From Paludibacteraceae bacterium (GTDB taxonomy: Bacteria > Bacteroidota > Bacteroidia > Bacteroidales > Paludibacteraceae): 64,000 nucleotides of DNA. The notes beneath the pieces were generated by a model, which saw only the letters and a list, made by a program, of their open reading frames with translations, was not told the origin of the DNA and did no database searches. The DNA lies in assembly GCA_017625155.1 (NCBI GenBank), contig JAGALP010000003.1, positions 186,001 to 250,000 of the forward strand. The letters are read 5' to 3'. The position numbers and the translations under genes are program-made. Shown here one piece after another: positions 1 through 64,000 of this stretch; position 1 is the stretch's first letter, and every line of letters begins with the position of its first letter.

Positions 1-53
1 ATTAGGTGCTCTGCACCGTCCATTAGTTCGCCTTGCGAGCGTCCATTATCCAC
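1..53. repeat. Micro-repeat insertion in recJ (tccatta family)
   Basis: Short degenerate units related to 'tccatta' and 'gtccattag' lie in frame inside recJ. The same family recurs at 370-489 and 28938-29015. Confidence 0.55.
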
Positions 54-800
54 CAAATACTTTTGCGTGTATGCTTGTGCGAGTTTAAAACCGACACCAC
101 AACCTGAGAGATCTTTGTAAGGGTATGGGCAATCGTGGCGTTTCATGTTCAGCACTGCCACTGCATCGGGCAACTCATCGCCAGGAGTATGGTGATCGCA
201 GACAATTACGTCAATGCCTTTGCTCTTAGCGTATGCCACTTTCTCCACCGCCTTGATACCGCAGTCTAGCGTGATAATCAATCCACACCCTTGCTCCGCA
301 GCATAGTCTATACCCTGTGTAGATACACCATAACCCTCAGTATATCTGTCAGGAATGTAATAATCTATATAGGACGCCGTTCCGCCTATTGGGTATTGGA
401 CGCCCTCTGGGCTATTGGATATTGGCCCATTATCCATTAGCTCGCTTTGCGAGTGTCCCATAGCGGCTCCGCTGCGTCCTATACCCTCCAAAAATCGATG
501 CATTAGCGCCACGGCAGTCGTGCCATCCACGTCGTAATCGCCATAGATAAGAATCTTCTCGCCTTGGGTGATAGCTTGGTGCAAACGTTCTACGGCTTTG
601 TCCATATCCTTCATGAGGAAAGGGTCATGCAGTTTGTCCAATGACGGACGCACGAACGCACGTGCCTCGTCAGCTGTCTGTATGCCACGCACCACCAACA
701 TACGTGCTGCTGCAGAACTGATATTCAGCTCTTTCTCCAACTGCTGTTGCACCTCTTGCTCCACCGCAGTCAAACATCGTATGTTCCAGTTATAATTCAT
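1..800 (-). CDS. recJ: Single-stranded-DNA-specific exonuclease RecJ, N-terminal part (gene runs off the window)
   Basis: RecJ is a DHH-family 5'-3' single-strand exonuclease of recombination and mismatch repair. The translation on the minus strand starts at the ATG at 800 and shows the DHH-family motif GDYDVDGTTA at about residues 87-96 and a CDHHTPG motif further on, both metal-binding signatures. The reading frame is open to base 1, so the C-terminal half lies outside the window. Two stretches look foreign to the family: about residues 104-143 (bases 370-489) and the last visible residues (bases 1-53). Both are built from the short repeat family around 'gtccattatcc' and keep the frame. It is the last visible gene of the nfeD-floA-nitrilase-recJ operon. 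Confidence 0.93.
   Translation of the reverse strand, partial: MNYNWNIRCLTAVEQEVQQQLEKELNISSAAARMLVVRGIQTADEARAFVRPSLDKLHDPFLMKDMDKAVERLHQAITQGEKILIYGDYDVDGTTAVALMHRFLEGIGRSGAAMGHSQSELMDNGPISNSPEGVQYPIGGTASYIDYYIPDRYTEGYGVSTQGIDYAAEQGCGLIITLDCGIKAVEKVAYAKSKGIDVIVCDHHTPGDELPDAVAVLNMKRHDCPYPYKDLSGCGVGFKLAQAYTQKYLVDNGRSQGELMDGAEHL
370..489. repeat. Micro-repeat insertion in recJ, about 120 nt
   Basis: Degenerate 7-8 nt units such as 'ttggata', 'cccatta' and 'tccatta' sit between the recJ segments encoding the DHH domain and the conserved DYYIPDRY stretch, which I expect to be close together in other RecJ proteins. The reading frame is kept, which adds about 40 residues of low-complexity sequence. 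Confidence 0.6.
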
Positions 801-825
801 TTTAATTCTTATTTCGCCTAACGAC

Positions 826-1629
826 TCAAACGATTATCTCAAAACTATCCACATCCTTCCAAAGTGGTAACACCTCGCGGAAATGGTGTAGCGCGTCAAT
901 ATCAAAATCAGCAATCTTAGTGCCTTTCTCATTATCAGCGAACGATACAATCGGCTGCAAACGTGTATCATATGCCACCGAATGGCCGTTGTAATTGAGT
1001 TCATTGTCGTCTGTACCCACCATGTTCACGGCAGCAATATAGCACTGGTTCTCCGTAGCACGAGCAGCCACCAAAGCATCCCAATACTGCACACGCACCT
1101 CTGGCCAGTTTGCCACCACCAGAATCACATCATAATCGCTGCCCGACCGATTACGCGCCCAAGCAGGGAAACGCAAATCGTAGCAAACGAGCAATAGGAA
1201 TTTCACACCCTTATACTCAAAGATATGCCTTTTCTGAGCAGGTTGGAAGAACAAATCTTCTCCGCCGTGAGCATACAAATGGCGTTTGTCCTGAATCTCT
1301 ATCTCCGCATGTGGCTTAATCATAAAACCGCGATTGCGGAGCTTCGTTCGGGTATCGGGAATCGGGCATCGGGGATCGGGCAAACAAATAAACGAACTCA
1401 CAATCGCTACACCACTCTTATCCGCTACTGCTTGCAGGCGGCGGATAATCTCGCCGTCCATCGTTTCTGCCAATTCGGGATGATCCGTGCAAAAGCCCGT
1501 AGCAAACATCTCTGGTAATACCGCCACATCGGCTTTGCCAGCCAATGCAGCGATATGTTCTTCCGCCATGCGCAGATTCGTTTCCTTGTCTGCCCAAGCG
1601 ATGGAGTATTGCAGCAGTGCTACTCTCAT
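826..1629 (-). CDS. Nitrilase-superfamily amidohydrolase (omega-amidase type)
   Basis: The 267-residue product has the carbon-nitrogen hydrolase fold with the Glu-Lys-Cys triad visible: Glu40 in LPEMFATGF, Lys115 in DKRHLY, and Cys149 in LLLVCYDLRFP. This motif set fits YafV/Nit2-like omega-amidases, which deaminate alpha-ketoglutaramate or alpha-ketosuccinamate; the exact substrate is an inference. The start lies 11 nt after the floA stop, so the two genes are surely co-transcribed. Residues about 83-94 are encoded by five 7-nt repeat units (1350-1384), probably in a surface loop before the catalytic Lys, because the triad is intact. Confidence 0.88.
   Translation of the reverse strand: MRVALLQYSIAWADKETNLRMAEEHIAALAGKADVAVLPEMFATGFCTDHPELAETMDGEIIRRLQAVADKSGVAIVSSFICLPDPRCPIPDTRTKLRNRGFMIKPHAEIEIQDKRHLYAHGGEDLFFQPAQKRHIFEYKGVKFLLLVCYDLRFPAWARNRSGSDYDVILVVANWPEVRVQYWDALVAARATENQCYIAAVNMVGTDDNELNYNGHSVAYDTRLQPIVSFADNEKGTKIADFDIDALHHFREVLPLWKDVDSFEIIV
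1350..1384. repeat. Heptamer array, 5 units, inside the nitrilase gene
   Basis: The units are gggtatc, gggaatc, gggcatc, ggggatc and gggcaaa, contiguous and exactly 7 nt each. The metX array at 44480-44507 uses closely related units. Confidence 0.85.
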
Positions 1630-1640
1630 TAGGCAATTGG

Positions 1641-2630
1641 CTATTTCTTCTTGGCTGGCTCGCTAGCAGGCTTACCGATAGCCTCGCGCATAGTAGTATC
1701 CGCTTGGATATTTTGCATACGGTAGTAATCCATAATACCCAAATTACCATTGCGGAATGCATCTGCCATGGCTTGTGGTACAAGTGCCTCTGCCTCAATC
1801 ACTTTCGCACGTGCCTCTTGCGCCTTCGCCTTCATCTCTTGCTCATTAGCAATAGCCATAGCACGACGCTCCTCTGCCTTCGCTTGAGCGATGTTCTTGT
1901 CCGCTTGCGCTTGATCCATCTGCAATTGCGCACCGATGTTTTTACCTACATCAATGTCCGCAATATCAATACTCAAAATCTCGAACGCTGTACCTGCGTC
2001 CAGACCTTTGCTGAGTACCAACTTGGAGATGCTATCTGGGTTCTCCAGCACGAGTTTGTGGCTCTCAGCCGAACCGATAGAAGATACGATACCTTCGCCT
2101 ACGCGAGCTAGCACGGTGTCTTCTCCAGCACCACCGACCAATTGCTTGATGTTCGCACGCACGGTCACACGCGCTTTGGCAATCAACTGAATACCGTCTT
2201 TCGCCACGGCGGTCACAGGTGGAGTATCTATCACGCGAGGGTTAACCGACATCTGCACAGCCTCGAACACATCACGACCTGCCAAATCAATAGCAGTCGC
2301 CATTTGGAAGGAGAGTTGCATATTTGCTTTGCTTGCACTCACCAATGCATGCACCACGCGCTCAATATGTCCGCCCGCGAGGAAGTGCGCTTCTAGTCCG
2401 TCGCGCTTCACGTCGGTCAAACCTGCCTTATGTGCTTCAATCAGGCAGTTCACAATACGTGTTGGTGGCACCTTACGGATACGCATCAAGAAGAGTTGCA
2501 CCAACGATACATGTACGCCACTTACTACTGCATTGATCCACAGCATGAAAGGTACATAGTAGAAGAAAATAATCACGAGGATGGCCATTATTGCCACCAG
2601 TACCCATTGTAAAATTCCAAATGTTTCCAT
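1641..2630 (-). CDS. floA: Flotillin-like protein FloA
   Basis: The 329-residue protein has an N-terminal hydrophobic hairpin (about residues 8-35), an SPFH/band-7 region, and an Ala/Glu/Lys-rich coiled-coil region (about 235-290) with repeated KAKAEERR-type sequence, the usual architecture of bacterial FloA (YqfA). FloA scaffolds membrane microdomains on the cytoplasmic face. It follows an NfeD-family gene, its standard partner. The length matches the family. A 7-nt repeat array occupies the short gap between nfeD and floA. Confidence 0.93.
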
Positions 2631-2639
2631 ATTGTTTTA

Positions 2640-2667
2640 GTTTAAAGATTATAGTTTAGAGTTTAAA
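2640..2667. repeat. Heptamer array, 4 units, in the floA leader
   Basis: The units gtttaaa, gattata, gtttaga and gtttaaa run head to tail between nfeD and floA. Confidence 0.75.
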
Positions 2668-2675
2668 GGCTGGAG

Positions 2676-3001
2676 TTATTTCTGCAGCTCTTCCATATGC
2701 TTGCCGGCGGATGGCATATCCACACCACCTTCGATTTTGGTATCAAGTGCCATCTTATCCATAGCTTTGCTCTTGACAAACACCCACACGGCTATGCCGC
2801 AAAGCACCACGCAGCCAGTGTCACATGACCAGCCCACGCCCATAATGCGACTAACTTAACGTAGGCAATCACTACGGCTGCAATCAAACTAGCCAGACCA
2901 AAGATACCTGCTACACCAAAACCGGGCAAAAGAAACATCTCTGCCAACAAGAGTCCAACACCAAAGAGGACAAGAATAATCGTCAAAATCAAATATGTCA
3001 T
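2676..3001 (-). pseudogene. nfeD: NfeD-family membrane protein with a single-base frameshift
   Basis: The frame starting at the ATG at 3001 encodes MTYLILTIILVLFGVGLLLAE and a GFGVAGIFGLASL membrane segment typical of NfeD, but it stops early at 2792. The other frame immediately continues the family sequence (VLCGIAVWVFVKSKAMDKM, then ALDTKIEGGVD) to a stop at 2676. Adding one base near 2805-2812 would join the two parts as GHVTLAALVLCGIAVW. NfeD proteins work with flotillins such as the downstream FloA. The break may be a genuine mutation or an assembly error; the product as read lacks its C-terminal part. Confidence 0.75.
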
Positions 3002-3023
3002 AGCTTCAAATATTTTATGGCCG

Positions 3024-3055
3024 CAAAGGTACAAAAAATAATACATATATGCAAA
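3024..3055 (-). promoter_or_regulatory. Promoter of the nfeD-floA-nitrilase-recJ operon
   Basis: On the minus strand TACCTTTG (3031-3024) is the -7 element, and TTTG of TTTGCATATATG (3055-3052) lies 20 nt upstream as the -33 element, the Bacteroidetes consensus. Confidence 0.8.
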
Positions 3056-3442
3056 ATATACTTAAAAAAAAAGACTTTTGGTGTTGTTTTTTTGTTTATT
3101 AGCATTTGTATTATTTTTGCGTTGAAAAATGCAACAGTAGAGTAGAAACTATATCATAGTGCTAATAGTAGTTATGATGGAGCATTCTTTTTAACTGCTC
3201 AACTTGGATTTATTTTTGGAACACCCCAAAATAACTCTTTAGTAGGCTAACCTATATCAACCTCATAACGCTATAACAAGGCACGAATATATTCGGAATG
3301 GGGCATAGTTGCCCATTGAAATGTGTAGCATTTGGTTAATACAATCTTTCTAAACGTAGATGTCTAGGACAAAATAAGGTGCTTAAGTTATCAGGCGAAG
3401 ATACTCTGTTGTGGAGTTTGGTATAATACTGAGTAGGGCGGT
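3056..3442. other. Intergenic region with a possible gene remnant
   Basis: This 387-nt stretch holds no intact gene. A weak plus-strand promoter-like pair (TTTG at 3091, TATTTTTG at 3112) precedes a short open stretch at 3146-3250 that reads like the end of a membrane barrel protein. Nothing recognisable lies between 3251 and 3442. Confidence 0.5.
3146..3250 (+). pseudogene. Possible C-terminal fragment of an outer-membrane protein
   Basis: The frame reads ANSSYDGAFFLTAQLGF followed by IFGTPQNNSLVG and a stop. The alternating aromatic and hydrophobic residues resemble terminal beta-strands of a barrel. There is a stop codon just upstream and no start codon, so it can only be a remnant. The identity is a guess. 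Confidence 0.25.
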
Positions 3443-4177
3443 TCAATGGGGGCAGAATCGTATATTGAAGAGCTTGTCAATATGCCCGCTATGAATCATC
3501 TCTGGAGTAGGGAGATGGTGCATGGTGGGCGAGTCGATGAGCGCAATCGTGTCGCATAGCGACTGGGCAATATCCAGTTCGTGGGTGGAGAACATGATGC
3601 ACTTGTTGTCCTGATGCGCTAAATCAGCCAGCAAATGGCATAGTTCATATCGGTTAGGCATGTCCAAAAACGAAGTGGGTTCATCGAGCAAGATGATAGG
3701 CGTCTGTTGAGCCAATGCGCGGGCAATCATCACGCGCTGACACTCGCCATCCGACATCTTATCCATGGTGCGGAAGGCATAAGACGCCATGCCTACTTTC
3801 TCAAGCGACTGCATGACAATGGTCTCGTCTTCGGGTTGCATACGACCAATCCAATTGGTGTAGGGTGCCCTGCCAAGAGCTACCACATCCCGGCACGAGA
3901 GATTAGCGATGCGGATACGTTCGGTAGTCACGAAAGCCACCTGTTGCGCAAGTTGCTGAGGAGTAATCTGCTGAATGTCAATGCCGTTGATAAGAACAGA
4001 ACCATGCTTGAGCGGTTCAGAACCAACGATAGCACGCAGCAATGTGGATTTGCCTGTACCATTGCGACCAATGAGCGCAGTCGTTGTACCACAAGTGAAA
4101 GTGGTGGATACATTGTCTAATAGCAGGTGCTGGCTATCGTATCCTAATGCTATATTTCTTAATTCAATCATATTCAA
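3443..4177 (-). CDS. btuD: ABC transporter ATPase for cobalamin uptake
   Basis: The 244-residue protein is the ATPase of a FecE/BtuD-type importer. Walker A is GRNGTGKST (residues 37-45), the signature motif is MSDGECQRV in place of the usual LSGGQ form, and Walker B is IILLDEPTSFLD. It is the last gene of the riboswitch-led btu operon, 33 nt after the permease. The family also serves iron-siderophore uptake; the B12 assignment comes from the cobalamin riboswitch and neighbours. Confidence 0.88.
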   Translation of the reverse strand: MNMIELRNIALGYDSQHLLLDNVSTTFTCGTTTALIGRNGTGKSTLLRAIVGSEPLKHGSVLINGIDIQQITPQQLAQQVAFVTTERIRIANLSCRDVVALGRAPYTNWIGRMQPEDETIVMQSLEKVGMASYAFRTMDKMSDGECQRVMIARALAQQTPIILLDEPTSFLDMPNRYELCHLLADLAHQDNKCIMFSTHELDIAQSLCDTIALIDSPTMHHLPTPEMIHSGHIDKLFNIRFCPH

Positions 4178-4210
4178 TTTTATCTCCCTTCCTTTTAGGG
4201 AGGGGTAGGC

Positions 4211-5215
4211 TTATACTATAGATTTATTGCGAATAACGACCCAAATGACGATTGGGATACCGAGTAGGGCGGTGATGGTGTTGATAGGCAGTGTGAGCCA
4301 TTTGGAGATAATATCGCAGCCGAGCAAGATAACTGCTCCACACAAGGCAGTAGCAGGCAGTAGGATACGATGGTCGGCATTGCAGAAGAGCATGCGAGCA
4401 ATATGCGGAATAGCCAAGCCCACAAAGCCAATAGGACCGCAAAAAGCAGTCACAGTACCCGCCAACAGGGTGGTGGAGAGGAATATCAGATAGCGCGAAC
4501 GGCGGACATTCAATCCCATAGTGCGAGCGTATTGTTCGCCGAGAAGGAGCAAGTTCAGTGGTTTGATTACTGCCACTGAAACGACCAAACCAATCAATAC
4601 CGCAGGCAGTAAGAGCATGAGTTGGCTACTCGTGACATCGCCCAACGAACCCATTGTCCAGATAACAAAGGATTTGAGCGCTTCTTCGTTGCTCAAATAT
4701 TGTAGAATCTGCACTACTGCACTCACGCCCGAAGAAATCATCATACCTAGAATAAGGATGACCATAATGTCTTTGATTCGGATGCTGACGGAAGCTACAA
4801 AAGCGAGAATCAATGCCGCGCCTAACCACGCAGCACCCGCGGTGCCGATAGACGACAAGGTACTATTGGTTGCTACACCCAACAATGGCATACCCAAAAT
4901 AAAGATAGCCACACCTAGACTGGCACCCGAACTGATACCCAACACATAGGGGCCTGCCAATGGGTTGCGGAAGAGGGTCTGCATCTGCAAACCGCTAACC
5001 GATAGTGCTATACCCGCCAATACTGCCACAATGGCTTTGACGAGGCGGATATCGAGCACGATAAGGCGTGTGGAGGCATCCACATCTCCGCCAAATAGTG
5101 CACCCAAAATATCGCGAAGCGGGATATGAACAGAGCCGATGAGCAGGTCAAGTATAAACAGAATGACCAGCAGGAGCGATAAGATTACAAATAATATGGT
5201 AGAATGACGCTGCAT
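4211..5215 (-). CDS. btuC: FecCD-family permease for cobalamin uptake
   Basis: The 334-residue protein is hydrophobic throughout, with about ten predicted membrane helices, and carries the family motif ALSVSGLQMQTLFRNPLAGPY near residues 66-86. It would form the inner-membrane channel with the ATPase encoded downstream, receiving B12 from the binding protein encoded 12 nt upstream. Length and order match BtuC/FecD proteins. Substrate is inferred from the operon's riboswitch. Confidence 0.9.
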   Translation of the reverse strand: MQRHSTILFVILSLLLVILFILDLLIGSVHIPLRDILGALFGGDVDASTRLIVLDIRLVKAIVAVLAGIALSVSGLQMQTLFRNPLAGPYVLGISSGASLGVAIFILGMPLLGVATNSTLSSIGTAGAAWLGAALILAFVASVSIRIKDIMVILILGMMISSGVSAVVQILQYLSNEEALKSFVIWTMGSLGDVTSSQLMLLLPAVLIGLVVSVAVIKPLNLLLLGEQYARTMGLNVRRSRYLIFLSTTLLAGTVTAFCGPIGFVGLAIPHIARMLFCNADHRILLPATALCGAVILLGCDIISKWLTLPINTITALLGIPIVIWVVIRNKSIV

Positions 5216-5227
5216 GTTATAAAAGTT

Positions 5228-6376
5228 TTAAGGGTTGGGGAGTTTTCTATAATAAACGAACTCTTTGTCTGATTCTAATTCAGGATGAAAAATCTTGATT
5301 AAATCGCGCAAAATGACATCTGGATGCACTACGCCCGACTCCCAATAGTCGTTGCCTCCACCAGTGACTCTGCGTTTGTCGCAATTGTACACTTCGCCCC
5401 GTTGCACGCAAGGCATATGGGCGAACTTAGGGAACTGGCGACACAAATCGTCCACAGAATTGACATTGCCCACATTAATCCATACATCGGCTTGGGTAGT
5501 CAGTAATGCCGCCTCCTCCATATCGATTGGCAAAGAGTGGTTAGAGGTGTTTTTCTTATAAATATAATCGCCTCCTGCATCTGCAATCAGTCGTGCTACA
5601 TAGCTGGTGGCGGAAGCCATAAACCACGAGTCGGCGTATGGTGTGTTGATCATTACTTTGGGAGTGGGAGTTTGGGCTGAAGCGGCTAAAGACTTAAGAT
5701 GCTCGTAGCGTTTTGGCACTTCAGAAAAATAAGTGATGCCGTGCTTTCGGCAACCAACAATCTCAGCAATGGCAATAAGCCATTCGGTCTTTCCTAAAGG
5801 ATCTTCTTCTACATACTCGCCAATATACATATACGGAATACCTAATTCATCGAGTTTAGACTCCATGACACATGCACCCGTTACACCAAAGAGAAGTACA
5901 ATATCAGGTTGTTGCGCCACGAGAAGTTCGAAATTCATATTACCGTCATACCCCACATCGGGGATAGTATGTTGATTAGCCACAATATAGGGGTTGGTGA
6001 TGAAATCCTTGCCCGACACGCCCACTACGCTCTCTATAGCTCCTATGGCATCAAGCATGGCGATATGGCTGGATGACATGCACACCACTCGCTTAGCATC
6101 GCCTTGCAGCACTTGACCACGGAAACCATCGGGCGCTTTCTCGCCTCCACGAGCGATAAAGAGCATTGTCTCTACATCGTTGGCACTTTGCCACGGATTA
6201 GTCACTCGGATGATGGTGCTCTGCTTGCCCTCTGCACCGACAATGCGAAAACCTGTGGCGTATGTGGGGGTGTAAACCGCCATGTTGTAGTCTTCTATAT
6301 TGCTAGATGAAGTACACGAACATGTGCCCCAAAGGATGGCGCAGAGAATCAAAAGATGTGTTAATTGCTTCATCAT
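5228..6376 (-). CDS. btuF: Cobalamin-binding periplasmic lipoprotein
   Basis: The 382-residue protein begins with a lipoprotein signal (hydrophobic run, then Cys near residue 21) and has the two-lobed substrate-binding fold of class III ABC importers: VVCMSSSHIAMLDAIGA near the N-lobe and QQPDIVLLFG before the linker helix. It would pass B12 from the outer-membrane receptor to BtuCD. Its ATG overlaps the preceding stop codon by one base (TAATG), suggesting translational coupling with the upstream surface lipoprotein. Confidence 0.85.
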   Translation of the reverse strand: MMKQLTHLLILCAILWGTCSCTSSSNIEDYNMAVYTPTYATGFRIVGAEGKQSTIIRVTNPWQSANDVETMLFIARGGEKAPDGFRGQVLQGDAKRVVCMSSSHIAMLDAIGAIESVVGVSGKDFITNPYIVANQHTIPDVGYDGNMNFELLVAQQPDIVLLFGVTGACVMESKLDELGIPYMYIGEYVEEDPLGKTEWLIAIAEIVGCRKHGITYFSEVPKRYEHLKSLAASAQTPTPKVMINTPYADSWFMASATSYVARLIADAGGDYIYKKNTSNHSLPIDMEEAALLTTQADVWINVGNVNSVDDLCRQFPKFAHMPCVQRGEVYNCDKRRVTGGGNDYWESGVVHPDVILRDLIKIFHPELESDKEFVYYRKLPNP

Positions 6377-7614
6377 TAGTATTCTTCAATATTCAAATCG
6401 CGCGCATGAGAAACCTCGGTGGAGATCTCGCCTATCCATCCGCATTGTTGTTGTACGCCCGTATAGACACGCACGAAGTCGGCACAGGGCAACTTGGCTG
6501 GTTTGCCGTCGGCAGTAACCGCCCAATCTATATCAAACGAACAGCGGCTGACACTGTCGTTGGGATGATTATCGGCATAACCAAAGTCGTATGGCTGGAG
6601 TACCCACATATTGCCTTTGCCATTTTTGTCTACAGCGTTATTGGGCAAACGAGTACCCGAGAAAGTGAGCGTAGAGTCGGTGCGCCAAAGCGGGAAGTAG
6701 TCTTGCGTATGGAAAGTGTTCTTATACATATACCCCTGCTCGCCTTGATTATTCTTCCATAGTATATATGTGGTGTCAGAGAGCGAGTTTTTTGTGTCTG
6801 CTTGTGGTGTATGCTCGGCAGGTGTACGATGGTAGGTAAGAGCATATTGGTGGATTGTAGCAGGATTGGTATATTCGCTGCCTGCGAGTTCATAGAATGG
6901 GTCATCGGGCAGGCCGTTCTGGTTAATATCTATACTGACCATCACAATACCTGGTTCGCTACTTCCGTTGCGGTTGCCTGCTGAAGCATAGAACGCGTTG
7001 CCTTCTACGGTGAAATCGGGCAAATTAGGAGCATTCACTACAGAGTGGTCGAAAGCAAAAGTTACATATCCGCCCCAACCACCGAGCGAGATTAGACTGC
7101 GATTGGTGCCTGCGATGGCATCTTCTGCCTTTCGAAGCATGGCTTGATAAGTGTCGCCATCTTCGTATTCTGGCATGGTGTTGATAAACTGTCCTGGTGC
7201 AGGATTATACTCTAACACCTTAGAAATATACGGTGAATAGGCAACTTCTTCGTCGAAGACGACAATGGTAGTATTGTGTAGTATTGTGTAGGATGGTGTA
7301 GGATTGTTGATTTCCAATTGTAAATTATACGTGCCTGCCTCTGCTTGACAGAAAATTAGGTCGCGTTCGGTACTAATTACCTTATCCCCCATTCGCCATG
7401 CATAGTGCTCACCCTCATACTCAGGATGAAGGATAAGCGTGCGCATACGCTCAATAGTATAGGTGTCATCTATACCAAGGCCGACCATCGGTGTTTCGGG
7501 TTGCTCGCAACTAACGATAGATAAAGCACATATGAGCAGGGATATCACCCGTGCGCACAGACCACTTGCGTTTGCCTTCGCGTGAATAGCAATGTAATTG
7601 ACCACTTGAGACAT
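6376..7614 (-). CDS. PKD-like surface lipoprotein of the B12 uptake operon
   Basis: The mature part carries a PKD-like N-terminal region (YAWRMGDKVISTE, then EAGTYNLQLEI) and a larger domain with FVTFAFDHS-type and GIVMVSIDINQNGLPDDPFYEL motifs that I associate with surface proteins beside btuG in Bacteroidales; it may correspond to the B12-binding BtuH class, which I cannot confirm. A lipoprotein signal ends at the Cys of ALSIVSC. The start is uncertain: the ATG at 7614 gives a complete signal with basic residues but overlaps btuG by 104 nt; a GTG at 7548 would shorten the overlap to 38 nt but leave no basic residue. Four 10-nt repeats lie inside the gene. Confidence 0.75.
   Translation of the reverse strand: MSQVVNYIAIHAKANASGLCARVISLLICALSIVSCEQPETPMVGLGIDDTYTIERMRTLILHPEYEGEHYAWRMGDKVISTERDLIFCQAEAGTYNLQLEINNPTPSYTILHNTTIVVFDEEVAYSPYISKVLEYNPAPGQFINTMPEYEDGDTYQAMLRKAEDAIAGTNRSLISLGGWGGYVTFAFDHSVVNAPNLPDFTVEGNAFYASAGNRNGSSEPGIVMVSIDINQNGLPDDPFYELAGSEYTNPATIHQYALTYHRTPAEHTPQADTKNSLSDTTYILWKNNQGEQGYMYKNTFHTQDYFPLWRTDSTLTFSGTRLPNNAVDKNGKGNMWVLQPYDFGYADNHPNDSVSRCSFDIDWAVTADGKPAKLPCADFVRVYTGVQQQCGWIGEISTEVSHARDLNIEEY
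7268..7307. repeat. Decamer array, 4 units, inside the PKD-like lipoprotein gene
   Basis: The units gtagtattgt (twice), gtaggatggt and gtaggattgt are contiguous and encode the PTPSYTILHNTTI stretch between the PKD-like and main domains. Confidence 0.85.
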
Positions 7615-8731
7615 AGTTTTTAGCATCTGTAATATATATATCGCCATTATAAGGATTGACTTGTATGCCGTATGGAATCTTGATGTTTTTCTCAGTTTTA
7701 TCGGTGATAAAAGAGCGGATATTGGATGTCGGATATTGGATATTGAGGACACCATACGTGATAGTGTTGGACATTGTCTGCTCGTTCCAATGCGAACCGT
7801 AGTAGTACATGCTATCGCCAAAAATCACCATTTCGCTTACTGCTGGAGCATTGGCTATGGGCAATTGGCTATTGGTTGCGGGCGATAAACATATTAGTTG
7901 TGGTTGCACCTCTTTGTGGTCACCGCGGGAAGTAATCCAAAGGTGGTTGTACTGGTCTTTGCGCAAGCGATGGGGATTGAGGCATACGGGTATTTTTTGT
8001 ACTTGACGGAAATCTTTGAGGGAAATGATTGACATGGTAGAATCGTAGTCTGGTGCCCTATAACCACCAGAATTTACCACATAAATATGCTCATTGTTAA
8101 CGATCAATTCCTCAGGTTGATAACCCACAGTCACTTTGCGAGTGATTTCCAATGTAGCAGTATCCACTTCGAAGACTGCCCCTAATTGGGCGTTGGGGTC
8201 GATACTAATAGGACCTACATACGAACTGACATATGCTTTCCCCTCGTGAAAACAGATGTATCGACAATTAGGTATATCCACTTGGCCGATACGGCGACAG
8301 GTACGGGCATCCATCACTTCTACTTTGTGCGAGCAGTTGATGACTGCATAAAGTCGGTTGCCATATATCTGAATATCATTGCCTACATCGCCTAATTCCT
8401 TTATCACATTCGGATTGCGCTCGCCATAGATATTGCGAATATAACAACCGTTGCAGAAATCAAGGTAATCAATAGTAGCTTTATTGCTACCCATATTCCC
8501 CTCGTTGAGTAGGTACATACCAATGGGTTCGTTAGGTGCAAAACTGCTCAATTCTCTCGGTTCCATCGGCAAGACCTCATACTCAGATGGGTAGGTAATT
8601 TCATCGCTACGACAGGAGGTCAGCAGCAAAACAGCAGATGCTATCATGCATAGCAACAAACTACGCTTGATACTTTTATCAAGCATATACGCGTTGGCGT
8701 ACCTACAATCATATGGAAAACTACTTGTCAT
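7511..8731 (-). CDS. btuG: BtuG-like B12-capturing surface lipoprotein (beta-propeller)
   Basis: The 406-residue protein has a lipoprotein signal (LLLCMIASAVLLLTSC) and repeated four-strand blades (for example VGNDIQIYGNRLYAVIN and VGYQPEELIVNNEHIYVVN), as in BtuG, the seven-bladed propeller that captures B12 and hands it to BtuB. It is the first gene after a cobalamin riboswitch. I keep the ATG at 8731 because the sequence just before it matches the sequence just before the btuB start, although the ATG at 8686 gives a shorter, more typical signal peptide. Two heptamer arrays lie inside (7717-7744 and 7852-7886), probably in loops between blades. Confidence 0.8.
   Translation of the reverse strand: MTSSFPYDCRYANAYMLDKSIKRSLLLCMIASAVLLLTSCRSDEITYPSEYEVLPMEPRELSSFAPNEPIGMYLLNEGNMGSNKATIDYLDFCNGCYIRNIYGERNPNVIKELGDVGNDIQIYGNRLYAVINCSHKVEVMDARTCRRIGQVDIPNCRYICFHEGKAYVSSYVGPISIDPNAQLGAVFEVDTATLEITRKVTVGYQPEELIVNNEHIYVVNSGGYRAPDYDSTMSIISLKDFRQVQKIPVCLNPHRLRKDQYNHLWITSRGDHKEVQPQLICLSPATNSQLPIANAPAVSEMVIFGDSMYYYGSHWNEQTMSNTITYGVLNIQYPTSNIRSFITDKTEKNIKIPYGIQVNPYNGDIYITDAKNYVSSGQLHCYSREGKRKWSVRTGDIPAHMCFIYR
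7717..7744. repeat. Heptamer array, 4 units, inside btuG-like gene
   Basis: The units are ggatatt, ggatgtc, ggatatt and ggatatt, in frame, encoding part of LNIQYPTSNIRSF. Confidence 0.85.
7852..7886. repeat. Heptamer array, 5 units, inside btuG-like gene
   Basis: The units tggctat, gggcaat, tggctat, tggttgc and gggcgat encode the LSPATNSQLPIANA stretch. Confidence 0.85.
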
Positions 8732-8763
8732 GTCTAAGCCCTATTCCTCGAGAGCGTTCAACT

Positions 8764-8806
8764 TCGGGGTCCCCGACGAGCCTCGTGGGCGAGTGGGGAT
8801 GCCCTT
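8764..8806. repeat. Insertion block at the riboswitch 3' side
   Basis: The block cggggtccccgacgagcc...gggcgagtgggg is absent from the btuB riboswitch and occurs again at 8971-9006; a degraded relative lies near 53725-53765. Confidence 0.7.
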
Positions 8807-8860
8807 ATGCATGCAGCAGGTCTTCTGACTTATTGCTCGTTTGCTTAGCCTTCCCAGCTT

Positions 8861-8888
8861 GTCAGTTGATAGTTGACAATTGACAGTT
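8861..8888. repeat. Heptamer array, 4 units, inside the riboswitch
   Basis: The units gtcagtt, gatagtt, gacaatt and gacagtt extend a peripheral arm of the aptamer. The same units occur in topA, thrA, rnr and ybeY. Confidence 0.85.
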
Positions 8889-8970
8889 AGCCAGTGACTT
8901 AGATACGAAGCAAACGATTTTGCAAATCACAGCAGCGGGTCTGTGCAGGAATCTCACCTGCTTCCCTTAA

Positions 8971-9006
8971 GCGGGGTCCCCGACGAGCCATGTGGGCGAG
9001 TGGGGT
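8971..9006. repeat. Insertion block at the riboswitch 5' side
   Basis: A second copy of the cggggtccccgacgagcc block lies just upstream of the aptamer core. Confidence 0.7.
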
Positions 9007-9027
9007 GCTCTTAACTGAATGCGGGTG

Positions 9028-9059
9028 CAAAGGTAATCATTTTTTCTTTATTATCCAAA
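9028..9059 (-). promoter_or_regulatory. Promoter of the btuG-F-C-D operon
   Basis: TACCTTTG (9035-9028) is the -7 element and TTTG (9059-9056) lies 20 nt upstream. Transcription would begin about 10 nt before the riboswitch. Confidence 0.75.
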
Positions 9060-9503
9060 TTTATGGTAATATTTTTGGATTGTATCTTCATTTAATACTC
9101 ATAAGTTACCTGCAAGTTTCGGGACCACCATAGGAGATCTCTAGCACATCTGTGGGCTTTCTGTGGCTTTTGTGATGTGCCTCTATAATAATGCTGCAAA
9201 AATCTTCGGCGCGGAAGGGGTTTTGCGCCGAAGATTGGAGAATGCGGAGAGTGAAATGGTACATACAACACACGGAAAGTGTAGTATTTACAAGGCTTCC
9301 CGCGTGAGTGTATTTTTTTGAAAAAAGTTTTCGCGCGCCGAAGATTGTGCCGAAAGTTCCTACTAAAATCATATCTGTTCAAATGTTAAAAATGTATAAA
9401 ATGTATAAAAATGCTGCTATATAGTTATAGGTTTTGCATAGAATTTGTGTGAGAATATAAAGATTTATTAAATATAACTACATGATTTATTAAACATAAT
9501 TGT
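9060..9503. other. Intergenic region with hairpin repeat, no convincing gene
   Basis: This 444-nt stretch contains a 126-nt repeat copy with a strong hairpin, a partial second copy of the hairpin's arm at 9333-9356, and an AT-rich segment before the GH13 gene. A run of 'aatgtataaaatgtataaaaatg' type repeats lies near 9384-9410. Minus-strand open frames here show no protein-like features. Confidence 0.6.
9112..9237. repeat. Left direct-repeat copy flanking the GH13 gene, with hairpin
   Basis: Segments gcaagtttcgggacc, gtgggctttctgtggcttt and gcctctataataatg match the copy at 11244-11480 in the same orientation. A 12-bp inverted repeat, aatcttcggcgc against gcgccgaagatt (9201-9236), ends the block. 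Confidence 0.75.
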
Positions 9504-11222
9504 ATGAAGAAACAATTCATTCTATTTAGTGTATTGGTCTGTAACGCAATATCGTTGTTCGCCTCAAATAACACGGCAGACACATTTGATTGGCGTGGCG
9601 CTTCGGTATATTTTGTCATTACTGATCGGTTTTGCAATGGAGATACCACCAATGATATCAACTATGGGCGCATCGTTGATTATGGTACAGAACAATTGAA
9701 TGCTGCCACCTTTCATGGCGGAGATTTCAAAGGTATGTTGCAAAAAGCCAAAGAGGGGTATTTCACCGATTTAGGAGTGGATGTTGTATGGATGACTGAT
9801 GTCTATGAACAAATCCATGGTTGGATGTCAGGCAGTGGCTCAATCAACGATTTTCCGCACTATGGCTATCATGGCTATTATCCACTGGATTACACCCAAA
9901 TAGATAAGAACTATGGAACAGTAGAGGAGTTTCGTGCATTGGTAGATACACTGCATGCACAAGGAATACGCGTGATGCTCGGAGCTAACTTGAATAATCC
10001 AGGTTATCCGACTCTATTAGATGCCATACAGTATGGTTTTGCAGAAGTGGGATTGACCCCGCAACAAGCAGCAGAACACATACGTGAGTGGAGTTTTGAT
10101 GATTTCTTTGCGCAGCGATTGACATGGTCTGGTTGGTATGACCGTCCATGGATTCGTATGCCAGATGAGCATTGGGACGAGAATAATCCGTTAGAGGCAA
10201 CGGTGTTTGGTATGCCTGACTTCAAAGAGGAAAGTACGGAGATGGTTCGTATCCCTGCGTTTCTCAAACGTAAATGGAAAGCAGAGGGCAAAGCGAATGA
10301 TGCGTGGGTGAATCCTTCTGCACGAGTGCTACGCAAAGACCGAAAAGCCACTGTACAAAAATATTTAGTAGATTGGATTGCCTCGTGGGTTCGCGAATTT
10401 GGTATTGATGGTTTCCGTTGTGATATTGTTGAGAATGTTCATATAGATAGTTGGAAAGCTCTGCATATCGCCTGCAACGAGGCATTGCGAGAGTGGCGTT
10501 TGGTTCATCCCAAAGATGCCGCAGCCCAATGGAAAGAGGATTTTTATATGACGGGCGACTTCGATTGCGCATCAATAGATTATAAACCCGAATATGCAAG
10601 TGCGGGATTTGGTAGTATGGTCAATTTCTATTTCCCTAAGCACGGCGATTTGGATGGGATAGTATATACTTGGCAAGCGTATGCCGATAGCCTGAATATG
10701 TACACGAATTGGCACCCATTTAGCTATCTCAACAACTCGTATCATCGCGATGCAGACATGTCTAATATGATTGATTGCGCTACCACGCTATTGTTGGCTC
10801 CAGGTGCAGTGCAAGTGTTTTATGGAGATGAGACTGGTAGAAAATTGAGTGATGCGCGCTTCAATGTAGATAGTGATCAAGCCTTTCGTTCAGATATGGA
10901 TTGGAGCGATATTAATGAAAATCAGTTGCAACATTTTCAGCGTTTAGGGCAGATACGCAAAACCTATCCCGTGATTGGCACAGGCAAGCAACATACGATA
11001 GATGTGCATACTTGTGCACGATACAACGATAATGATACAGTGGTTATTCGTGTTCTACCGATAGCAGGACAAGCGATTTGCCTTGACAACACTTTTGCGG
11101 AAGGCGCAGAGGTCGTAGAACTCTACACTGGACAAAAGACGAAGGTGCACAATGGCAAAGTTGTTTTCCCTTATTTTGCAAACAATATTGCGATTATCAA
11201 ATTAGTTTGCTCAAGACTTTAG
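9504..11222 (+). CDS. MalS-like GH13 alpha-amylase homologue with degenerate catalytic motifs
   Basis: The 572-residue protein has a signal peptide (to about residue 20) and aligns by eye with E. coli MalS: DFPHYGYHGYYPLDY (116-130), IDGFRCD (301-307), LLLLAPGAVQVFYGDE (429-442). The GH13 catalytic regions are altered. Region I DVVMNH is MLGANLNN (158-165). The nucleophile Asp307 is kept, but the following Lys-His is Glu-Asn. The acid/base Glu of GEVW-type region III is Asp352 in TGDFD. Region IV SSHD is NNSYHRD (410-416). It is therefore likely an inactive or altered amylase, perhaps glycan-binding. It stands alone between two B12 units and is flanked by related repeats. No clear promoter was found. 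Confidence 0.85.
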   Translation: MKKQFILFSVLVCNAISLFASNNTADTFDWRGASVYFVITDRFCNGDTTNDINYGRIVDYGTEQLNAATFHGGDFKGMLQKAKEGYFTDLGVDVVWMTDVYEQIHGWMSGSGSINDFPHYGYHGYYPLDYTQIDKNYGTVEEFRALVDTLHAQGIRVMLGANLNNPGYPTLLDAIQYGFAEVGLTPQQAAEHIREWSFDDFFAQRLTWSGWYDRPWIRMPDEHWDENNPLEATVFGMPDFKEESTEMVRIPAFLKRKWKAEGKANDAWVNPSARVLRKDRKATVQKYLVDWIASWVREFGIDGFRCDIVENVHIDSWKALHIACNEALREWRLVHPKDAAAQWKEDFYMTGDFDCASIDYKPEYASAGFGSMVNFYFPKHGDLDGIVYTWQAYADSLNMYTNWHPFSYLNNSYHRDADMSNMIDCATTLLLAPGAVQVFYGDETGRKLSDARFNVDSDQAFRSDMDWSDINENQLQHFQRLGQIRKTYPVIGTGKQHTIDVHTCARYNDNDTVVIRVLPIAGQAICLDNTFAEGAEVVELYTGQKTKVHNGKVVFPYFANNIAIIKLVCSRL

Positions 11223-11243
11223 CGAGAGTCCCACAAGTTCCCC

Positions 11244-11480
11244 GCAGGTTTCGGGACCTAAAGGAGTGTGACGGAACGCACTCCGAGCGCAGCGCCCGAA
11301 GAGTCCCCACTCTGAGGAATCAGCGCAAGCATAGAACAGAACAAGCATATCTATAGGAGATTTGTGGGCTTTCGGTGGCTTTCTGTTTCTTGTTTGCACG
11401 TTTCACTTCCGATTTTTGATGCGCCTCTATAATAATGGTGTAAAAATCTTCGGCGTTGAAGAGGTTTTGCGTCGAAGATT
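11244..11480. repeat. Right direct-repeat copy flanking the GH13 gene, with hairpin
   Basis: It matches the left copy in blocks (gcaggtttcgggacc, gtgggctttcggtggcttt, gcctctataataatg) but has about 90 nt of extra sequence after the first block. It ends with an inverted repeat aatcttcggcg against cgtcgaagatt (11445-11480). Confidence 0.7.
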
Positions 11481-11493
11481 ATGTCGAAAGTTA

Positions 11494-11535
11494 GGCTTAT
11501 GTAACATTTTGGGTACCTAAAATGTTACATAAGCC
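11494..11535. terminator. Perfect 17-bp hairpin between convergent genes
   Basis: The arms are ggcttatgtaacatttt and its exact complement aaaatgttacataagcc with an 8-nt loop. A run of six T follows about 10 nt later on the plus strand, so it may end transcription of the GH13 gene; a mobile-element end is an alternative. Confidence 0.55.
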
Positions 11536-11651
11536 AAGAAAACGCCTTTTTTAGGAAAAAAGTACCCGAATACTATTCGGGAGTAATGAACAAAGAAAAG
11601 TGAGAAAGCATACAATGAGCGGTCGCGCCTATCAAGTGGCAAACAACTGAT

Positions 11652-13847
11652 TTAATAAGTGATGCTTATGGTGCACTTGTAGTTGCGTTTGGGCATGGGG
11701 TAATTGATAATCACATCGTAGTCTTGCGAAAGCAGATTATTTACATCTAGCGCTACACGCAAGATTATAGGAGAGATAGATCGCTTCGCTGTAGATGGTA
11801 GATCGGCTACGCCTGTAGATCGCTTCGCTGTAGGATGGATATTCCATTCGCCAAATATGCTCAAATCGTGGGTGTACCAAGGTTGGGTGTAGTTATAAAT
11901 GATGTTTTCCTGTTGGTTGTAGCGTTCTCCTACATAGATAAAGCTGTAATTTAAGCCATACTGCTGCCAGTCGTTTTGCCAACCGAACATACCCACAGCA
12001 CTACCCGAATGCCATGGGATATAGGGTATCTGGTCGCCATAATAAGTATCGTTGGGATCGGTGACATCGATAGCCGTTTGGTAGGTATATTGCGCCTTAG
12101 CCGTGAGGTAGAAGTCCATCGGCAAGACAAGATGCAGTTGTGCATTGACGTCTAAACCGTTGATTTTGACCAATCCGAGGTTAAGCATCGTCCAACGGAA
12201 CTGTTGCCCCTTAGGATAGGCGATAATCTTATCGGAAATGCGGTTGTAGTAGTAATCGGCATTGATGCGGAACTCTGAACCGCGCTTCTCAGCTATGCGG
12301 AATGGCTGCGTGAAACTCAAACCCACGTTATGTTGCTTTGCCAATTCGGGTTTGAGGTAGGCATTGCCCATGTCGGTATAGTAGAGGTCGTTGAAGGTTG
12401 GGTAACGGTAACTTTGTTTGTAGAAGGCGTTGAGACGCAAATCCACCAGTTGCGTAGGGCGGTAGGAGAGGAACAAAGCAGGGGTGAACTTTGTGTTCGC
12501 TTTGCTCACGTTGGTGGCTTGCTTGGCAAGCGTTAATGGTTTCACGTTAATGGCTTCGCGTTGATGGGCTTCGCCGTTATTCGGAGTTTTGTCATTGACA
12601 AATGTGCCTAATATGCTGGCTTGGAGGCGCAGGTAGTTCTTTATGTTGATAGCAGTGGCTGCGCTGAGCCAATGTGTCCAACGGTGCGCGTCAAGGAACA
12701 TGCTGAGTTGGTTATATTGCACATCGTATGCTGCACTGACGTCCCACCAATCAAAGATGCGCACCTTGTGCGCCATAGTGAAGTAGAACTCCTGTTGCAA
12801 GTATTGGTTCTCCACGCGGATGAGTTTGTCGTCGTTGTTGATATAGCGCGTATAGTCGTTGGCGTACTTCATGTTTGCTCGCACCGACCAACGATTGAAC
12901 AACTCATCTTGCCAAGTGGCTTGCACAAAGGAGTTACGGTCCCAAAGGCGTTCGCCATTGCGCCATACATTATTCACAATTGCACCCGGCACACCGCGCT
13001 CGGAGTTGTAGTGATAGAGTTGCAGTTTCCAGAAGCCCGTGTTGCTATAGTAGTGATTGACTGCCGCTTCCACGCGGATGGCATTGATGTCGCCGTTCTG
13101 GCGGATGGCAGTAGTGTCGTATGCCACTTCGCCCGACGGAGTGACACGGCGATAGCGGAAAGGATACTTGCCATCAGAGGAAATGAGTTCGGCATTCGCC
13201 GTAATCGACATCGTTTCGCTGAGGCGGATATCGAACAGCAGACTCGGATTGATAAGTGCAAAACTGCCTGCACGCATCTGTGCTTTCACGTTGAAGGCCT
13301 TGCCTGCCTCGAAACGCGGACGGCGAGTGGTGAGGTAGATGCTACCCGCAGCACCAAACTCGCGTGCAGACTGCCAGATATCGGACTTCTGACCGTTGTA
13401 GAGTTGGATCTCTTCGATATTTTCGAGCGCATATTTGCCGAGGTCGATTTGTCCGTTTTGGGCATTGCCAAGTTGTACGCCATTGTAATACACACCCATA
13501 TGGTTGGTACCCATGCTGCGGATATTCACGGTTTTGATACCGCCCACGCCACCATAATCTTTGATTTGCACGCCTGAGAAATAGCGGATGGCGTCTGCCA
13601 CGCTGAGGGCATTCATTTTCTTGAGTTGTACGCCAGAAAGAGTTTGAGGAATAATGATATCCTTCTCTTTGACGCGAGCGGTGATGGTGTATTCCTCTAG
13701 GTCGATATAACGGGCGATGAGGCTATCGGGCGATGAGGCTATCAGGCGATGAGGCGATGAGGTGATAAGGCTATCGGCGGCATTGTTTTGAGAGAATGCT
13801 GCCAAGCACGAGAGTGCGAAAAGCCATATGAGAAACCGTCTGTTCAT
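11652..13847 (-). CDS. btuB: TonB-dependent outer-membrane cobalamin receptor
   Basis: The 731-residue protein has a signal peptide, a plug domain (about residues 50-160; IPQTLSGVQLKKMNALSVAD and GGVGGIKTVNIRSMGTNHMG), and a barrel ending in the aromatic-rich NYKCTISITY. A cobalamin riboswitch lies directly upstream, so it should import B12 with the BtuG-like protein encoded in the neighbouring operon. Three micro-repeat arrays sit in frame: at the mature N-terminus (13714-13780), in an extracellular-loop position (12507-12576) and near the C-terminal strands (11778-11835). Confidence 0.92.
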   Translation of the reverse strand: MNRRFLIWLFALSCLAAFSQNNAADSLITSSPHRLIASSPDSLIARYIDLEEYTITARVKEKDIIIPQTLSGVQLKKMNALSVADAIRYFSGVQIKDYGGVGGIKTVNIRSMGTNHMGVYYNGVQLGNAQNGQIDLGKYALENIEEIQLYNGQKSDIWQSAREFGAAGSIYLTTRRPRFEAGKAFNVKAQMRAGSFALINPSLLFDIRLSETMSITANAELISSDGKYPFRYRRVTPSGEVAYDTTAIRQNGDINAIRVEAAVNHYYSNTGFWKLQLYHYNSERGVPGAIVNNVWRNGERLWDRNSFVQATWQDELFNRWSVRANMKYANDYTRYINNDDKLIRVENQYLQQEFYFTMAHKVRIFDWWDVSAAYDVQYNQLSMFLDAHRWTHWLSAATAINIKNYLRLQASILGTFVNDKTPNNGEAHQREAINVKPLTLAKQATNVSKANTKFTPALFLSYRPTQLVDLRLNAFYKQSYRYPTFNDLYYTDMGNAYLKPELAKQHNVGLSFTQPFRIAEKRGSEFRINADYYYNRISDKIIAYPKGQQFRWTMLNLGLVKINGLDVNAQLHLVLPMDFYLTAKAQYTYQTAIDVTDPNDTYYGDQIPYIPWHSGSAVGMFGWQNDWQQYGLNYSFIYVGERYNQQENIIYNYTQPWYTHDLSIFGEWNIHPTAKRSTGVADLPSTAKRSISPIILRVALDVNNLLSQDYDVIINYPMPKRNYKCTISITY
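11778..11835. repeat. Micro-repeat array in btuB, C-terminal region
   Basis: Repeats of gtagatcgcttcgct/gtagatggtagatcggct encode KRSTGVADLPSTAKRS before the last strands. Confidence 0.7.
12507..12576. repeat. 14-nt micro-repeat array in btuB
   Basis: Units cgttaatggtttca, cgttaatggcttcg and cgttgatgggcttcg encode the NNGEAHQREAINVKPLTLAK stretch between two barrel strands. Confidence 0.75.
13714..13780. repeat. gatgagg/ctatcgg array in btuB, N-terminal region
   Basis: Seven- and eight-nt units gatgagg, ctatcgg and cgatgagg encode SLITSSPHRLIASSPDSLIA just after the signal peptide. Confidence 0.75.
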
Positions 13848-13850
13848 GTC

Positions 13851-14030
13851 TTAAGCCCTATACCACGAGAGCGTTCAACGAATGCATGTAGCAGGTCTTC
13901 TGACTTATCGCTCCTTTTGTTCGGCCTTCCCACCTTAGAGGCAGTGACCTAAGAGATAGTGAACATCGGATTGCGAATCACAGCAGCGGGTCTGTGCAAA
14001 AATCTCACTTGCTTCCCTAAATCTAAATGC
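13851..14030 (-). ncRNA. Cobalamin riboswitch controlling btuB
   Basis: The minus strand shows gggaagcaagtgagattttt, cagacccgctgctgtga, ggtcactgcc, gggaaggc and aagtcagaagacctgc, then the shared 3' segment gaacgctctcg..atagggctta before the btuB ATG. It is the compact version, without the three blocks found in the 8740-9020 riboswitch. Confidence 0.93.
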
Positions 14031-14034
14031 GGTG

Positions 14035-14065
14035 CAAAGGTAGTGTAAAAAAATGATATACGCAA
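14035..14065 (-). promoter_or_regulatory. btuB promoter
   Basis: TACCTTTG (14042-14035) and TTG (14065-14063) are 20 nt apart on the minus strand. Confidence 0.75.
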
Positions 14066-14190
14066 GAAATTTTGCGAAAAAAGTTATTCTTTTTGAAAGA
14101 TAATCGGTCTGTAGAAAGTTTATAGAGTGGAAATACGATGCAGTAATTTTTTTACTTAAATAAGTAACTATTTTTTTACAACAAATAAAT

Positions 14191-14221
14191 TTGCACCATT
14201 CAAAATTTTGTTGTACCTTTG
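14191..14221 (+). promoter_or_regulatory. topA promoter
   Basis: TTG at 14191-14193 and TACCTTTG at 14214-14221 are 20 nt apart. The transcript would start about 30 nt before the topA ATG, which excludes the longer reading frame beginning at 14208. Confidence 0.8.
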
Positions 14222-14261
14222 CCGCCGTTTTGCAAAAAAGAACAAACTACACCTTATATAT

Positions 14262-16577
14262 ATGAGCAAAAATTTAATGATAGTTGAGTCCCCAAGCAAA
14301 GGAAAAACCATAGCCAAGTATTTGGGTAAGGATTTTCGCTTAATGTCGTCGCAAGGACATATTCGCGACATTGAAGGAGTGGGGAAAAATAGCATGGGCA
14401 TTGATTTTAACAATGACTATACGCCTAACTATGTGATCGATAAAGATAAACTACACCTTGTTGACGCTCTGCGCAAAGAAGCTTTGAAAGCTGACAAAGT
14501 CTGGCTTGCAAGCGACCCTGACCGCGAGGGAGAAGCTATAGCTTGGCATATCCAAGAGGTGTTGCAACTGCCCAAGGATAAAGTTTGCCGTATTACTTTC
14601 AACGATACTACCAAAGAATCTATTTTAGAGGCTATTAACCACCCACGCGATATTGACTACAATCTGGTAAATGCCCAACAGGCACGCCGAGTTATGGATC
14701 GCATCGTGGGCTTTGAACTCTCGCCCGTGCTTTGGAAAAAGGTTATCACTGGTTTAAGTGCAGGGCGTGTACAGTCTGTTGCGGTACGATTGATTGTAGA
14801 GCGCGAACGTGAGATAGAGGAATTTGTACCTACATCGAGTTATCGCGTAGCGGCAGAGTTTGTGGGGGCTGCAATTAATGGAGAAACCACCTCTTTCAAA
14901 GCGGAACTCAACCATCGTTTTGCTACCAAAGAAGAGGTGCTTGCTTTCTTAGAAAGTTGCAAAAAATCTGCTTTTACACTCACTTCTGTGATGCACAAAC
15001 CTGGTCATCGCTCACCAGCGCCACCATTTACTACATCTACGCTTCAGCAAGAAGCAGTGCGGAAATTGCACTTCTCTGTATCAAAGACTATGCGTTTAGC
15101 GCAATCGCTCTATGAGGCAGGACATATCACATACATGCGTACCGACTCGGTGAATTTAAGTGCGTTAGCTATCAATACTGCTAAATCAACTATCTTTGCT
15201 GAGTACGGAGCAAACTACCATAAGGCTCGTCGATATCAAACTAAGTCTAAAAATGCACAAGAGGCACACGAGGCTATTCGACCAACCTATATGAATGTTC
15301 CTGTTGCAGGAAACAACAACGATGAGCGTCGTTTGTACGACTTGATCCGCAAACGCGCATTGGCATCGCAAATGGCTGATGTTGAGGTGGATACTACGCG
15401 TGTGGAAGTGGCGATGAACAATTCGCCATACCTATGGACTGCTACGCATGAGGTAATCACTTTCGATGGCTTTATGCGTGTCTATACGCAAGCTGCGGAT
15501 GAGGAAATTGCTGCCAACAATCAAGCTGCAATCGCATTACTCAAGGAGAATGCTAACTGTCAATTGTCAACTGTCAACTGCCAAGAGACTTTTACCAAAG
15601 CACCAGCTCGTTACCACGAAGGTTCGTTGGTTGACAAAATGGATGAATTGGGTATTGGACGCCCATCTACTTATGCTACAGTCATTGAAACTATCCAATC
15701 GCGTAAGTATGTGGAGCGTGGTTTGGTGGAGGGAACTAAACGTTCGTACAACATCATCACTCTTTCTAATGGCAAAATCATTGACAAAACCAAATCCGAA
15801 ATAGTAGGTGCAGATTCAGGAAAGCTTCTCCCTACCGACCTCGGACGTATTACCAATGACTTTCTCGTGGAGCAGTTCCCTGCAATCTTGAGTTATGATT
15901 TCACAGCGCAATCCGAAGAAAACTTTGATGCCATTGCTGCGGGAGATGCTAATTGGGTACAGACGGTAGATGAATTCTACCAGACTTTCCATCCACTTAT
16001 TAAGCAAGTCCCTTCGGGTAAGATGGCAGCTCGATTCATTGGTAATCATCCTCAGACGGGCGAACCTATCTTTGCTCGCATCACCAAAAACGGACCTTGT
16101 GTACAATTGGGCGATAGTGATAGCGAAAAACCTAAGTTCGCTTCTATGCAAAAGGGACAAAGTATCTTTACTATTACTTTGGATGAAGCGTTAGCACTTT
16201 TTGTAAATGCTTTGCCTCGAACTTTAGGTGTGTATGATGGTCAAGAAGTGGTAATAGGCGAAGGAAAATATGGAGCATACGTACGCTATGCAAACGCATT
16301 TACAAGTCTGCCTAAAAACTTAGACCCATACGTGGTCACATTAGAGCAAGCAATTGAGCTACTCGAACAAAAAAAGCAAGCGGATAAGCCTGTCCATGTG
16401 TTTGGTGATATCCAAGTTTTGAATGGTCGATATGGAGCCTATATTAAGACACCACAAGGCAATTATCGTCTGCCTAAATCTGCTGATGTAGAAGGACTTA
16501 CAGAAGAGGCGTGCCGTAAAGTAATCGCTTCGAGTGAGCCAACAGTAGGTAAAAAACGTTTTGTTCGTAAAAAATAA
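14262..16577 (+). CDS. topA: DNA topoisomerase I
   Basis: The 771-residue enzyme relaxes negative supercoils. The TOPRIM domain opens the protein (MIVESPSKGKTIAKYLG; DPDREGEA at 85-92) and the active-site Tyr291 lies in GHITYMRTDS. The C-terminus consists of Topo_C repeats (GRYGAYIKTPQGNYRLPK) instead of Cys4 zinc fingers, as usual in Bacteroidetes. The ATG at 14262 was chosen because it lies downstream of the promoter and opens the family's conserved N-terminus. Residues about 430-441 are encoded by a five-unit heptamer array. Confidence 0.96.
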   Translation: MSKNLMIVESPSKGKTIAKYLGKDFRLMSSQGHIRDIEGVGKNSMGIDFNNDYTPNYVIDKDKLHLVDALRKEALKADKVWLASDPDREGEAIAWHIQEVLQLPKDKVCRITFNDTTKESILEAINHPRDIDYNLVNAQQARRVMDRIVGFELSPVLWKKVITGLSAGRVQSVAVRLIVEREREIEEFVPTSSYRVAAEFVGAAINGETTSFKAELNHRFATKEEVLAFLESCKKSAFTLTSVMHKPGHRSPAPPFTTSTLQQEAVRKLHFSVSKTMRLAQSLYEAGHITYMRTDSVNLSALAINTAKSTIFAEYGANYHKARRYQTKSKNAQEAHEAIRPTYMNVPVAGNNNDERRLYDLIRKRALASQMADVEVDTTRVEVAMNNSPYLWTATHEVITFDGFMRVYTQAADEEIAANNQAAIALLKENANCQLSTVNCQETFTKAPARYHEGSLVDKMDELGIGRPSTYATVIETIQSRKYVERGLVEGTKRSYNIITLSNGKIIDKTKSEIVGADSGKLLPTDLGRITNDFLVEQFPAILSYDFTAQSEENFDAIAAGDANWVQTVDEFYQTFHPLIKQVPSGKMAARFIGNHPQTGEPIFARITKNGPCVQLGDSDSEKPKFASMQKGQSIFTITLDEALALFVNALPRTLGVYDGQEVVIGEGKYGAYVRYANAFTSLPKNLDPYVVTLEQAIELLEQKKQADKPVHVFGDIQVLNGRYGAYIKTPQGNYRLPKSADVEGLTEEACRKVIASSEPTVGKKRFVRKK
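15551..15585. repeat. Heptamer array, 5 units, inside topA
   Basis: Units tgctaac, tgtcaat, tgtcaac, tgtcaac and tgccaag encode ANCQLSTVNCQE. The frame is maintained. Confidence 0.9.
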
Positions 16578-16596
16578 TAAGCGCTTTTAGCGCGAG

Positions 16597-16669
16597 CGAG
16601 AAGTAGCGCAGTTGGTAGCGCACCACGTTCGGGACGTGGGGGTCGGGCGTTCGAGTCGCCTCTTCTCGA
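16597..16669 (+). tRNA. tRNA-Pro (anticodon CGG)
   Basis: A full 73-nt cloverleaf is visible: acceptor CGAGAAG/CTTCTCG, D stem GCGC/GCGC, anticodon stem CCACG/CGTGG with loop TTCGGGA, and T arm GGGCG-TTCGAGT-CGCCT. The 3' CCA is not encoded. Confidence 0.95.
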
Positions 16670-16670
16670 C

Positions 16671-16698
16671 AAAAAAGGACAGGAATGTCCTTTTTTTG
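16671..16698 (+). terminator. Rho-independent terminator after tRNA-Pro
   Basis: The hairpin ggaca-ggaa-tgtcc is flanked by six A and followed by seven T. Confidence 0.88.
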
Positions 16699-16715
16699 TT
16701 ATGGTGATGTATGCT

Positions 16716-16748
16716 GAATCACCTATAAATAACCTAAGAATCACCTAA
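16716..16748. repeat. 11-nt array, 3 units
   Basis: Units gaatcacctat, aaataacctaa and gaatcacctaa follow the tRNA-Pro terminator. An inverted five-unit relative lies at 42759-42813. Apart from this array and the promoter at 16895, the gap 16749-17031 shows nothing recognisable. Confidence 0.8.
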
Positions 16749-16894
16749 GATTTATAGCGGAAAGATAGTGAAAGAAAAGGGAATGACTAAACCTAATTAA
16801 CGTAAACCTAAAAAAAGTGATGAAACGTATTGGGAATGAGATGCTTGAAAAATGAGGTGTTTGGTTGGAAATATTGAAAAAGTACTCTTTTTTC

Positions 16895-16925
16895 TTGGGG
16901 GATTCAAAAAAAAATAGTAACTTTG
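16895..16925 (+). promoter_or_regulatory. Promoter of the small protein / giant surface protein operon
   Basis: TTG (16895-16897) and TAACTTTG (16918-16925) are spaced 20 nt apart. A leader of about 100 nt precedes the first gene. Confidence 0.7.
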
Positions 16926-17031
16926 CAGGTTAATTTGTTTTTACAAAACAAGAAGGCGTGTGTGGCGCGTATAATTGCCCCGATATTTTGTGTCAAAGAA
17001 GGGATGTAATATTTGATTTTTAAGGATAAAA

Positions 17032-17379
17032 GTGACTAATTCGTATTCTCATACAGCCCAAATCATGGATACACCCGGCATGATGCATCATGCCGGGTAT
17101 GTGTTTAGTGATCCATGTACGGGCTGGAGTTCGTTTACGGCTTCAGGTACGGGCAGTTTTGCTGCTATATCGGCTGAGGTAGGTGGTAGTGTTTGTACGC
17201 AGGAGAACTTGTTTGGAGGTCCTGCTAAAGCGAATGGAATGGTATATGCTAGTCGTCCTGATAGACCACCAGTAGGACAGGAGATGCCATTAGAAGGTAT
17301 GCTGTTGCCAATGTTGGTGATGGTGTGTGCATATATGTTGGTAAAAGTGATAAAACGTAAAAAATCCCAAGCCTTATGA
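17032..17379 (+). CDS. Small membrane protein coupled to the giant secreted protein
   Basis: This 115-residue product starts at a GTG (ATG codons at 17065 or 17080 are alternatives). It has a Gly/Ser-rich N-terminal half, a proline-glycine hinge (DRPPVGQEMPLEG), one C-terminal membrane helix (MLLPMLVMVCAYMLVKV) and a basic tail KRKK. I do not recognise the family; the layout of hinge, helix and basic tail resembles the end of sortase-like anchored proteins. Its stop overlaps the start of the 2221-residue cargo (ATGA), which implies coupled translation and a shared role, for example in export or display. A perfect palindrome lies in its 5' region. Confidence 0.65.
   Translation: MTNSYSHTAQIMDTPGMMHHAGYVFSDPCTGWSSFTASGTGSFAAISAEVGGSVCTQENLFGGPAKANGMVYASRPDRPPVGQEMPLEGMLLPMLVMVCAYMLVKVIKRKKSQAL
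17073..17098. repeat. 26-bp perfect palindrome within the small gene
   Basis: The left half is acccggcatgatg and the right half is its exact complement, with no spacer. It covers the codons just after the first possible ATG. Confidence 0.85.
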
Positions 17380-20300
17380 AAAAATTGTTTCTCTTAGTAT
17401 ATGTTTGTCTGAGTTGTCTGATTGCGCAAGCGCAGGCGGTGACTGATGGTGTGTTTGTGAGTGGAGATATCGTATCGTTTAGTTACGATAGCGACCCATG
17501 GGTGCAATATGATTTCCGTTTGTATTTGGAGGCGAGTAGTGGTGGTGTGCGTGCTCCACGAGTTATATCGGATGACTGCTTGTGGCGGATGCGTATTGAG
17601 CAGGATGGCTCGTCCTACTATTATAGTTTCCAAGATTTGAGTACAGGGCATTGGTTGAGTGTGGATAACTCCAGTCCTCAAGGGGCAGTCAATCAAGGTG
17701 CTTTGACATTGGTTGCTGATAGTACTGCTGCTACGGCTTTTCGCTTTGCTAATATGGTGGATTCTCAGAAGGGGTCCTATTGGATGGGTGAGATTTATTA
17801 CATGGCCACGATGCACTGGGGGGCAATACTTCCGCTGTATGTGACATTGGATTTTACGGTGGCGAACTGGAGTCCTTATACAATTCATGTGGAGAAATGG
17901 GAGCAAAAAGGTACTGGTGACGCATGGGCGCACTTCAACCCAGCGAAGATAGAGTTTACCTACGATGATGTATTGGAGCGTAATGTGCGATTTGTGATTG
18001 ACCACACTACGGAGACGTATTATGAGATAGTAAGACGCCCTAACGAAGAGCCGCTGCTCCGACGTGAATCCAATGTGGTGGATCCTAATCAAGTGAGTGT
18101 GGAGCATGTGTATTGGGAGTCAACAGGAGCGAATAAGAGGAAAGAAACATGGCTTGATCCAGCGCACTTCTCGTTTGATTATCCTAACCTCAAATATGAA
18201 TGCCCAGATACATCGCGTGTGATGATGACGGTAGGTGACGCGCAGGAGATTACAGCAGCTGATGGGCATAAGCAATGGCAGTTCCCTTTGGCGCCAGTAG
18301 GCGAGAGTCCGATGGATTTGAAGGGTATTATCTATCCCGAATTAGATAGTCAAGGCAACCAGTTGGGTATCTTGACTTGGATAGACTATTCGGATAATGT
18401 GGTGGTGGAGTATAAATACGGTAACCAGAGCTTCAGCAAGAAGATGCGCGTGGTGCGTAAATCCTATCACAAAGAGGAGTTGAATCCAATCTCGGTGTCG
18501 ATTAATCCTGTAACTTATACCTTCCGCGAGGTGGCAGAGGCCAAGGACTTTGTGGTGAATGTGACTCATCAGCATGGTTCTGTGATTTATAATGTGGATG
18601 GTCAGGAGATTGTTCGCGAAGTAGAAGGAGAGTCAGAGATAATCTCTTTGCGTGATGCGCATTGGACATTTACATTTGAAAATGGTTGGACAGGACTGAG
18701 TAGTGAAGTGTTGGAAGATGGCAAAACGATTCGAGTAAGCACCCCCGCCAATGAGAACAATAGCAAACGTACTGCGACATTAGTAGGAACATATTCCAAT
18801 CAATCTGATCCTGAGCATAAACACGCAGGTGAGTTTCGTATTCCGATAGCTCAACGTGTGGAAGCAGGTGGAATACAATTCGAAACGCAAGCTGGTGCTG
18901 GACACACAGGAGCATGGACAGAGGGACAAGAGCAGGCTGTTCACACCTCGGAGCGTACTATATATTATTTGCCTAATCAAGAGATAGAACTCCGTTTGGC
19001 TGAATCAGGTTACTCGGGCTATATGCGTTGGTACGATTATGAGACCAAGGGTGATCCATATTACAACCATGTAGAGGGCTATTTGTCCACTTCATGGATT
19101 CGCTCGCCTCGATCTGCGGATGGTACGCCATTTGCTGCCATCAACACGCCACAAAGTGCTGAGACGATTCTAGATGAGGGTATATCGTATGGTTTGTATT
19201 CCTTTAATAGGAATAACGATCGGTATGGTGCTCAGACCGCAGGTACAGATGCTAACTATGGCGGCGTGCTGAACGAAAATAATACGGATAACGTAGCTCC
19301 TATATTAAAGGGTTGGAATTATACCTATAATGCGAGTGCGGGCACGGCTGAGGCTAAAGCCGCTTCGGGCTACCATACTATGGCGTGTGATGTGAGTGCA
19401 TATACCGATTATGAATATACCTTGCAGAATGGTCAGATAACTTCTATTACGGAGCCTACACTGTCTTATCGTCAGATCTTCCATCTCAAACCAGCAGAGG
19501 AGATGGCAGATACATTGAGCGCACGTACAGGAAGAGGCGAATATTTGGAAACCTATAAATACCAAGCTCCATCGGGAAAACAAATTCTTTTGTCCACTGA
19601 GTATCGTTATGTCAAATACCGTTCACATCCATCAGAGATGTGCTATTTCTATCGCGATGCATCCAATAACGTGCAGCGCATTCCTGCATCTGCATTTTCA
19701 TGGACAAGAGAGGATTGGGATAATAGTACTCAAACATATCTTCTTGCACAGGAATATACCCCTACCTATACTGCCGAACTTGATTATCTGATTGTTAGAA
19801 GTGATGATTATACGATGGACAATCAGCAAGTAAAGCATAGGTATCGCTTGACAGCTGCACCTGAGGACTCAGATTCATTGCTCATTGCCGAGTTTGAGGT
19901 GGAATTTGTGGATGTGAAGAAATGTGGTCCGACAACACAAACGATCATTACTCAAGCCCGTATTGAAAATGAATATGAGGTGTTGAGTAGTATTAATTTT
20001 GATGACAATAACGATACGCATCTGCCATGGGAGCAGATATCATACGGTTATGTGTATGCTGCGGGTGAATTGGCACAAGATGCCTACTTCCGCCGTGGTG
20101 CAACGCAAGGTGCGTTCCCATTCTATGGTGAATACACGATATTGTCTTCTGTGAGCAAGGATTGGGCGAGAGCATCTGCTCATTCGGGTAAGGCGTTGTA
20201 TGTGGATGGCACTATGGAACCTGGTTTGGTGGCAAGTCTAACTACAGGTAAGCCTATTTGTTCGGGACAAACGATGTATTGCTCGGCATGGTTCTGCAAC

Positions 20301-23300
20301 CCAGCACCCGCTAACTGGTCAGGCGAAGGTAACCCAATATTCCGCTTTAACGTGCAAGGAAAAAATAAGGGAGAAGCGGAATGGCAGAATGTGGGCGTGT
20401 ATTTTGTGGGTGAGTTGCTCAAGGGTACAGGTTGGCAGCAAATCAACTTCCCGATTGAATCGGCGAGTGGCTATGACTCTACGCGTGTTTCTATTTATAA
20501 CTTCGCTACGACCAACCAAGGTAATGACTTTATGGTGGACGATATTACGCTATATGTATCGCAATTGCCAATGGCGGCTTACCATGGAAAGATGACGTGT
20601 CGCTCAACGAATAATGGTGTTAGCAGCGCAGCAGCGGTATTGCGATTGGATTATAGCAATATGGAGGTGGGTTCGGATGCGTATATCTATTATCAGGTCT
20701 ATAATGAAACAGCAGACGCAGCATTGAACCCAACTTATCAAGTGGAAGGTGAGACGTTGCCTATCTACTATCATGACTATGATCATGAGCATGGTGATAT
20801 GGAAACGGATCACGCATATGGTTCGATACATATCCCAGACGCTAGTTATATACCTTCGGAGAGTAGGGGAGATGTTATCTATTACTCGGTAGCCAAGATG
20901 CTGGATGAGATGGGTGATGCGGTACATAAGAAGGCCTATGTGAAGACGGTGAATAATGGTGTTGAAAAATGGCTCTTGTATGTAGCACATATCATCGAAA
21001 ATACCGAAGAGCCTGATGAGGCGTTGAATAAGTTATATGCTGGTGATAGCTATTGGATGCGTATGGCATATTCAGTGGATGAGTTGGACGAGGACAACTG
21101 TAATATGCAGACACCATTGCATGCTACGCAACAGACCAAGTTTGATCTCCGCAATTCGGATAAAGACTTGGTGGAGCAGGAGTTTGACTTGGAATCGGCA
21201 GGCAATTGCGCCAATGACTTGTATTATCTGACCGTGGCAGTGAAAAATACCTTCGCAGATGAGGTGGGTGGTGCGCTTAAGGATAAGAAGGTGCCTATCT
21301 ATGCGGATTGGTTGGTAACTGTAGAATCGGATGATGTATATGGTGATAAAGATGCTACATCGGATCAACAATTGGCAGCAGATGAGGCATTTAAGGCATT
21401 GTATGGGTACACTCATGGACAAGTGACTGCTGCCATCATGTATGATATGAGACGTCCTTCTACAGCTGATGATCCTAATCCAAACTATTATGCTACTCGC
21501 TTTGAGGATTTGCAGGTGGATGCATTTGAGTCAAGACAAAACTATGACATCGTGAAGCATCTCCATGATAATGGTTGGTTGCAAATGTATGATACAACGA
21601 TTAACTTCTACCTCGGTTCGGATGAAGCAGCTCGCTATTGGTGTTTCCCTATTGAGGGTACTGCTACCATGACGGTGAACTATCAAGGTAAAGACACCCT
21701 GGTGGTGCTCAAGGATTGTAATGAGCCGCGTTGGGTGAAAGTGACCTCAGCAGAAGCCAGTCGCTTCTTGAATATCTTACCAATCGCATCTGAACATATA
21801 ACGGAGCAACAAAAGGCGGAACTTCCTGTTTATAAAATAGTGATAGGTGATACGTCTGCTATTAGAATCCCTGTTACCGATATGGGTGAAGATACCCAAA
21901 TTGCTAATTGTGAGATAGTAGAAGAAAATGGTAAAAAATACTTTACTCTCAATACAGACGCTATCAGTTTGGTTGACTCGGAAACAGGAGAAGTGTTGCC
22001 TATTGATCCAAGCAAAACGATTGAGGCAGGCAGAGAATATATCGTACGTTTGCAATTGACGACGGGAGCTAATGGAGTGGATTATGAGGGATGTAAGGTA
22101 GGATATGTTTTCGTCAAGATACAAGTATTGCCACAGACTGTGGTATGGCGTCCAGGTACAAGCACCATCAACGGTTGGGGCTTGAACGAAAACTGGAAGA
22201 GTTGGGAGGATACCAATGGCAATAAGCAGGTGGATGATGGAGATACGTTTGGAGTAGGATATGTGCCAATGGCAGGCGTAGATGTGATTATCCCTAAGAT
22301 GGATGATGAGTTGCGCTATCCATATATTGTGCCCGATAATGAGCATTTGGATGACCCAGAATCGGATCACAAGCACAATCACTACCCAATGACCATCAAT
22401 CATGATGTGCATAAATGTCGCAATATATACTTTGTTTCGGGAGCACGTATCAATAATCAACACTTATTGGAATATGATAAGGCATATGTGGATATGGCAC
22501 TTACTTCTACTAAGTGGAATATGATGTCTGCACCGCTACAAGATATGTATGCAGGTGATATGTTTGTTCCTCATGTAGGTGATTATCTATCGGGTTCTGC
22601 GTTGGAAAGTGATGATCCGTTTGTGGTGTCATCGTTCAAAGGTACGCGTGCTCAAGATGCTGCATACGCATTCTGGTTGTCGTTCTATAATAAGGATATT
22701 ATCACTCGTTATGAGGGAGGAAAAGATGTCGCTGAAACAGCTACTGCTGAATTCTGCGAATCGAACTCGTTGATTCAGCCGTTGGAGGTGGGACAAGGTT
22801 TCCAACTCTTGGGCTTTGGTCCTGGAGATAATATGGAAGAGATGATTGTTCGTTTGCCTAAGCCCGATAAGCGTTATTCGTATTTCAGTCCTTCGGGTTA
22901 TGAGACTTCTTCGGTGGCAGTTCCTTCGCGTGAGGAGGCATATCGTTTGGCATTTACTCCAACCGATAACACGATGCAAATTACCTTGACGAATGGGGTG
23001 GAGAGTAATGCTTTCATATTTGGTAATCCTACGTTGTCGTATATTGATATGCGTGCGCTATTGGCTGATAATGAGCAGTTTAGTTCAGAGTTCTATTATA
23101 TGCAGAACGACTCATGGCAGTCGGCTACGGTGGAAGTGGCAGCCACATCTTCGGATCGATACTTGCCTCCGATGCGTTCGGTGATGCTCAAGTTGCGTGA
23201 TGGAGTAACGGCAACTACTGCTCAAGTAGAGTTAAGTACAGATCATTTGACGCTGAATAACTCGCTGAAGTCAAAGGTGGCACCTGTGATGCGTGCACCT

Positions 23301-24041
23301 CAGCGCGATGTGATGCAAGAGGCAGAGGTGATGACAATCTATGCTTTTGCCGCGGGAAATTATGCACGCTGTATGTTGGCGACATATGCTGAGGCAAATG
23401 ATTATTATTTGCAGGGCGAGGATGCTTTGTTCTTGTCGTCGGGTGTGGAAGTGACGGTAAAAGATAATTCGGCAGTATCTCCGCTGAACATCTATACGGT
23501 GGCAGAGCAAGTGCCGATGATGACTGATTTGCGTCGGGGTGTTAGCGAGATACCTTTGGCTCTTTTGGCGAGTGAAGACGCTAGGGCTGAAAATGTGCAA
23601 TTGGCATTCTATCTCTCTGAAAACTGGACCAAAGAGTGCTACCTTTGGGATACTATGACGGGCACAAAATACCGCATTCTTAATGGCTTGATGCTGCAAT
23701 TACCGATGTCGGAGAACCATGAGCAACGCTATGTGATTGTGGGTCCAGACACCTATGTGGGAGAAGGCAATGATGGTGGTGTGGCGACATCTACTATGAA
23801 CGTATTGCCAGCAGATGCTCAATTACATGCTTATTCACCTGCTGCGGGGATGTTGACAGTGACTTCTAACCCGTTGATAAAGTCGGTGGTGGTGTATGAC
23901 ATGCTCGGTCGTGTGTTGTTGGAGCACGAGATGAGTCTATGGAATAACGAAGTGATTTTACCAGTACCTTCGGGTATGTGCGTGGTAGAAGCTCATTTGA
24001 GCAATCAAACGACACTTCATCAGCAGGCGATGGTAAGGTAA
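17376..24041 (+). CDS. Giant secreted surface protein, type IX secretion cargo
   Basis: The 2221-residue protein has a signal peptide (MKKLFLLVYVCLSCLIAQAQA) and a C-terminal type A sorting domain (about 2145-2221) with VYDMLGRVLLEHEMS and a basic end. Visible parts: a BACON-like or Ig-like region (about 375-495), a jelly-roll region resembling a carbohydrate- or galactose-binding module (about 870-1065; FDDNNDTHLPWE to FMVDDITLYVSQ), and an acidic region after about residue 1590 (DTNGNKQVDDGDTFGVG may bind calcium). No catalytic motif was seen. Export would use the PorKLMN machinery encoded at 58-63 kb. The function is unknown; adhesion or glycan binding is a guess. Confidence 0.85.
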   Translation: MKKLFLLVYVCLSCLIAQAQAVTDGVFVSGDIVSFSYDSDPWVQYDFRLYLEASSGGVRAPRVISDDCLWRMRIEQDGSSYYYSFQDLSTGHWLSVDNSSPQGAVNQGALTLVADSTAATAFRFANMVDSQKGSYWMGEIYYMATMHWGAILPLYVTLDFTVANWSPYTIHVEKWEQKGTGDAWAHFNPAKIEFTYDDVLERNVRFVIDHTTETYYEIVRRPNEEPLLRRESNVVDPNQVSVEHVYWESTGANKRKETWLDPAHFSFDYPNLKYECPDTSRVMMTVGDAQEITAADGHKQWQFPLAPVGESPMDLKGIIYPELDSQGNQLGILTWIDYSDNVVVEYKYGNQSFSKKMRVVRKSYHKEELNPISVSINPVTYTFREVAEAKDFVVNVTHQHGSVIYNVDGQEIVREVEGESEIISLRDAHWTFTFENGWTGLSSEVLEDGKTIRVSTPANENNSKRTATLVGTYSNQSDPEHKHAGEFRIPIAQRVEAGGIQFETQAGAGHTGAWTEGQEQAVHTSERTIYYLPNQEIELRLAESGYSGYMRWYDYETKGDPYYNHVEGYLSTSWIRSPRSADGTPFAAINTPQSAETILDEGISYGLYSFNRNNDRYGAQTAGTDANYGGVLNENNTDNVAPILKGWNYTYNASAGTAEAKAASGYHTMACDVSAYTDYEYTLQNGQITSITEPTLSYRQIFHLKPAEEMADTLSARTGRGEYLETYKYQAPSGKQILLSTEYRYVKYRSHPSEMCYFYRDASNNVQRIPASAFSWTREDWDNSTQTYLLAQEYTPTYTAELDYLIVRSDDYTMDNQQVKHRYRLTAAPEDSDSLLIAEFEVEFVDVKKCGPTTQTIITQARIENEYEVLSSINFDDNNDTHLPWEQISYGYVYAAGELAQDAYFRRGATQGAFPFYGEYTILSSVSKDWARASAHSGKALYVDGTMEPGLVASLTTGKPICSGQTMYCSAWFCNPAPANWSGEGNPIFRFNVQGKNKGEAEWQNVGVYFVGELLKGTGWQQINFPIESASGYDSTRVSIYNFATTNQGNDFMVDDITLYVSQLPMAAYHGKMTCRSTNNGVSSAAAVLRLDYSNMEVGSDAYIYYQVYNETADAALNPTYQVEGETLPIYYHDYDHEHGDMETDHAYGSIHIPDASYIPSESRGDVIYYSVAKMLDEMGDAVHKKAYVKTVNNGVEKWLLYVAHIIENTEEPDEALNKLYAGDSYWMRMAYSVDELDEDNCNMQTPLHATQQTKFDLRNSDKDLVEQEFDLESAGNCANDLYYLTVAVKNTFADEVGGALKDKKVPIYADWLVTVESDDVYGDKDATSDQQLAADEAFKALYGYTHGQVTAAIMYDMRRPSTADDPNPNYYATRFEDLQVDAFESRQNYDIVKHLHDNGWLQMYDTTINFYLGSDEAARYWCFPIEGTATMTVNYQGKDTLVVLKDCNEPRWVKVTSAEASRFLNILPIASEHITEQQKAELPVYKIVIGDTSAIRIPVTDMGEDTQIANCEIVEENGKKYFTLNTDAISLVDSETGEVLPIDPSKTIEAGREYIVRLQLTTGANGVDYEGCKVGYVFVKIQVLPQTVVWRPGTSTINGWGLNENWKSWEDTNGNKQVDDGDTFGVGYVPMAGVDVIIPKMDDELRYPYIVPDNEHLDDPESDHKHNHYPMTINHDVHKCRNIYFVSGARINNQHLLEYDKAYVDMALTSTKWNMMSAPLQDMYAGDMFVPHVGDYLSGSALESDDPFVVSSFKGTRAQDAAYAFWLSFYNKDIITRYEGGKDVAETATAEFCESNSLIQPLEVGQGFQLLGFGPGDNMEEMIVRLPKPDKRYSYFSPSGYETSSVAVPSREEAYRLAFTPTDNTMQITLTNGVESNAFIFGNPTLSYIDMRALLADNEQFSSEFYYMQNDSWQSATVEVAATSSDRYLPPMRSVMLKLRDGVTATTAQVELSTDHLTLNNSLKSKVAPVMRAPQRDVMQEAEVMTIYAFAAGNYARCMLATYAEANDYYLQGEDALFLSSGVEVTVKDNSAVSPLNIYTVAEQVPMMTDLRRGVSEIPLALLASEDARAENVQLAFYLSENWTKECYLWDTMTGTKYRILNGLMLQLPMSENHEQRYVIVGPDTYVGEGNDGGVATSTMNVLPADAQLHAYSPAAGMLTVTSNPLIKSVVVYDMLGRVLLEHEMSLWNNEVILPVPSGMCVVEAHLSNQTTLHQQAMVR

Positions 24042-24066
24042 TATGGATAAAATGAAATACATTGTT

Positions 24067-24101
24067 TGCCGAAGAACATTAAAAAAAAATGTTCTTCGGC
24101 A
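24067..24101 (+). terminator. Terminator after the giant surface protein
   Basis: A 14-bp perfect hairpin, tgccgaagaacatt against aatgttcttcggca, has an A-rich loop and is followed by a short T-rich stretch. Confidence 0.75.
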
Positions 24102-24128
24102 TGTTTTATACAAAAAGATAAGGAATTT

Positions 24129-24159
24129 TTGTTAGATTCAATTTTTTTGCGTAACTTTG
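24129..24159 (+). promoter_or_regulatory. Promoter of the propeller-amidase operon
   Basis: TTG (24129-24131) and TAACTTTG (24152-24159) are spaced 20 nt apart, about 50 nt before the ATG at 24211. Confidence 0.75.
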
Positions 24160-24210
24160 TCGCTGTTTTGATAAATTAACAGTTATTATTAACCATAAAA
24201 CACAACAATC

Positions 24211-25038
24211 ATGAAAAAAGTTTATCTTTTTTTAGCGTTGGCTATCCCAATGATGGCAAGCGCACAATTGTTGGAGGTAGGAAGCGTTGAACGCGTAGCG
24301 AAAGAGGCTGATGCGAAAGTGGCAGCTTTCAGTCCTACAGGCGACTATCTCCTTTTAACCAACACCAGTAACCAAGGTTTGCAACGTATGGATTTGGCTA
24401 CCCAAAAGGTAACCAAAATTACGAGTGCTGACGGTGCAGGTTACAATGTAAAGATTGCTCAAGATGGCAAGCAAATCGTTTATCGTGAGGTGAAATTGGA
24501 TGCAACTAAGAGCCGCGTGAGCAACATTGTTCGCCACGATTTTGTAGCTAACAAGGCACAAGTGATTGCACACAAGCAACAACACTTGGCTGCTATGGTA
24601 GCAGACGCTGACCGTCCTTCATTCTCTATCAAGGATCGTCAATTGATGATGACCAAGAATGGCAAGACCATCGTTTTCTCTCCTAATGGTCAACAATACA
24701 GCTACCACTGGGCATCGCTTTCTCCTAACGGAAAGAAAGTTTCTTACTACATCAGTTCTGTAGGTTGCTTCGTTTGCGACATCGATGGCAGCAATATCCA
24801 ATTCATCGGTCACAATATCCTCGCTCCAGTATGGTACAACGACAACATCCTCGTTGGTTGCGATACCAAGGATAATGGCGAAGTGGTACTTGAGTCTGTG
24901 ATTGTAGCGTATAGCTTGGACGGCAAGAAGCAAGTATTGACCAATGGCGAGCAAATCGCTGTGTTCCCACAAGCAGCCAATGGCAAAATCGCTTACTCTA
25001 CAAGCGAAGGTGAAATCTATGTAATGAACGTTAAATGA
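24211..25038 (+). CDS. Secreted TolB/PD40-like beta-propeller protein
   Basis: The 275-residue product has a signal peptide (MKKVYLFLALAIPMMASAQ) and repeated WD40-like/PD40 blades: VAAFSPTGDYLLLTN, NVKIAQDGKQIVYREV, WASLSPNGKKVSYYI, CDIDGSNIQFI. The blade count is at most six, so it could be a small propeller or pair with another protein. It has no C-terminal sorting tail and should be periplasmic. Its stop lies 11 nt before the amidase start used here (it would overlap the alternative start at 25035), so the two are one operon and may act together on the cell wall. Confidence 0.75.
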   Translation: MKKVYLFLALAIPMMASAQLLEVGSVERVAKEADAKVAAFSPTGDYLLLTNTSNQGLQRMDLATQKVTKITSADGAGYNVKIAQDGKQIVYREVKLDATKSRVSNIVRHDFVANKAQVIAHKQQHLAAMVADADRPSFSIKDRQLMMTKNGKTIVFSPNGQQYSYHWASLSPNGKKVSYYISSVGCFVCDIDGSNIQFIGHNILAPVWYNDNILVGCDTKDNGEVVLESVIVAYSLDGKKQVLTNGEQIAVFPQAANGKIAYSTSEGEIYVMNVK

Positions 25039-25049
25039 TGCATACGACT

Positions 25050-28000
25050 ATGAAAAAGACATTACTTATTATGGCTGCATGCGTAGTTAGCATCGCCATG
25101 TTTGCAACTGATTTGACAGGCAAACGTATTTATATCAACCCAGGTCACGGTAGTTGGGGCCCTAATGACCGTCCTAATGCTACTATTCCTTATCCTAACT
25201 TGGCATCTACAGGTATGCCTGATACTTGCGGTTTCTATGAGACTAATACTAACCTTTGGAAGTGTCTTGAGCTCCGCGATCGTTTGGAGGCAGCTGGTGC
25301 GTTTGTGATGATGTCACACACACAAGGTGGTCCTTGGCCATACGAGAAAGTGGATGGCGAGTATCCAGATTACACCTATGAGCACTACAAGAGCTTGCCA
25401 GACTACGAGAAATACAACCGTCCATTGCTCGACATCGCTGATGAGGCAGAAGCAAACAATATGGACTACTTCATCTCTGTTCACTCAAACGCTGCTACCG
25501 ATGGTAACACCGTGAACTATTTGTCATACTTCTATCGTGGTAATACAGATGGTACACACGTAGTTCCAGGTGCTATTGATATGTGTAAGGCTTCTTGGTA
25601 TCAAGCTTTCGAGTGCCGCTCTATGGATGGTCTAGAGCCAAACAATTATGACACCCGTGATCCTGAGACCTCTAAACACATCTTGGCAGATATTGATTTC
25701 TACGGAAGCAGTTATGATGCTACTCTTCCATCTTCTGGTAAGACCTATACAGGTTACCTCGGCGTACTCCACCACGGTGTTCCTGGTTTCCTCGTAGAGG
25801 GATATTTCCATACCTATCAACCTGCTCGCCACCGTGCGCTGAACCCTGACTATTGCAAACAAGAGGGGATCCGCTACTATCGCGGTATCGTGGATTACTT
25901 CAAGGCAGAACCAGAGACTAAGGGTTATATCTTGGGTACTGTAAAGGATGAGCACAATGCGTTCACCCACGAACTCTATAAGTATGCTCCTAACACCAAT
26001 GACCAATATGCTCCATTGAACGGTGCAGTCGTTACATTGAGCACAGAGGCTGGCGAAGTTGTGGCTACCTATCAAGTAGATAGTTGCTACAATGGTTTGT
26101 TCTACTTCCCTGACCTTGAGCCAGGTACTTACAAATTGGACGCTGTAGCTGATGGGTATAAGCCACTCCACCGCAAATACCAAACTGTAGTGGTTGAAGC
26201 TAATGCTACCAGCTATCCATTCCTCTTCTTGGAGGATACTGCTTATGTAGACCTTTCTGGCATCTATGTAGATTATCCAGATCCTGTTCAACCTGATTAT
26301 GCTGCATTGCCAGAGCAATTCAATATGAAGCAAAATGACCCTAAAGACAATACTGCTAAGATTAAGGGTACTATCAAACGCACTATCCAACATGCTGACT
26401 CTGTATTCTACCTCACCCACGAGGAAGATGGTACTGCGCATATCTATGTACTCAACAATACTACTGGTAAGTTAGATACTATCTCTACCGTAGGTATCGT
26501 GCCAGTGGATACTACCAACCCAGGCGATTTCCTCGCACTGTCTGATATTGCTATCACTTGTGATAATAAATTGGTTGGTATCAACTATATCCGTTGTAAC
26601 TATCAAGATGATGCTGTAGAAAGTGGCTACAAACGCGGTACTACTCGTGTCTATATTTGGGAAGACTTCTTTGCAGATCCTGTAATTTGGTTCACATCGC
26701 AATTCTCCAGCAACTCCTTCAAATCAGATCAAGGTTATACTATGGCAGTTTATGGTATGTCTAGCAACTGCACTATCCTTACCACTGGTGTTCACCGCTA
26801 TGGCAATGGTGCACGCTTCACTACCTACAATGTCGTAAATGACATGCTTGCTAGCGAAACATATTTTGGTTATCAACTCGGCTCTGGTTTAAGTGATGCT
26901 ACTACTGATGAGACAGCTGTCTTCGACGAGGCTGTTGATGGAGCAGACTTCCGTCTTACCCTCTCTCCACGTGGCGAGAAGAAAGACTTTATTATGGATG
27001 CTGAGAAGATGGCTCCAGTAGAGTTCAAGACGGCTGGTCCTAACGAAGATCCTGTAGTTATTGGCGAGTTCCCAGCTGAGCTCATCGGTGTGAAGTTCCA
27101 AGGTGCTTCTTACTTCAAGTATGCAGGTCGTGACATGATGGTTACTCCATTCCAAAACGAAGAGGGCTTTGTGGCTGGTCTAAAACTCTTTGACATCACC
27201 GAAGGTCTTGACAAAGCAGTAGAGGTGAAATTGGATTACGGTTTCTTCGAGCCTTATGGTGCTCCTACCCAACATGCTAGCGCAGGTGCGTATGTGGATG
27301 GCGCAGTGCTCAACCTCTATCTCTATGTAGATGGTCTCGTATGGTCATTCTCTACCGTAGGTGTACAACAACCTGTCGTAGCACGTGTCAGCGCACACAG
27401 CCTTAAGGTTAGTAAGACTGATACTGACTATATCTTCTCCTTCGTAGCCAACCAAGATGCTGACGCTGCTATCGTATTCTACAACGAGGGCGCAGAGGTT
27501 GGTAATCATGCCGTTGTGGCAGCAAAGGGTATCAACAAGGTAACTGTTCCTATGGCTGATATCCCAGCTGAGGCTACCAACTGGGGTGTAACACTCACAG
27601 GCGCTCCAGTTCCAGGTATGGGTCTTGTAGCTGATCATGCAGATTCTACCATGGTGAAACCATACGCTATCGTTAATAGCCATCCTCTCACCGATCAATT
27701 CGGTCAACTCTATGTGATGGAAGGTTCAGGCGATAACAAGGGTGTTTCTATCTATGATATTGATATGAACAAGCTCAACACTACTCCTTATGTATCTACC
27801 GATGCTGCTTGGAATGCTCCTAAGCGTTTGGCTGTAGCTTCTGATGGTACATTGTTCATCGCTGAGTATAGCGACGATCATAGTGGTGTGTATGTAATGG
27901 ATCCTGCTCAACCTGAGAATATTACCCAATTCTTCACAGGTACACGCGATGGCAATGGTGTCATCTCTAATGGTGGCGTTAACGTAGGTGCTTCTACCGC

Positions 28001-28778
28001 AGGTATCTCTATCTACAAAGAGGGTGCTGAGTCTAAACTCATTGTTTACAACGAGGACTTCGGTTCTTCACTCGGTAATATCTTGATTTATAACATCGGC
28101 CAAGAGGACGGTTCTATCGTTAAGTCTTGGGATGCTGCTCCATCTGAGGTATATGGCAAGGGTTCTAACCTCGCTGGTTTGGTGAACAAGAACGGTCAAC
28201 CTATCCTCACCGACTACGGATTCTTCGTTTCTACTCTCCGTTATGCAGGTGGTAACAATAGCTACGCTACTTCTTGCCGCTACTACAACTTTGCTCAAGA
28301 GTGCGAGTTCTCTACTCACTACGACGAGTTTGTAGGTTATGTGAACGGTAGCAACGACGGTGCTTTGGCGCTCAGCAACGACCAAAAGTATCTCGTATTG
28401 CCAGACGATAACAACCAATTCATAGTATTTGAGTGCGCATGGGATTCTCTGGGTAAACTCAGCGTGAAGTACGTAGAGTCCTTCGTTCACAACCTTGGCC
28501 CTGTTTACCAATTGAGCTTCGACTACGCAGGTAACTTGATCGCTTCTGCAGCAGGTCACGTAGCTCGCTACACCATGCCAACAGCAGATAACACCATCGT
28601 TATCCCAGCTAAGACTGCTCTTGCAGATGCTCCTGATTACGATCCTACAGCTGTAGAGAATGTGAAACCTGCTACACTCAACCTCAATGCGCCAATGTAC
28701 GACGTACTTGGTCGTCAAGTGGATAAGACATACCGCGGTATTGTTATCCAAAACGGACAAGCATATCTCGTACGTTGA
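25050..28778 (+). CDS. Secreted N-acetylmuramoyl-L-alanine amidase with propeller modules and sorting tail
   Basis: The 1242-residue protein starts with a signal peptide (MKKTLLIMAACVVSIAMFA). The ATG at 25035 is possible but would put extra residues before the signal. The amidase_3 domain has zinc ligands His33 (NPGHGSWGPN), Glu64 (FYETNTN) and His145 (SVHSNA), and catalytic Glu250 (LVEGYFH). Next come a carboxypeptidase-regulatory-like domain (about 285-395), module B (about 430-775, perhaps the DUF4623 type) and module A (about 775-1195), a beta-propeller-like region. The end PMYDVLGRQV...GIVIQNGQAYLVR looks like a short T9SS-type tail. Modules A and B recur in swapped order in the next gene. 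Confidence 0.85.
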   Translation: MKKTLLIMAACVVSIAMFATDLTGKRIYINPGHGSWGPNDRPNATIPYPNLASTGMPDTCGFYETNTNLWKCLELRDRLEAAGAFVMMSHTQGGPWPYEKVDGEYPDYTYEHYKSLPDYEKYNRPLLDIADEAEANNMDYFISVHSNAATDGNTVNYLSYFYRGNTDGTHVVPGAIDMCKASWYQAFECRSMDGLEPNNYDTRDPETSKHILADIDFYGSSYDATLPSSGKTYTGYLGVLHHGVPGFLVEGYFHTYQPARHRALNPDYCKQEGIRYYRGIVDYFKAEPETKGYILGTVKDEHNAFTHELYKYAPNTNDQYAPLNGAVVTLSTEAGEVVATYQVDSCYNGLFYFPDLEPGTYKLDAVADGYKPLHRKYQTVVVEANATSYPFLFLEDTAYVDLSGIYVDYPDPVQPDYAALPEQFNMKQNDPKDNTAKIKGTIKRTIQHADSVFYLTHEEDGTAHIYVLNNTTGKLDTISTVGIVPVDTTNPGDFLALSDIAITCDNKLVGINYIRCNYQDDAVESGYKRGTTRVYIWEDFFADPVIWFTSQFSSNSFKSDQGYTMAVYGMSSNCTILTTGVHRYGNGARFTTYNVVNDMLASETYFGYQLGSGLSDATTDETAVFDEAVDGADFRLTLSPRGEKKDFIMDAEKMAPVEFKTAGPNEDPVVIGEFPAELIGVKFQGASYFKYAGRDMMVTPFQNEEGFVAGLKLFDITEGLDKAVEVKLDYGFFEPYGAPTQHASAGAYVDGAVLNLYLYVDGLVWSFSTVGVQQPVVARVSAHSLKVSKTDTDYIFSFVANQDADAAIVFYNEGAEVGNHAVVAAKGINKVTVPMADIPAEATNWGVTLTGAPVPGMGLVADHADSTMVKPYAIVNSHPLTDQFGQLYVMEGSGDNKGVSIYDIDMNKLNTTPYVSTDAAWNAPKRLAVASDGTLFIAEYSDDHSGVYVMDPAQPENITQFFTGTRDGNGVISNGGVNVGASTAGISIYKEGAESKLIVYNEDFGSSLGNILIYNIGQEDGSIVKSWDAAPSEVYGKGSNLAGLVNKNGQPILTDYGFFVSTLRYAGGNNSYATSCRYYNFAQECEFSTHYDEFVGYVNGSNDGALALSNDQKYLVLPDDNNQFIVFECAWDSLGKLSVKYVESFVHNLGPVYQLSFDYAGNLIASAAGHVARYTMPTADNTIVIPAKTALADAPDYDPTAVENVKPATLNLNAPMYDVLGRQVDKTYRGIVIQNGQAYLVR

Positions 28779-28813
28779 TACTAAATGAGCAAATAGCTCA
28801 TAGGTTTATAATT

Positions 28814-28848
28814 ACAAGGAACGAGTCATCCTCGTTCCTTGTTTTTTT
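28814..28848 (+). terminator. Rho-independent terminator after the amidase gene
   Basis: The hairpin acaaggaacgag-tcatc-ctcgttccttgt is followed by seven T. Confidence 0.9.
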
Positions 28849-28868
28849 AGGTTGTTTCCTTGTTAGTT

Positions 28869-28912
28869 ACGTAGGATATACGTAACATATACGTAACATA
28901 TACGTAGGATAA
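28869..28912. repeat. 11-nt array, 4 units
   Basis: Units acgtaggatat, acgtaacatat, acgtaacatat and acgtaggataa are contiguous. Confidence 0.85.
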
Positions 28913-28937
28913 CGCTGTTAATAAGCAAGGAACACCG

Positions 28938-29015
28938 CATCTCCCATAGCGCAGCGTCCATTATCCAATAGGCGTGATGCGCGCCGTCCAATAGCCCAAC
29001 GAGCGTCCATTCCCC
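28938..29015. repeat. tccatta-family micro-repeats
   Basis: Units such as tccatta and tccaata lie here between genes; the same family is inserted in recJ (370-489). This and the 11-nt array are all that is seen in the 28849-29052 gap. Confidence 0.6.
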
Positions 29016-29052
29016 CAAAAATGCACCTCCTTACTCATTTTTTTTCGAAAAC

Positions 29053-29085
29053 GTTTGCAGGTTTCAAAAAAAAGTTGTACCATTG
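29053..29085 (+). promoter_or_regulatory. Promoter of the 986-residue secreted protein
   Basis: TTTG (29053-29056) and TACCATTG (29078-29085) are 21 nt apart. The -7 box departs from the consensus by one base. Confidence 0.6.
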
Positions 29086-29151
29086 TCGCCGTGTTATGTA
29101 GATAACAAACTGATAACAAACAATAATTATTAACTTTAAATCTTTATTCTT

Positions 29152-32112
29152 ATGAAGAAATTAACTCTTTTTGCCATCGCATTTTTGGCAAGCGTGGTTT
29201 CTTTCGCTGCGCAACCTAAGCGAATTTATGCGCATGGACTTTCTGTTACGTTAGCAGAAAATGTGTACACATTCTCGTTCAATGCAAACGAAACTCCAAC
29301 TGCGGGTAAATTGGTGTTTTATGATGCAACATCAGCTGAAAAGGTAGGTGAGGTTACACTAGAAAATTTAGTAGAAGGTAAGAACGAAGTTGCTGTAGCT
29401 GCTTATTCGTTACCAGGTGAAGATGGTCAACAACTTAATTGGTCGGTAGAACTATCGGCTGCTGCGGTGACTGCGTATGAAAAAGTTTTTGCAGATGCTT
29501 CGCATAGATATCGTCGTGGTTATTCTAATGTAGATGTAAGTCCCGAGTCTGATTATTTTGGTTCTGTGTATGTGGCAGACCGTACATCTACAAAATCATT
29601 AAGCAAATTCTATGTATATAGTCCTTCCTATGTAATATCTAATGAGGCAGGACATGATTTAGGTGCTAATACTTGGGCATTTGGTCGTTTTACTATTGCT
29701 CCTGACGGAACTGTTTGGCTTACAGATTATTCAGATGGTCACTCTGGTTTGTTCTTGGTTAATCCTGCTGATTTGACAAAAACCACCCAATTCTTTGAAG
29801 GCACAAGAGCTTCAAGCGGTTTAATTAAGAATGGAGATGTCGAAGTAGGATCTTCTTTGTCTTGTGCTTCTTTATATGGAAAAGGTGCAGACACGAAATT
29901 AGTGACCGTTGCAGAGGATTATGCTGGAACTTCCTTCCCTGTAGCGGTGTATAATGTAGGGCAATCAGATGGAACATTAGCAACAAAATGGACCACTGCC
30001 CCTGATGTTCTTTTTAATACACTGGGTAATGCAGCTCAAATTTTCGACATCAAGGCATGTGAGAAAGGTGTTTGGGTAGCAACAAATAGAGGCACTGGTT
30101 CAAACAATTCTGGTGCTACTTCTTTGCGCTTTTACACATGGGATGGAACATGTACTTGGTCGTCTCACGAACACACCGATTTAATAAATGGTAGTTTAGG
30201 TGGAAGTCTTGCGATTACTCCTGATGAGAAACAAATCATAATGAAAATACATGATAACACCATTGCTGTTTTTGATGTAACTTGGAGTGAAAATACACCT
30301 ACTTTAACGTTGCATGCTAGTTTTGATTCTGGATACGCTGCAGTATCTGCGATCAATTTGGACTATGCGGGAAATATCGTAACTATTGCAGGAACTGCAT
30401 TTAGTGGAACCGATACCCAACGAATGAGTTTAGTTGTTTATTCTAATCCTACCAACAATAATACTTGTGAAGTACCAGCTAAAAAGTCTTCTGTAGTGAC
30501 CAAAGTGGCAGCATCAGCAACTTTGTACACCGTAGTAACTAATGTAAATGATGTTGTTATGGGAGTGGTAACGGGTAATGCTGGTACATATGAAGAAGGT
30601 GCCACTGCAACTCTTACTGCGGAGCCTACAACAGGTTATCAGTTTGTAAATTGGACAGTTGGTGAGGATACATACACTGCAAACCCATTGGAGATTGTTG
30701 TTAATAGCAATCTAACAATTACTGCCAACTTCAAGGCCATCTCTTATACCATTACTGCAAATGTAAATAAAGAGCAATATGGCAATGTGACTGGTGGTGG
30801 TGCATATGATTATAATACTACTGCTACCTTAACCGCAACTGCTAATGATGGTTATGAATTCGTTAACTGGAGTAATGGTTCTACCGATAATCCTTTGGCA
30901 TATACGGTTACTAAAGATGAAACTATTACCGCAAACTTCCGTCAAGTTTTGGCATCTTCTATCACATTGAATGCACTTCCTGTACAAGACTATAGTGCAA
31001 CCATCGTAGGTACTTTGAAACGTGCTCTCCAAAATGGCGAGAACACGGTCGTTCTTACCCACGAAGCAAATGGTACTCCTCACATCTACAACGTAGCACA
31101 TGCTACTAATACTGTTACCGAAATCTCTCAAGAAGGTGTAGTTGCTGTTGATCCTGATAACGCAGGTGACTACCTTGCAATCTCTGACATTGCTCTCACT
31201 GAGGATGGTAAACTTGTGGCTACCAATAAGATTGTTTGTCAATCAGAAGATGGACAAGTTGCTGCTGGTTACAAGCGTGGTGAACTTCGTGCTTACATCT
31301 GGAACGACCTCGCAGGTGCTCCATCTCTTTGGTTCACATCCAAACAATCTTCAAATTGGTATCGTTCTATACAAGGTCATACTATTGCTTATAAGGGTAC
31401 TTCTACCAATGGCACTCTCTTTGCCACGGGTGTTACTGCTAGTGGTGTTAAGTTCCGTTATTCTGTATATAACGTAATTGATGGTGTTCATACCGATCCT
31501 GCTAGCAATAATAGTGACTACTACCATTTCACTAAAGGTTCTGCTCAAACAACAGACGCTTTGGGTGCAAACTATCAATTAGTTGCATCTCCATTGGCAT
31601 CTCCAAATTGGATTCTTGATGGTGAATTGGTAGAGCCATTCGAAATCGTTGATCCATTGACCTATAATACTGAAGTTACTGCTAATCCAACTCTCTCTGT
31701 TAATCTTGGTAAGAAATACAATGGTGCTTCTTGTCTCGCTAACTACAACGAACATCACCTTATGGTCGCTCCTTATGCTAATGGAGAGGGTTATTTGGTT
31801 GGTGTGAAAGTAGTTGATATTGTGGATGGTTTCGCTGCTGCTACTGAACTTACAACCAATACCGATCTAGCAACTGCGGAGAACGCAACTGCCGCTGCTG
31901 CTACTGCAGTCGTAGATGCTGAAGGTAAACTGACTATCCACCTCTTCTCCGATGCTAAGGTTTACACCTTTACTCAGAAAGAGCAAGGACCTGCTACCGC
32001 AGTTGACAACACCACCGTTGCTCCTCAAGTACAAAAGATCGTTCGCGATGGTCAAGTGCTCATTATCCGTGATGGCAAGACCTTCAACATGATGGGTCAA
32101 GAGGTGAAATAA
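29152..32112 (+). CDS. Secreted modular protein, relative of the amidase without the amidase domain
   Basis: The 986-residue protein has a signal peptide (MKKLTLFAIAFLASVVSFA), then module A (about 20-450), two tandem bacterial repeats of about 70 residues (about 455-600; NATATLTAEPTTGYQFVNW and TTATLTATANDGYEFVNW), module B (about 600-940) and a tail KIVRDGQVLIIRDGKTFNMM-GQEVK. Modules A and B match those of the upstream amidase, for example GYKRGELRAYIWND against GYKRGTTRVYIWED, but in the reverse order. No enzyme domain is present. It is probably a T9SS-exported surface protein; its ligand is unknown. Confidence 0.8.
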   Translation: MKKLTLFAIAFLASVVSFAAQPKRIYAHGLSVTLAENVYTFSFNANETPTAGKLVFYDATSAEKVGEVTLENLVEGKNEVAVAAYSLPGEDGQQLNWSVELSAAAVTAYEKVFADASHRYRRGYSNVDVSPESDYFGSVYVADRTSTKSLSKFYVYSPSYVISNEAGHDLGANTWAFGRFTIAPDGTVWLTDYSDGHSGLFLVNPADLTKTTQFFEGTRASSGLIKNGDVEVGSSLSCASLYGKGADTKLVTVAEDYAGTSFPVAVYNVGQSDGTLATKWTTAPDVLFNTLGNAAQIFDIKACEKGVWVATNRGTGSNNSGATSLRFYTWDGTCTWSSHEHTDLINGSLGGSLAITPDEKQIIMKIHDNTIAVFDVTWSENTPTLTLHASFDSGYAAVSAINLDYAGNIVTIAGTAFSGTDTQRMSLVVYSNPTNNNTCEVPAKKSSVVTKVAASATLYTVVTNVNDVVMGVVTGNAGTYEEGATATLTAEPTTGYQFVNWTVGEDTYTANPLEIVVNSNLTITANFKAISYTITANVNKEQYGNVTGGGAYDYNTTATLTATANDGYEFVNWSNGSTDNPLAYTVTKDETITANFRQVLASSITLNALPVQDYSATIVGTLKRALQNGENTVVLTHEANGTPHIYNVAHATNTVTEISQEGVVAVDPDNAGDYLAISDIALTEDGKLVATNKIVCQSEDGQVAAGYKRGELRAYIWNDLAGAPSLWFTSKQSSNWYRSIQGHTIAYKGTSTNGTLFATGVTASGVKFRYSVYNVIDGVHTDPASNNSDYYHFTKGSAQTTDALGANYQLVASPLASPNWILDGELVEPFEIVDPLTYNTEVTANPTLSVNLGKKYNGASCLANYNEHHLMVAPYANGEGYLVGVKVVDIVDGFAAATELTTNTDLATAENATAAAATAVVDAEGKLTIHLFSDAKVYTFTQKEQGPATAVDNTTVAPQVQKIVRDGQVLIIRDGKTFNMMGQEVK

Positions 32113-32134
32113 TCATTTCAAATCCATACATTCA

Positions 32135-32163
32135 AGAGAGTGCCACACGGCACTCTCTTTTTT
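32135..32163 (+). terminator. Rho-independent terminator
   Basis: The hairpin agagagtgcc-acac-ggcactctct is followed by six T. Confidence 0.92.
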
Positions 32164-32308
32164 GTCATTTTGGCAGTTAGGAGCGTATCGGTTCTATCCA
32201 ACTACCTTTTGCATACTTTTTGTACATCTTATTTTAACATTGAAACTTTGAAACAGCCCATAGGGCGTGAAACTTTCCAACGCGGCTATGCCGCAACTCA
32301 GATTGTAT

Positions 32309-33928
32309 ATGAAGACAAAAGACCTTATAGCCAAACGAATGCGTCGCGAAAAAGCGATTAAACGTAAGAATAGAAACCAGCAACAGCTCAAGCACCAAGC
32401 TGCCGTAGAGACACGCGAAGCGGAATATACGCTACCTGCTAGCTTCTCCGACGAGGTGCTCAACGAAGTGAGCAAACTGCCTTCAGAGACTATCCCTCAA
32501 AGCGAACTAATGCGCCGTCGTGATATGCGCGATGTGCTCACCTTTACCATTGATCCAGACGAAGCAAAAGACTTCGACGATGCGCTCTCATTTCAGATAC
32601 TCGACACGGGCAACTACCAGATTGGTATTCATATTGCCGACGTCACGCACTATGTCCATGAGCAGACGGCGTTGGATGATGAGGCATATCAGCGGGGTAC
32701 GAGCATCTATCTGGTAGATAAGGTGATTCCTATGTTGCCCGAACGCTTGAGCAACGAGCTTTGCAGTTTGCGCCCCAATGAAGATAAACTCTGTATGTCG
32801 GTCATTGTAGAGATGAATCAGCAAGCCAAAGTAATTCGCCATAAAATATGCCGAACCGTTATTCGCTCCAACTACCGCTTGACCTATCGTCAAGCGCAAG
32901 AGTTGCTGGAGAATAGTTTACAGTTGAAAGTTGACAGTGGACAGTTGAGAGAGGCATTACAAGTCTTGAATGCCTTGGCTAAAACACTCCGCACCAATCG
33001 TTTCCGACAAGGAGCAATCAATTTCGAAACACCTGAAGTGCATTTCCGTTTGGATGAGAACAACGAACCTGTCGAAATATTCTTCCACAACTCGCTTGAT
33101 ACCAACCATTTGATAGAGGAGTTTATGCTACTTGCCAACCGTATCGTGGCGACTGCGATTGGTAAAAGGTCAAAAGAGGAAATTCAAAAGGCGCAAGAGG
33201 CGAAGCCCTTTGTCTATCGCGTGCATGACAACCCCGACCCAGAGAAGATAGGCAAACTCAGTACCTTCATCAAGCGTTTTGGATTGAACCTTAAAGTGTC
33301 ATCCAATAGCAAGACAACTCACAAACATATCAATGCCCTATTGGATGATTGTCAGGGTATGCCTTGCCAAACTCTGGTAGAGACCCTTGCCATTCGCTCA
33401 ATGGCGAAAGCTGTGTATTCAACGGATAATATTGGGCACTATGGTTTGGCATTCCCCTATTATACGCATTTCACATCCCCTATCCGCCGTTACCCCGACA
33501 TGATGGTACATCGCTTAGTGTCGCGCTATCTGCTGCAATCCAAAGCGAAATGCCGTACCGATAAAGACGAACTGGAGCAGGCATGTGTACATTGTTCGGA
33601 GTGTGAGTTGGCTGCACAAATGGCAGAGCGCGACTCTGTCAAAGAGATGCATGCACGGTGGATTAGTAGCCATATTGACGAGGAGTTTGATGCGATAATC
33701 AGCGGAGTGACGGAGTTTGGATTGTTTGTTCAGTTGGCAGATACGCTCACCGAGGGGCTTGTGCCTATACGCACCATTGAACCGCACGACTATATGCAGT
33801 TTGACGAAGACAACTATTGCTTGATAGCTGCTCGTAGTGGTAATGTATATACACTATCAGATAAGGTACGCGTGCGCGTGACCAAAGTGGATATCGAGCG
33901 CAAACTAATAGACTTTGTCTTAGTATAG
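32309..33928 (+). CDS. rnr: RNase R-family exoribonuclease lacking the N-terminal cold-shock domains
   Basis: The 539-residue form starts at the ATG at 32309 (32267 is an alternative). The RNB catalytic domain has the acidic motif DPDEAKDFDDAL near residues 82-93, HFTSPIRRYPDM later, and a C-terminal S1 domain (FDAIISGVTEFGLFVQL). Typical RNase R proteins are some 200 residues longer, with two cold-shock domains in front; here only a Lys/Arg-rich stretch (IAKRMRREKAIKRKNRNQQQ) precedes the RNB domain. Small hairpin-like repeats (cgcggctatgccgc) lie just upstream. A five-unit heptamer array encodes LLENSLQLKVDSGQLREAL. Confidence 0.88.
   Translation: MKTKDLIAKRMRREKAIKRKNRNQQQLKHQAAVETREAEYTLPASFSDEVLNEVSKLPSETIPQSELMRRRDMRDVLTFTIDPDEAKDFDDALSFQILDTGNYQIGIHIADVTHYVHEQTALDDEAYQRGTSIYLVDKVIPMLPERLSNELCSLRPNEDKLCMSVIVEMNQQAKVIRHKICRTVIRSNYRLTYRQAQELLENSLQLKVDSGQLREALQVLNALAKTLRTNRFRQGAINFETPEVHFRLDENNEPVEIFFHNSLDTNHLIEEFMLLANRIVATAIGKRSKEEIQKAQEAKPFVYRVHDNPDPEKIGKLSTFIKRFGLNLKVSSNSKTTHKHINALLDDCQGMPCQTLVETLAIRSMAKAVYSTDNIGHYGLAFPYYTHFTSPIRRYPDMMVHRLVSRYLLQSKAKCRTDKDELEQACVHCSECELAAQMAERDSVKEMHARWISSHIDEEFDAIISGVTEFGLFVQLADTLTEGLVPIRTIEPHDYMQFDEDNYCLIAARSGNVYTLSDKVRVRVTKVDIERKLIDFVLV
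32915..32949. repeat. Heptamer array, 5 units, inside rnr
   Basis: Units agtttac, agttgaa, agttgac, agtggac and agttgag are in frame within the RNB domain. Confidence 0.88.
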
Positions 33929-33971
33929 TGCGAGCAACTTTGGTGCCTCGTACTACTTTTTCTACTCAAAA

Positions 33972-34003
33972 TTTGCACATACGCAAATTTTGTTGTACCT
34001 TTG
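33972..34003 (+). promoter_or_regulatory. Promoter of the barrel protein gene
   Basis: TTTG of TTTGCACATACGCAAA (33972-33975) and TACCTTTG (33996-34003) are spaced 20 nt apart. Confidence 0.85.
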
Positions 34004-34020
34004 TACCCAAATCGGGTATT

Positions 34021-34773
34021 TTGAAATCAATTAAAACGATATTACTGGCTATGCTCTTGCTGCTTTCGCCTATGCTATGGGCGGAAGTGGTAACTTTGCG
34101 TACAGGACAAAGTATCAAAGGAGAGATTCTCTTGCAAAACGATGAGGTGGTGATTATTCGTGCTAAGAATGGCACTCGCTACCAATATCCTAAGAGTGAG
34201 ATCATAGCCATCAAGCACGACGATGCATCTCAAGACGCAACTACAGATACTGCCTCTGTAGTTAAAGCTACTCGTCCTGTCAATTTACGTTTCCAAGCCC
34301 ATGGAGGTGTAGTGTGTGTACCCACTATGGGAGTGGGCGGACAACTTGGTGCCGACTTTATGGTGGGTTCCTACGCTATTCAGGGAAAGCGTATGTTTGT
34401 TGGGGGTGGAGTAGGCTATCGTGCGAAATGGGTAGGAGGTAAGACTTATTCTTTTATCCCTTTGCAAGCAATAGTGGACATACCACTGACAACCACTCAA
34501 CATGCCCCTATCTTGGGGATGAGTATTGGATATGGTTTCTCTACCAACAAAGCTACGCAAGGTGGTATGTGCGTAGGCGCAAATGTAGGATGGAGTTATT
34601 TGTTCAACAAGCAATGCTGTTTGGCCCTCTCGCTATTGGCAGAATGGCAACAAGCGACTACCGACATGATTGATATGGTCCAAGATCCTTTGACTGGTAT
34701 AGCAACTCAATATACCAATCACAGAGGGTGCAATTTCATTTCCATAGGCATGAAGTTAGCGGTATCCTTTTAA
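34021..34773 (+). CDS. Predicted outer-membrane beta-barrel protein
   Basis: The product has a signal peptide (KSIKTILLAMLLLLSPMLWA), a short SH3-like domain (LRTGQSIKGEILLQNDEVVI), a variable linker and then alternating aromatic/glycine strands of a small barrel ending in IGMKLAVSF. The start is placed at the TTG at 34021 because the promoter lies at 33972-34003, so the longer frame from 33928 cannot be fully transcribed from it; an ATG at 34051 would give a very short signal without basic residues. The function is unknown. A DNA-binding protein gene follows 17 nt downstream. Confidence 0.7.
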   Translation: MKSIKTILLAMLLLLSPMLWAEVVTLRTGQSIKGEILLQNDEVVIIRAKNGTRYQYPKSEIIAIKHDDASQDATTDTASVVKATRPVNLRFQAHGGVVCVPTMGVGGQLGADFMVGSYAIQGKRMFVGGGVGYRAKWVGGKTYSFIPLQAIVDIPLTTTQHAPILGMSIGYGFSTNKATQGGMCVGANVGWSYLFNKQCCLALSLLAEWQQATTDMIDMVQDPLTGIATQYTNHRGCNFISIGMKLAVSF

Positions 34774-34790
34774 TTGTAGCATACGATTCA

Positions 34791-34994
34791 ATGAAAGCAA
34801 TCAAGAAATATCATACTAAACCAGCGCCTCGCAAACATCGTGTGAGCATCATGCTCAATGATAGCGAGATGCGTGCGCTGGAGCGCTATTGCGATCAATA
34901 TACGGTGAAGAATCGTTCGCGTTTGATACGTGAAACGCTGATGCGCAATATCCTTAAGCGCTTTGATAAGGACTCTCCTACATTGTTTGATTGA
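34791..34994 (+). CDS. Ribbon-helix-helix DNA-binding protein
   Basis: The 67-residue protein (PRKHRVSIMLNDSEMRALERY, then NRSRLIRETLMRNILKRF) has the strand-helix-helix pattern of RHH regulators and matches a small Bacteroidales family I remember with the same KHRVSIML opening. The start at 34791 gives the conserved N-terminus; the open frame extends upstream but overlaps the barrel gene. Its target is unknown; autoregulation of the preceding promoter is possible. Confidence 0.75.
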   Translation: MKAIKKYHTKPAPRKHRVSIMLNDSEMRALERYCDQYTVKNRSRLIRETLMRNILKRFDKDSPTLFD

Positions 34995-35038
34995 CGCCCA
35001 ACAGACCAATTGCCATCTTACGGGGAAAGTATTGGATA

Positions 35039-35082
35039 GTAACGGAATGGTAACGAGGTGGTAACGATGTGGTTTCGAGAAA
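35039..35082. repeat. 11-nt array, 4 units
   Basis: Units gtaacggaatg, gtaacgaggtg, gtaacgatgtg and gtttcgagaaa. The array and its flanks (cggggaaagta before, gaaagc after) recur at 53785-53839. Confidence 0.85.
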
Positions 35083-35166
35083 GAAAGCAGGAATAAGCGA
35101 ATTTTGAATGATGAGTTTTAGCGGATTGCACGGAACAGCAGAGATGTAGAAAAAATGATTATATAA

Positions 35167-35198
35167 CAAAATCGCCACTCAAACGAGTGGCGATTTTG
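35167..35198. terminator. Bidirectional terminator between RHH gene and secDF
   Basis: The hairpin aaaatcgccactc-aaac-gagtggcgatttt has A and T tracts on both sides and serves convergent genes. Confidence 0.9.
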
Positions 35199-35219
35199 AT
35201 TACTATTGCATTGCAATGA

Positions 35220-38200
35220 TTATTTCTCAGCTTTCTTTGCTTTGCGACGAGCAATAGCCTCTTGGATATCGTAAGCAAGAGGAGATGCTACGCAGAGTGA
35301 AGAATAGGTACCTACTACCACACCGATGAGCAATGCGAATACGAATCCGCGAATGGTCTCACCGCCGAAGCAGAAGATTGCTATCAACACAACGAGAGTT
35401 GACATAGAGGTTGAGAATGTACGGCTCAAGGTGTGGTTCAACGCATCGTTCATATTTTGCTTGAGCGCGCGTTTTGGATACAAACCTTTATACTCGCGTA
35501 CACGGTCGAATACAACCACAGTATCGTTGATAGAGTAACCGATAACGGTCAAGATAGCAGCGATAAATGATTGGTCAATCTCCATAGAGAATGGCATCAC
35601 CTTCCAGAGGAGTGCGTATGCACCCAACACAATCAAGGTGTTGTGAGCCAAACCAGTCAATGCACCTACAGAGAATGCAAAGTTGCGGAAACGAATCAAC
35701 ACGTACAAGAAGATTGCTACTAATGCAGCCAACACAGCCCATACAGCAGATTGGGTAATATCATCAGCCACAGCAGGACCTACCTTTTGTGATTGCATGA
35801 TACCAATCTCAGGATTAATCTCTGTGGACTTGAATTGCTCCAAAGTGATGTCCTCTGCCAAGAATGGCTTGCAACCCTCGTAGAGCAATGCTTCGATAGT
35901 CTCATCCACGTTGTCAGAGTTGTCGTTAATCATATAGTTGGTAGAGATACGTACTTGATTTGCATCACCGATAGTGATTACGTTCAGCGCGAAAGTCTCT
36001 TCGTCTGCCAACTCAGCTTTTGCAGCCATAAATACGTTGTCAAGACTTGCATTCACTTCCTCTGTGCTAACAGGTTGAGCGAAACGAACGATATAGTTGC
36101 GACCACCAGAGAAGTCAATACCAAGGTTCAGTTTACCCATGATATGTGGGTTCACACCCAAGATACCTACGAGTACCAATACGCCAGACAAAATGTAAGT
36201 CACCTTGCGCGCACCGATAAAGTTGGCAGCGGTATTTTGCAAGAAGTTTTGCATCAACTTGGTAGTGAAGCTAAGTTCCTTAGCATCTTCCTTCTTAGCA
36301 TATGCCTCGAGCAACAGACGGCAAACGAATACGGCAGTCAAGAACGAGGATACGATACCAATCATATAGGTTACAGCGAAGCCCTTGATAGGACCTGTAC
36401 CGAAGATAGCCAAGATCGCACCTGTCAAGAATGATGTTACGTTAGAGTCGATAATCGCAGAGATAGCGTTGCCAAAACCGTCTTCGATAGCTTTGCGCAA
36501 GCTCTTACCAGCACGACGCTCCTCACGGATACGCTCGTAGATAAGCACGTTAGCATCCACAGCCATACCCATGGTCAACACGATACCGGCGATACCAGGC
36601 AATGTCAATACTGCTGAGAATGATGACAAGATACCTGCCAACAAGAATACGTTGCAGAGCAATGCGAAGTCAGCAATCAAACCAGGAATCAAACCATAGT
36701 AAATAATCATGTAGAGGAGAATCAAGATGAAACCAATCACGAAGCTCCAAAGACCATCGTGAATAGCCTCTTGACCGAGTGACGGACCTACTACATCCTC
36801 TTGGATAATGCGAGCAGGAGCAGGCATCTTACCAGAGTTCAAGGTGTTAGCCAAGTCCTTTGCCTCTTCTACAGTGAAGTTACCAGTGATTTGTGAACTA
36901 CCACCAGCAATCTCGTTTTGTACGGTTGGGAAACTATATACATAGCCGTCGAGTACAATAGCGATTGATTTACCAATGTTATCACGTGTGATACGTTGCC
37001 AATCACGTGCGCCCTCAGCGTTCATGGTCATAGATACATTTGCGTATGCAGATGTTTGACCGAAGTCAGCGCGAGCGTCGGTGATTACGTCACCTTCGAG
37101 AGAAGGACGACCATTGGTTTGTGATTTCAATGCTACCAATTGATAGAAGCTCTCTGCCTCATCAATAGCCTTTACAGTCCAGCAAAGTTTCAACTCACGT
37201 GGCAATATAGATTTAGCTACTTGAGAGTTCAACATAGCCATTACCTTAGCGGTATCTGTATAGTGTACAGTACCTACTACTGGGCCACGATATGCTTGAC
37301 CTGATTGGTTTACTGATGGGTTCAATACAGCGAACAATGGGTTATTTTTCTTGTACTCTTCTACAGCCTCTTGTTGCTCTTTCTCGAGTTGAGCCAAGCT
37401 ATCTGTAGCCAAGTTCTCTACCAATGCCTCTACATCGTCAGCAGCTACTTCTTCCTCCTCTACTACTTCTACTTCCTCTTGAGCAGCTTCGGTGCTTGCG
37501 TTAGCTTTGGCAGCTTCAGCATTGATTTGAGCCAATTGTGGAAGAATCTCTGCCAAGTCATAGGTCTCCCAGAACTCGAGGTTAGCCGAACCTTGGAGCA
37601 GTTTACGCACGCGCTCTGGCTCCTTGATACCTGGCAACTCAATGAGGATACGACCTGTTTGGCTGAGCTTTTGGATGTTTGGTTGTACCACACCAAAGCG
37701 GTCAATACGAGTACGGAGCACGTTGAATGAATTGTTGATTGCGCCTTCCACTTCCTCGCGAACCACCTTCTCAACCTCAGCGTTGGTAGAAGTCAAAGAT
37801 ACCTTATCTTTCAACTCGAAGGTAGAGAATACCGATGCCAATTGAGCATTAGGATCCAATTCGTAGAACGACTCAAAGAACAATGTCAAATAGTCTGCTC
37901 CTGATGTTTTTTGTTTTTCGTTAGCGAGTGCAAGTGCTTGGTTGAAGTTCTCAGAAGCGTTGTAACCGCTAAGTGCACGGATAATGTCAGCTACTGACAC
38001 TTCCATAGTTACGTTCATACCGCCCTTGAGGTCAAGACCCAAGTTCAATTCTTTCTCACGGCACTCTTTCAATGTGTAGCCGAACCACACCTTCTCACCT
38101 GCGATAGAGTCCAAATATTGGTACTCTTTCGCATCATCGCCTTGTGCATATTCTGCTGCCTTGTTGTCGTAATAACCTGTCACAAATGAGAATGACAAGT

Positions 38201-38261
38201 AGAACGCACTTACCAAAGCCAAGCACACTGCCAAGGTGATAACTAGTCCTTTGTTTTGCAT
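35220..38261 (-). CDS. secDF: Fused protein translocase subunit SecDF
   Basis: The product of about 1013 residues fuses SecD and SecF, the proton-driven Sec accessory that pulls proteins across the inner membrane. It shows LNLGLDLKGGMNVTMEV near the start, a second LNLGIDFSGGRNYIVRF at the SecF start, and two sets of six membrane helices. The periplasmic region holds an acidic Glu-rich insert (EEVEVVEEEEVAADDVEA). The start at 38261 follows an A-rich leader; an in-frame ATG at 38327 would add a His-rich extension (RTHTHKKHNRT) and is less likely. The fusion is usual in Bacteroidetes. Confidence 0.95.
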   Translation of the reverse strand: MQNKGLVITLAVCLALVSAFYLSFSFVTGYYDNKAAEYAQGDDAKEYQYLDSIAGEKVWFGYTLKECREKELNLGLDLKGGMNVTMEVSVADIIRALSGYNASENFNQALALANEKQKTSGADYLTLFFESFYELDPNAQLASVFSTFELKDKVSLTSTNAEVEKVVREEVEGAINNSFNVLRTRIDRFGVVQPNIQKLSQTGRILIELPGIKEPERVRKLLQGSANLEFWETYDLAEILPQLAQINAEAAKANASTEAAQEEVEVVEEEEVAADDVEALVENLATDSLAQLEKEQQEAVEEYKKNNPLFAVLNPSVNQSGQAYRGPVVGTVHYTDTAKVMAMLNSQVAKSILPRELKLCWTVKAIDEAESFYQLVALKSQTNGRPSLEGDVITDARADFGQTSAYANVSMTMNAEGARDWQRITRDNIGKSIAIVLDGYVYSFPTVQNEIAGGSSQITGNFTVEEAKDLANTLNSGKMPAPARIIQEDVVGPSLGQEAIHDGLWSFVIGFILILLYMIIYYGLIPGLIADFALLCNVFLLAGILSSFSAVLTLPGIAGIVLTMGMAVDANVLIYERIREERRAGKSLRKAIEDGFGNAISAIIDSNVTSFLTGAILAIFGTGPIKGFAVTYMIGIVSSFLTAVFVCRLLLEAYAKKEDAKELSFTTKLMQNFLQNTAANFIGARKVTYILSGVLVLVGILGVNPHIMGKLNLGIDFSGGRNYIVRFAQPVSTEEVNASLDNVFMAAKAELADEETFALNVITIGDANQVRISTNYMINDNSDNVDETIEALLYEGCKPFLAEDITLEQFKSTEINPEIGIMQSQKVGPAVADDITQSAVWAVLAALVAIFLYVLIRFRNFAFSVGALTGLAHNTLIVLGAYALLWKVMPFSMEIDQSFIAAILTVIGYSINDTVVVFDRVREYKGLYPKRALKQNMNDALNHTLSRTFSTSMSTLVVLIAIFCFGGETIRGFVFALLIGVVVGTYSSLCVASPLAYDIQEAIARRKAKKAEK

Positions 38262-38359
38262 AAATGTTAGTTTTATTTTGTTATTATTTATAGTTCTATT
38301 GTGCTTCTTGTGCGTGTGCGTGCGCATATTAATACGGCGCACGTACGCAAAATAGCGTA

Positions 38360-38391
38360 CAAAGGTACAACTTTTTTTGCATATGTGCAAA
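38360..38391 (-). promoter_or_regulatory. secDF promoter
   Basis: TACCTTTG (38367-38360) and TTTG of TTTGCACATATGCAAA (38391-38388) are 20 nt apart. A small inverted repeat, gtacgc-tattt-tgcgtac, follows in the leader. Confidence 0.88.
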
Positions 38392-38441
38392 TAAAAGTGT
38401 AAAAAAGTTGCAAATCTCGATGTTGGTAATCAAAAAGCCTG

Positions 38442-39833
38442 CTATCCTATAGCTGCTATGCACTCATCTATACCCACCAATTGCTGCTCGCCTGATTGCA
38501 TATTCTTGAGCATTACTTTGCCTGCTGCCATTTCATCACCACCCACAATAGCCACAAATGGAATGTTCTTGCTATCGGCATAACCCATTTGTTTCTTCAT
38601 CTTTGTTGGCTCTGGATATACTTCTACGCTCACGCCCTTCTCACGTAATGCTTTTGCCCAACGCAGTGCGTATAGCAATTCCTGTTCGCCGAAGGTCGCA
38701 AAGAGTAATTGAGTTGTAGATTGCAAGTTCTCTGGATAAAGATTAAGTTCGGAAAGTACATCATAGATGCGATCCGCGCCAAACGATATACCCACGCCCG
38801 ATACATTTGGCATACCGAAAATACCAGTGAGGTTGTCATAGCGACCACCACCAGTGATACTGCCCATTTGTACATCCAATGCTTTTACCTCGAAGATGGC
38901 ACCTGTATAGTAATTTAGACCACGTGCCAAGCAAAGATCCAACTCAATTTGCAAACCACTTGGCTCATAGGTAGCCAAATTACCATCTTGCGTGCTTGCG
39001 GCATACAACGCAAAGATGGTGCGCAATTCCTCTATACCTTTCAGACCCACTTCACAACCTGCCAACACTTGCTCCAACTGATCCAATTTCTCGGTATTGG
39101 TACCACTCAAATTCAGTATTGGTTGCAGTGCATCCACTGCCTTTTGTGGCAAACCCTTATCAAGCAGTTCCTTATTCACATTATCAATGCCTATCTTATC
39201 GAGTTTGTCGATTGCGACGGTGATATCAATAATGCGTTCGGGCTGACCAATCACTTCAGCAATACCAGCGAGAATCTTGCGGTTGTTGATATGCAGACTT
39301 ACGCGAATACCCAAACGGCGATACACTTCCTCCACGATTTGTATCAGTTCCACCTCGCTGAGTAGTGAGTTAGTACCCACCACATCCACGTCGCATTGAT
39401 AGAACTCGCGGTAGCGACCTTTCTGTGGACGGTCAGCACGCCATACTGGTTGAATCTGATAGCGCTTGAATGGAAATTGAATATCCTCACGATGTTGTAC
39501 TACAAAACGCGCAAAAGGTACGGTCAAGTCATAACGCAGACCTTTCTCACTCACTTTATTGGTGAGCGCACCAATGGTGGCATTATCCAATGCCTCATGG
39601 GTAACAGCCGCTTTCCAATCGCCAGAGTTGAGAATCTTAAACAGCAGTTTGTCGCCCTCTTCTCCATACTTACCCATCAGCGTAGAGAGATTCTCCATTG
39701 CTGGAGTCTCTATCTGCTGAAAACCATACAGCGAGAACACCGACTTAATCGTGTCAAAAATATAATTTCTACGTGCCATCTCCAGTGGAGAGAAATCACG
39801 CGTACCTTTTGGAATACTTGGTTTTTGTGCCAT
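38442..39833 (-). CDS. hisS: Histidyl-tRNA synthetase
   Basis: The 463-residue class II synthetase shows [18 protein letters not shown] at the N-terminus, motif 2 around [20 protein letters not shown], the histidine-specific [15 protein letters not shown] and motif 3 [15 protein letters not shown], with an anticodon-binding domain at the end ([18 protein letters not shown]). It lies 50 nt after waaA and probably belongs to the same transcript. Confidence 0.96.
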
Positions 39834-39883
39834 ATTTATTGTTTTTATTATTCTATTTTTATTTGAGTCGGGAATCAGAAACC

Positions 39884-41086
39884 CTAAAATATCTCCTGAT
39901 AAATTTTCTCCGTTGCACCGAGTTCGCTATTCACATAGTCGGCAGCAGCTTGTCCCATTGCTGCTTGTTGCTCAAATGCCTTGTCCAATGCCGCAGCAAA
40001 TTCGCGATAGTTCTTCACACTCTTCGCTGCCCCTGCGTGTAATAACCCACGAGCTTCACGAAACTTTTGCCACTTCGGTCCAAACACCACAGGCATGCCA
40101 TATACCGCTGCCTCCAGCGTATTGTGAATACCTGCGCCAAAGCCTCCGCCAATGTATGCCACATGTCCATATCGATAGATTGAAGATAGCAATCCTATCG
40201 TATCAACCAGTAGCACACGACACTTATCCACGCTCGCTACAGTTGCCTCGGTATAGCGCACGTAGCGACCTTCAAAATATTGAAATATCTGGTGCAGGTG
40301 ATCGCCGTGTATTTCGTGCGGTACAAGCACCAATCTCACATCCTCATGTTCTGCCACATAGCGCGCGAACATCTGCTCTTCCTCTGGCCATGTACTACCA
40401 GCTACTATCACGCGCTCTGCACCTGCCACAAACCCATCTACTGTAGGCAAGTCCTTTGCCATCTTTCGCACTTCCACCACACGATCAAAACGCGTATCTC
40501 CTGCCACCGTCACATCCGCTATACCATGTTGTTGCAGCAAATCAGCAGAAGCCGAATCCTGCACAAAAATATGCTTGAATGTATATAGTAGTTTCAAATA
40601 AGCTTTGCCCCATGGCTTGAAAAACAACTGTTTAGGACGAAAGATAGCAGAAATCAGATATGTGGGTATATCATTCTTTTTAAGTGCCTTTAGGTATGCT
40701 GGCCAAAACTCATACTTAACAAACACCGCCATCTCTGGCGCAAGCACTTCTAGCCATTTCTTGGCATTGCGGTGCGTGGCGAAAGGCAGATATAGAACTT
40801 TGTCCACCAATTGGTAGTTCTTGCGTAGTTCATATCCCGAAGGAGAAAAGAAAGTCAGCAATACTTTGCGAAAGGGCAATTCCCTATGCAGTCGCTCAAT
40901 GATGGGGCGTGCTTGTTCAAACTCACCCACCGATGCCACATGTATCCACAGTACTGGCATACCACACGTAGTAGCACGCCACTCTTGCAACTCCGTTATA
41001 GCTCGCGCCTGCCCAGCTACCAATTGCTTTGCTTTTCGGTGACCGAACAATGCAGCCAAACGCAATATCCAAAAATATAAATTCAA
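39884..41086 (-). CDS. waaA: 3-deoxy-D-manno-octulosonic acid (Kdo) transferase
   Basis: The 400-residue GT30 glycosyltransferase adds Kdo to lipid A precursor at the inner membrane. Visible marks are the N-terminal membrane helix ([11 protein letters not shown]), the acceptor-side motif [15 protein letters not shown] with the catalytic Glu, and the donor-side [24 protein letters not shown]. The gene begins 23 nt after the tryptophanase-like gene. Confidence 0.94.
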
Positions 41087-41109
41087 GTCCTAACCTTTAA
41101 GTAAAATTA

Positions 41110-42558
41110 TCATAGACTTTCGCCAAAATCCTCTTTGAACTTTGACACTAATTCTTCTTGCCAATGTCCAATCTCTTTCAGGCGACCGAAGAAGAAACGC
41201 AACACCTGTGGCTCCTCTACCCACTTCAGTCCGCCTATGATTTGGCGGTTATCCCATAGCCATTTTACGCGATCCGCCACATATTTCACTTGTGACAACG
41301 TATATACACGGCGAGGCATAGCCAATCTCATCAACTCCAGTTCTGCAAAGCGCTCTGTGCCATCTGGCTCACGTTGCTCGGACAGTGTACCACGTTCCAT
41401 ACCGCGAATACCACCCGCAATATACAATGCTGTCGCTACCGCAGCAGCAGGGTATTGGTCGTGTGGCATATCAGGCACAAAGCCTTGACAATCAATGTGT
41501 GCACCCAATCCACCTGCGGGCTTAATCATAGGCACTCCATAGGCATCCAACTCGTTCACCAAATAATTGATAAACTCGGGTCCGTGGCTCAGATAGTCCA
41601 TATCAAGCGACTCGTACAACCCCTCCGCCATGGACTCGATAGAGCGCACGTCTATACCTCCGTAGGTCAAAAACCCCTCATACAATGGGATATACTCCAT
41701 CATGCTCTTGATGAGGTCGGTATTGTGACTGATAATCGCACCACCGCGAGCGAAACCCAACTTGCGCGCTGAGAAGTAGATGATGTCCATCTTGCCTGCC
41801 AGCAGGTGGTAGATCTCCTTGGGGGTCATATATTTGCATTGTGCCTCGCGGGTCTTCATAAAGTAGATATTGTCTTGCAGTAGCGAGGCATCCAAGATAC
41901 TTGGCACACCATATTCATGGCAAACATCTGCCACTGCCAACATATTCTCCAGGCTAACTGGCTGGCCACCAATCAAGTTAGTTCCTGCTTCCACGCGCAC
42001 ATACGCCACCTTTTCTGGTCCATATTTCTTAATCACGCGGCGCAGTTCTTGCAGGTCCATATCGCCTTTGAATGGGTCATCGCTTTGTGGAATCAGTCCT
42101 TTCTTGTGCAGCACCTCCACTACCTCGCCGCCGCAACGGGTCACATGGGCTTTGGTGGTGGTGAAGTGGAAGTTCATGATGGCCACTGTGCCTGGCTTCA
42201 CAAAACGTTCTGCCAAGATGTTCTCGCAAGCACGACCTTGGTGCGCAGGCAACACGTTGTCGGTGCCAAACACCTCTTTCATCGCTGCTTTTAGGCGGTT
42301 AAAAGTTTCGCTACCTGCGTACGCATCATCCGCCAAGTGCATGGCAGCCGTCTGACGGTCGGACATAGCATTCACGCCCGAGTCGGTCAGCATATCCAGA
42401 TAAATGTCTTTATTCTGAAGTAAGAAGGTATTGTTACCTGCCTTCTGAATAGCGCGCAAACGCTCATCTACAGGCAACAGATTCAACTTTTGTACCACGC
42501 GAACTTTATGCATCTCCAATGGCACTTGGTTCTCTGATTTGTAAAATTTAACAGACAC
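41110..42558 (-). CDS. Tryptophanase-family PLP beta-eliminating lyase
   Basis: The 482-residue protein aligns by eye over its length with E. coli TnaA (LLTDSG, PTHQGRG/PAHQGRA, GGQPVSL, PEKV/PNNV). The PLP lysine is Lys266 in FSARKLGFARGG (SAKKDAMVPMGG in TnaA). Asp223 is kept, but the SAR arginine that contacts the PLP ring oxygen in TnaA and tyrosine phenol-lyase is Leu226 here (DASLLQDN). The carboxylate-binding region near ELMRLAMPRR is kept. The substrate could be tryptophan, tyrosine or another amino acid; a diverged subfamily is likely. It has its own promoter and leads waaA-hisS. Confidence 0.78.
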   Translation of the reverse strand: MSVKFYKSENQVPLEMHKVRVVQKLNLLPVDERLRAIQKAGNNTFLLQNKDIYLDMLTDSGVNAMSDRQTAAMHLADDAYAGSETFNRLKAAMKEVFGTDNVLPAHQGRACENILAERFVKPGTVAIMNFHFTTTKAHVTRCGGEVVEVLHKKGLIPQSDDPFKGDMDLQELRRVIKKYGPEKVAYVRVEAGTNLIGGQPVSLENMLAVADVCHEYGVPSILDASLLQDNIYFMKTREAQCKYMTPKEIYHLLAGKMDIIYFSARKLGFARGGAIISHNTDLIKSMMEYIPLYEGFLTYGGIDVRSIESMAEGLYESLDMDYLSHGPEFINYLVNELDAYGVPMIKPAGGLGAHIDCQGFVPDMPHDQYPAAAVATALYIAGGIRGMERGTLSEQREPDGTERFAELELMRLAMPRRVYTLSQVKYVADRVKWLWDNRQIIGGLKWVEEPQVLRFFFGRLKEIGHWQEELVSKFKEDFGESL

Positions 42559-42631
42559 GATAATTCTATTTATGTTGATGATTTTTAATGGGTATTTTGT
42601 GGATACCTATTTTGTTTCACAGAAAAACGTG

Positions 42632-42663
42632 CAAAGTTACAATCTTTTTTTGACATATACAAA
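42632..42663 (-). promoter_or_regulatory. Promoter of the tryptophanase-like gene
   Basis: TAACTTTG (42639-42632) and TTTG of TTTGTATATGTCAAA (42663-42660) are 20 nt apart. The leader is about 65 nt. Confidence 0.82.
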
Positions 42664-42758
42664 TCTTTCATCACTTTTTCTCAATGCTCTACGATGTTCT
42701 TTTCCTCATACTTCCTGTATGTCGTTGCCTATTTGCAATGACACGGTGGCTATAAATC

Positions 42759-42813
42759 TTAGGTTATTCATAGGTGATTCTTAGGTTATTTATAGGTTAT
42801 TCATAGGTGATTC
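42759..42813. repeat. 11-nt array, 5 units
   Basis: Units ttaggttattc, ataggtgattc, ttaggttattt, ataggttattc and ataggtgattc lie between divergent promoters. It is the inverse of the array at 16716-16748. Apart from this the 42664-42890 gap shows nothing. Confidence 0.88.
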
Positions 42814-42890
42814 AGCACACATCACAATTAGATAAAAACGATTTATCTGAAAAAATATTGTTTTTAATTCCGCAACTTTTCTTCGAAAAA

Positions 42891-42922
42891 TTTGTTAATA
42901 CGTGTATTTTTTTGTACCTTTG
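42891..42922 (+). promoter_or_regulatory. Promoter of metY-metX-thrA
   Basis: TTTG (42891-42894) and TACCTTTG (42915-42922) are spaced 20 nt apart. The leader is only about 15 nt, so no riboswitch fits. Confidence 0.85.
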
Positions 42923-42942
42923 CGCGCTAATTTTGTTTTGAT

Positions 42943-44235
42943 ATGAAAAAAGACCTACATATTGACACGCTGTGCGTGCAAGCCGGTTACAACCCAGGCA
43001 AGGGAGAACCTCGCCAAGTGCCAATCATTCAGAGCACTACATTCAAGTACGAGACCAGCGAACAGATGGGCCGTCTCTTCGACCTTGAAGAGAGTGGCTA
43101 TTTCTACACCCGTCTGCAAAATCCTACCAACGACACCACCGCAGCGCAAATTGCTGCTATGGAAGGTGGCGTAGCCGCAATGCTGACATCATCTGGTCAA
43201 GCAGCGAACTTCTTCGCATGCTTTAATATCTGCCAAGCCGGTGACCACATGATTACCACTACCAGTATATACGGCGGTACATACAACCTCTTTGGTGTGA
43301 CCTTCCCTAAGATGGGTATGGAAATCACTTTCATCGACCAAGATGCCAGCGACGAGGAGTGGGCAGCAGCGTTCCGTCCGAACACCAAACTCGTGTTTGG
43401 CGAGACACTCTCCAACCCCAATGTGCGCATCTTAGACATCGAACGCATTGCAGGTATAGCCCACCAACATGGTGTGCCATTGATAGTAGATAATACCTTC
43501 CCTACGCCTGTGAACTGCCGCCCATTTGAGTTCGGCGCAGACATCGTCACCCATTCCACCACCAAGTATATGGACGGACATGGCGTACAAGTAGGTGGTG
43601 TGATTGTGGATAGCGGTAACTTCGATTGGGAGGCTCAGCACGATAAGTTCACTTGCCTCACCGAACCCGACGCATCCTACCACGGACTGCGCTACACCGA
43701 AGCCTTCGGTAAACTGGCATATATCACCAAAGCAACTGCCCAACTCATGCGCGACTTGGGCTCTATACAGAGTCCACAAAACGCCTTCTATCTCCACCTC
43801 GGTTTGCAGACCCTGCATGTGCGTATGCCTCGTCATTGCGAGAGCGCCCACAAGGTGGCTCAGTGGTTGGAGAAGCACCCAGACATAGCATGGGTACGCT
43901 ATCCCGAACTGGAGAACGACCCTGAGCATGCACGTCAACAGAAGTATATGCCTAACGGCTCATGTGGCGTGATGGCATTTGCTGTGAAAGGCGACCGTGC
44001 TTTTGCTAATCGTTTTATGGACAGTCTGCAATTAGTGACCATCGAAACCCACGTAGCCGACTGCCATACTTGTATCCTTCACCCTGCATCCCATACCCAC
44101 CGCCAACTCAGCAACGAGGCACTTCTTGCTGCGGGTATCGACCCTGACCTGATGCGTCTCAGTATCGGTTTGGAGAATGTAGATGACCTAATAGCTGACA
44201 TCGAAAATGCACTTACACAAGCTCACAACGCATAA
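42943..44235 (+). CDS. metY: O-acetylhomoserine sulfhydrylase
   Basis: The 430-residue Cys/Met-metabolism PLP enzyme makes homocysteine from O-acetylhomoserine and sulfide. It shows TLCVQAGYNPGKGEPRQVPI at the N-terminus, a substrate/PLP Tyr-Arg in YFYTRLQNPT, and the PLP lysine in HSTTKYMDGHG; the MetY-typical length and the C-terminal HPASHTHRQLS support MetY over cystathionine synthase. It overlaps metX by 29 nt, which encodes its substrate supplier. Confidence 0.94.
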   Translation: MKKDLHIDTLCVQAGYNPGKGEPRQVPIIQSTTFKYETSEQMGRLFDLEESGYFYTRLQNPTNDTTAAQIAAMEGGVAAMLTSSGQAANFFACFNICQAGDHMITTTSIYGGTYNLFGVTFPKMGMEITFIDQDASDEEWAAAFRPNTKLVFGETLSNPNVRILDIERIAGIAHQHGVPLIVDNTFPTPVNCRPFEFGADIVTHSTTKYMDGHGVQVGGVIVDSGNFDWEAQHDKFTCLTEPDASYHGLRYTEAFGKLAYITKATAQLMRDLGSIQSPQNAFYLHLGLQTLHVRMPRHCESAHKVAQWLEKHPDIAWVRYPELENDPEHARQQKYMPNGSCGVMAFAVKGDRAFANRFMDSLQLVTIETHVADCHTCILHPASHTHRQLSNEALLAAGIDPDLMRLSIGLENVDDLIADIENALTQAHNA

Positions 44236-45223
44236 TTTCCAATTCGAAGCAGGCGGCACGCTTGACCAATTGGAGATTATCTACCATACGTCGGAGCGTC
44301 CTTATAAACAGGGTGACCGCGTAGTATGGCTCTGCCATGCCCTAACCGCCAACTCCGATCCGCTCGATTGGTGGCCAGAGATGGTGGGCGAAGGTTGCTG
44401 CGTGAATCCCGACAAAGACTATGTGGTTTGTGTCAACATCTTCGGATCTGCCTATGGCACCACAGGACCAAGAGATTTCGGGAATCGCGACTCGCGAATC
44501 CCGAATCAAAAAGGATATCTCGATTTCCCCAAGTTCACGGTGCGCGACACTGCCCGACTATTTACGTTGGTACGCGAACATTTGGGCATCAAGCAAGTGG
44601 ACTTGCTCATCGGTAGTTCCATTGGCGGTTTCCATGCCCTCGAATGGGCGATTATGGAAGGCAATATCATCCGCCGTGCAGCGTTCATTGCCACCGCCCC
44701 ACGTGTATCACCATGGCTGAGCGCATGGATGGAAGTGCAACGTATGGCATTAGAGGCTGACCCCACTTTCCGAGCGTGCGAATCGCTTGATGGCGGACGC
44801 AAAGGATTAGAAGCAGCACGCGCCATTTCGCTCATCTCATACCGCAGTTTCGATGGCTACAACCTCACACAATATGAGACAGACGACGACTGCCTCTTTG
44901 CCAGTCGTGCAGCGAGCTACGAACGCTATCAAGGCGAGAAACTAGTCAAACGTGGCTTCGACGCCTATTCCTATTACTACCTGCTACACTGCGTAGATAG
45001 TCAAAACGTGGGTCGCAACCGTGGAGGTGTGGCTACTGCTTTGGCGCAAATCAAAGCACAGACTGTAGTGATAGCCATCACATCTGATGGACTCTTCCCT
45101 CCATGCGAAGGAAGAGAATGGGCAAAGCATATCCCTAACGCACAATATTTCGAGATTGAATCACGCTTCGGACATGACGGATTCCTCCTCGAAACCAATC
45201 AAATAACAGAGATATTAAAATGA
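44207..45223 (+). CDS. metX: Homoserine O-acetyltransferase
   Basis: The 338-residue alpha/beta hydrolase acetylates homoserine. The nucleophile is Ser138 in GSSIGG, the oxyanion region is LCHALTANSD, and the catalytic Asp and His are in ITSDGLFPP and GHDGFL. It begins inside the 3' end of metY and ends by overlapping thrA (ATGA), so all three are translationally linked. The loop after GTTGPRD carries a four-unit heptamer array (44480-44507), which replaces the family's usual GxPYGxxFP-type loop. An acyl specificity for succinyl instead of acetyl cannot be excluded. Confidence 0.9.
   Translation: MHLHKLTTHNFQFEAGGTLDQLEIIYHTSERPYKQGDRVVWLCHALTANSDPLDWWPEMVGEGCCVNPDKDYVVCVNIFGSAYGTTGPRDFGNRDSRIPNQKGYLDFPKFTVRDTARLFTLVREHLGIKQVDLLIGSSIGGFHALEWAIMEGNIIRRAAFIATAPRVSPWLSAWMEVQRMALEADPTFRACESLDGGRKGLEAARAISLISYRSFDGYNLTQYETDDDCLFASRAASYERYQGEKLVKRGFDAYSYYYLLHCVDSQNVGRNRGGVATALAQIKAQTVVIAITSDGLFPPCEGREWAKHIPNAQYFEIESRFGHDGFLLETNQITEILK
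44480..44507. repeat. Heptamer array, 4 units, inside metX
   Basis: Units gggaatc, gcgactc, gcgaatc and ccgaatc encode GNRDSRIPN. Confidence 0.85.
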
Positions 45224-47640
45224 AAGTATTAAAATTCGGTGGAACCTCAGTTGGTTCAGTAGAGAGTATTCGTCATATTCAGCAGATTATCAGTCAGCAG
45301 ACCGATGACTGCATTGTGGTAGTCAGTGCCTTGGGCGGCATCACCGACCAACTGCTTAAAGCAGCACACACGGCACTTGAGGCTGGCGAAGAGTATATGG
45401 AGGTATATCAGCAGATTCGCTGCCGACATATGGATATGGTCAGCAGCTTAATCACCAACCCTACTACACGACAAATGCTCTGCCATGAATTGGAAAGCAT
45501 ACTTGATGAGCTACGTTCTATTCTCTTCGGTGTACACTTAGTAAAGGATTTGAGCGCGAAATCAGAAGCGGTCATCGTGAGTTATGGCGAACAACTCAGC
45601 AGCCGTATTGTCACTGCAGCCTTGACAGGTGCTGTCCGCAAGGATTCGTTGCAGTTTATTCGCACAGACCGCAAGCAAGGACAAGTATTGCTCAACACCG
45701 AACTGACCGAAGCTTTGGTGCGCAAGACCTTTGCCACAATGCCTCATCTGGCAGTCGTGCCAGGATTCATCTCGCGCGATAGCCAAACCGACGAGATTAC
45801 CAACCTTGGACGTGGCGGAAGCGACTACACCGCCTCTATTCTTGCTGCTACCTTGGGTGCAGAGGTATTGGAGATTTGGACTGATGTCAATGGTTTTATG
45901 ACCGCTGACCCCCGTCTTATTCCCAATGCCTATACCATCAAGAGTCTGAGTTATGTAGAAGCATCTGAATTGTGCCACTTCGGTGCTAAAGTGGTGTATC
46001 CACCTACTATATATCCTGCGTGCGCGAAGAATATCCCAATTCGTATTCTGAATACTTTCAGTCCTGATAATGCAGGCACGATTATTCAATCCGAACCTGA
46101 AGACAGCACCCGCTATGTACGCGGTTTGAGTAGTATTCGCGACGTGGCACTAATCACCGTTTCGGGTCTTTCGATGGTTGGCGTAATTGGTGTCAACCAA
46201 CGCATCTTCAGCGCATTAGCTCAAGCAGGTGTATCGGTATTCCTCGTTAGTCAAGCATCCTCTGAGAACTCCACCACCTTGGGTGTGCAGGATAAAGACT
46301 GCGACACCGCAGTAGAGGTGCTAACCCGTGAGTTTGCCGAAGAAATCAAAGTTGGCTCGATGTACCCAATGCTCGTACAGCAGGGCTTAGCTGCAGTCAG
46401 CATCGTAGGCGAGAACATGCACAATATGCCTGGCATTGCAGGCAAACTGTTTGGCACATTAGGTAGAAATGGTATCAGCGTGATTGCCTTTGCGCAAGGT
46501 GCCAAAGAAACAAATATATCGTTCGTCATACCCGCTCAGCAACTCAGCAAGACAATGAACGTATTGCACGATTCATTCTTCCTTAGCGAAAACAAAGTGC
46601 TCAACGTCTTTGTTTGCGGCGTAGGTACCGTAGGTGCGCAACTGCTAGAGCAAATCCATCAGCAACAGCACATGCTACTTCATGAGCAGCATCTACAGCT
46701 CAACGTCGTAGGTATTGCCAATAGCCGAACAGCTATCTTCAATGCCGATGGAATCGACCTTGCCAACTACCGCGACCAACTCAAGTCCGCAAATCCGCTC
46801 AGCTTGTCAACTATCCATTGTCAATTGTCAACGCTCTACAACAGCGTATTTGTGGACTGTACAGCCAGTGCCGACGTGGCAGGCATCTACCAAACATTGC
46901 TAGACAACAATATCTCGGTAGTCACAGCCAACAAGATTGCTGCATCGTCCGAATATAGCCACTATTTGCGCCTCAAGCAAACGGCTCTTGACCGTGGCGT
47001 AAAATTCCTCTTTGAAACCAATGTAGGAGCGGGATTGCCTATTATTGGTACCATCAATGACCTACGCAATTCGGGTGATAAGATTTTGCGTATAGAGGCG
47101 GTATTGAGTGGTACGCTCAATTTTATTTTCAACGAGATAGCTGCTGACGTACCATTCTCCGAGACGATCCGTCGTGCTAAAGAACAAGGCTACAGCGAAC
47201 CTGACCCTCGTATTGACCTCAGTGGTAAAGATGTAATTCGCAAACTCGTCATTTTGGCGCGTGAAGCTGGCTATCAAGTAGAGCAAGAGGATGTGGAGAA
47301 ACATCTCTTTGTCCCAGAATCATACTTCCAAGGGACAGTCGAGGACTTCTGGAAAACACTTCATGAGTTAGACGCTGATTTCGAAACTCGCCGCAAGGAA
47401 TTAGAGGCACAGGGACTGCGTTGGCGTTTTGTGGCTAAATTGGTAGAGGGCAAAACCACTGTTAGTCTAGAAACTGTGAACGCTTCGCATCCATTCTACC
47501 AACTGGAGGGCTCCAACAATATCATCCTTATCACTACTGAACGCTACCACGACTATCCTATGATGATTCGCGGTTATGGCGCAGGTGCTAGCGTGACTGC
47601 AGCAGGCGTCTTCGCCAATATCATGCAAGTGAGTCACTAA
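45220..47640 (+). CDS. thrA: Bifunctional aspartate kinase / homoserine dehydrogenase
   Basis: The 806-residue protein starts with the kinase motif KVLKFGGTSVGS, has ACT regulatory repeats (about 310-460; SMVGVIGVNQRIFSAL and NMPGIAGKLFGTLG), then the NAD(P) site VFVCGVGTVGAQLLEQ and the dehydrogenase signature (VLSGTLNFIFNE, YSEPDPRIDLSGKDV). It supplies homoserine to metX and to threonine synthesis. A heptamer array (46804-46831) encodes SLSTIHCQLSTLYN within the dehydrogenase nucleotide-binding domain. Confidence 0.96.
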   Translation: MKVLKFGGTSVGSVESIRHIQQIISQQTDDCIVVVSALGGITDQLLKAAHTALEAGEEYMEVYQQIRCRHMDMVSSLITNPTTRQMLCHELESILDELRSILFGVHLVKDLSAKSEAVIVSYGEQLSSRIVTAALTGAVRKDSLQFIRTDRKQGQVLLNTELTEALVRKTFATMPHLAVVPGFISRDSQTDEITNLGRGGSDYTASILAATLGAEVLEIWTDVNGFMTADPRLIPNAYTIKSLSYVEASELCHFGAKVVYPPTIYPACAKNIPIRILNTFSPDNAGTIIQSEPEDSTRYVRGLSSIRDVALITVSGLSMVGVIGVNQRIFSALAQAGVSVFLVSQASSENSTTLGVQDKDCDTAVEVLTREFAEEIKVGSMYPMLVQQGLAAVSIVGENMHNMPGIAGKLFGTLGRNGISVIAFAQGAKETNISFVIPAQQLSKTMNVLHDSFFLSENKVLNVFVCGVGTVGAQLLEQIHQQQHMLLHEQHLQLNVVGIANSRTAIFNADGIDLANYRDQLKSANPLSLSTIHCQLSTLYNSVFVDCTASADVAGIYQTLLDNNISVVTANKIAASSEYSHYLRLKQTALDRGVKFLFETNVGAGLPIIGTINDLRNSGDKILRIEAVLSGTLNFIFNEIAADVPFSETIRRAKEQGYSEPDPRIDLSGKDVIRKLVILAREAGYQVEQEDVEKHLFVPESYFQGTVEDFWKTLHELDADFETRRKELEAQGLRWRFVAKLVEGKTTVSLETVNASHPFYQLEGSNNIILITTERYHDYPMMIRGYGAGASVTAAGVFANIMQVSH
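46804..46831. repeat. Heptamer array, 4 units, inside thrA
   Basis: Units ttgtcaa, ctatcca, ttgtcaa and ttgtcaa are in frame. Confidence 0.85.
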
Positions 47641-47679
47641 TCGGCTATCCATTCTAGGATTATTTGAACGATACACATA

Positions 47680-47710
47680 CTAGCCGTCTGCCAAATTGGC
47701 AGGCGGTTAG
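47680..47710 (+). terminator. Hairpin after thrA, possible terminator
   Basis: ctagccgtctgcc pairs with ggcaggcggttag around a 5-nt loop. No T tract follows, so termination is uncertain. Confidence 0.45.
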
Positions 47711-47758
47711 TGTATAAAATGCGGTTTGGTATGGGTTTTGTTTATAACCTAGTAACAA

Positions 47759-47794
47759 CCTTAAAGTCTTTAACGACCTTAAGGACCTTAATGA
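47759..47794. repeat. 9-nt array, 4 units, before clpB
   Basis: Units ccttaaagt, ctttaacga, ccttaagga and ccttaatga run up to the clpB start; the last unit contains an ATG (47791) in frame with clpB. Confidence 0.85.
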
Positions 47795-47811
47795 CTAAAA
47801 AAACAACAACT

Positions 47812-49935
47812 ATGAATACAATGAACAACAAAACCGAAAACCTACAGAAGTTCGCTATTAACCTTTGCGAACGTGCCCAACAGGGCAAACTGGATCCTGT
47901 GATTGGCCGTGACGACGAGATTCGTCGCGTGCTACAAATCCTCTCACGTCGTACAAAAAACAACCCTATCCTCATCGGCGAGCCTGGTGTGGGTAAGACC
48001 GCTATTGTGGAGGGATTGGCGCATCGTATCATCCGTGGTGATGTGCCTGAGAACCTCAAAAAGAAACAAATCTACTCCCTTGATATGGGCGCCCTCATCG
48101 CTGGTGCGAAGTACCAAGGCGAGTTTGAAGAGCGCCTCAAGGGTGTCATCACGGAAGTGACTAGTGCTGCGGGCGAGATAATCCTTTTTATAGATGAGAT
48201 ACACACGCTCGTGGGCGCAGGTAAGACCTCAGGCGCCATGGATGCGGCTAATATCCTCAAACCAGCTTTGGCACGAGGGGAGTTGCGTGCGGTGGGAGCG
48301 ACCACCTTGGACGAGTATCAGAAGTATTTTGAGACCGACAAAGCTCTCGAGCGTCGCTTCCAAATGGTGATGGTGGATGAGCCCGACGAGGCAGCCACTA
48401 TTTCTATCCTGCGTGGATTGAAAGAGCGCTACGAGACTCACCACAAGGTGCGTATCAAGGACGATGCGCTGATTGCTGCGGTGACACTCTCAACTCGCTA
48501 TATATCAGACCGTTTTCTTCCTGATAAAGCCATTGACTTGGTGGACGAAGCGGCGGCTAAACTACGCTTGGAAGTGGACTCTAAGCCCGAAGAATTGGAT
48601 AACCTCAACCGCCAAATCATGCAGTTGCAAATCGAGCGCGAGGCGATAAAGAAAGAGCACGACAAAGCTAAATTGGCTACTATTGAGGAGCAACTGAGCA
48701 AACTGCAAGCCGAGTCGAAGGAGATGAATGCTCGTTGGGAGCAGGAGAAGGGATATGTGGCGACTATCCAAAACGAGAAAGCACATATCGAACAGATGAA
48801 ACACGAAGCAGAGGTCGCTGAGCGCGAGGGCAACTATGGCAAGGTGGCAGAGATTCGTTATGGTCGTTTGCAGCAGGCAGAGGCGAACATCAAAGCTGCG
48901 CAAGAGGCACTACATGCGATGCAAGGCGAGAGTCTGATTAAGGAGGAGGTTGATGAGGACGATATTGCCGAAGTAGTGGCTCGTTGGACGGGCATCCCTG
49001 TAACGAAGATGATGCAATCCGAGCGAGATAAGCTCCTGCATTTGGAGGAAGAGTTGCACAAGCGTGTTGTGGGGCAAGACGAAGCTATTCAGGCAGTTAG
49101 CGACGCTATCCGTCGCTCTCGTGCGGGTTTGCAAGACCCTAAACGTCCTATCGGTTCGTTTATATTCCTTGGTACGACGGGCGTGGGTAAGACGGAGTTG
49201 GCAAAAGCATTGGCGGAGTATCTCTTCGATGACGAGAATATGATGACGCGTATCGACATGTCGGAGTATCAGGAGAAGTTCGCTGCCACCCGATTGATTG
49301 GTGCGCCTCCAGGATATGTGGGGTATGACGAGGGCGGACAATTGACTGAGGCTATCCGTCGCAAGCCTTATAGTGTGGTGCTCTTTGATGAGATTGAGAA
49401 AGCGCACCCCGATGTGTTTAATGTGCTGTTGCAAGTGTTGGACGATGGCCGCTTGACCGATAACAAGGGTCGCACGGTGAACTTTAAGAATACCCTGATT
49501 ATCTTCACTTCTAACCTCGGTAGCCAACTCATCCGCGAGAATGAGGAGCAGGGGATTGACCATGAGAAGACGAGCCAGCAGGTGATGGAGCTGTTAAAGC
49601 AGACTATTCGCCCAGAGTTCTTGAACCGTATTGACGAGACGATAATGTTCACTCCGCTCAATGAGAAGCAGATTCGTGATATCGTGGGCTTGCAGATTGA
49701 GGGTGTGCATAAGATGTTGATGCAGAGTGGTGTAGATTTGCGTATTACCGATGATGCGATCGATTATATCGCTCGTGAGGGTTATGATCCGCAGTTCGGT
49801 GCTCGCCCTGTGAAGCGTGCATTGCAGCGATTGGTGCTCAACGAACTGAGCAAAGCCATCATCGCAGGCAAGGTGGACCACCAAAAGCCCGTGATTGTGG
49901 AGCTTCGCGATGGCGAGTTGCAGTTTAAGAACTAG
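47812..49935 (+). CDS. clpB: ClpB-type disaggregase without the N domain
   Basis: The 707-residue AAA+ protein has both nucleotide-binding domains: Walker A GEPGVGKT and GTTGVGKTE, Walker B LFIDEIH and LFDEIEKAH, arginine-finger regions, and the ClpB coiled-coil M domain (about 370-490). It unfolds aggregated proteins with DnaK. The first residues go straight into [23 protein letters not shown], so the roughly 140-residue Clp_N domain is missing and no trace lies upstream; a 9-nt repeat array occupies that place. The start at 47812 follows an A-rich leader; ATGs at 47791 and 47821 are alternatives. Confidence 0.9.
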
Positions 49936-49955
49936 TTTCAAAATCACATGTAGAT

Positions 49956-49987
49956 ACAAAAGACTGCCCAAACGAGCAGTCTTTTGT
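49956..49987. terminator. Bidirectional terminator between clpB and fusA2
   Basis: acaaaagactgc and gcagtcttttgt form the stem; A and T tracts serve both convergent genes. Confidence 0.88.
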
Positions 49988-50006
49988 GTAGTATGTAGGA
50001 TAAAGA

Positions 50007-52169
50007 TTAATCCTCGTCCTTTTGGGTAGCTTCGTACTCTTTGATGAGTTTCTCTTGTACATCAGCAGGTACGAGTTCGTAGCTCTTGAACTTCATAGTG
50101 AAGGTAGCACGACCACCTGTGAGCGAAGACAATGTAGTAGAATAAGAAGCCATCTCTTTCAAAGGAACCAAAGCCTTCAAGGTGGTGAAGTTCTTCTCAG
50201 TTTCCATACCGAGCACCATACCACGGCGACCGTTGATGTCAGACATCACATCACCCATGATCTCACTTGGAACGAATACCTCCACCTCGTAGATAGGTTC
50301 GAGCAACTTAGGATTAGCATTGCGGAATGCCTCTGCAAAAGCGTTACGTCCAGCGAGACGGAAAGAGATTTCGTTGGAATCAACTGGGTGCATCTTACCG
50401 TCGTAGATGATTACGCGTACGTCGCGAGCGTAAGAACCAGTCAAAGGACCTTGCTCGATACGGTCCATCAAACCTTTGAGGATTGCAGGGATGAAGCGTG
50501 CATCGATAGCACCACCCACGATAGAGTTGATGAGCACGAGTTTGCCACCCCAATCGAGAGGAATCTCTTGGGTGTCACGTACTGTGATACGATATTCTTG
50601 ATTACCAAACTTGTAAACTTCCTTCACTGGTTCGCCCTCTACGTAAGGCTCTACGATGAGGTGTACCTCACCAAATTGACCAGAACCACCTGATTGCTTC
50701 TTGTGGCGGTAGTCAGCGCGAGCAGACTTGGTGATAGTCTCGCGATAAGGAATCTTTGGCTCCTCGAATTGAACCATCATCTTATCGTTGTTCTCCAGAC
50801 GCCATTTGAGTGTGCGGAGGTGGAACTCACCTTGACCAGAAACGATGACTTGCTTGAGCTCTTTGGATTGTTCTACAACCCAAGTAGCATCCTCTTCGTG
50901 CATACGAGTGAGGAGTGCAGAGAGTTTCTCTGAATCGCTCTCGCTAACTGGCTTGATAGCACGGCGGTATTTAGGATCTGGGTAAGAGATAGCAGGATAT
51001 TGATTCTCGCAGTCTTTTGCGTTGAGGGTGTTGCCAGTACGTGTATCTTTGAGTTTCACAGTAGCAGCGATGTCACCAGCAACCACTTCGTCCACAGGCA
51101 CGCGGATGCTACCTGCTACCGAATAGAGTTGGCTGATGCGCTCTTTGGTGCCACGGTCCACGTTGAGCACGTCATCGCCTGGGCGGAGAGTACCTTGCAT
51201 TACCTTGAAATAGTTGACATCGCCAATATGTGGCTCAACAGAAGTCTTGAAGATGAATGCTGAAGCAGGAGCTGCAGGGTCTGGAGCAACCTCTTTAGCG
51301 TCCACGGTGAGTGGTTTAGGAGCATCAGCTACAGATGGAGTCATCTCGCCAAGGAAGCCCATGAGGCGGCGGATACCCATATCCTTCAGACCGCTGGTGC
51401 AGATAACTGGATACATGCTACCTTCTGCGAATACGGTTTGAAGACCTTGCATGAGTTCTTCATCAGAGAGGGTACCTTGCTCGAAGTACTTGTCCATGAT
51501 GGTCTCGTCGGACTCAGCAGCCCACTCAAGGAGTTGTGCGCGAATTTCCTCAACAGTAGCTTTCTCGCTTTCTGGGATGTCTTTTGCCTCAGGTGCGCCA
51601 CCTTCTGCTTTCCAAACGAGCATTTTGCCTTGGAGCACGTCGATAGCAGCGTTGAAGTCCTTACCTGCGTTGACAGGGTATTGGAAGAGGGTACACTTGT
51701 TGCCAAATGCCTCTTTGAGTTCGTTGAAAGTACGTTCGAAGTCTGCGTTCTCGTGGTCGCACTTGTTGATAACGAAAGCGATAGGTTTTTTCGCTTTCTC
51801 AGCGCGGCGGAAATTGTTTTGTGTGCCCACTTCTACGCCGCCATTCGCGGTGAGGGTGATGATAGCGGTGTCCGCTACGTGAAGTGCTGTGATGGCACCA
51901 CCGCAGAAGTCGTCGGAACCTGGGCAGTCGATGATATTGAGTTTTTTGTTATTGAACTCGATGTTACAAACTGTGGAAAAAACGGAGTAGCCGTATTCCT
52001 TTTCAACTGGGAAATAGTCGCAGACGGTAGATTGTGTTTCTACAGTACCACGACGTTTGATGACCCCGCACTCGAAGAGCATGGATTCCATAAGGGTAGT
52101 TTTACCCGAGCCACTGCCACCCATGAGGGCAATGTTCTTAATCTCGTTAGCTTGATAAACTTTAGCCAT
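50007..52169 (-). CDS. fusA2: Elongation factor G paralogue (EF-G2 type) lacking the catalytic histidine
   Basis: The 720-residue protein has all five EF-G domains, but its GTPase centre departs from EF-G. The P-loop is GGSGSGKTT in place of AHIDAGKTT, the DTPGH motif is DCPGSDD with Ser85 at the histidine position, and the switch I RGITI motif is YGYSV. NKCD (135-138) is intact. From memory, Bacteroides EF-G2 is a paralogue that supports translation without GTP hydrolysis in the gut; the residues here agree with that. A canonical fusA is expected elsewhere. A heptamer array lies in its leader. Confidence 0.88.
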   Translation of the reverse strand: MAKVYQANEIKNIALMGGSGSGKTTLMESMLFECGVIKRRGTVETQSTVCDYFPVEKEYGYSVFSTVCNIEFNNKKLNIIDCPGSDDFCGGAITALHVADTAIITLTANGGVEVGTQNNFRRAEKAKKPIAFVINKCDHENADFERTFNELKEAFGNKCTLFQYPVNAGKDFNAAIDVLQGKMLVWKAEGGAPEAKDIPESEKATVEEIRAQLLEWAAESDETIMDKYFEQGTLSDEELMQGLQTVFAEGSMYPVICTSGLKDMGIRRLMGFLGEMTPSVADAPKPLTVDAKEVAPDPAAPASAFIFKTSVEPHIGDVNYFKVMQGTLRPGDDVLNVDRGTKERISQLYSVAGSIRVPVDEVVAGDIAATVKLKDTRTGNTLNAKDCENQYPAISYPDPKYRRAIKPVSESDSEKLSALLTRMHEEDATWVVEQSKELKQVIVSGQGEFHLRTLKWRLENNDKMMVQFEEPKIPYRETITKSARADYRHKKQSGGSGQFGEVHLIVEPYVEGEPVKEVYKFGNQEYRITVRDTQEIPLDWGGKLVLINSIVGGAIDARFIPAILKGLMDRIEQGPLTGSYARDVRVIIYDGKMHPVDSNEISFRLAGRNAFAEAFRNANPKLLEPIYEVEVFVPSEIMGDVMSDINGRRGMVLGMETEKNFTTLKALVPLKEMASYSTTLSSLTGGRATFTMKFKSYELVPADVQEKLIKEYEATQKDED

Positions 52170-52203
52170 AATTGTGTTTTATTTAGATATTAAGTATTTT
52201 TTC

Positions 52204-52238
52204 AGATATTGGTTATCGGTTATAGGATAACGGATATC
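52204..52238. repeat. Heptamer array, 5 units, in the fusA2 leader
   Basis: Units agatatt, ggttatc, ggttata, ggataac and ggatatc lie between the promoter and the ATG. Confidence 0.8.
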
Positions 52239-52243
52239 GGTTG

Positions 52244-52274
52244 CAAAGGTACGGAAAAAAAATTATATATGCAA
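52244..52274 (-). promoter_or_regulatory. fusA2 promoter
   Basis: TACCTTTG (52251-52244) and TTG of TTGCATATATAA (52274-52272) are 20 nt apart. Confidence 0.85.
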
Positions 52275-52383
52275 GTGATTAGGTGAAAAAAGTGTAATTT
52301 TTCGAGTAACTATATAAAACTCCTACGCGCTGATTTATATTTAACGACAACATCAACAAGGTTTCGCGACCAATCAACCTCCT

Positions 52384-52596
52384 GCCGCGCTCAAGGGGAC
52401 AAATAGCTCCTACCAGAAGTACCCTGTTCAGTTCAATGGTAAGGTTCGCTTTACGATTGAGGTAGCCAAGGACACTCCACGCGAAGAGGTTGAGAAGATG
52501 GTTATGGCTCACGAACTGACCGCCAAACAATTGAACGGTGCCACTCCAAAGAAGGTTATCGTCGTTCCAGGCAAGATTGTCAATATCGTGATGTAA
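52384..52596 (+). pseudogene. leuS: 3' remnant of a leucyl-tRNA synthetase gene
   Basis: The frame reads [18 protein letters not shown] from 52420 and ends [17 protein letters not shown] before the stop at 52594. This is the C-terminal end of LeuRS as I know it (YPVSFNGK...[17 protein letters not shown]). No start codon or upstream LeuRS sequence is present; the readable part begins near 52384. A terminator follows at once, as for an intact gene end. It looks like a deletion remnant or a duplicated gene tail. The 52275-52383 stretch before it shows nothing recognisable. Confidence 0.8.
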
Positions 52597-52618
52597 GGTT
52601 ACACCTTAATATATATAA

Positions 52619-52650
52619 TAAGAGAGTGCGTCGATTGACACACTCTCTTA
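52619..52650. terminator. Terminator of the leuS remnant and the convergent gene
   Basis: taagagagtg pairs with cactctctta, followed by a T-rich stretch on the plus strand. Confidence 0.8.
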
Positions 52651-52669
52651 TTTTATAGAATAATTCTTA

Positions 52670-53200
52670 TTATAATTCAACACTAGCAAGAGTGTTCACA
52701 AACTCTTGGGTTACCTTAGGGGAGAGAGTAATATAACCTGACAAATTTTGTGTATATACACCTGTGTAAAGGCTCATGCGCCATTTTTTCTTAAACTTTG
52801 CTACTTGTAATCTAAAAGCTCCTGAACCATATATTCCATTGTCAATTACAAGTCCTTCGTTGCCGCCAGATGCGATACATGTTTGTGTTTTTTGTGCTAA
52901 AACTTTTAAGAGACATAATGTTTCGCCACTAATAGTATGTTCGCTTAATGTACTTTCAACTCCCATAAACTTGTAACTAAAAGATATATTATACTGTTTA
53001 TGAGCTTTTTCTACATCTCCTTGACAATTATAGTATGTAACTATTTGTGGAATTATAGTTACACTATACATTCCTTCTACTGTTTCTAAAATAGGATCTA
53101 ATTCTTGTATTGCAAAAGCACGAGTGTTGTACTCCACTGTTTGTGCGTTAACAATACTGGCAAATAGAATAACCACTAAACTAAAAATTATTTTTTTCAT
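52670..53200 (-). CDS. Small secreted protein of unknown function
   Basis: The 176-residue product has a signal peptide (MKKIIFSLVVILFASIVNAQ) and a beta-rich sequence (MYSVTIIPQIVTYYN, YNISFSYKFMG) with three cysteines in the mature part. I do not recognise the family. It is probably periplasmic or surface exposed. Its AT content is higher than in the neighbours. It lies downstream of the structured RNA region and its promoter, so the RNA may be its leader. Confidence 0.65.
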   Translation of the reverse strand: MKKIIFSLVVILFASIVNAQTVEYNTRAFAIQELDPILETVEGMYSVTIIPQIVTYYNCQGDVEKAHKQYNISFSYKFMGVESTLSEHTISGETLCLLKVLAQKTQTCIASGGNEGLVIDNGIYGSGAFRLQVAKFKKKWRMSLYTGVYTQNLSGYITLSPKVTQEFVNTLASVEL

Positions 53201-53214
53201 AATACTAAATATTT

Positions 53215-53535
53215 ACTGCCTACTCTTTGTCGGATTTTCGGCACACTCCGTTGTTAATTATTTGATTTGTGTTTGTTCTGTGGATAAATGATAGACATAC
53301 AAAAAGCGTGAACTTTCGTTCGCTTCATTTGATTACTTGAGGTCTTCGACTACCTTTATCTATCAAAATCTACACAAAAGCCCACGCCGTAGCGTGAGCG
53401 CATAGGCTTGTGCTTGATAGATAAATTACATTGAAGTTGTCGAAGTTTCAAGTAATCAAGTTTGGCTTATAACGCTATATTAAATATGTCTTGGCACCGA
53501 CGCTTCGATGCCTTTATTGGCGGATTTATCCTTTC
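53215..53535 (-). ncRNA. Unassigned highly structured RNA (free RNA or leader)
   Basis: A promoter at 53542-53572 reads into about 320 nt with no open frame. Hairpins: gcgga-tccgc near 53517-53537 and ggcatcg/cggtgcc near 53492-53511. The core is a 133-nt imperfect inverted repeat (53328-53460) with paired blocks 53329-53340/53448-53459 (12 bp), 53344-53350/53439-53445 (7 bp), 53355-53366/53414-53425 (12 bp), 53373-53382/53405-53412 (with a bulge) and the tip 53383-53387/53392-53396 (loop cgta). It has none of the marks of tmRNA, RNase P RNA or SRP RNA. A 6S-like RNA, a cis-regulatory leader of the gene at 52670-53200, or a mobile-element end are possible. Confidence 0.6.
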
Positions 53536-53541
53536 CGCTTG

Positions 53542-53572
53542 CAAAGGTACAGAAAAATTTGCACATACGCAA
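53542..53572 (-). promoter_or_regulatory. Promoter of the structured RNA / small secreted protein
   Basis: TACCTTTG (53549-53542) and TTG of TTGCGTATGTGCAAA (53572-53570) are 20 nt apart. Confidence 0.85.
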
Positions 53573-53852
53573 GAGTATTCGCATTTTTCTTGTTATTCCC
53601 ACGGATCTCACGGATTAACACGGATAGCATGGTATCAGTGAAAACTGAAAGGTGAAAAGGGTAGGGTGTAGCGTGTAGAGGCGAGGGATACTTGGCGAAT
53701 TAACGCAAGTGCATCCCATAACACGAGGTCATCGGGGCCCTCGCCGAGCACTAGACTGGGGGAGTACGGGGAAAGTACTGAATAGTAATTGAGTGATAAT
53801 GAAGTGGTATCGAGATGGTAATGAGGTGGTTTCGAGAAAGAAAGCGGAAAGG
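53573..53852. other. Intergenic repeat-rich region
   Basis: No gene is seen. It holds a short repeat cacggatct-cacggatta-acacggat near 53600-53625, a degraded copy of the cggggtccccgacgagcc block near 53725-53765, and an 11-nt array at 53785-53839. Confidence 0.6.
53785..53839. repeat. 11-nt array, 5 units
   Basis: Units gtaattgagtg, ataatgaagtg, gtatcgagatg, gtaatgaggtg and gtttcgagaaa; flanks match the array at 35039-35082. Confidence 0.85.
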
Positions 53853-54284
53853 TTAGAGGTGGAGGTGGCGGAGGGCGGCTTCCTCTTTGGCGGTCATCTG
53901 GGCTTTGGTTTCGGGGGTTTTGTCGGCTTGGCCTGTGAGGTGGAGTAGGCCGTGGATGATGATACGGTGCAACTCGTGGATGAAAGGTGCGCCTACCTGT
54001 TCGGCATTGGTTGCAACGGTGTCGAGAGATATGTAAATATCGCCATTCACGCGTGTGCGCGTGGTATAATCAAAGGTGATGACGTCGGTATAGTAGTCGT
54101 GCTGGAGAAACTCTTGATTGACGGCGAGAATCTTCTCATCATCGCAGAAGATATAGTTGAGGTCGCCTACGGAGTAGCCGTATTGAGCTGCGGTACTCTT
54201 GATCCATTGCTCGACTTTGCGGAAGTCGACAGTTGACAATTGACAGTTGGCAGTTGAGATGTTGTCGAAGTGGAAGGTGATCAT
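53853..54284 (-). CDS. ybeY: Endoribonuclease YbeY (16S rRNA 3'-end maturation)
   Basis: The 143-residue product has the zinc-binding motif HGLLHLTGQADKT and FCDDEKILAVNQEFLQHDYYTDVITF, as in YbeY. The third ligand position is the DKT form I know from Bacteroidetes. The start at 54284 (MITFHFDN) is preferred over 54308 because family proteins begin at this strand. Residues about 10-19 come from a four-unit heptamer array, encoding STANCQLSTVD near the N-terminus. Confidence 0.9.
   Translation of the reverse strand: MITFHFDNISTANCQLSTVDFRKVEQWIKSTAAQYGYSVGDLNYIFCDDEKILAVNQEFLQHDYYTDVITFDYTTRTRVNGDIYISLDTVATNAEQVGAPFIHELHRIIIHGLLHLTGQADKTPETKAQMTAKEEAALRHLHL
54228..54255. repeat. Heptamer array, 4 units, inside ybeY
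   Basis: Units gacagtt, gacaatt, gacagtt and ggcagtt. Confidence 0.88.
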
Positions 54285-54329
54285 ATTCGTGTTTAGTGAA
54301 CGCGGCAAAGCCGCTACTGTTTAGTGTGG

Positions 54330-55562
54330 TTAGCCGAAGAAGATGTTGGCGACGGTGAAGGCGGCGATGACACCGATGAGGTCGGCGATGAGGCAACAAA
54401 CGACTGCGTGGCGGGTGTCCTTGATGCCGACGCTACCGAAGTAAACGGCTAAGACATAAAATGTGGTGTCGGTAGTGCCTTGCAGTATGCAGCAGAGGCG
54501 ACCGACGAGCGAGTCGGCACCGTGGGTGGTCATTGCCTCAATCATCAGTCCGCGTGCGCCACTGCCCGAGAGGGGCTTCATGATGGCAGTAGGTACGGCT
54601 GCGGAGAGGTCGGGGTTGATGTCCACGAGAGCGAAGAGTTGCGCGAGCCCTTGTTCGAGCAAGCCCATAGCTCCGCTGGCGCGGAACATACCCACCGCTA
54701 CGAGGATGGCGATAAGGTAGGGGATAATGCCGATGGCCGTCTTGAAACCGTCTTTAGCTCCGTCGATAAATGCCTCATATACATTGACTTTGCGGATGGA
54801 TGCTTGGATGATAAACCAGCAGATGACGCCGAGCAGAATGACCGATGCGATGAGGGCAGAGAGTGTGGAGAGTGTTTCTTCGGGCAGGCGTTGTGCGAGG
54901 ACAAGTAGCAATACCACGAGGGCGGTAAGAGCGAAGAGTACACTCAACACGACTTTGTCCCATATCTTGATTTTTTGCGCTGCACAGCAGGCGAGTAGTC
55001 CGCCGAGGGTCGCAAAATAGGTGGCTATGAGGAGTGGAAGAAAGACGTCTGCTGGGTTGGCAGCACCAAGTTGTGCGCGGTATGCCATGATGGTGGTGGG
55101 GATGATGGTCAGTCCGCTGGCACCAAGTACGACGAACATAATCATGGCATTGGAAGCCTTGGATTTATCTGTGTTGAGCGTTTGAAGTTCGCCCATGGCT
55201 TTGAGCCCCATAGGTGTGGCGGCATTGTCGAGCCCGAGCATGTTGGCGGCGAAATTCATGAACATGGTTCCATAGACGGGGTGGTTGTTGGGTATCTCGG
55301 GGAAGATGCGACGGAAGAAAGGTGCGACACCACGTGAGAGGGTGTTGACTACTCCGCCCTGCTGACCGATATTAAGAATGCCCATCCACAGAGCAAGCAC
55401 GCCCGTAAGTCCTAACGAAATCTCAAAACCGTTCTTGGCAGAAGCGAAAGTGGAGTTGAGTATCTCAGAGAAGATATCCGTTTGCCCAAAGGCAAAAAAC
55501 TGTACGCAGCCCATGATGACCGCGAGGAGAATAAGCCCTATCCAAATGTAGTTGAGTACCAT
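54330..55562 (-). CDS. SpmA-SpmB fusion membrane protein (nucleoside-recognition Gate domains)
   Basis: The 410-residue integral membrane protein fuses the two spore-maturation proteins found as separate SpmA and SpmB in Bacillus. The first half has LGLDNAATPMGLKAM, the second PTAIMKPLSGSGARGLM and GTTDTTFYVLAVYFG, both Gate-domain marks. In non-sporulating Bacteroidetes its transported molecule is unknown. It is transcribed from a promoter that overlaps the divergent promoter of the methyltransferase gene. Confidence 0.9.
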   Translation of the reverse strand: MVLNYIWIGLILLAVIMGCVQFFAFGQTDIFSEILNSTFASAKNGFEISLGLTGVLALWMGILNIGQQGGVVNTLSRGVAPFFRRIFPEIPNNHPVYGTMFMNFAANMLGLDNAATPMGLKAMGELQTLNTDKSKASNAMIMFVVLGASGLTIIPTTIMAYRAQLGAANPADVFLPLLIATYFATLGGLLACCAAQKIKIWDKVVLSVLFALTALVVLLLVLAQRLPEETLSTLSALIASVILLGVICWFIIQASIRKVNVYEAFIDGAKDGFKTAIGIIPYLIAILVAVGMFRASGAMGLLEQGLAQLFALVDINPDLSAAVPTAIMKPLSGSGARGLMIEAMTTHGADSLVGRLCCILQGTTDTTFYVLAVYFGSVGIKDTRHAVVCCLIADLIGVIAAFTVANIFFG

Positions 55563-55570
55563 ATTGGGTG

Positions 55571-55618
55571 CAAAGGTACGGAAAAATTTGCATATATCAA
55601 AAAAAAATAGTACTTTTG
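55571..55618. promoter_or_regulatory. Overlapping divergent promoters sharing one -33 dyad
   Basis: Plus strand: TTTG (55587-55590) and TACTTTTG (55611-55618), 20 nt apart, for the methyltransferase gene. Minus strand: TTTG (55601-55598) and TACCTTTG (55578-55571), 19 nt apart, for the SpmA-SpmB fusion gene. The -33 elements are the two arms of TTTGCATATATCAAA, so only one polymerase can bind at a time. Confidence 0.85.
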
Positions 55619-55626
55619 CACGCCTT

Positions 55627-56484
55627 ATGAAGAAAAATGTGTATTTATATCGCGTGTTATCGTGGTTGAAGCACCGACTGACTGCCCGAAATACGGGTGG
55701 GCATGGTGTGCATTCGCCCTATTTGTTTGAGTGGGTGAGAATGGTAATGAGCGATAAGAATGCCTATTACGCGTGGCAGGCGATAGAGGATTTGAGGAGT
55801 GAGTTGCTGCATGATACGCGTGAGGTGGAGTTTGTGGATTTTGGTAGCGGGGGAAGGAATGGTAAAGAGGCGAAGAAGCGGCAAGGCTACAAGACAAAGA
55901 AGCAAGTGTGTGATATAGCCAATGGAAGTTTGGCGAAGAAGAAATATGCGCAGTTGTTGGCGCGATTGGTGGGCTGGCTGGGAGAAAACGGAGAAAGGAA
56001 TGGTGAGAGAGGGGGATTGACTGTTGTGGAGCTGGGAACAAGTTTGGGTATCACTACGGCATATATGGCTGCGATGGATAGCAGGAATAGGATTGTGAGT
56101 TATGAGGGGTGTCCCGCAGTGGCAGAAATAGCGATGGCGAATTGGGATAAGTTGGGTTTGGAGAATGTGGAATGTCGCGTGGGAGAGTTGACTATTGATA
56201 GTTTACAGGGGGCAGTTGACAGTTTGCAGAAGATAGATGTGGCATTTATTGATGCGAATCATACTTATGAGGCGACATTGACCTATTTTAACGCGCTCGC
56301 GTCGCGTGTGCATGGTAAAAGTGTGATTGTACTGGATGATATTCATTACAATGAGGAAATGGAGCGCGCATGGAAGGCAATTTGTGCGGATGAACGAGTG
56401 ACGAGCACGATTGATTTGTATCAAATGGGGATGGTGTTTTTTGACCCGCATTATTGGCATAGAAACTACAAGATGAACATATGA
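55627..56484 (+). CDS. SAM-dependent methyltransferase, class I (O-methyltransferase-like)
   Basis: The 285-residue protein has the SAM-binding motif VVELGTSLGITTAYMAA (about 150-166), an acidic post-motif (RIVSYEGCP) and KIDVAFIDANHTYEATLTYF with VIVLDDIHYNEEMERAWK, as in the Methyltransf_24 group of O-methyltransferases. The substrate is unknown. The start at 55627 lies just after the promoter; the longer frame from 55552 is excluded by it. A six-unit heptamer array encodes ELTIDSLQGAVDSLQKI just before the DAN motif. It overlaps the next gene (ATGA). Confidence 0.82.
   Translation: MKKNVYLYRVLSWLKHRLTARNTGGHGVHSPYLFEWVRMVMSDKNAYYAWQAIEDLRSELLHDTREVEFVDFGSGGRNGKEAKKRQGYKTKKQVCDIANGSLAKKKYAQLLARLVGWLGENGERNGERGGLTVVELGTSLGITTAYMAAMDSRNRIVSYEGCPAVAEIAMANWDKLGLENVECRVGELTIDSLQGAVDSLQKIDVAFIDANHTYEATLTYFNALASRVHGKSVIVLDDIHYNEEMERAWKAICADERVTSTIDLYQMGMVFFDPHYWHRNYKMNI
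56187..56228. repeat. Heptamer array, 6 units, inside the methyltransferase gene
   Basis: Units gttgact, attgata, gtttaca, gggggca, gttgaca and gtttgca total 42 nt, a multiple of three. Confidence 0.85.
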
Positions 56485-57017
56485 AAATTTACACGAAATC
56501 AGGTGATAAAGGAAGGACTTCGCTTGCCACTGGTGAGCGGGTGAGTAAAGCGGATATTCGACTGGATGCCTATGGCACAGCTGATGAGTTGAATAGCTTT
56601 GTCGGTTTGTTGCGTAATTCGCTCAAAAACAGTGGAGTAAGTGGCGCTGACAAACTGGATAAGGATTTGTGTTGGGTGCAAAATCGGTTGTTTGATTTGG
56701 GTGCGGTATTGGCAGGATCGGACATGGAGTTTAAGGCTGAGAATGTGGGTAGATTGGAGGACTGGATAGATGAGATGGACGCGGAGTTGGAGCCTCTTCG
56801 TGCGTTCGTGTTGCCTGGTGGAAATGAGCAGGTGGCATTGTGTCATGTGTGCCGCACAGTAGCGCGCAGATTGGAGCGATTGATGGTGGCAATGGGTGGC
56901 GAATGTGATGGAGATGTGAAAATATGCTTTGTGAACAGATTGAGCGATTATTGCTTTGTTTTATCTCGATTTGTGGGCAAAGAAATGTTGATAAAGCCAT
57001 TAATTTGGGAAAAATAG
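56481..57017 (+). CDS. Cob(I)alamin adenosyltransferase, PduO type
   Basis: The 178-residue protein begins KIYTKSGDKGRTSLATGERVSKADIR, the ATP-binding N-terminus of PduO-type adenosyltransferases, followed by DAYGTADELNSFVGLLR and FVLPGGNEQVALCHVCRTVARRLER (usual form RAxxRRxER). It transfers adenosine from ATP to cob(I)alamin to make coenzyme B12, acting on cobalamin imported by the Btu system of this window. It overlaps the methyltransferase gene by 4 nt. Confidence 0.93.
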   Translation: MKIYTKSGDKGRTSLATGERVSKADIRLDAYGTADELNSFVGLLRNSLKNSGVSGADKLDKDLCWVQNRLFDLGAVLAGSDMEFKAENVGRLEDWIDEMDAELEPLRAFVLPGGNEQVALCHVCRTVARRLERLMVAMGGECDGDVKICFVNRLSDYCFVLSRFVGKEMLIKPLIWEK

Positions 57018-57036
57018 TGAAAAAAAGTGAAAAAAT

Positions 57037-57068
57037 TTGCATATATGGGATTTTTTTACTACTTTTGC
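57037..57068 (+). promoter_or_regulatory. Promoter of the DUF2795-por operon
   Basis: TTTG of TTTGCATATATGGG (57037-57040) and TACTTTTG (57061-57068) are 20 nt apart. No other clear promoter lies between here and porP, so it may drive the whole T9SS operon. Confidence 0.8.
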
Positions 57069-57110
57069 GCCCTATTTTGTAATTTAGTGCATAGTATGCA
57101 CCTTTGAGTT

Positions 57111-57332
57111 ATGTATTGGACTTTAGAATTAGCTACGAAAATTGAGGATGCTCCTTGGCCAGCAACAAAAGATGAGTTGTTGGATTACGCTATGCGTACA
57201 GGTGCTCCATTAGAGGTGATAGAGAACCTACAAGAGATAGAGGATGATGAGGAGATTTATGAGTCGATAGAAGATTTGTGGCCTGATTATCCAACAAAAG
57301 AGGACTTCTTTTTTGACGAAGAGGAGTATTGA
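57111..57332 (+). CDS. Small acidic DUF2795-family protein
   Basis: The 73-residue protein MYWTLELATKIEDAPWPATK followed by DELLDYAMRTGAPLEVIENL and a very acidic C-terminus matches the conserved DUF2795 family of Bacteroidetes as I remember it. The role is unknown. Strong conservation and its own good promoter suggest a housekeeping function. It lies 28 nt before porP. Confidence 0.85.
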   Translation: MYWTLELATKIEDAPWPATKDELLDYAMRTGAPLEVIENLQEIEDDEEIYESIEDLWPDYPTKEDFFFDEEEY

Positions 57333-57360
57333 TGCTTTGTTGAAAAGGAAGTAAGGCGAT

Positions 57361-58332
57361 ATGTTGAAGCGCTGTATTGTTCTTTGTTTTGGTTGGTTGG
57401 TGTGCGTCGGTGTGCTGAAGGCGCAGTTTGATCCGCTGATAGGGCAGTACATGTTTATGCAGGCGACCTACAACCCTGCTGCGGTGGGAGATGGTGAGTT
57501 GATGCGGGTTTATGGTAGTCACCGTATGGATTTTACGGGGATAGAAGATGCTCCGATGACGACATATTTTTCGTTTTCTTCGCCATTTACGATTGGGAAA
57601 ACGATGCATGGCGCAGGTGTGCGCTTTGTGAATGACCGATTTGGTTTGTTCTCGAATCAAAGTTTGTATGCGGGTTATGCTTACAAGTTGCGATTGGGGA
57701 AAGGGTATTTGAGCGTGGGTGCTGAGTTCGGTTTTTTGAACTTGAGTTTTGCCGTAGATAGCGTGGATTTGGGCGATGGTAATGATGATTACCATGTGGG
57801 GAGTGATGAGGCAGTGCCCAATGCGGCTGGAGGAAATGAGAAAGGGGCTTCGGGAATGGGATTTGATTTAGGAGTAGGCGTTTGCTATTCAGCGACGAGT
57901 TGGTGGGCAGGTGCGAGTTATGGTCACGTGACAAACCCAACGCTGGAGTGGTCAGACAAGTCTTCGGTGAGAGTGAGAGGAACGTTGTATGTGGCTGGTG
58001 GGTATAATTGGCAGTTGAAGAATAGGGATTGGATGTTGATGCCGAGTGCTATGTTGCAGACGGATTTTAGGGGTTGGGATTTGAATTTGACAATGTTGGC
58101 TCAAGTGAAAGAGCGCTTTCGTTTTGGATTGGGCTACAGAATAGCGGGAAGTGTGAATGTGCTGCTGGGAGTGGATATCATCAGTGGATTGCAGTTGGGC
58201 TATACCTACGAATTGCCTGCAAATAATTTGTTGAAGGAGAGTTATGGCTCGCATGAGTTGTATTTGGCATACGGATTTAATGTGCTGAAGCCAAAGCGAA
58301 CGAACAAGTATAAAAGTGTAAGATATTTGTAA
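57361..58332 (+). CDS. porP: Type IX secretion system outer-membrane protein PorP/SprF
   Basis: The 323-residue protein has a signal peptide and the family opening AQFDPLIGQYMFMQATYNPAAVGD, then a beta-barrel pattern (GVRFVNDRFGLFSNQSLYAGYAYKLRLG). PorP-family proteins tether T9SS components or cargo at the outer membrane. Its position directly before porK is the standard order. Confidence 0.92.
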   Translation: MLKRCIVLCFGWLVCVGVLKAQFDPLIGQYMFMQATYNPAAVGDGELMRVYGSHRMDFTGIEDAPMTTYFSFSSPFTIGKTMHGAGVRFVNDRFGLFSNQSLYAGYAYKLRLGKGYLSVGAEFGFLNLSFAVDSVDLGDGNDDYHVGSDEAVPNAAGGNEKGASGMGFDLGVGVCYSATSWWAGASYGHVTNPTLEWSDKSSVRVRGTLYVAGGYNWQLKNRDWMLMPSAMLQTDFRGWDLNLTMLAQVKERFRFGLGYRIAGSVNVLLGVDIISGLQLGYTYELPANNLLKESYGSHELYLAYGFNVLKPKRTNKYKSVRYL

Positions 58333-58353
58333 AAACATAAAAATAAATCATAT

Positions 58354-59718
58354 ATGAAATTGTTGAAATTATTGCCAATTTTAGTTGTAGTATGCTGTAT
58401 GGTAGGATGTAATCCTCCTGCAGGTGAATTGGTGGGAGCGACAAAGAGTTCTCATTTCCAAGAAGCTCATCCTTACGGCATGGTATTTATGCGTAAGGGC
58501 TCGTTTTTGATGGGCTCAAACTCGCAATCTGCGATATTTAGTCAAGACGACAACAATGTGATGGTGACTGTACACGCATTTTGGATGGATGAGAGCGAGA
58601 TTACAAACAACGAGTATCGCCAGTTCGTGAATTGGGTGCGCGATTCAATAGCATATACTTTGCTCATTGAAGAAGAGGGCGAAGAGAGTGAGTATGCATT
58701 GCAAAGCGAATATGAGCAAGAGGAGGAAACTCCTGTGCGCATCAACTGGAAGAAGAAAATTCCATGGGAAAATCGTTTTGTGCCAGAGGATCCTGCAGCA
58801 GAGGCTTTGGCTCCTATGTTCTATGACAATGGACGTGGTGCGCTTCGTACAACCATGCTCCGATACAACTACAGTTGGTTGAATATTGATGAGATTAAGA
58901 AGAATGCGAATCGTTTTGATGTGACAACAGGAACTTATCCAGAGGGATCTATGGTTCGCGTAGATACTTTTTGGGTGGAGAATGGTGCCATTCAATCGAA
59001 GACTATAGAGCGTCCTTTGCGCGAGCCAAAAGATGCGATGACCAATGGAATAATCTGCGTATATCCAGACACGATGGTATGGGCAAGAGATTTTCAAAAT
59101 TCGTATAATGAGCCATTGTTGCATGGCTATTTCAGTATGCCTGGTTATGCCGAGTATCCTGTTGTGGGTGTGACTTGGGAGCAAGCAAACGCTTTCTGCT
59201 ATTGGCGTACAAATCTGCTGAAGAACGTGGGTGGTTTGTCAACCAATGCATATCGTTTGCCAACAGAGGCAGAGTGGGAGTATGCCGCTCGTGGTGGTCG
59301 TAAGATGGCTATGTATCCATGGGGCGATAAATATGCTCGTGATTCAGAAGGTTGCTTTATGGCAAACTTTAAACCTTATCGTGGTTCTTACTATGATGAT
59401 TTGGGTGTTTCAACAATGGCGATTAAGCAATTTAGTCCAAATGATTTTGGATTGTATGATATGGCTGGTAATGTGGCAGAATGGACTGCTTCTGCATATT
59501 CGAGCGTAGCAAATACAAAAGTACATGATATGAACCCAGAGTACACCTACAATGCACGTAAGGATGATCCTGATATTTTGAAACGCAAGGTAGTCAAAGG
59601 TGGTAGTTGGAAAGATGTGAGCTACTATCTGCAATGTGGTGTTCGTACGTATGAATATCAATATGAGAGCCGTTCGTATATAGGTTTCCGCTGTGTTCGT
59701 TCGTATATTGGTAATTAA
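58354..59718 (+). CDS. porK: Type IX secretion lipoprotein PorK/GldK
   Basis: The 454-residue protein has a lipoprotein signal (LPILVVVCCMVGC) and a sulfatase-modifying-factor-like (FGE/SUMF1) domain: GMVFMRKGSFLMGSN, WMDESEITNNEYRQF, AYRLPTEAEWEYAARGG, FRCVRSYIGN. It forms the outer-membrane ring with PorN. Length and order fit the family. Confidence 0.95.
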   Translation: MKLLKLLPILVVVCCMVGCNPPAGELVGATKSSHFQEAHPYGMVFMRKGSFLMGSNSQSAIFSQDDNNVMVTVHAFWMDESEITNNEYRQFVNWVRDSIAYTLLIEEEGEESEYALQSEYEQEEETPVRINWKKKIPWENRFVPEDPAAEALAPMFYDNGRGALRTTMLRYNYSWLNIDEIKKNANRFDVTTGTYPEGSMVRVDTFWVENGAIQSKTIERPLREPKDAMTNGIICVYPDTMVWARDFQNSYNEPLLHGYFSMPGYAEYPVVGVTWEQANAFCYWRTNLLKNVGGLSTNAYRLPTEAEWEYAARGGRKMAMYPWGDKYARDSEGCFMANFKPYRGSYYDDLGVSTMAIKQFSPNDFGLYDMAGNVAEWTASAYSSVANTKVHDMNPEYTYNARKDDPDILKRKVVKGGSWKDVSYYLQCGVRTYEYQYESRSYIGFRCVRSYIGN

Positions 59719-59766
59719 TGATTGTATTTAAGTATTAGTTTATATTTTTATAACGAGAAAAGTGTT

Positions 59767-60699
59767 ATGTCAAGTAAGGTGAATGAAACAAATAAAAAAG
59801 GGGGCTGGGCTCGCTTTATGGAGTGGTATGGTTCATACCAAGGTAAACGTGTAGTAGGCATGGTGTACTCAATTGGTGCAGCCGTTGTGATTGTGGGAGC
59901 GTTGTTTAAGATTATGCACTGGCGAGGAGCAGGTACGGTGTTGGTTGCAGGTATGTGTACAGAGGCGCTGCTGTTTTTGATTGGTTGTTTGGATAAACCA
60001 CACCCAGAATTCCATTGGCATGAAGTGTTCCCACAACTGTTGGGACATGGTACAGAGCCAGGATTGTTGGCAGAAATGCAAGCACGTCCTAAACCAACCT
60101 TGATGGGAGGTGGAGCATCCGAAGGTGGTGCGCCTAAAGCAAATGTGCCTGCGTTGACAGACAAAGAATTAGAGTCTTTGAAGGGTGGTATTGCAGACTT
60201 GGCAAAAACAGCTGTTCAGTTGAGCGAGTTGAGTACTGTAGCAACTGCAACTAACAAGCTGACAAGCAAATTGGACGCTGCATCTGATGCCGCAGAGCAA
60301 TTCGTGAGTGCTGGTAAGGTGATTAGTGAAAAAAGTGATGCACTCGGTTCTGTGTATGCGCAAGTAACTGAAGATATGCAAAATGTAGCAAAGGGCACTA
60401 AGGAGTATGAAGCTAAGGTGGCGAGTGTTGCTAAGCAATTGACAAGTCTCAATGCTGTATATGAGCTACAGCTTCAAACCCTGCAAAAGCAAGTAGAAGC
60501 ATATAAAGCACAAACCGAGAAAGTGGTGGGTGCTACTGCACAAGTAGAGACTTTGACTGCTAGTGTTAAGCAAATGACTGATGCAGCAGGAAATGCTTTG
60601 AAGAGTCAAGAAGCATATGTTGCAGGTGCAAAGCAATTGGCTAATCAAGTAGCTGATTTGAACAAAGTATATGGTAATATGTTGAATGCGTTGGCATAA
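59767..60699 (+). CDS. porL: Type IX secretion motor protein PorL/GldL
   Basis: The 310-residue inner-membrane protein has two membrane helices (about 28-47 and 56-74) with a buried glutamate, Glu66, in helix 2 (MCTEALLFLIG), as expected for the proton-driven GldL stator, and a long cytoplasmic coiled-coil tail (160-310). The start at 59767 gives the family N-terminus with the KGGWARFMEWYGSYQGK stretch before helix 1. Confidence 0.94.
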   Translation: MSSKVNETNKKGGWARFMEWYGSYQGKRVVGMVYSIGAAVVIVGALFKIMHWRGAGTVLVAGMCTEALLFLIGCLDKPHPEFHWHEVFPQLLGHGTEPGLLAEMQARPKPTLMGGGASEGGAPKANVPALTDKELESLKGGIADLAKTAVQLSELSTVATATNKLTSKLDAASDAAEQFVSAGKVISEKSDALGSVYAQVTEDMQNVAKGTKEYEAKVASVAKQLTSLNAVYELQLQTLQKQVEAYKAQTEKVVGATAQVETLTASVKQMTDAAGNALKSQEAYVAGAKQLANQVADLNKVYGNMLNALA

Positions 60700-60731
60700 A
60701 GTCGCGCGTGTGATACCTTATTTAATATAGT

Positions 60732-62282
60732 ATGGGTGGAGCTACGAACTGTCCGGAAACCCCGAGACAAAAGATGATTGGTATGATGTACCTGGTGTTG
60801 ACTGCCATGTTGGCACTCAACGTCAGTGCAGCCATATTGAATGGATATATAGCTGTGGACGATAGTTTGCATGCTACTATCAATGCGACGGTAGAAAGTA
60901 ACGCTGAATCATATGCTCAGTTTGAAGCTGCTCTTAGTCAAAATGCTGAGAAGACACAAGCATGGTATGACAAAGCAATGCAGGTAAAGCAAACTTCGGA
61001 TGCCTTTTATGAATATGTGCAAAATTTCAAAGATGAAATGGTTGCCATTGCAGATGGTGCTGATGCGAAGAAAAATGCTACGCTTCATGAGATAAAGAAG
61101 CAGGATGATACGAATGTTCCTCAGCAATATGCTATTGAAGAGGGAAATGCAGCGAAGCTGAAAGATAAAATACATGCATATCGTGACTTTATGATAGATA
61201 TCACAGGCGAGAGTCCTGCGTTGGATAAAGAGTTTATGCAAACTTTCCATACTCCTCGTGGAACGAATACAAGTGGAGATTCCATCACTTGGGAGGAAAG
61301 TATGTTTCATGAAATGCCAATGTGTGCTTGTATTTCCGTGTTGACAAAGTTGCAAAATGATATTCGTCACAGTGAAGGTCGTGCAGTACGATATTTGCTG
61401 ACCCAAACTGATGCGGGTGACTTACGTGTGAATAAGTTTAGCGCACACATTATTCCTTCTGCTAAGAATGTGATGAAAGGTCAAAAGTATTCAGCGCAAG
61501 TGCTTTTTGCTGCCATTGACTCGACACAAGCACTAGAATATTATGTAAATGGTCAGAAGTTGAATAGCAATGGTGTATATGAGGTGATTGCAAATAATGT
61601 AGGTCCGCAAAAGATAAAAGGTCAGATTGGCTATAAGGATCCACAAGGTGTGATGCAATATTTGGCATTTGAGGATGATTATATGGTGACCGAACCTGCT
61701 GCTACAATTTCAAATACAGAGTTAAACATCATTTATCGTACCCATCCCAATCCATTCTCTATCTCTGTGCCAGGTGTGAGTTCGGACTTGCTGGAAGTAA
61801 AGTGCTCTCACGCTAAGGTGACTAAGCAAGCAGATGGTCAGTGGATTATCAATCCTCCTAAGAATACTCCAGATAGATTGACTATAGAGGTATATGCGAA
61901 TGTGAATGGTACCATGTTAGCAATGGGAGCGCAAGAATATCGTGTGCGTGATTTGCCAAAACCAAGTGCATATTTTGAAGTAGATGGTGAGCTGATAGAT
62001 GAAGGAAAAGTATCGTTCGTCAAATTGAGAAATCCAAATAATAAGTTCATTGCTTCTTATGGTGCTGATGGTTTGGTACAAGCTAAATTTGAAATTGTAA
62101 GTTTTCAAGTGCGTTTGCCTTCTGGAACTTCTATATCAGTGCAAGGTAATCAGTTCAACAAGCGTGCGTTGGATGCGATTAGCAAATTGCAGTTGGGTAG
62201 TACTATCATTATTATGTCCATTAAAGCAAAAGGACAGGATGGTGCAGAACAATCGTTGAAAAGTCTTGTTATAGAGTTATAA
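60732..62282 (+). CDS. porM: Type IX secretion motor protein PorM/GldM
   Basis: The 516-residue protein has a single N-terminal membrane helix (MIGMMYLVLTAMLALNVSAA) with the family opening GATNCPETPRQKM, and a large periplasmic part of four domains. It spans the periplasm, passing energy from PorL to the PorKN ring. The gene follows porL by 32 nt. Confidence 0.95.
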   Translation: MGGATNCPETPRQKMIGMMYLVLTAMLALNVSAAILNGYIAVDDSLHATINATVESNAESYAQFEAALSQNAEKTQAWYDKAMQVKQTSDAFYEYVQNFKDEMVAIADGADAKKNATLHEIKKQDDTNVPQQYAIEEGNAAKLKDKIHAYRDFMIDITGESPALDKEFMQTFHTPRGTNTSGDSITWEESMFHEMPMCACISVLTKLQNDIRHSEGRAVRYLLTQTDAGDLRVNKFSAHIIPSAKNVMKGQKYSAQVLFAAIDSTQALEYYVNGQKLNSNGVYEVIANNVGPQKIKGQIGYKDPQGVMQYLAFEDDYMVTEPAATISNTELNIIYRTHPNPFSISVPGVSSDLLEVKCSHAKVTKQADGQWIINPPKNTPDRLTIEVYANVNGTMLAMGAQEYRVRDLPKPSAYFEVDGELIDEGKVSFVKLRNPNNKFIASYGADGLVQAKFEIVSFQVRLPSGTSISVQGNQFNKRALDAISKLQLGSTIIIMSIKAKGQDGAEQSLKSLVIEL

Positions 62283-62292
62283 AAATATTGTT

Positions 62293-63219
62293 ATGAAAAA
62301 ATTAGTTTTTATTATCGTTGCACTTTTGGGTGTATCTACTGCCCAAGCTCAACACCAGATTAATTCATTTTTTGATGAAATGGGATTGATGCGTTTGGAA
62401 ACCCAAGAATTGTCTGAGTCTGCAGATACATTAGTAAGTGTTTTTCATCGCTCCGATGATATTGTTTGGTCTCGAGTGGTATATCGTATTATTGATATGC
62501 GTTTTAAACAAAATTATCAATTATATACACCACAAACTAATGATCCAAATTATAATTCGTTGTTGAAGGTGATGTTGCTTGCAATAGCCGATAGTTTACC
62601 TGTATATGCGAAGGATGAAAATGGTGATTTAAGACCATTTTACAACGAAGATACCAAGAGAGTGGGAGCTGAAGTGTTTTCGCTGTTGGATGTGTTAAAT
62701 TTGACAGATTTTGATGCAGATGAGGAGACACGTGCTTATGAGCGCATTCTGCGATTGGATTCTACACAGTCTGTAGAACTTTATGAAGGAGCTTTTCCTC
62801 GTTTTGCAAAGAATCAGTTGAAGTATATGATTCAAGAAGTGGTGTTCTTTGACAAACACTATTCTAGGATGTATTCCAAAATCTTGTCGATAGCTCCGAT
62901 GCATGCTGATAACATTGAAAATGAAAATGTTTCTGTGATGTCTGCATTGTATAAACAAATACTTTTTTGGATTCCGTTTGATTCTTTCCGCCCATACATG
63001 GCACAACAATATGTTATGCCTAAGGGGAATGATACTAAACGTGTGACCTTTGATGATTTCTTCACGCAGAAGTTATATACATCGTATGTAGTAGGTACAA
63101 ACAATATCTATAATCGTTTGATACCTGAGTATGCAACTACTCCTGAAGAAATAAAGAAAGAACAAGAACGTATTGAATGGGAGTTGCTCAGCGCAGAACA
63201 AGATCTCTGGGAGTATTAA
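62293..63219 (+). CDS. porN: Type IX secretion ring protein PorN/GldN
   Basis: The 308-residue periplasmic protein has a signal peptide (MKKLVFIIVALLGVSTAQAQ) and the family stretch DDIVWSRVVYRIIDMRFKQN, with YSRMYSKILSIAP further on. It forms the ring with PorK. It closes the operon 10 nt after porM. Confidence 0.95.
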   Translation: MKKLVFIIVALLGVSTAQAQHQINSFFDEMGLMRLETQELSESADTLVSVFHRSDDIVWSRVVYRIIDMRFKQNYQLYTPQTNDPNYNSLLKVMLLAIADSLPVYAKDENGDLRPFYNEDTKRVGAEVFSLLDVLNLTDFDADEETRAYERILRLDSTQSVELYEGAFPRFAKNQLKYMIQEVVFFDKHYSRMYSKILSIAPMHADNIENENVSVMSALYKQILFWIPFDSFRPYMAQQYVMPKGNDTKRVTFDDFFTQKLYTSYVVGTNNIYNRLIPEYATTPEEIKKEQERIEWELLSAEQDLWEY

Positions 63220-63230
63220 GAATTATTGTT

Positions 63231-63252
63231 GGGCAGGTTGATAAACCTGCCC
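63231..63252 (+). terminator. Hairpin after porN
   Basis: gggcaggtt pairs with aacctgccc around a 4-nt loop, followed by a short T run. It is 13 nt before the ftsX start, so read-through is possible. Confidence 0.6.
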
Positions 63253-63265
63253 TTTCTGCTATATA

Positions 63266-64000
63266 ATGAAGCGTCGAAGTCTTTTCAATATGTATTTTAC
63301 CACAACGATTTCTATATCGTTGGTGTTGTTTCTGGTGGGATTGGAGAGCGTGGTACTAATGTCCGCGCATGAATTGGTGCGCCATGTTCGCGAAAGTGTG
63401 GTGCTGACGGTAGTTCTCAATGATACTGCATCGCAAGCGGATGTACAACGTTTGGATCGTCTGATGCAGGTCGCGCCATATACTTATACTGCTCGGTATA
63501 TTTCTCGTGAAGAAGCCTTGCAGGAGCATATTGATAATTTAGGTGAAGATCCTCAAAAGTTTTTGGGATATAATCCTCTAACAGACGCATTTGAGGTAAA
63601 ATTGCATGCGCAATATGCACAGATTGATAGTATATCTACAATTGAGCAAAATTTGTTGGCATTGCCCTATGTGGATCAGGTGATTTATCAAGCCGATATT
63701 GTAAAGAAGTTAGACAATAATCTGCAAGAAGCATCGTTGGTGCTATTAGTGATTGCTTTGGCATTACTTGTGATAGCTCTTGTACTGATTAGTAATACCA
63801 TACAGTTGCAGGTTTATTCCAAACGTTTCTTGATTAATACGATGCGTTTGGTGGGGGCTACACCGTGGGTAATAAAATGGCCTTTCATTCGCAGAAATAT
63901 GTTGATGGGGATCGAGGCTGCTTGTATAGCGTTGTTGATGCTGGGAGCAGCATATTATTATTGTGCAGACAGATTAGGTATAAGATTGTTTGCTTTAACA
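63266..64000 (+). CDS. ftsX: Cell-division protein FtsX, partial (runs off the window)
   Basis: The frame from the ATG at 63266 stays open to the window end (245 codons). It starts MKRRSLFNMYFTTTISISLV (first membrane helix), has an extracytoplasmic domain with YISREEALQEHIDNLGEDPQ, then LLVIALALLVIALVLISNTI and the RLVGATPWVIKWPF motif of FtsX. FtsX works with the FtsE ATPase to control cell-wall hydrolases at the septum. The last membrane helix lies at the window edge and the C-terminal end is missing. Confidence 0.93.
   Translation, partial: MKRRSLFNMYFTTTISISLVLFLVGLESVVLMSAHELVRHVRESVVLTVVLNDTASQADVQRLDRLMQVAPYTYTARYISREEALQEHIDNLGEDPQKFLGYNPLTDAFEVKLHAQYAQIDSISTIEQNLLALPYVDQVIYQADIVKKLDNNLQEASLVLLVIALALLVIALVLISNTIQLQVYSKRFLINTMRLVGATPWVIKWPFIRRNMLMGIEAACIALLMLGAAYYYCADRLGIRLFALT

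Follow-up and report, generated by a model that had tools for sequence, protein, structure and literature searches.

The window, a 64,000-nucleotide stretch of contig JAGALP010000003.1, belongs to a MAG (62% complete; G000 hereafter) whose closest named relatives are mainly Paludibacteraceae from ruminant guts. TopA, RNase R, ThrA, YbeY, EF-G2 and FloA were matched to their families above the curated cut-offs. MetX and the nitrilase matched their own families with scores below the cut-offs, MetX also matching solved homoserine acetyltransferases, and the gene first described as btuG-like is a DUF5074 gene close to a cobalamin riboswitch. Short tandem arrays lie in or beside all of these. The nitrilase-family gene (826-1629, minus strand) holds an ATCGGGN heptamer array at 1348..1382 (minus), encoding LPDPRCPIPDTR; at this site G063 and G065 carry another family, and G062 the same family with 39 nt more. 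An AGTTTAA array (2639..2668) is located immediately upstream of floA (1641-2630, minus). The DUF5074 gene (7511-8731, minus) contains a GGATATT array at 7717..7745 (minus), 21 nt longer in G062, G063 and G065 and replaced in G061 and G064 by a stretch that has the same length but is no array, as well as a weak TTGGCTA-type array at 7850..7875 (minus; score 9.0). Inside the cobalamin riboswitch (8798-9007, minus), a GTTGACA array at 8859..8888 (minus) sits at a 27-nt expansion of a terminal loop that has 4 nt in the model; it is one unit (7 nt) shorter in G061 and G063, and absent from G062, G065 and G014. Two arrays occupy the TonB-plug gene (11652-13847, minus): a modular one at 12531..12580 (minus), read by eye as the heptamer CATTAAC alternating with the mini-hairpins GCGAAGC, GGCGAAGCC and GTGAAAC, and a period-8/16 array (GGCGATGA) at 13711..13777 (minus).

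Genes on the plus strand carry arrays too. In topA (14208-16577), a TGTCAAY array at 15555..15584 (plus) encodes NCQLSTVNCQ; it is common to G061, G014 and G058 (degraded in the latter two) and absent from G039, G054, G062 and G063. The GTTGACA array of rnr (32267-33928) at 32915..32951 (plus) has TGGACA in one unit, in place of the stop-giving TTGACA; the site is 21 nt longer in G058, while G061 has no array there (-3 nt). A GGGAATC-type array at 44478..44507 (plus) in metX (44207-45223) corresponds elsewhere to arrays of GTTTAGGA (G058), CTTACAC (G054), AAGAATT plus TTCAAAA (G014) and GGAATCC (G065). The TTGTCAA array of thrA (45220-47640), at 46804..46831 (plus), lies at a site of variable length and encodes SLSTIHCQLST. 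Further along, a TATCGGT array (52207..52240) is found upstream of fusA2 (50007-52169, minus), and a TGTCAAY array near the ybeY N-terminus (54224..54257, minus) is 21 nt longer in G058 and absent from G061, G054 and G014.

Tandem periods were scored with +1 per match and -1.5 per mismatch. At all 12 places listed in the earlier note the best period was 7 or 14, and 11 of them scored 8.5-18.5 at period 7, bearing out the degenerate 7-nt arrays described there. The scoring segments differ slightly from the array limits given above at the nitrilase (1348-1380), the riboswitch (8864-8888), thrA (46814-46831) and ybeY (54224-54256). The array named in the Methyltransf_24 gene (56187..56235, plus) is a very degenerate GTTGACA-like stretch scoring only 5.0 at period 7, the level of chance here; the G058 ortholog carries a clear array at the same site (+21 nt). 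At threshold 8 the window yields 13 period-7 segments against 0-3 in ten shuffles, so the weakest arrays (thrA, 7852) are singly open to doubt. The enrichment extends beyond the window: 464 kb of G000 scanned at threshold 12 gave 43 period-7 segments against 0 in ten shuffles, with 7 the commonest tandem period. Tandem 7-nt units are thus over-represented relative to shuffled sequence, as in bacterial heptameric simple sequence repeats. No period-7 array was detected in 191 kb of other Bacteroidales, and four were found in a 200-kb Nostoc plasmid sample. The cyanobacterial STRRs, as in Calothrix, are likewise tandem heptanucleotides, and a likeness to them had been proposed. Searching the GTTGACA array against 72,556 plasmid records (E up to 10) matched ten, from Parabacteroides (4), Nostoc (2), Planktothrix (2), Crinalium (1) and Mycetohabitans (1); the best E value was 0.003 and several matches are weak, and with this proviso the cyanobacterial records uphold the likeness. 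A reverse-pattern control was discarded: reversing GTTGACA merely yields a rotated form of the same unit.

The suggestion that the arrays favour essential or housekeeping genes finds no support in their distribution: of the 37 arrays in the 464 kb, 17 are intragenic, 7 are at the borders of genes and 13 are intergenic, in sequence that is 88% coding, so genes are depleted of them, though by no means free of them. That the reading frame is kept by 21-nt steps was borne out. Among 16 same-family comparisons at coding sites, 10 show no length change, five (three sites) show +21 and one +39; hence +21 accounts for 5 of 6 changes, and all are multiples of 3 at this species level. Phase-variable contingency repeats, by comparison, turn a gene on or off through unit changes that break the frame. 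Outside genes, the riboswitch changes by -7 in both same-family comparisons, and further non-coding changes are -1, -9, -13, +56 and +7, which are not all multiples of 7. Unit-number steps between relatives include -7 and +7 outside genes and +21 inside them, as in bacterial heptameric simple sequence repeats, along with the other steps. Families bearing a stop were called inside genes in 2 of 23 (G061) and 2 of 14 (G014) cases, and a sense consensus with a stop was seen in 2/21, 5/26 and 3/14 coding arrays, in a test that is partly circular. The idea that the arrays add peptide loops as a rule is not supported: topA has no length change at its array, and in metX and the nitrilase most lengths differ by 0-6 nt, +36 and +39 being exceptional. 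Nor is the topA array a clean insertion, as a 20-sequence alignment runs through it ungapped. The clean-insertion reading is partly supported for ybeY and for the methyltransferase. Alignments suggest that the arrays are placed in protein loops.

Comparison of related genomes shows that one array site can hold different families in different species. A different repeat family was found in a relative at 6 of 21 coding array sites, whereas none of 221 control sites had any array there (Fisher, 2e-7; 3e-6 with 5 of 21, when 12531 is dropped because its 'other family' is probably the same modular family). Sites were counted where some relative had both flanks, as was the case for 21 of 34 coding arrays and 221 of 400 control sites, and the loci used were those assigned to a named relative. 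The controls were random coding sites unmatched for variability, so part of the excess arises because arrays sit where sequence varies. Swapping could also result partly from recombination of alleles, and G061 and G064 have one btuG-like allele in common. The repeated use of the same sites, and the finding that a riboswitch and the floA and fusA2 leaders carry arrays, might indicate that encoded loops or DNA motifs keep the arrays in place as functional peptides or regulatory elements. We regard this as very improbable, given that the 11 aligned metX rows show unrelated units in segments of 16-30 residues, that units are read on either strand and that several arrays are missing in relatives. 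As unit families vary among species at one site and can be read from either strand, the encoded peptides are unlikely to matter and are probably tolerated filler. An assembly or binning artefact might be suspected of a MAG at 62% completeness; it deserves next to no credence, arrays occurring at the same sites and in frame in MAGs from other animals.

In two of the three genomes compared, the arrays draw on a restricted vocabulary of units. In G000, 29 identical unit pairs were counted among 37 arrays (mean 1.08, maximum 7 in 1000 permutations), and in G061, 20 among 44 arrays (1.04 expected); G014 has only one among 19 arrays (0.22 expected), although 9 of its 18 unit classes also occur in G000 (0.65 expected). 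These pair counts include orthologous sites. Variation within units concentrates at fixed phases in G000 (497 against 401 +/- 13, 0 of 500; 45 of 64 arrays used), and of seven families tested, six have polymorphism spread unevenly over the phases of the unit. In CTTGGTT, for instance, phases 2 and 6 are polymorphic at 9/9 loci and phase 7 at 0/9. For six unit classes of P. distasonis, agreement with the genus unit profile exceeds that of every one of 2000 permutations, and five units from other Bacteroidota are borderline (7% of permutations as good). A unit grammar common beyond the order was considered and rejected, 40% of permutations being as good for three Nostoc units and 19% for five published units. 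Ordinary polymerase slippage with random point mutation, the polymerase favouring 7 nt and the remainder left to chance and selection, would agree with unit-number steps of 7, 14 and 21 nt and with the dominance of heptamers in many bacteria, for which the available text of PMC4679880 and PMC4692102 offers a polymerase-contact explanation. We consider it quite unlikely, and already disfavoured, in view of the 29 identical pairs in G000 (1.1 expected), the phase-uneven polymorphism, the hairpin modules with constant borders described below and the lack of period-7 arrays in the 191 kb of other Bacteroidales.

Some arrays are composites, in which heptamers adjoin a perfect hairpin of variable sequence in the arrangement TA-hairpin-GTYC. 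One lies directly upstream of the likely ybeY ATG (54302..54314, minus; CACTAAACAGTA-[GCGGC TTT GCCGC]-GTTCACTAAACA), and G061 has the identical hairpin with one more CTAAACA unit. Two adjacent pattern matches occur at 368..418 (minus) in the DHH-family gene (3-800, minus), of which 402-412 is a perfect hairpin and the other imperfect; by eye, G061 and G063 have octamer-like sequence at this site. A further match, CCAATAG...CGTCCAATA, is found at 28965..28993 (plus; G000:C16:214965-214993). Composites are present in 8 of 61 genus genomes and, among 296 phylum genomes, only in the source genome. The TA-hairpin-GTYC arrangement was counted 31 times in G000, 61 in G061 and 53 in G014, against 3-12 with altered borders and 0-5 in Markov copies. 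A period-7 array lies no more than 25 nt from the composite in 10/31, 18/61 and 16/54 cases, respectively, where 0.65, 1.15 and 1.05 were expected. The stems are 3-7 bp long, mostly begin with G and have many sequences; GTAG is seen at CTAAAC-type composites and ATAG at most others. At L124:2268, where the flanks are 95% identical, a CTAAAC composite with one hairpin corresponds in G061 to a CCTATAA composite with two different hairpins. Gradual compensatory evolution of the hairpins was rejected, as at nine composite sites compared with G061 the hairpin was the same at three, showed single-arm point changes at one and was differing or absent at five (three chance-like elements having been set aside by eye). 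Ectopic composite matches reach 73 nt, the best listed being 78-100% identical, and no donor-recipient copying event was caught among them. Rfam families gave no match across four 20-kb loci with composites or arrays. The mini-hairpin d(GCGAAGC) is known for its stability. An excess of GCGAAGC was considered and set aside, as the 15 7-nt hairpin words with the strongest over-representation do not include it.

The shared vocabulary, fixed-phase wobble and constant TA/GTYC borders are not predicted by plain slippage and point to a sequence-specific agent; together with site-swapping and the hairpin modules, they strengthen the earlier note's idea of an unknown copying mechanism. A dedicated enzyme could be responsible, either a transposase or recombinase acting on TA-hairpin-GTYC, or a templated polymerase adding degenerate heptamers, which would then be its footprint. 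Constant borders round a variable perfect hairpin would fit such an enzyme, as would the restricted vocabulary, wobble and narrow distribution. The Y1 (REP-type) transposase family PF01797, however, had no match in G000 or in G014 (98% complete), and yet G014 leads all genomes in composite-pattern matches, with 70; no target duplication was noticed in passing. REP/RAYT mobilisation was therefore rejected; across the genus, 16 of 41 genomes have some PF01797 match (12 over cut-off), which does not track composite counts. An enzyme is an unlikely candidate. It is decidedly improbable that a dedicated, sequence-aware process in this clade writes short repeats that obey one grammar (about RRNARYY, some positions wobbling) and self-complementary hairpins bounded by TA/GTYC, overwriting permissive stretches in genes and spacers and, from one species to another, giving a site a new unit family.

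We favour, at a probability of roughly 0.55, spread by slippage and template switching, with selection filtering for translatable, frame-neutral copies in variable segments. The arrays would represent a lineage-specific low-complexity set comprising degenerate heptamers, some octamers, and heptamers combined with TA-[perfect hairpin]-GTYC, which may appear and be replaced rapidly all over the genome, at many positions. Replication-associated strand slippage would shift unit number in 7-nt steps, same-strand template switching would generate perfect hairpins, and template switching between loci could copy a unit family to a new place or swap whole arrays. Selection would then clear most copies, and the survivors in genes would mostly be frame-keeping arrays in variable segments whose sense strand contains no stop; such survival would explain why one segment carries different families across species. 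We infer slippage and template switching as agent, copying between loci, rapid turnover, tolerance of the loops and peptides without function.

Heptamer repeats are already known from other phyla, and their occurrence inside genes is in print (PMC4692102). In the available text of that source, the GGGNATC repeats of Xanthomonas and GGGGAYT repeats of Nostoc resemble those of the window in being dispersed, degenerate 7-nt arrays of heterogeneous units, some intragenic, and GGGNATC is also the unit of the window's nitrilase array. They are described there as one G-rich type, mostly intergenic (68% in Nostoc; 11% and 7% overlap a gene in two Xanthomonas genomes) and commonly of four units, with G-quadruplexes discussed. 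The window, in contrast, has many families, many in genes, different families per site, and hairpin modules. The TAACTGA repeats of Beggiatoaceae, cyanobacteria and five Bacteroidetes similarly form arrays mostly of 2-6 units, patchy across phyla, and two Cyanothece strains differ in them by indels that mainly come in steps of 7 nt, according to the portion of PMC4679880 available. Unlike the window's arrays, they consist of one unit and lie near start codons in the genome studied, and heptamers one base off TAACTGA rarely form arrays, whereas variant units are the rule here. TAACTGA (canonical form AACTGAT) is absent among our 60 commonest unit classes. The composites can be compared with GTAG- and CGTC-tagged REPs, including Rickettsia palindromic elements, which are also small high-copy hairpins, some in genes; the CGTC elements, known among others from Gramella forsetii (Bacteroidota), have no dedicated transposase according to PMC3733652. 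In the composites, too, TAG precedes the hairpin and CGTC follows it. In CGTC REPs, however, the stem is 8-9 bp long and opens with A and T, and the end that bears no tag has a CCA tail (available text of PMC3733652), whereas the shorter, mostly G-starting composite stems of many sequences (4-6 bp in the set compared), beside heptamer arrays, fall outside the definition of a CGTC REP. The literature searched contained no report of hairpin-heptamer composites, site-swapping or heptamer arrays in Paludibacteraceae.

The dominance of heptamers among bacterial tandem repeats poses a long-standing question that has been little studied. This lineage offers heptamers that differ between close species at fixed sites, and the array differences at the same tolerant sites, within genes as well as between them, suggest a repeat-copying process filtered by selection. 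It also supplies internal controls: 21-nt steps in proteins and 7-nt steps in the riboswitch, translatable and untranslatable families, and period-11 arrays, almost never in genes. If template switching or an enzyme makes the composites, the process could be read from genomes of this clade. Variable segments of housekeeping proteins may here be recently written repeat DNA and not adapted sequence, which calls for caution. As a minor observation, period 11 is slightly commoner than period 7 in two relatives, with its arrays nearly always outside genes.

The 64-kb window (G000:C16:186001-250000) belongs to a MAG of 1.61 Mb that is 62% complete, and its nearest named relatives in a MetX comparison are ruminant-gut MAGs, mostly labelled Paludibacteraceae. 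Degenerate heptamer arrays had earlier been proposed at 12 places in the window, and our own scan gave a period-7 score of ≥8.5 at 11 of these; the methyltransferase array (56187) scores at chance level for G000. Tandem Repeats Finder reported period-7 rows at 10 of the 12, with none at 7852 or 56187. The enrichment also extends beyond the window, with 43 segments at a score of ≥12 in 464 kb of G000 (the window plus twenty 20-kb stretches) compared to 0 in ten Markov shuffles. The same sample contains 23 period-11 segments at this threshold, and assigning each array to its best period yields 37 period-7 and 22 period-11 arrays. In two relatives, G014 and G061, period 11 is slightly commoner than period 7 (21 versus 19 and 47 versus 44, respectively). 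Eleven loci of other Bacteroidales (191 kb) contain no period-7 arrays, other Bacteroidota loci contain 6 in 464 kb, and 160 kb of Parabacteroides distasonis sequence contain 8 (1 in the shuffle). A plain four-unit ATCGGGN array occurs in 3 of 395 genomes of the phylum, G000 included, and the reversed control in two.

At some coding sites, relatives hold different arrays. The proposal that arrays are clean insertions fails for topA, where the array falls in an ordinary variable stretch that is gap-free at the array point across 20 sequences. At the metX site, eleven rows (two from one MAG) display at least four array kinds (GGGAATC-type; GTTTAGGA octamers; CTTACAC; AAGAATT plus TTCAAAA) within a segment of 16–30 residues. 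Another family (i.e. arrays with another unit type) is present in at least one relative at 6 of the 21 coding array sites of period 7, 8 or 14 for which a comparable relative is present, or 5 of 21 once one modular site is set aside. None of 221 coding control sites, which were random and unmatched for variability, has any period-7, 8 or 14 array. The 53 site-by-relative cells divide into 19 with the same family, 11 with another and 23 without an array; length differences are multiples of three in 50 of them, and among 257 cells of control coding sites 3.9% show a length difference. Same-family orthologous coding sites show no length change in 10 of 16 comparisons, exactly +21 nt in five (three at the GGATATT array at 7717, one in rnr and one in ybeY) and +39 nt in one. 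The array in the cobalamin riboswitch (8798-9007) differs by 7 nt in both comparisons, possibly through a single event, and same-family arrays elsewhere outside coding sequence change less regularly (-1, -9, -13, +56, +7).

The 37 period-7 arrays of G000 comprise 17 inside genes, 7 at gene edges and 13 intergenic, in sequence that is 88% coding. At threshold 10, families stop-free on at least one strand lie inside genes in 21/32 (G000), 24/40 (G061) and 12/17 (G014) cases, versus 0/17, 2/23 and 2/14 for families with stops on both strands, a comparison that is partly circular as an ORF cannot contain a stop-bearing array. Period-11 arrays, despite being translatable, almost all stay outside genes (inside in 1/24, 2/46 and 1/23 for G000, G061 and G014), and 7-mers and 11-mers hence behave as different kinds. 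Period-11 arrays, which probably form a distinct class that has a role of its own, are located in the window at 16717-16750, 28868-28906, 35036-35073 and 42757-42814 (e.g. TACGTAACATA); they are about as common as period 7 in relatives and nearly all intergenic across the three genomes.

In two of the three genomes, arrays share a unit vocabulary. Identical unit pairs number 29 among the 37 G000 arrays (1.08 for permuted units, maximum 7 of 1000) and 20 among 44 in G061 (1.04 permuted); the single pair among 19 G014 arrays is hardly above chance (0.22 permuted). Nine of 18 G014 unit classes recur in G000 against 0.65 expected, orthologous sites included. A common profile of approximately R-R-N-A-R-Y-Y fits 57 genus units with a score of 167.6, compared to 149.3 ± 4.2 (maximum 160.3) for 40 permuted sets. 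The fit of six P. distasonis units to this profile exceeds all 2000 permutations, and that of three Nostoc and five published units does not stand out against permutations. Within-array mismatches cluster on certain phases in G000 (497 versus 401 ± 13, from the 45 of 64 arrays that were long enough) and G014 (231 versus 193 ± 10, from 26 of 45). Of seven families, six have polymorphism spread unevenly over unit phases (chi-square p 0.018 to 0.00002), the exception being ATCGGGA (p 0.57); these phase tests are not fully independent, given that G000 and G061 orthologs are both counted and that copying of variant units within an array would add to the signal.

Many arrays also adjoin perfect variable hairpins with constant TA...GTYC borders. 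Such hairpins number 31 in G000, 61 in G061 and 53 in G014, against 3–12 with altered borders and 0–5 in Markov copies, so that part of each count must be chance, at the control rate; P. distasonis has 4 (control 0–5). Hairpins lie ≤25 nt from a period-7 array in 10/31 (G000), 18/61 (G061) and 16/54 (G014) cases, where ~1 is expected per genome. Hairpins with a stem of ≥4 comprise 103 distinct sequences (nested stems included), with loops of 3–5. Eight of 61 genomes of the genus carry the exact composite pattern (G014 70, G000 25, G039 11, G025 7, G054 3, G058 2, G035 1, G008 1), with the reversed control at 0 in all 61. Among 296 phylum genomes (a sample with two other order members, in which this genus alone represents the family) it occurs in G000 only, and the reversed control gave two single matches outside G000. 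Nine composite sites compared between G000 and G061 have flanks 91–99% identical; three hairpins are identical, one has single-arm point changes and five are different or absent. An Rfam search of four 20-kb loci with composites or arrays returned no match, and neither G000 nor G014 yielded a Y1 transposase.

Strand slippage could account for the 7-nt steps, with template switching, both within one strand and from locus to locus, generating perfect variable hairpins and whole-array differences. Arrays would arise irrespective of genes, purifying selection leaving translatable, frame-keeping copies in variable segments. Slippage alone leaves the unit vocabulary, the wobble at fixed phases and the constant borders of the hairpins unexplained, and it is mainly for this reason that a dedicated agent is kept in play.

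Heptamer repeats have been described in Xanthomonas and Nostoc (PMC4692102) and in Beggiatoaceae, cyanobacteria and a few Bacteroidetes (PMC4679880); the nitrilase-gene unit GGGNATC is the same as one described in PMC4692102. A G000 GTTGACA array matches 10 of 72,556 plasmid records (E cut-off 10, best E 0.003), five cyanobacterial and four Parabacteroides among them. In Crinalium, a GTTGACA-type match (NC_019737.1 22344-22378) overlaps the beginning of a gene annotated as restriction subunit S. In two P. distasonis records labelled plasmids (NZ_OY725748.1, NZ_OY725752.1), NhaC-family, MutS-family and M48 peptidase genes adjoin heptamer arrays; these records may be chromosomal pieces. According to PMC3733652, palindromic REPs can lie inside genes, and CGTC-tagged REPs lack a dedicated transposase and are known also in one Bacteroidota species; as described there, the latter differ from the present hairpins in stem length, stem sequence and heptamer neighbours. 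Our literature search returned no report of wobbling heptamer families that differ at fixed coding sites and are joined to variable hairpins.

Within the window, a hairpin-heptamer composite lies immediately upstream of an ATG near 54284 in ybeY (53853-54308, minus strand), and this ATG, rather than the listed TTG, is probably the start. A DUF805b RNA motif match is located at 53217-53251 (minus strand). Window 3443-14042 is probably a cobalamin uptake region, containing cobalamin riboswitches at 8798-9007 and at 13873-14042 (each on the minus strand) and DUF5074, PKD-domain, ABC ATPase and TonB-plug genes, the ATPase being closest to corrinoid transporters, below cut-off. The listed ORFs 6376-7821 and 7511-8731 (minus strand) overlap and are separate genes in relatives; the former is probably overextended by a spurious TTG start.
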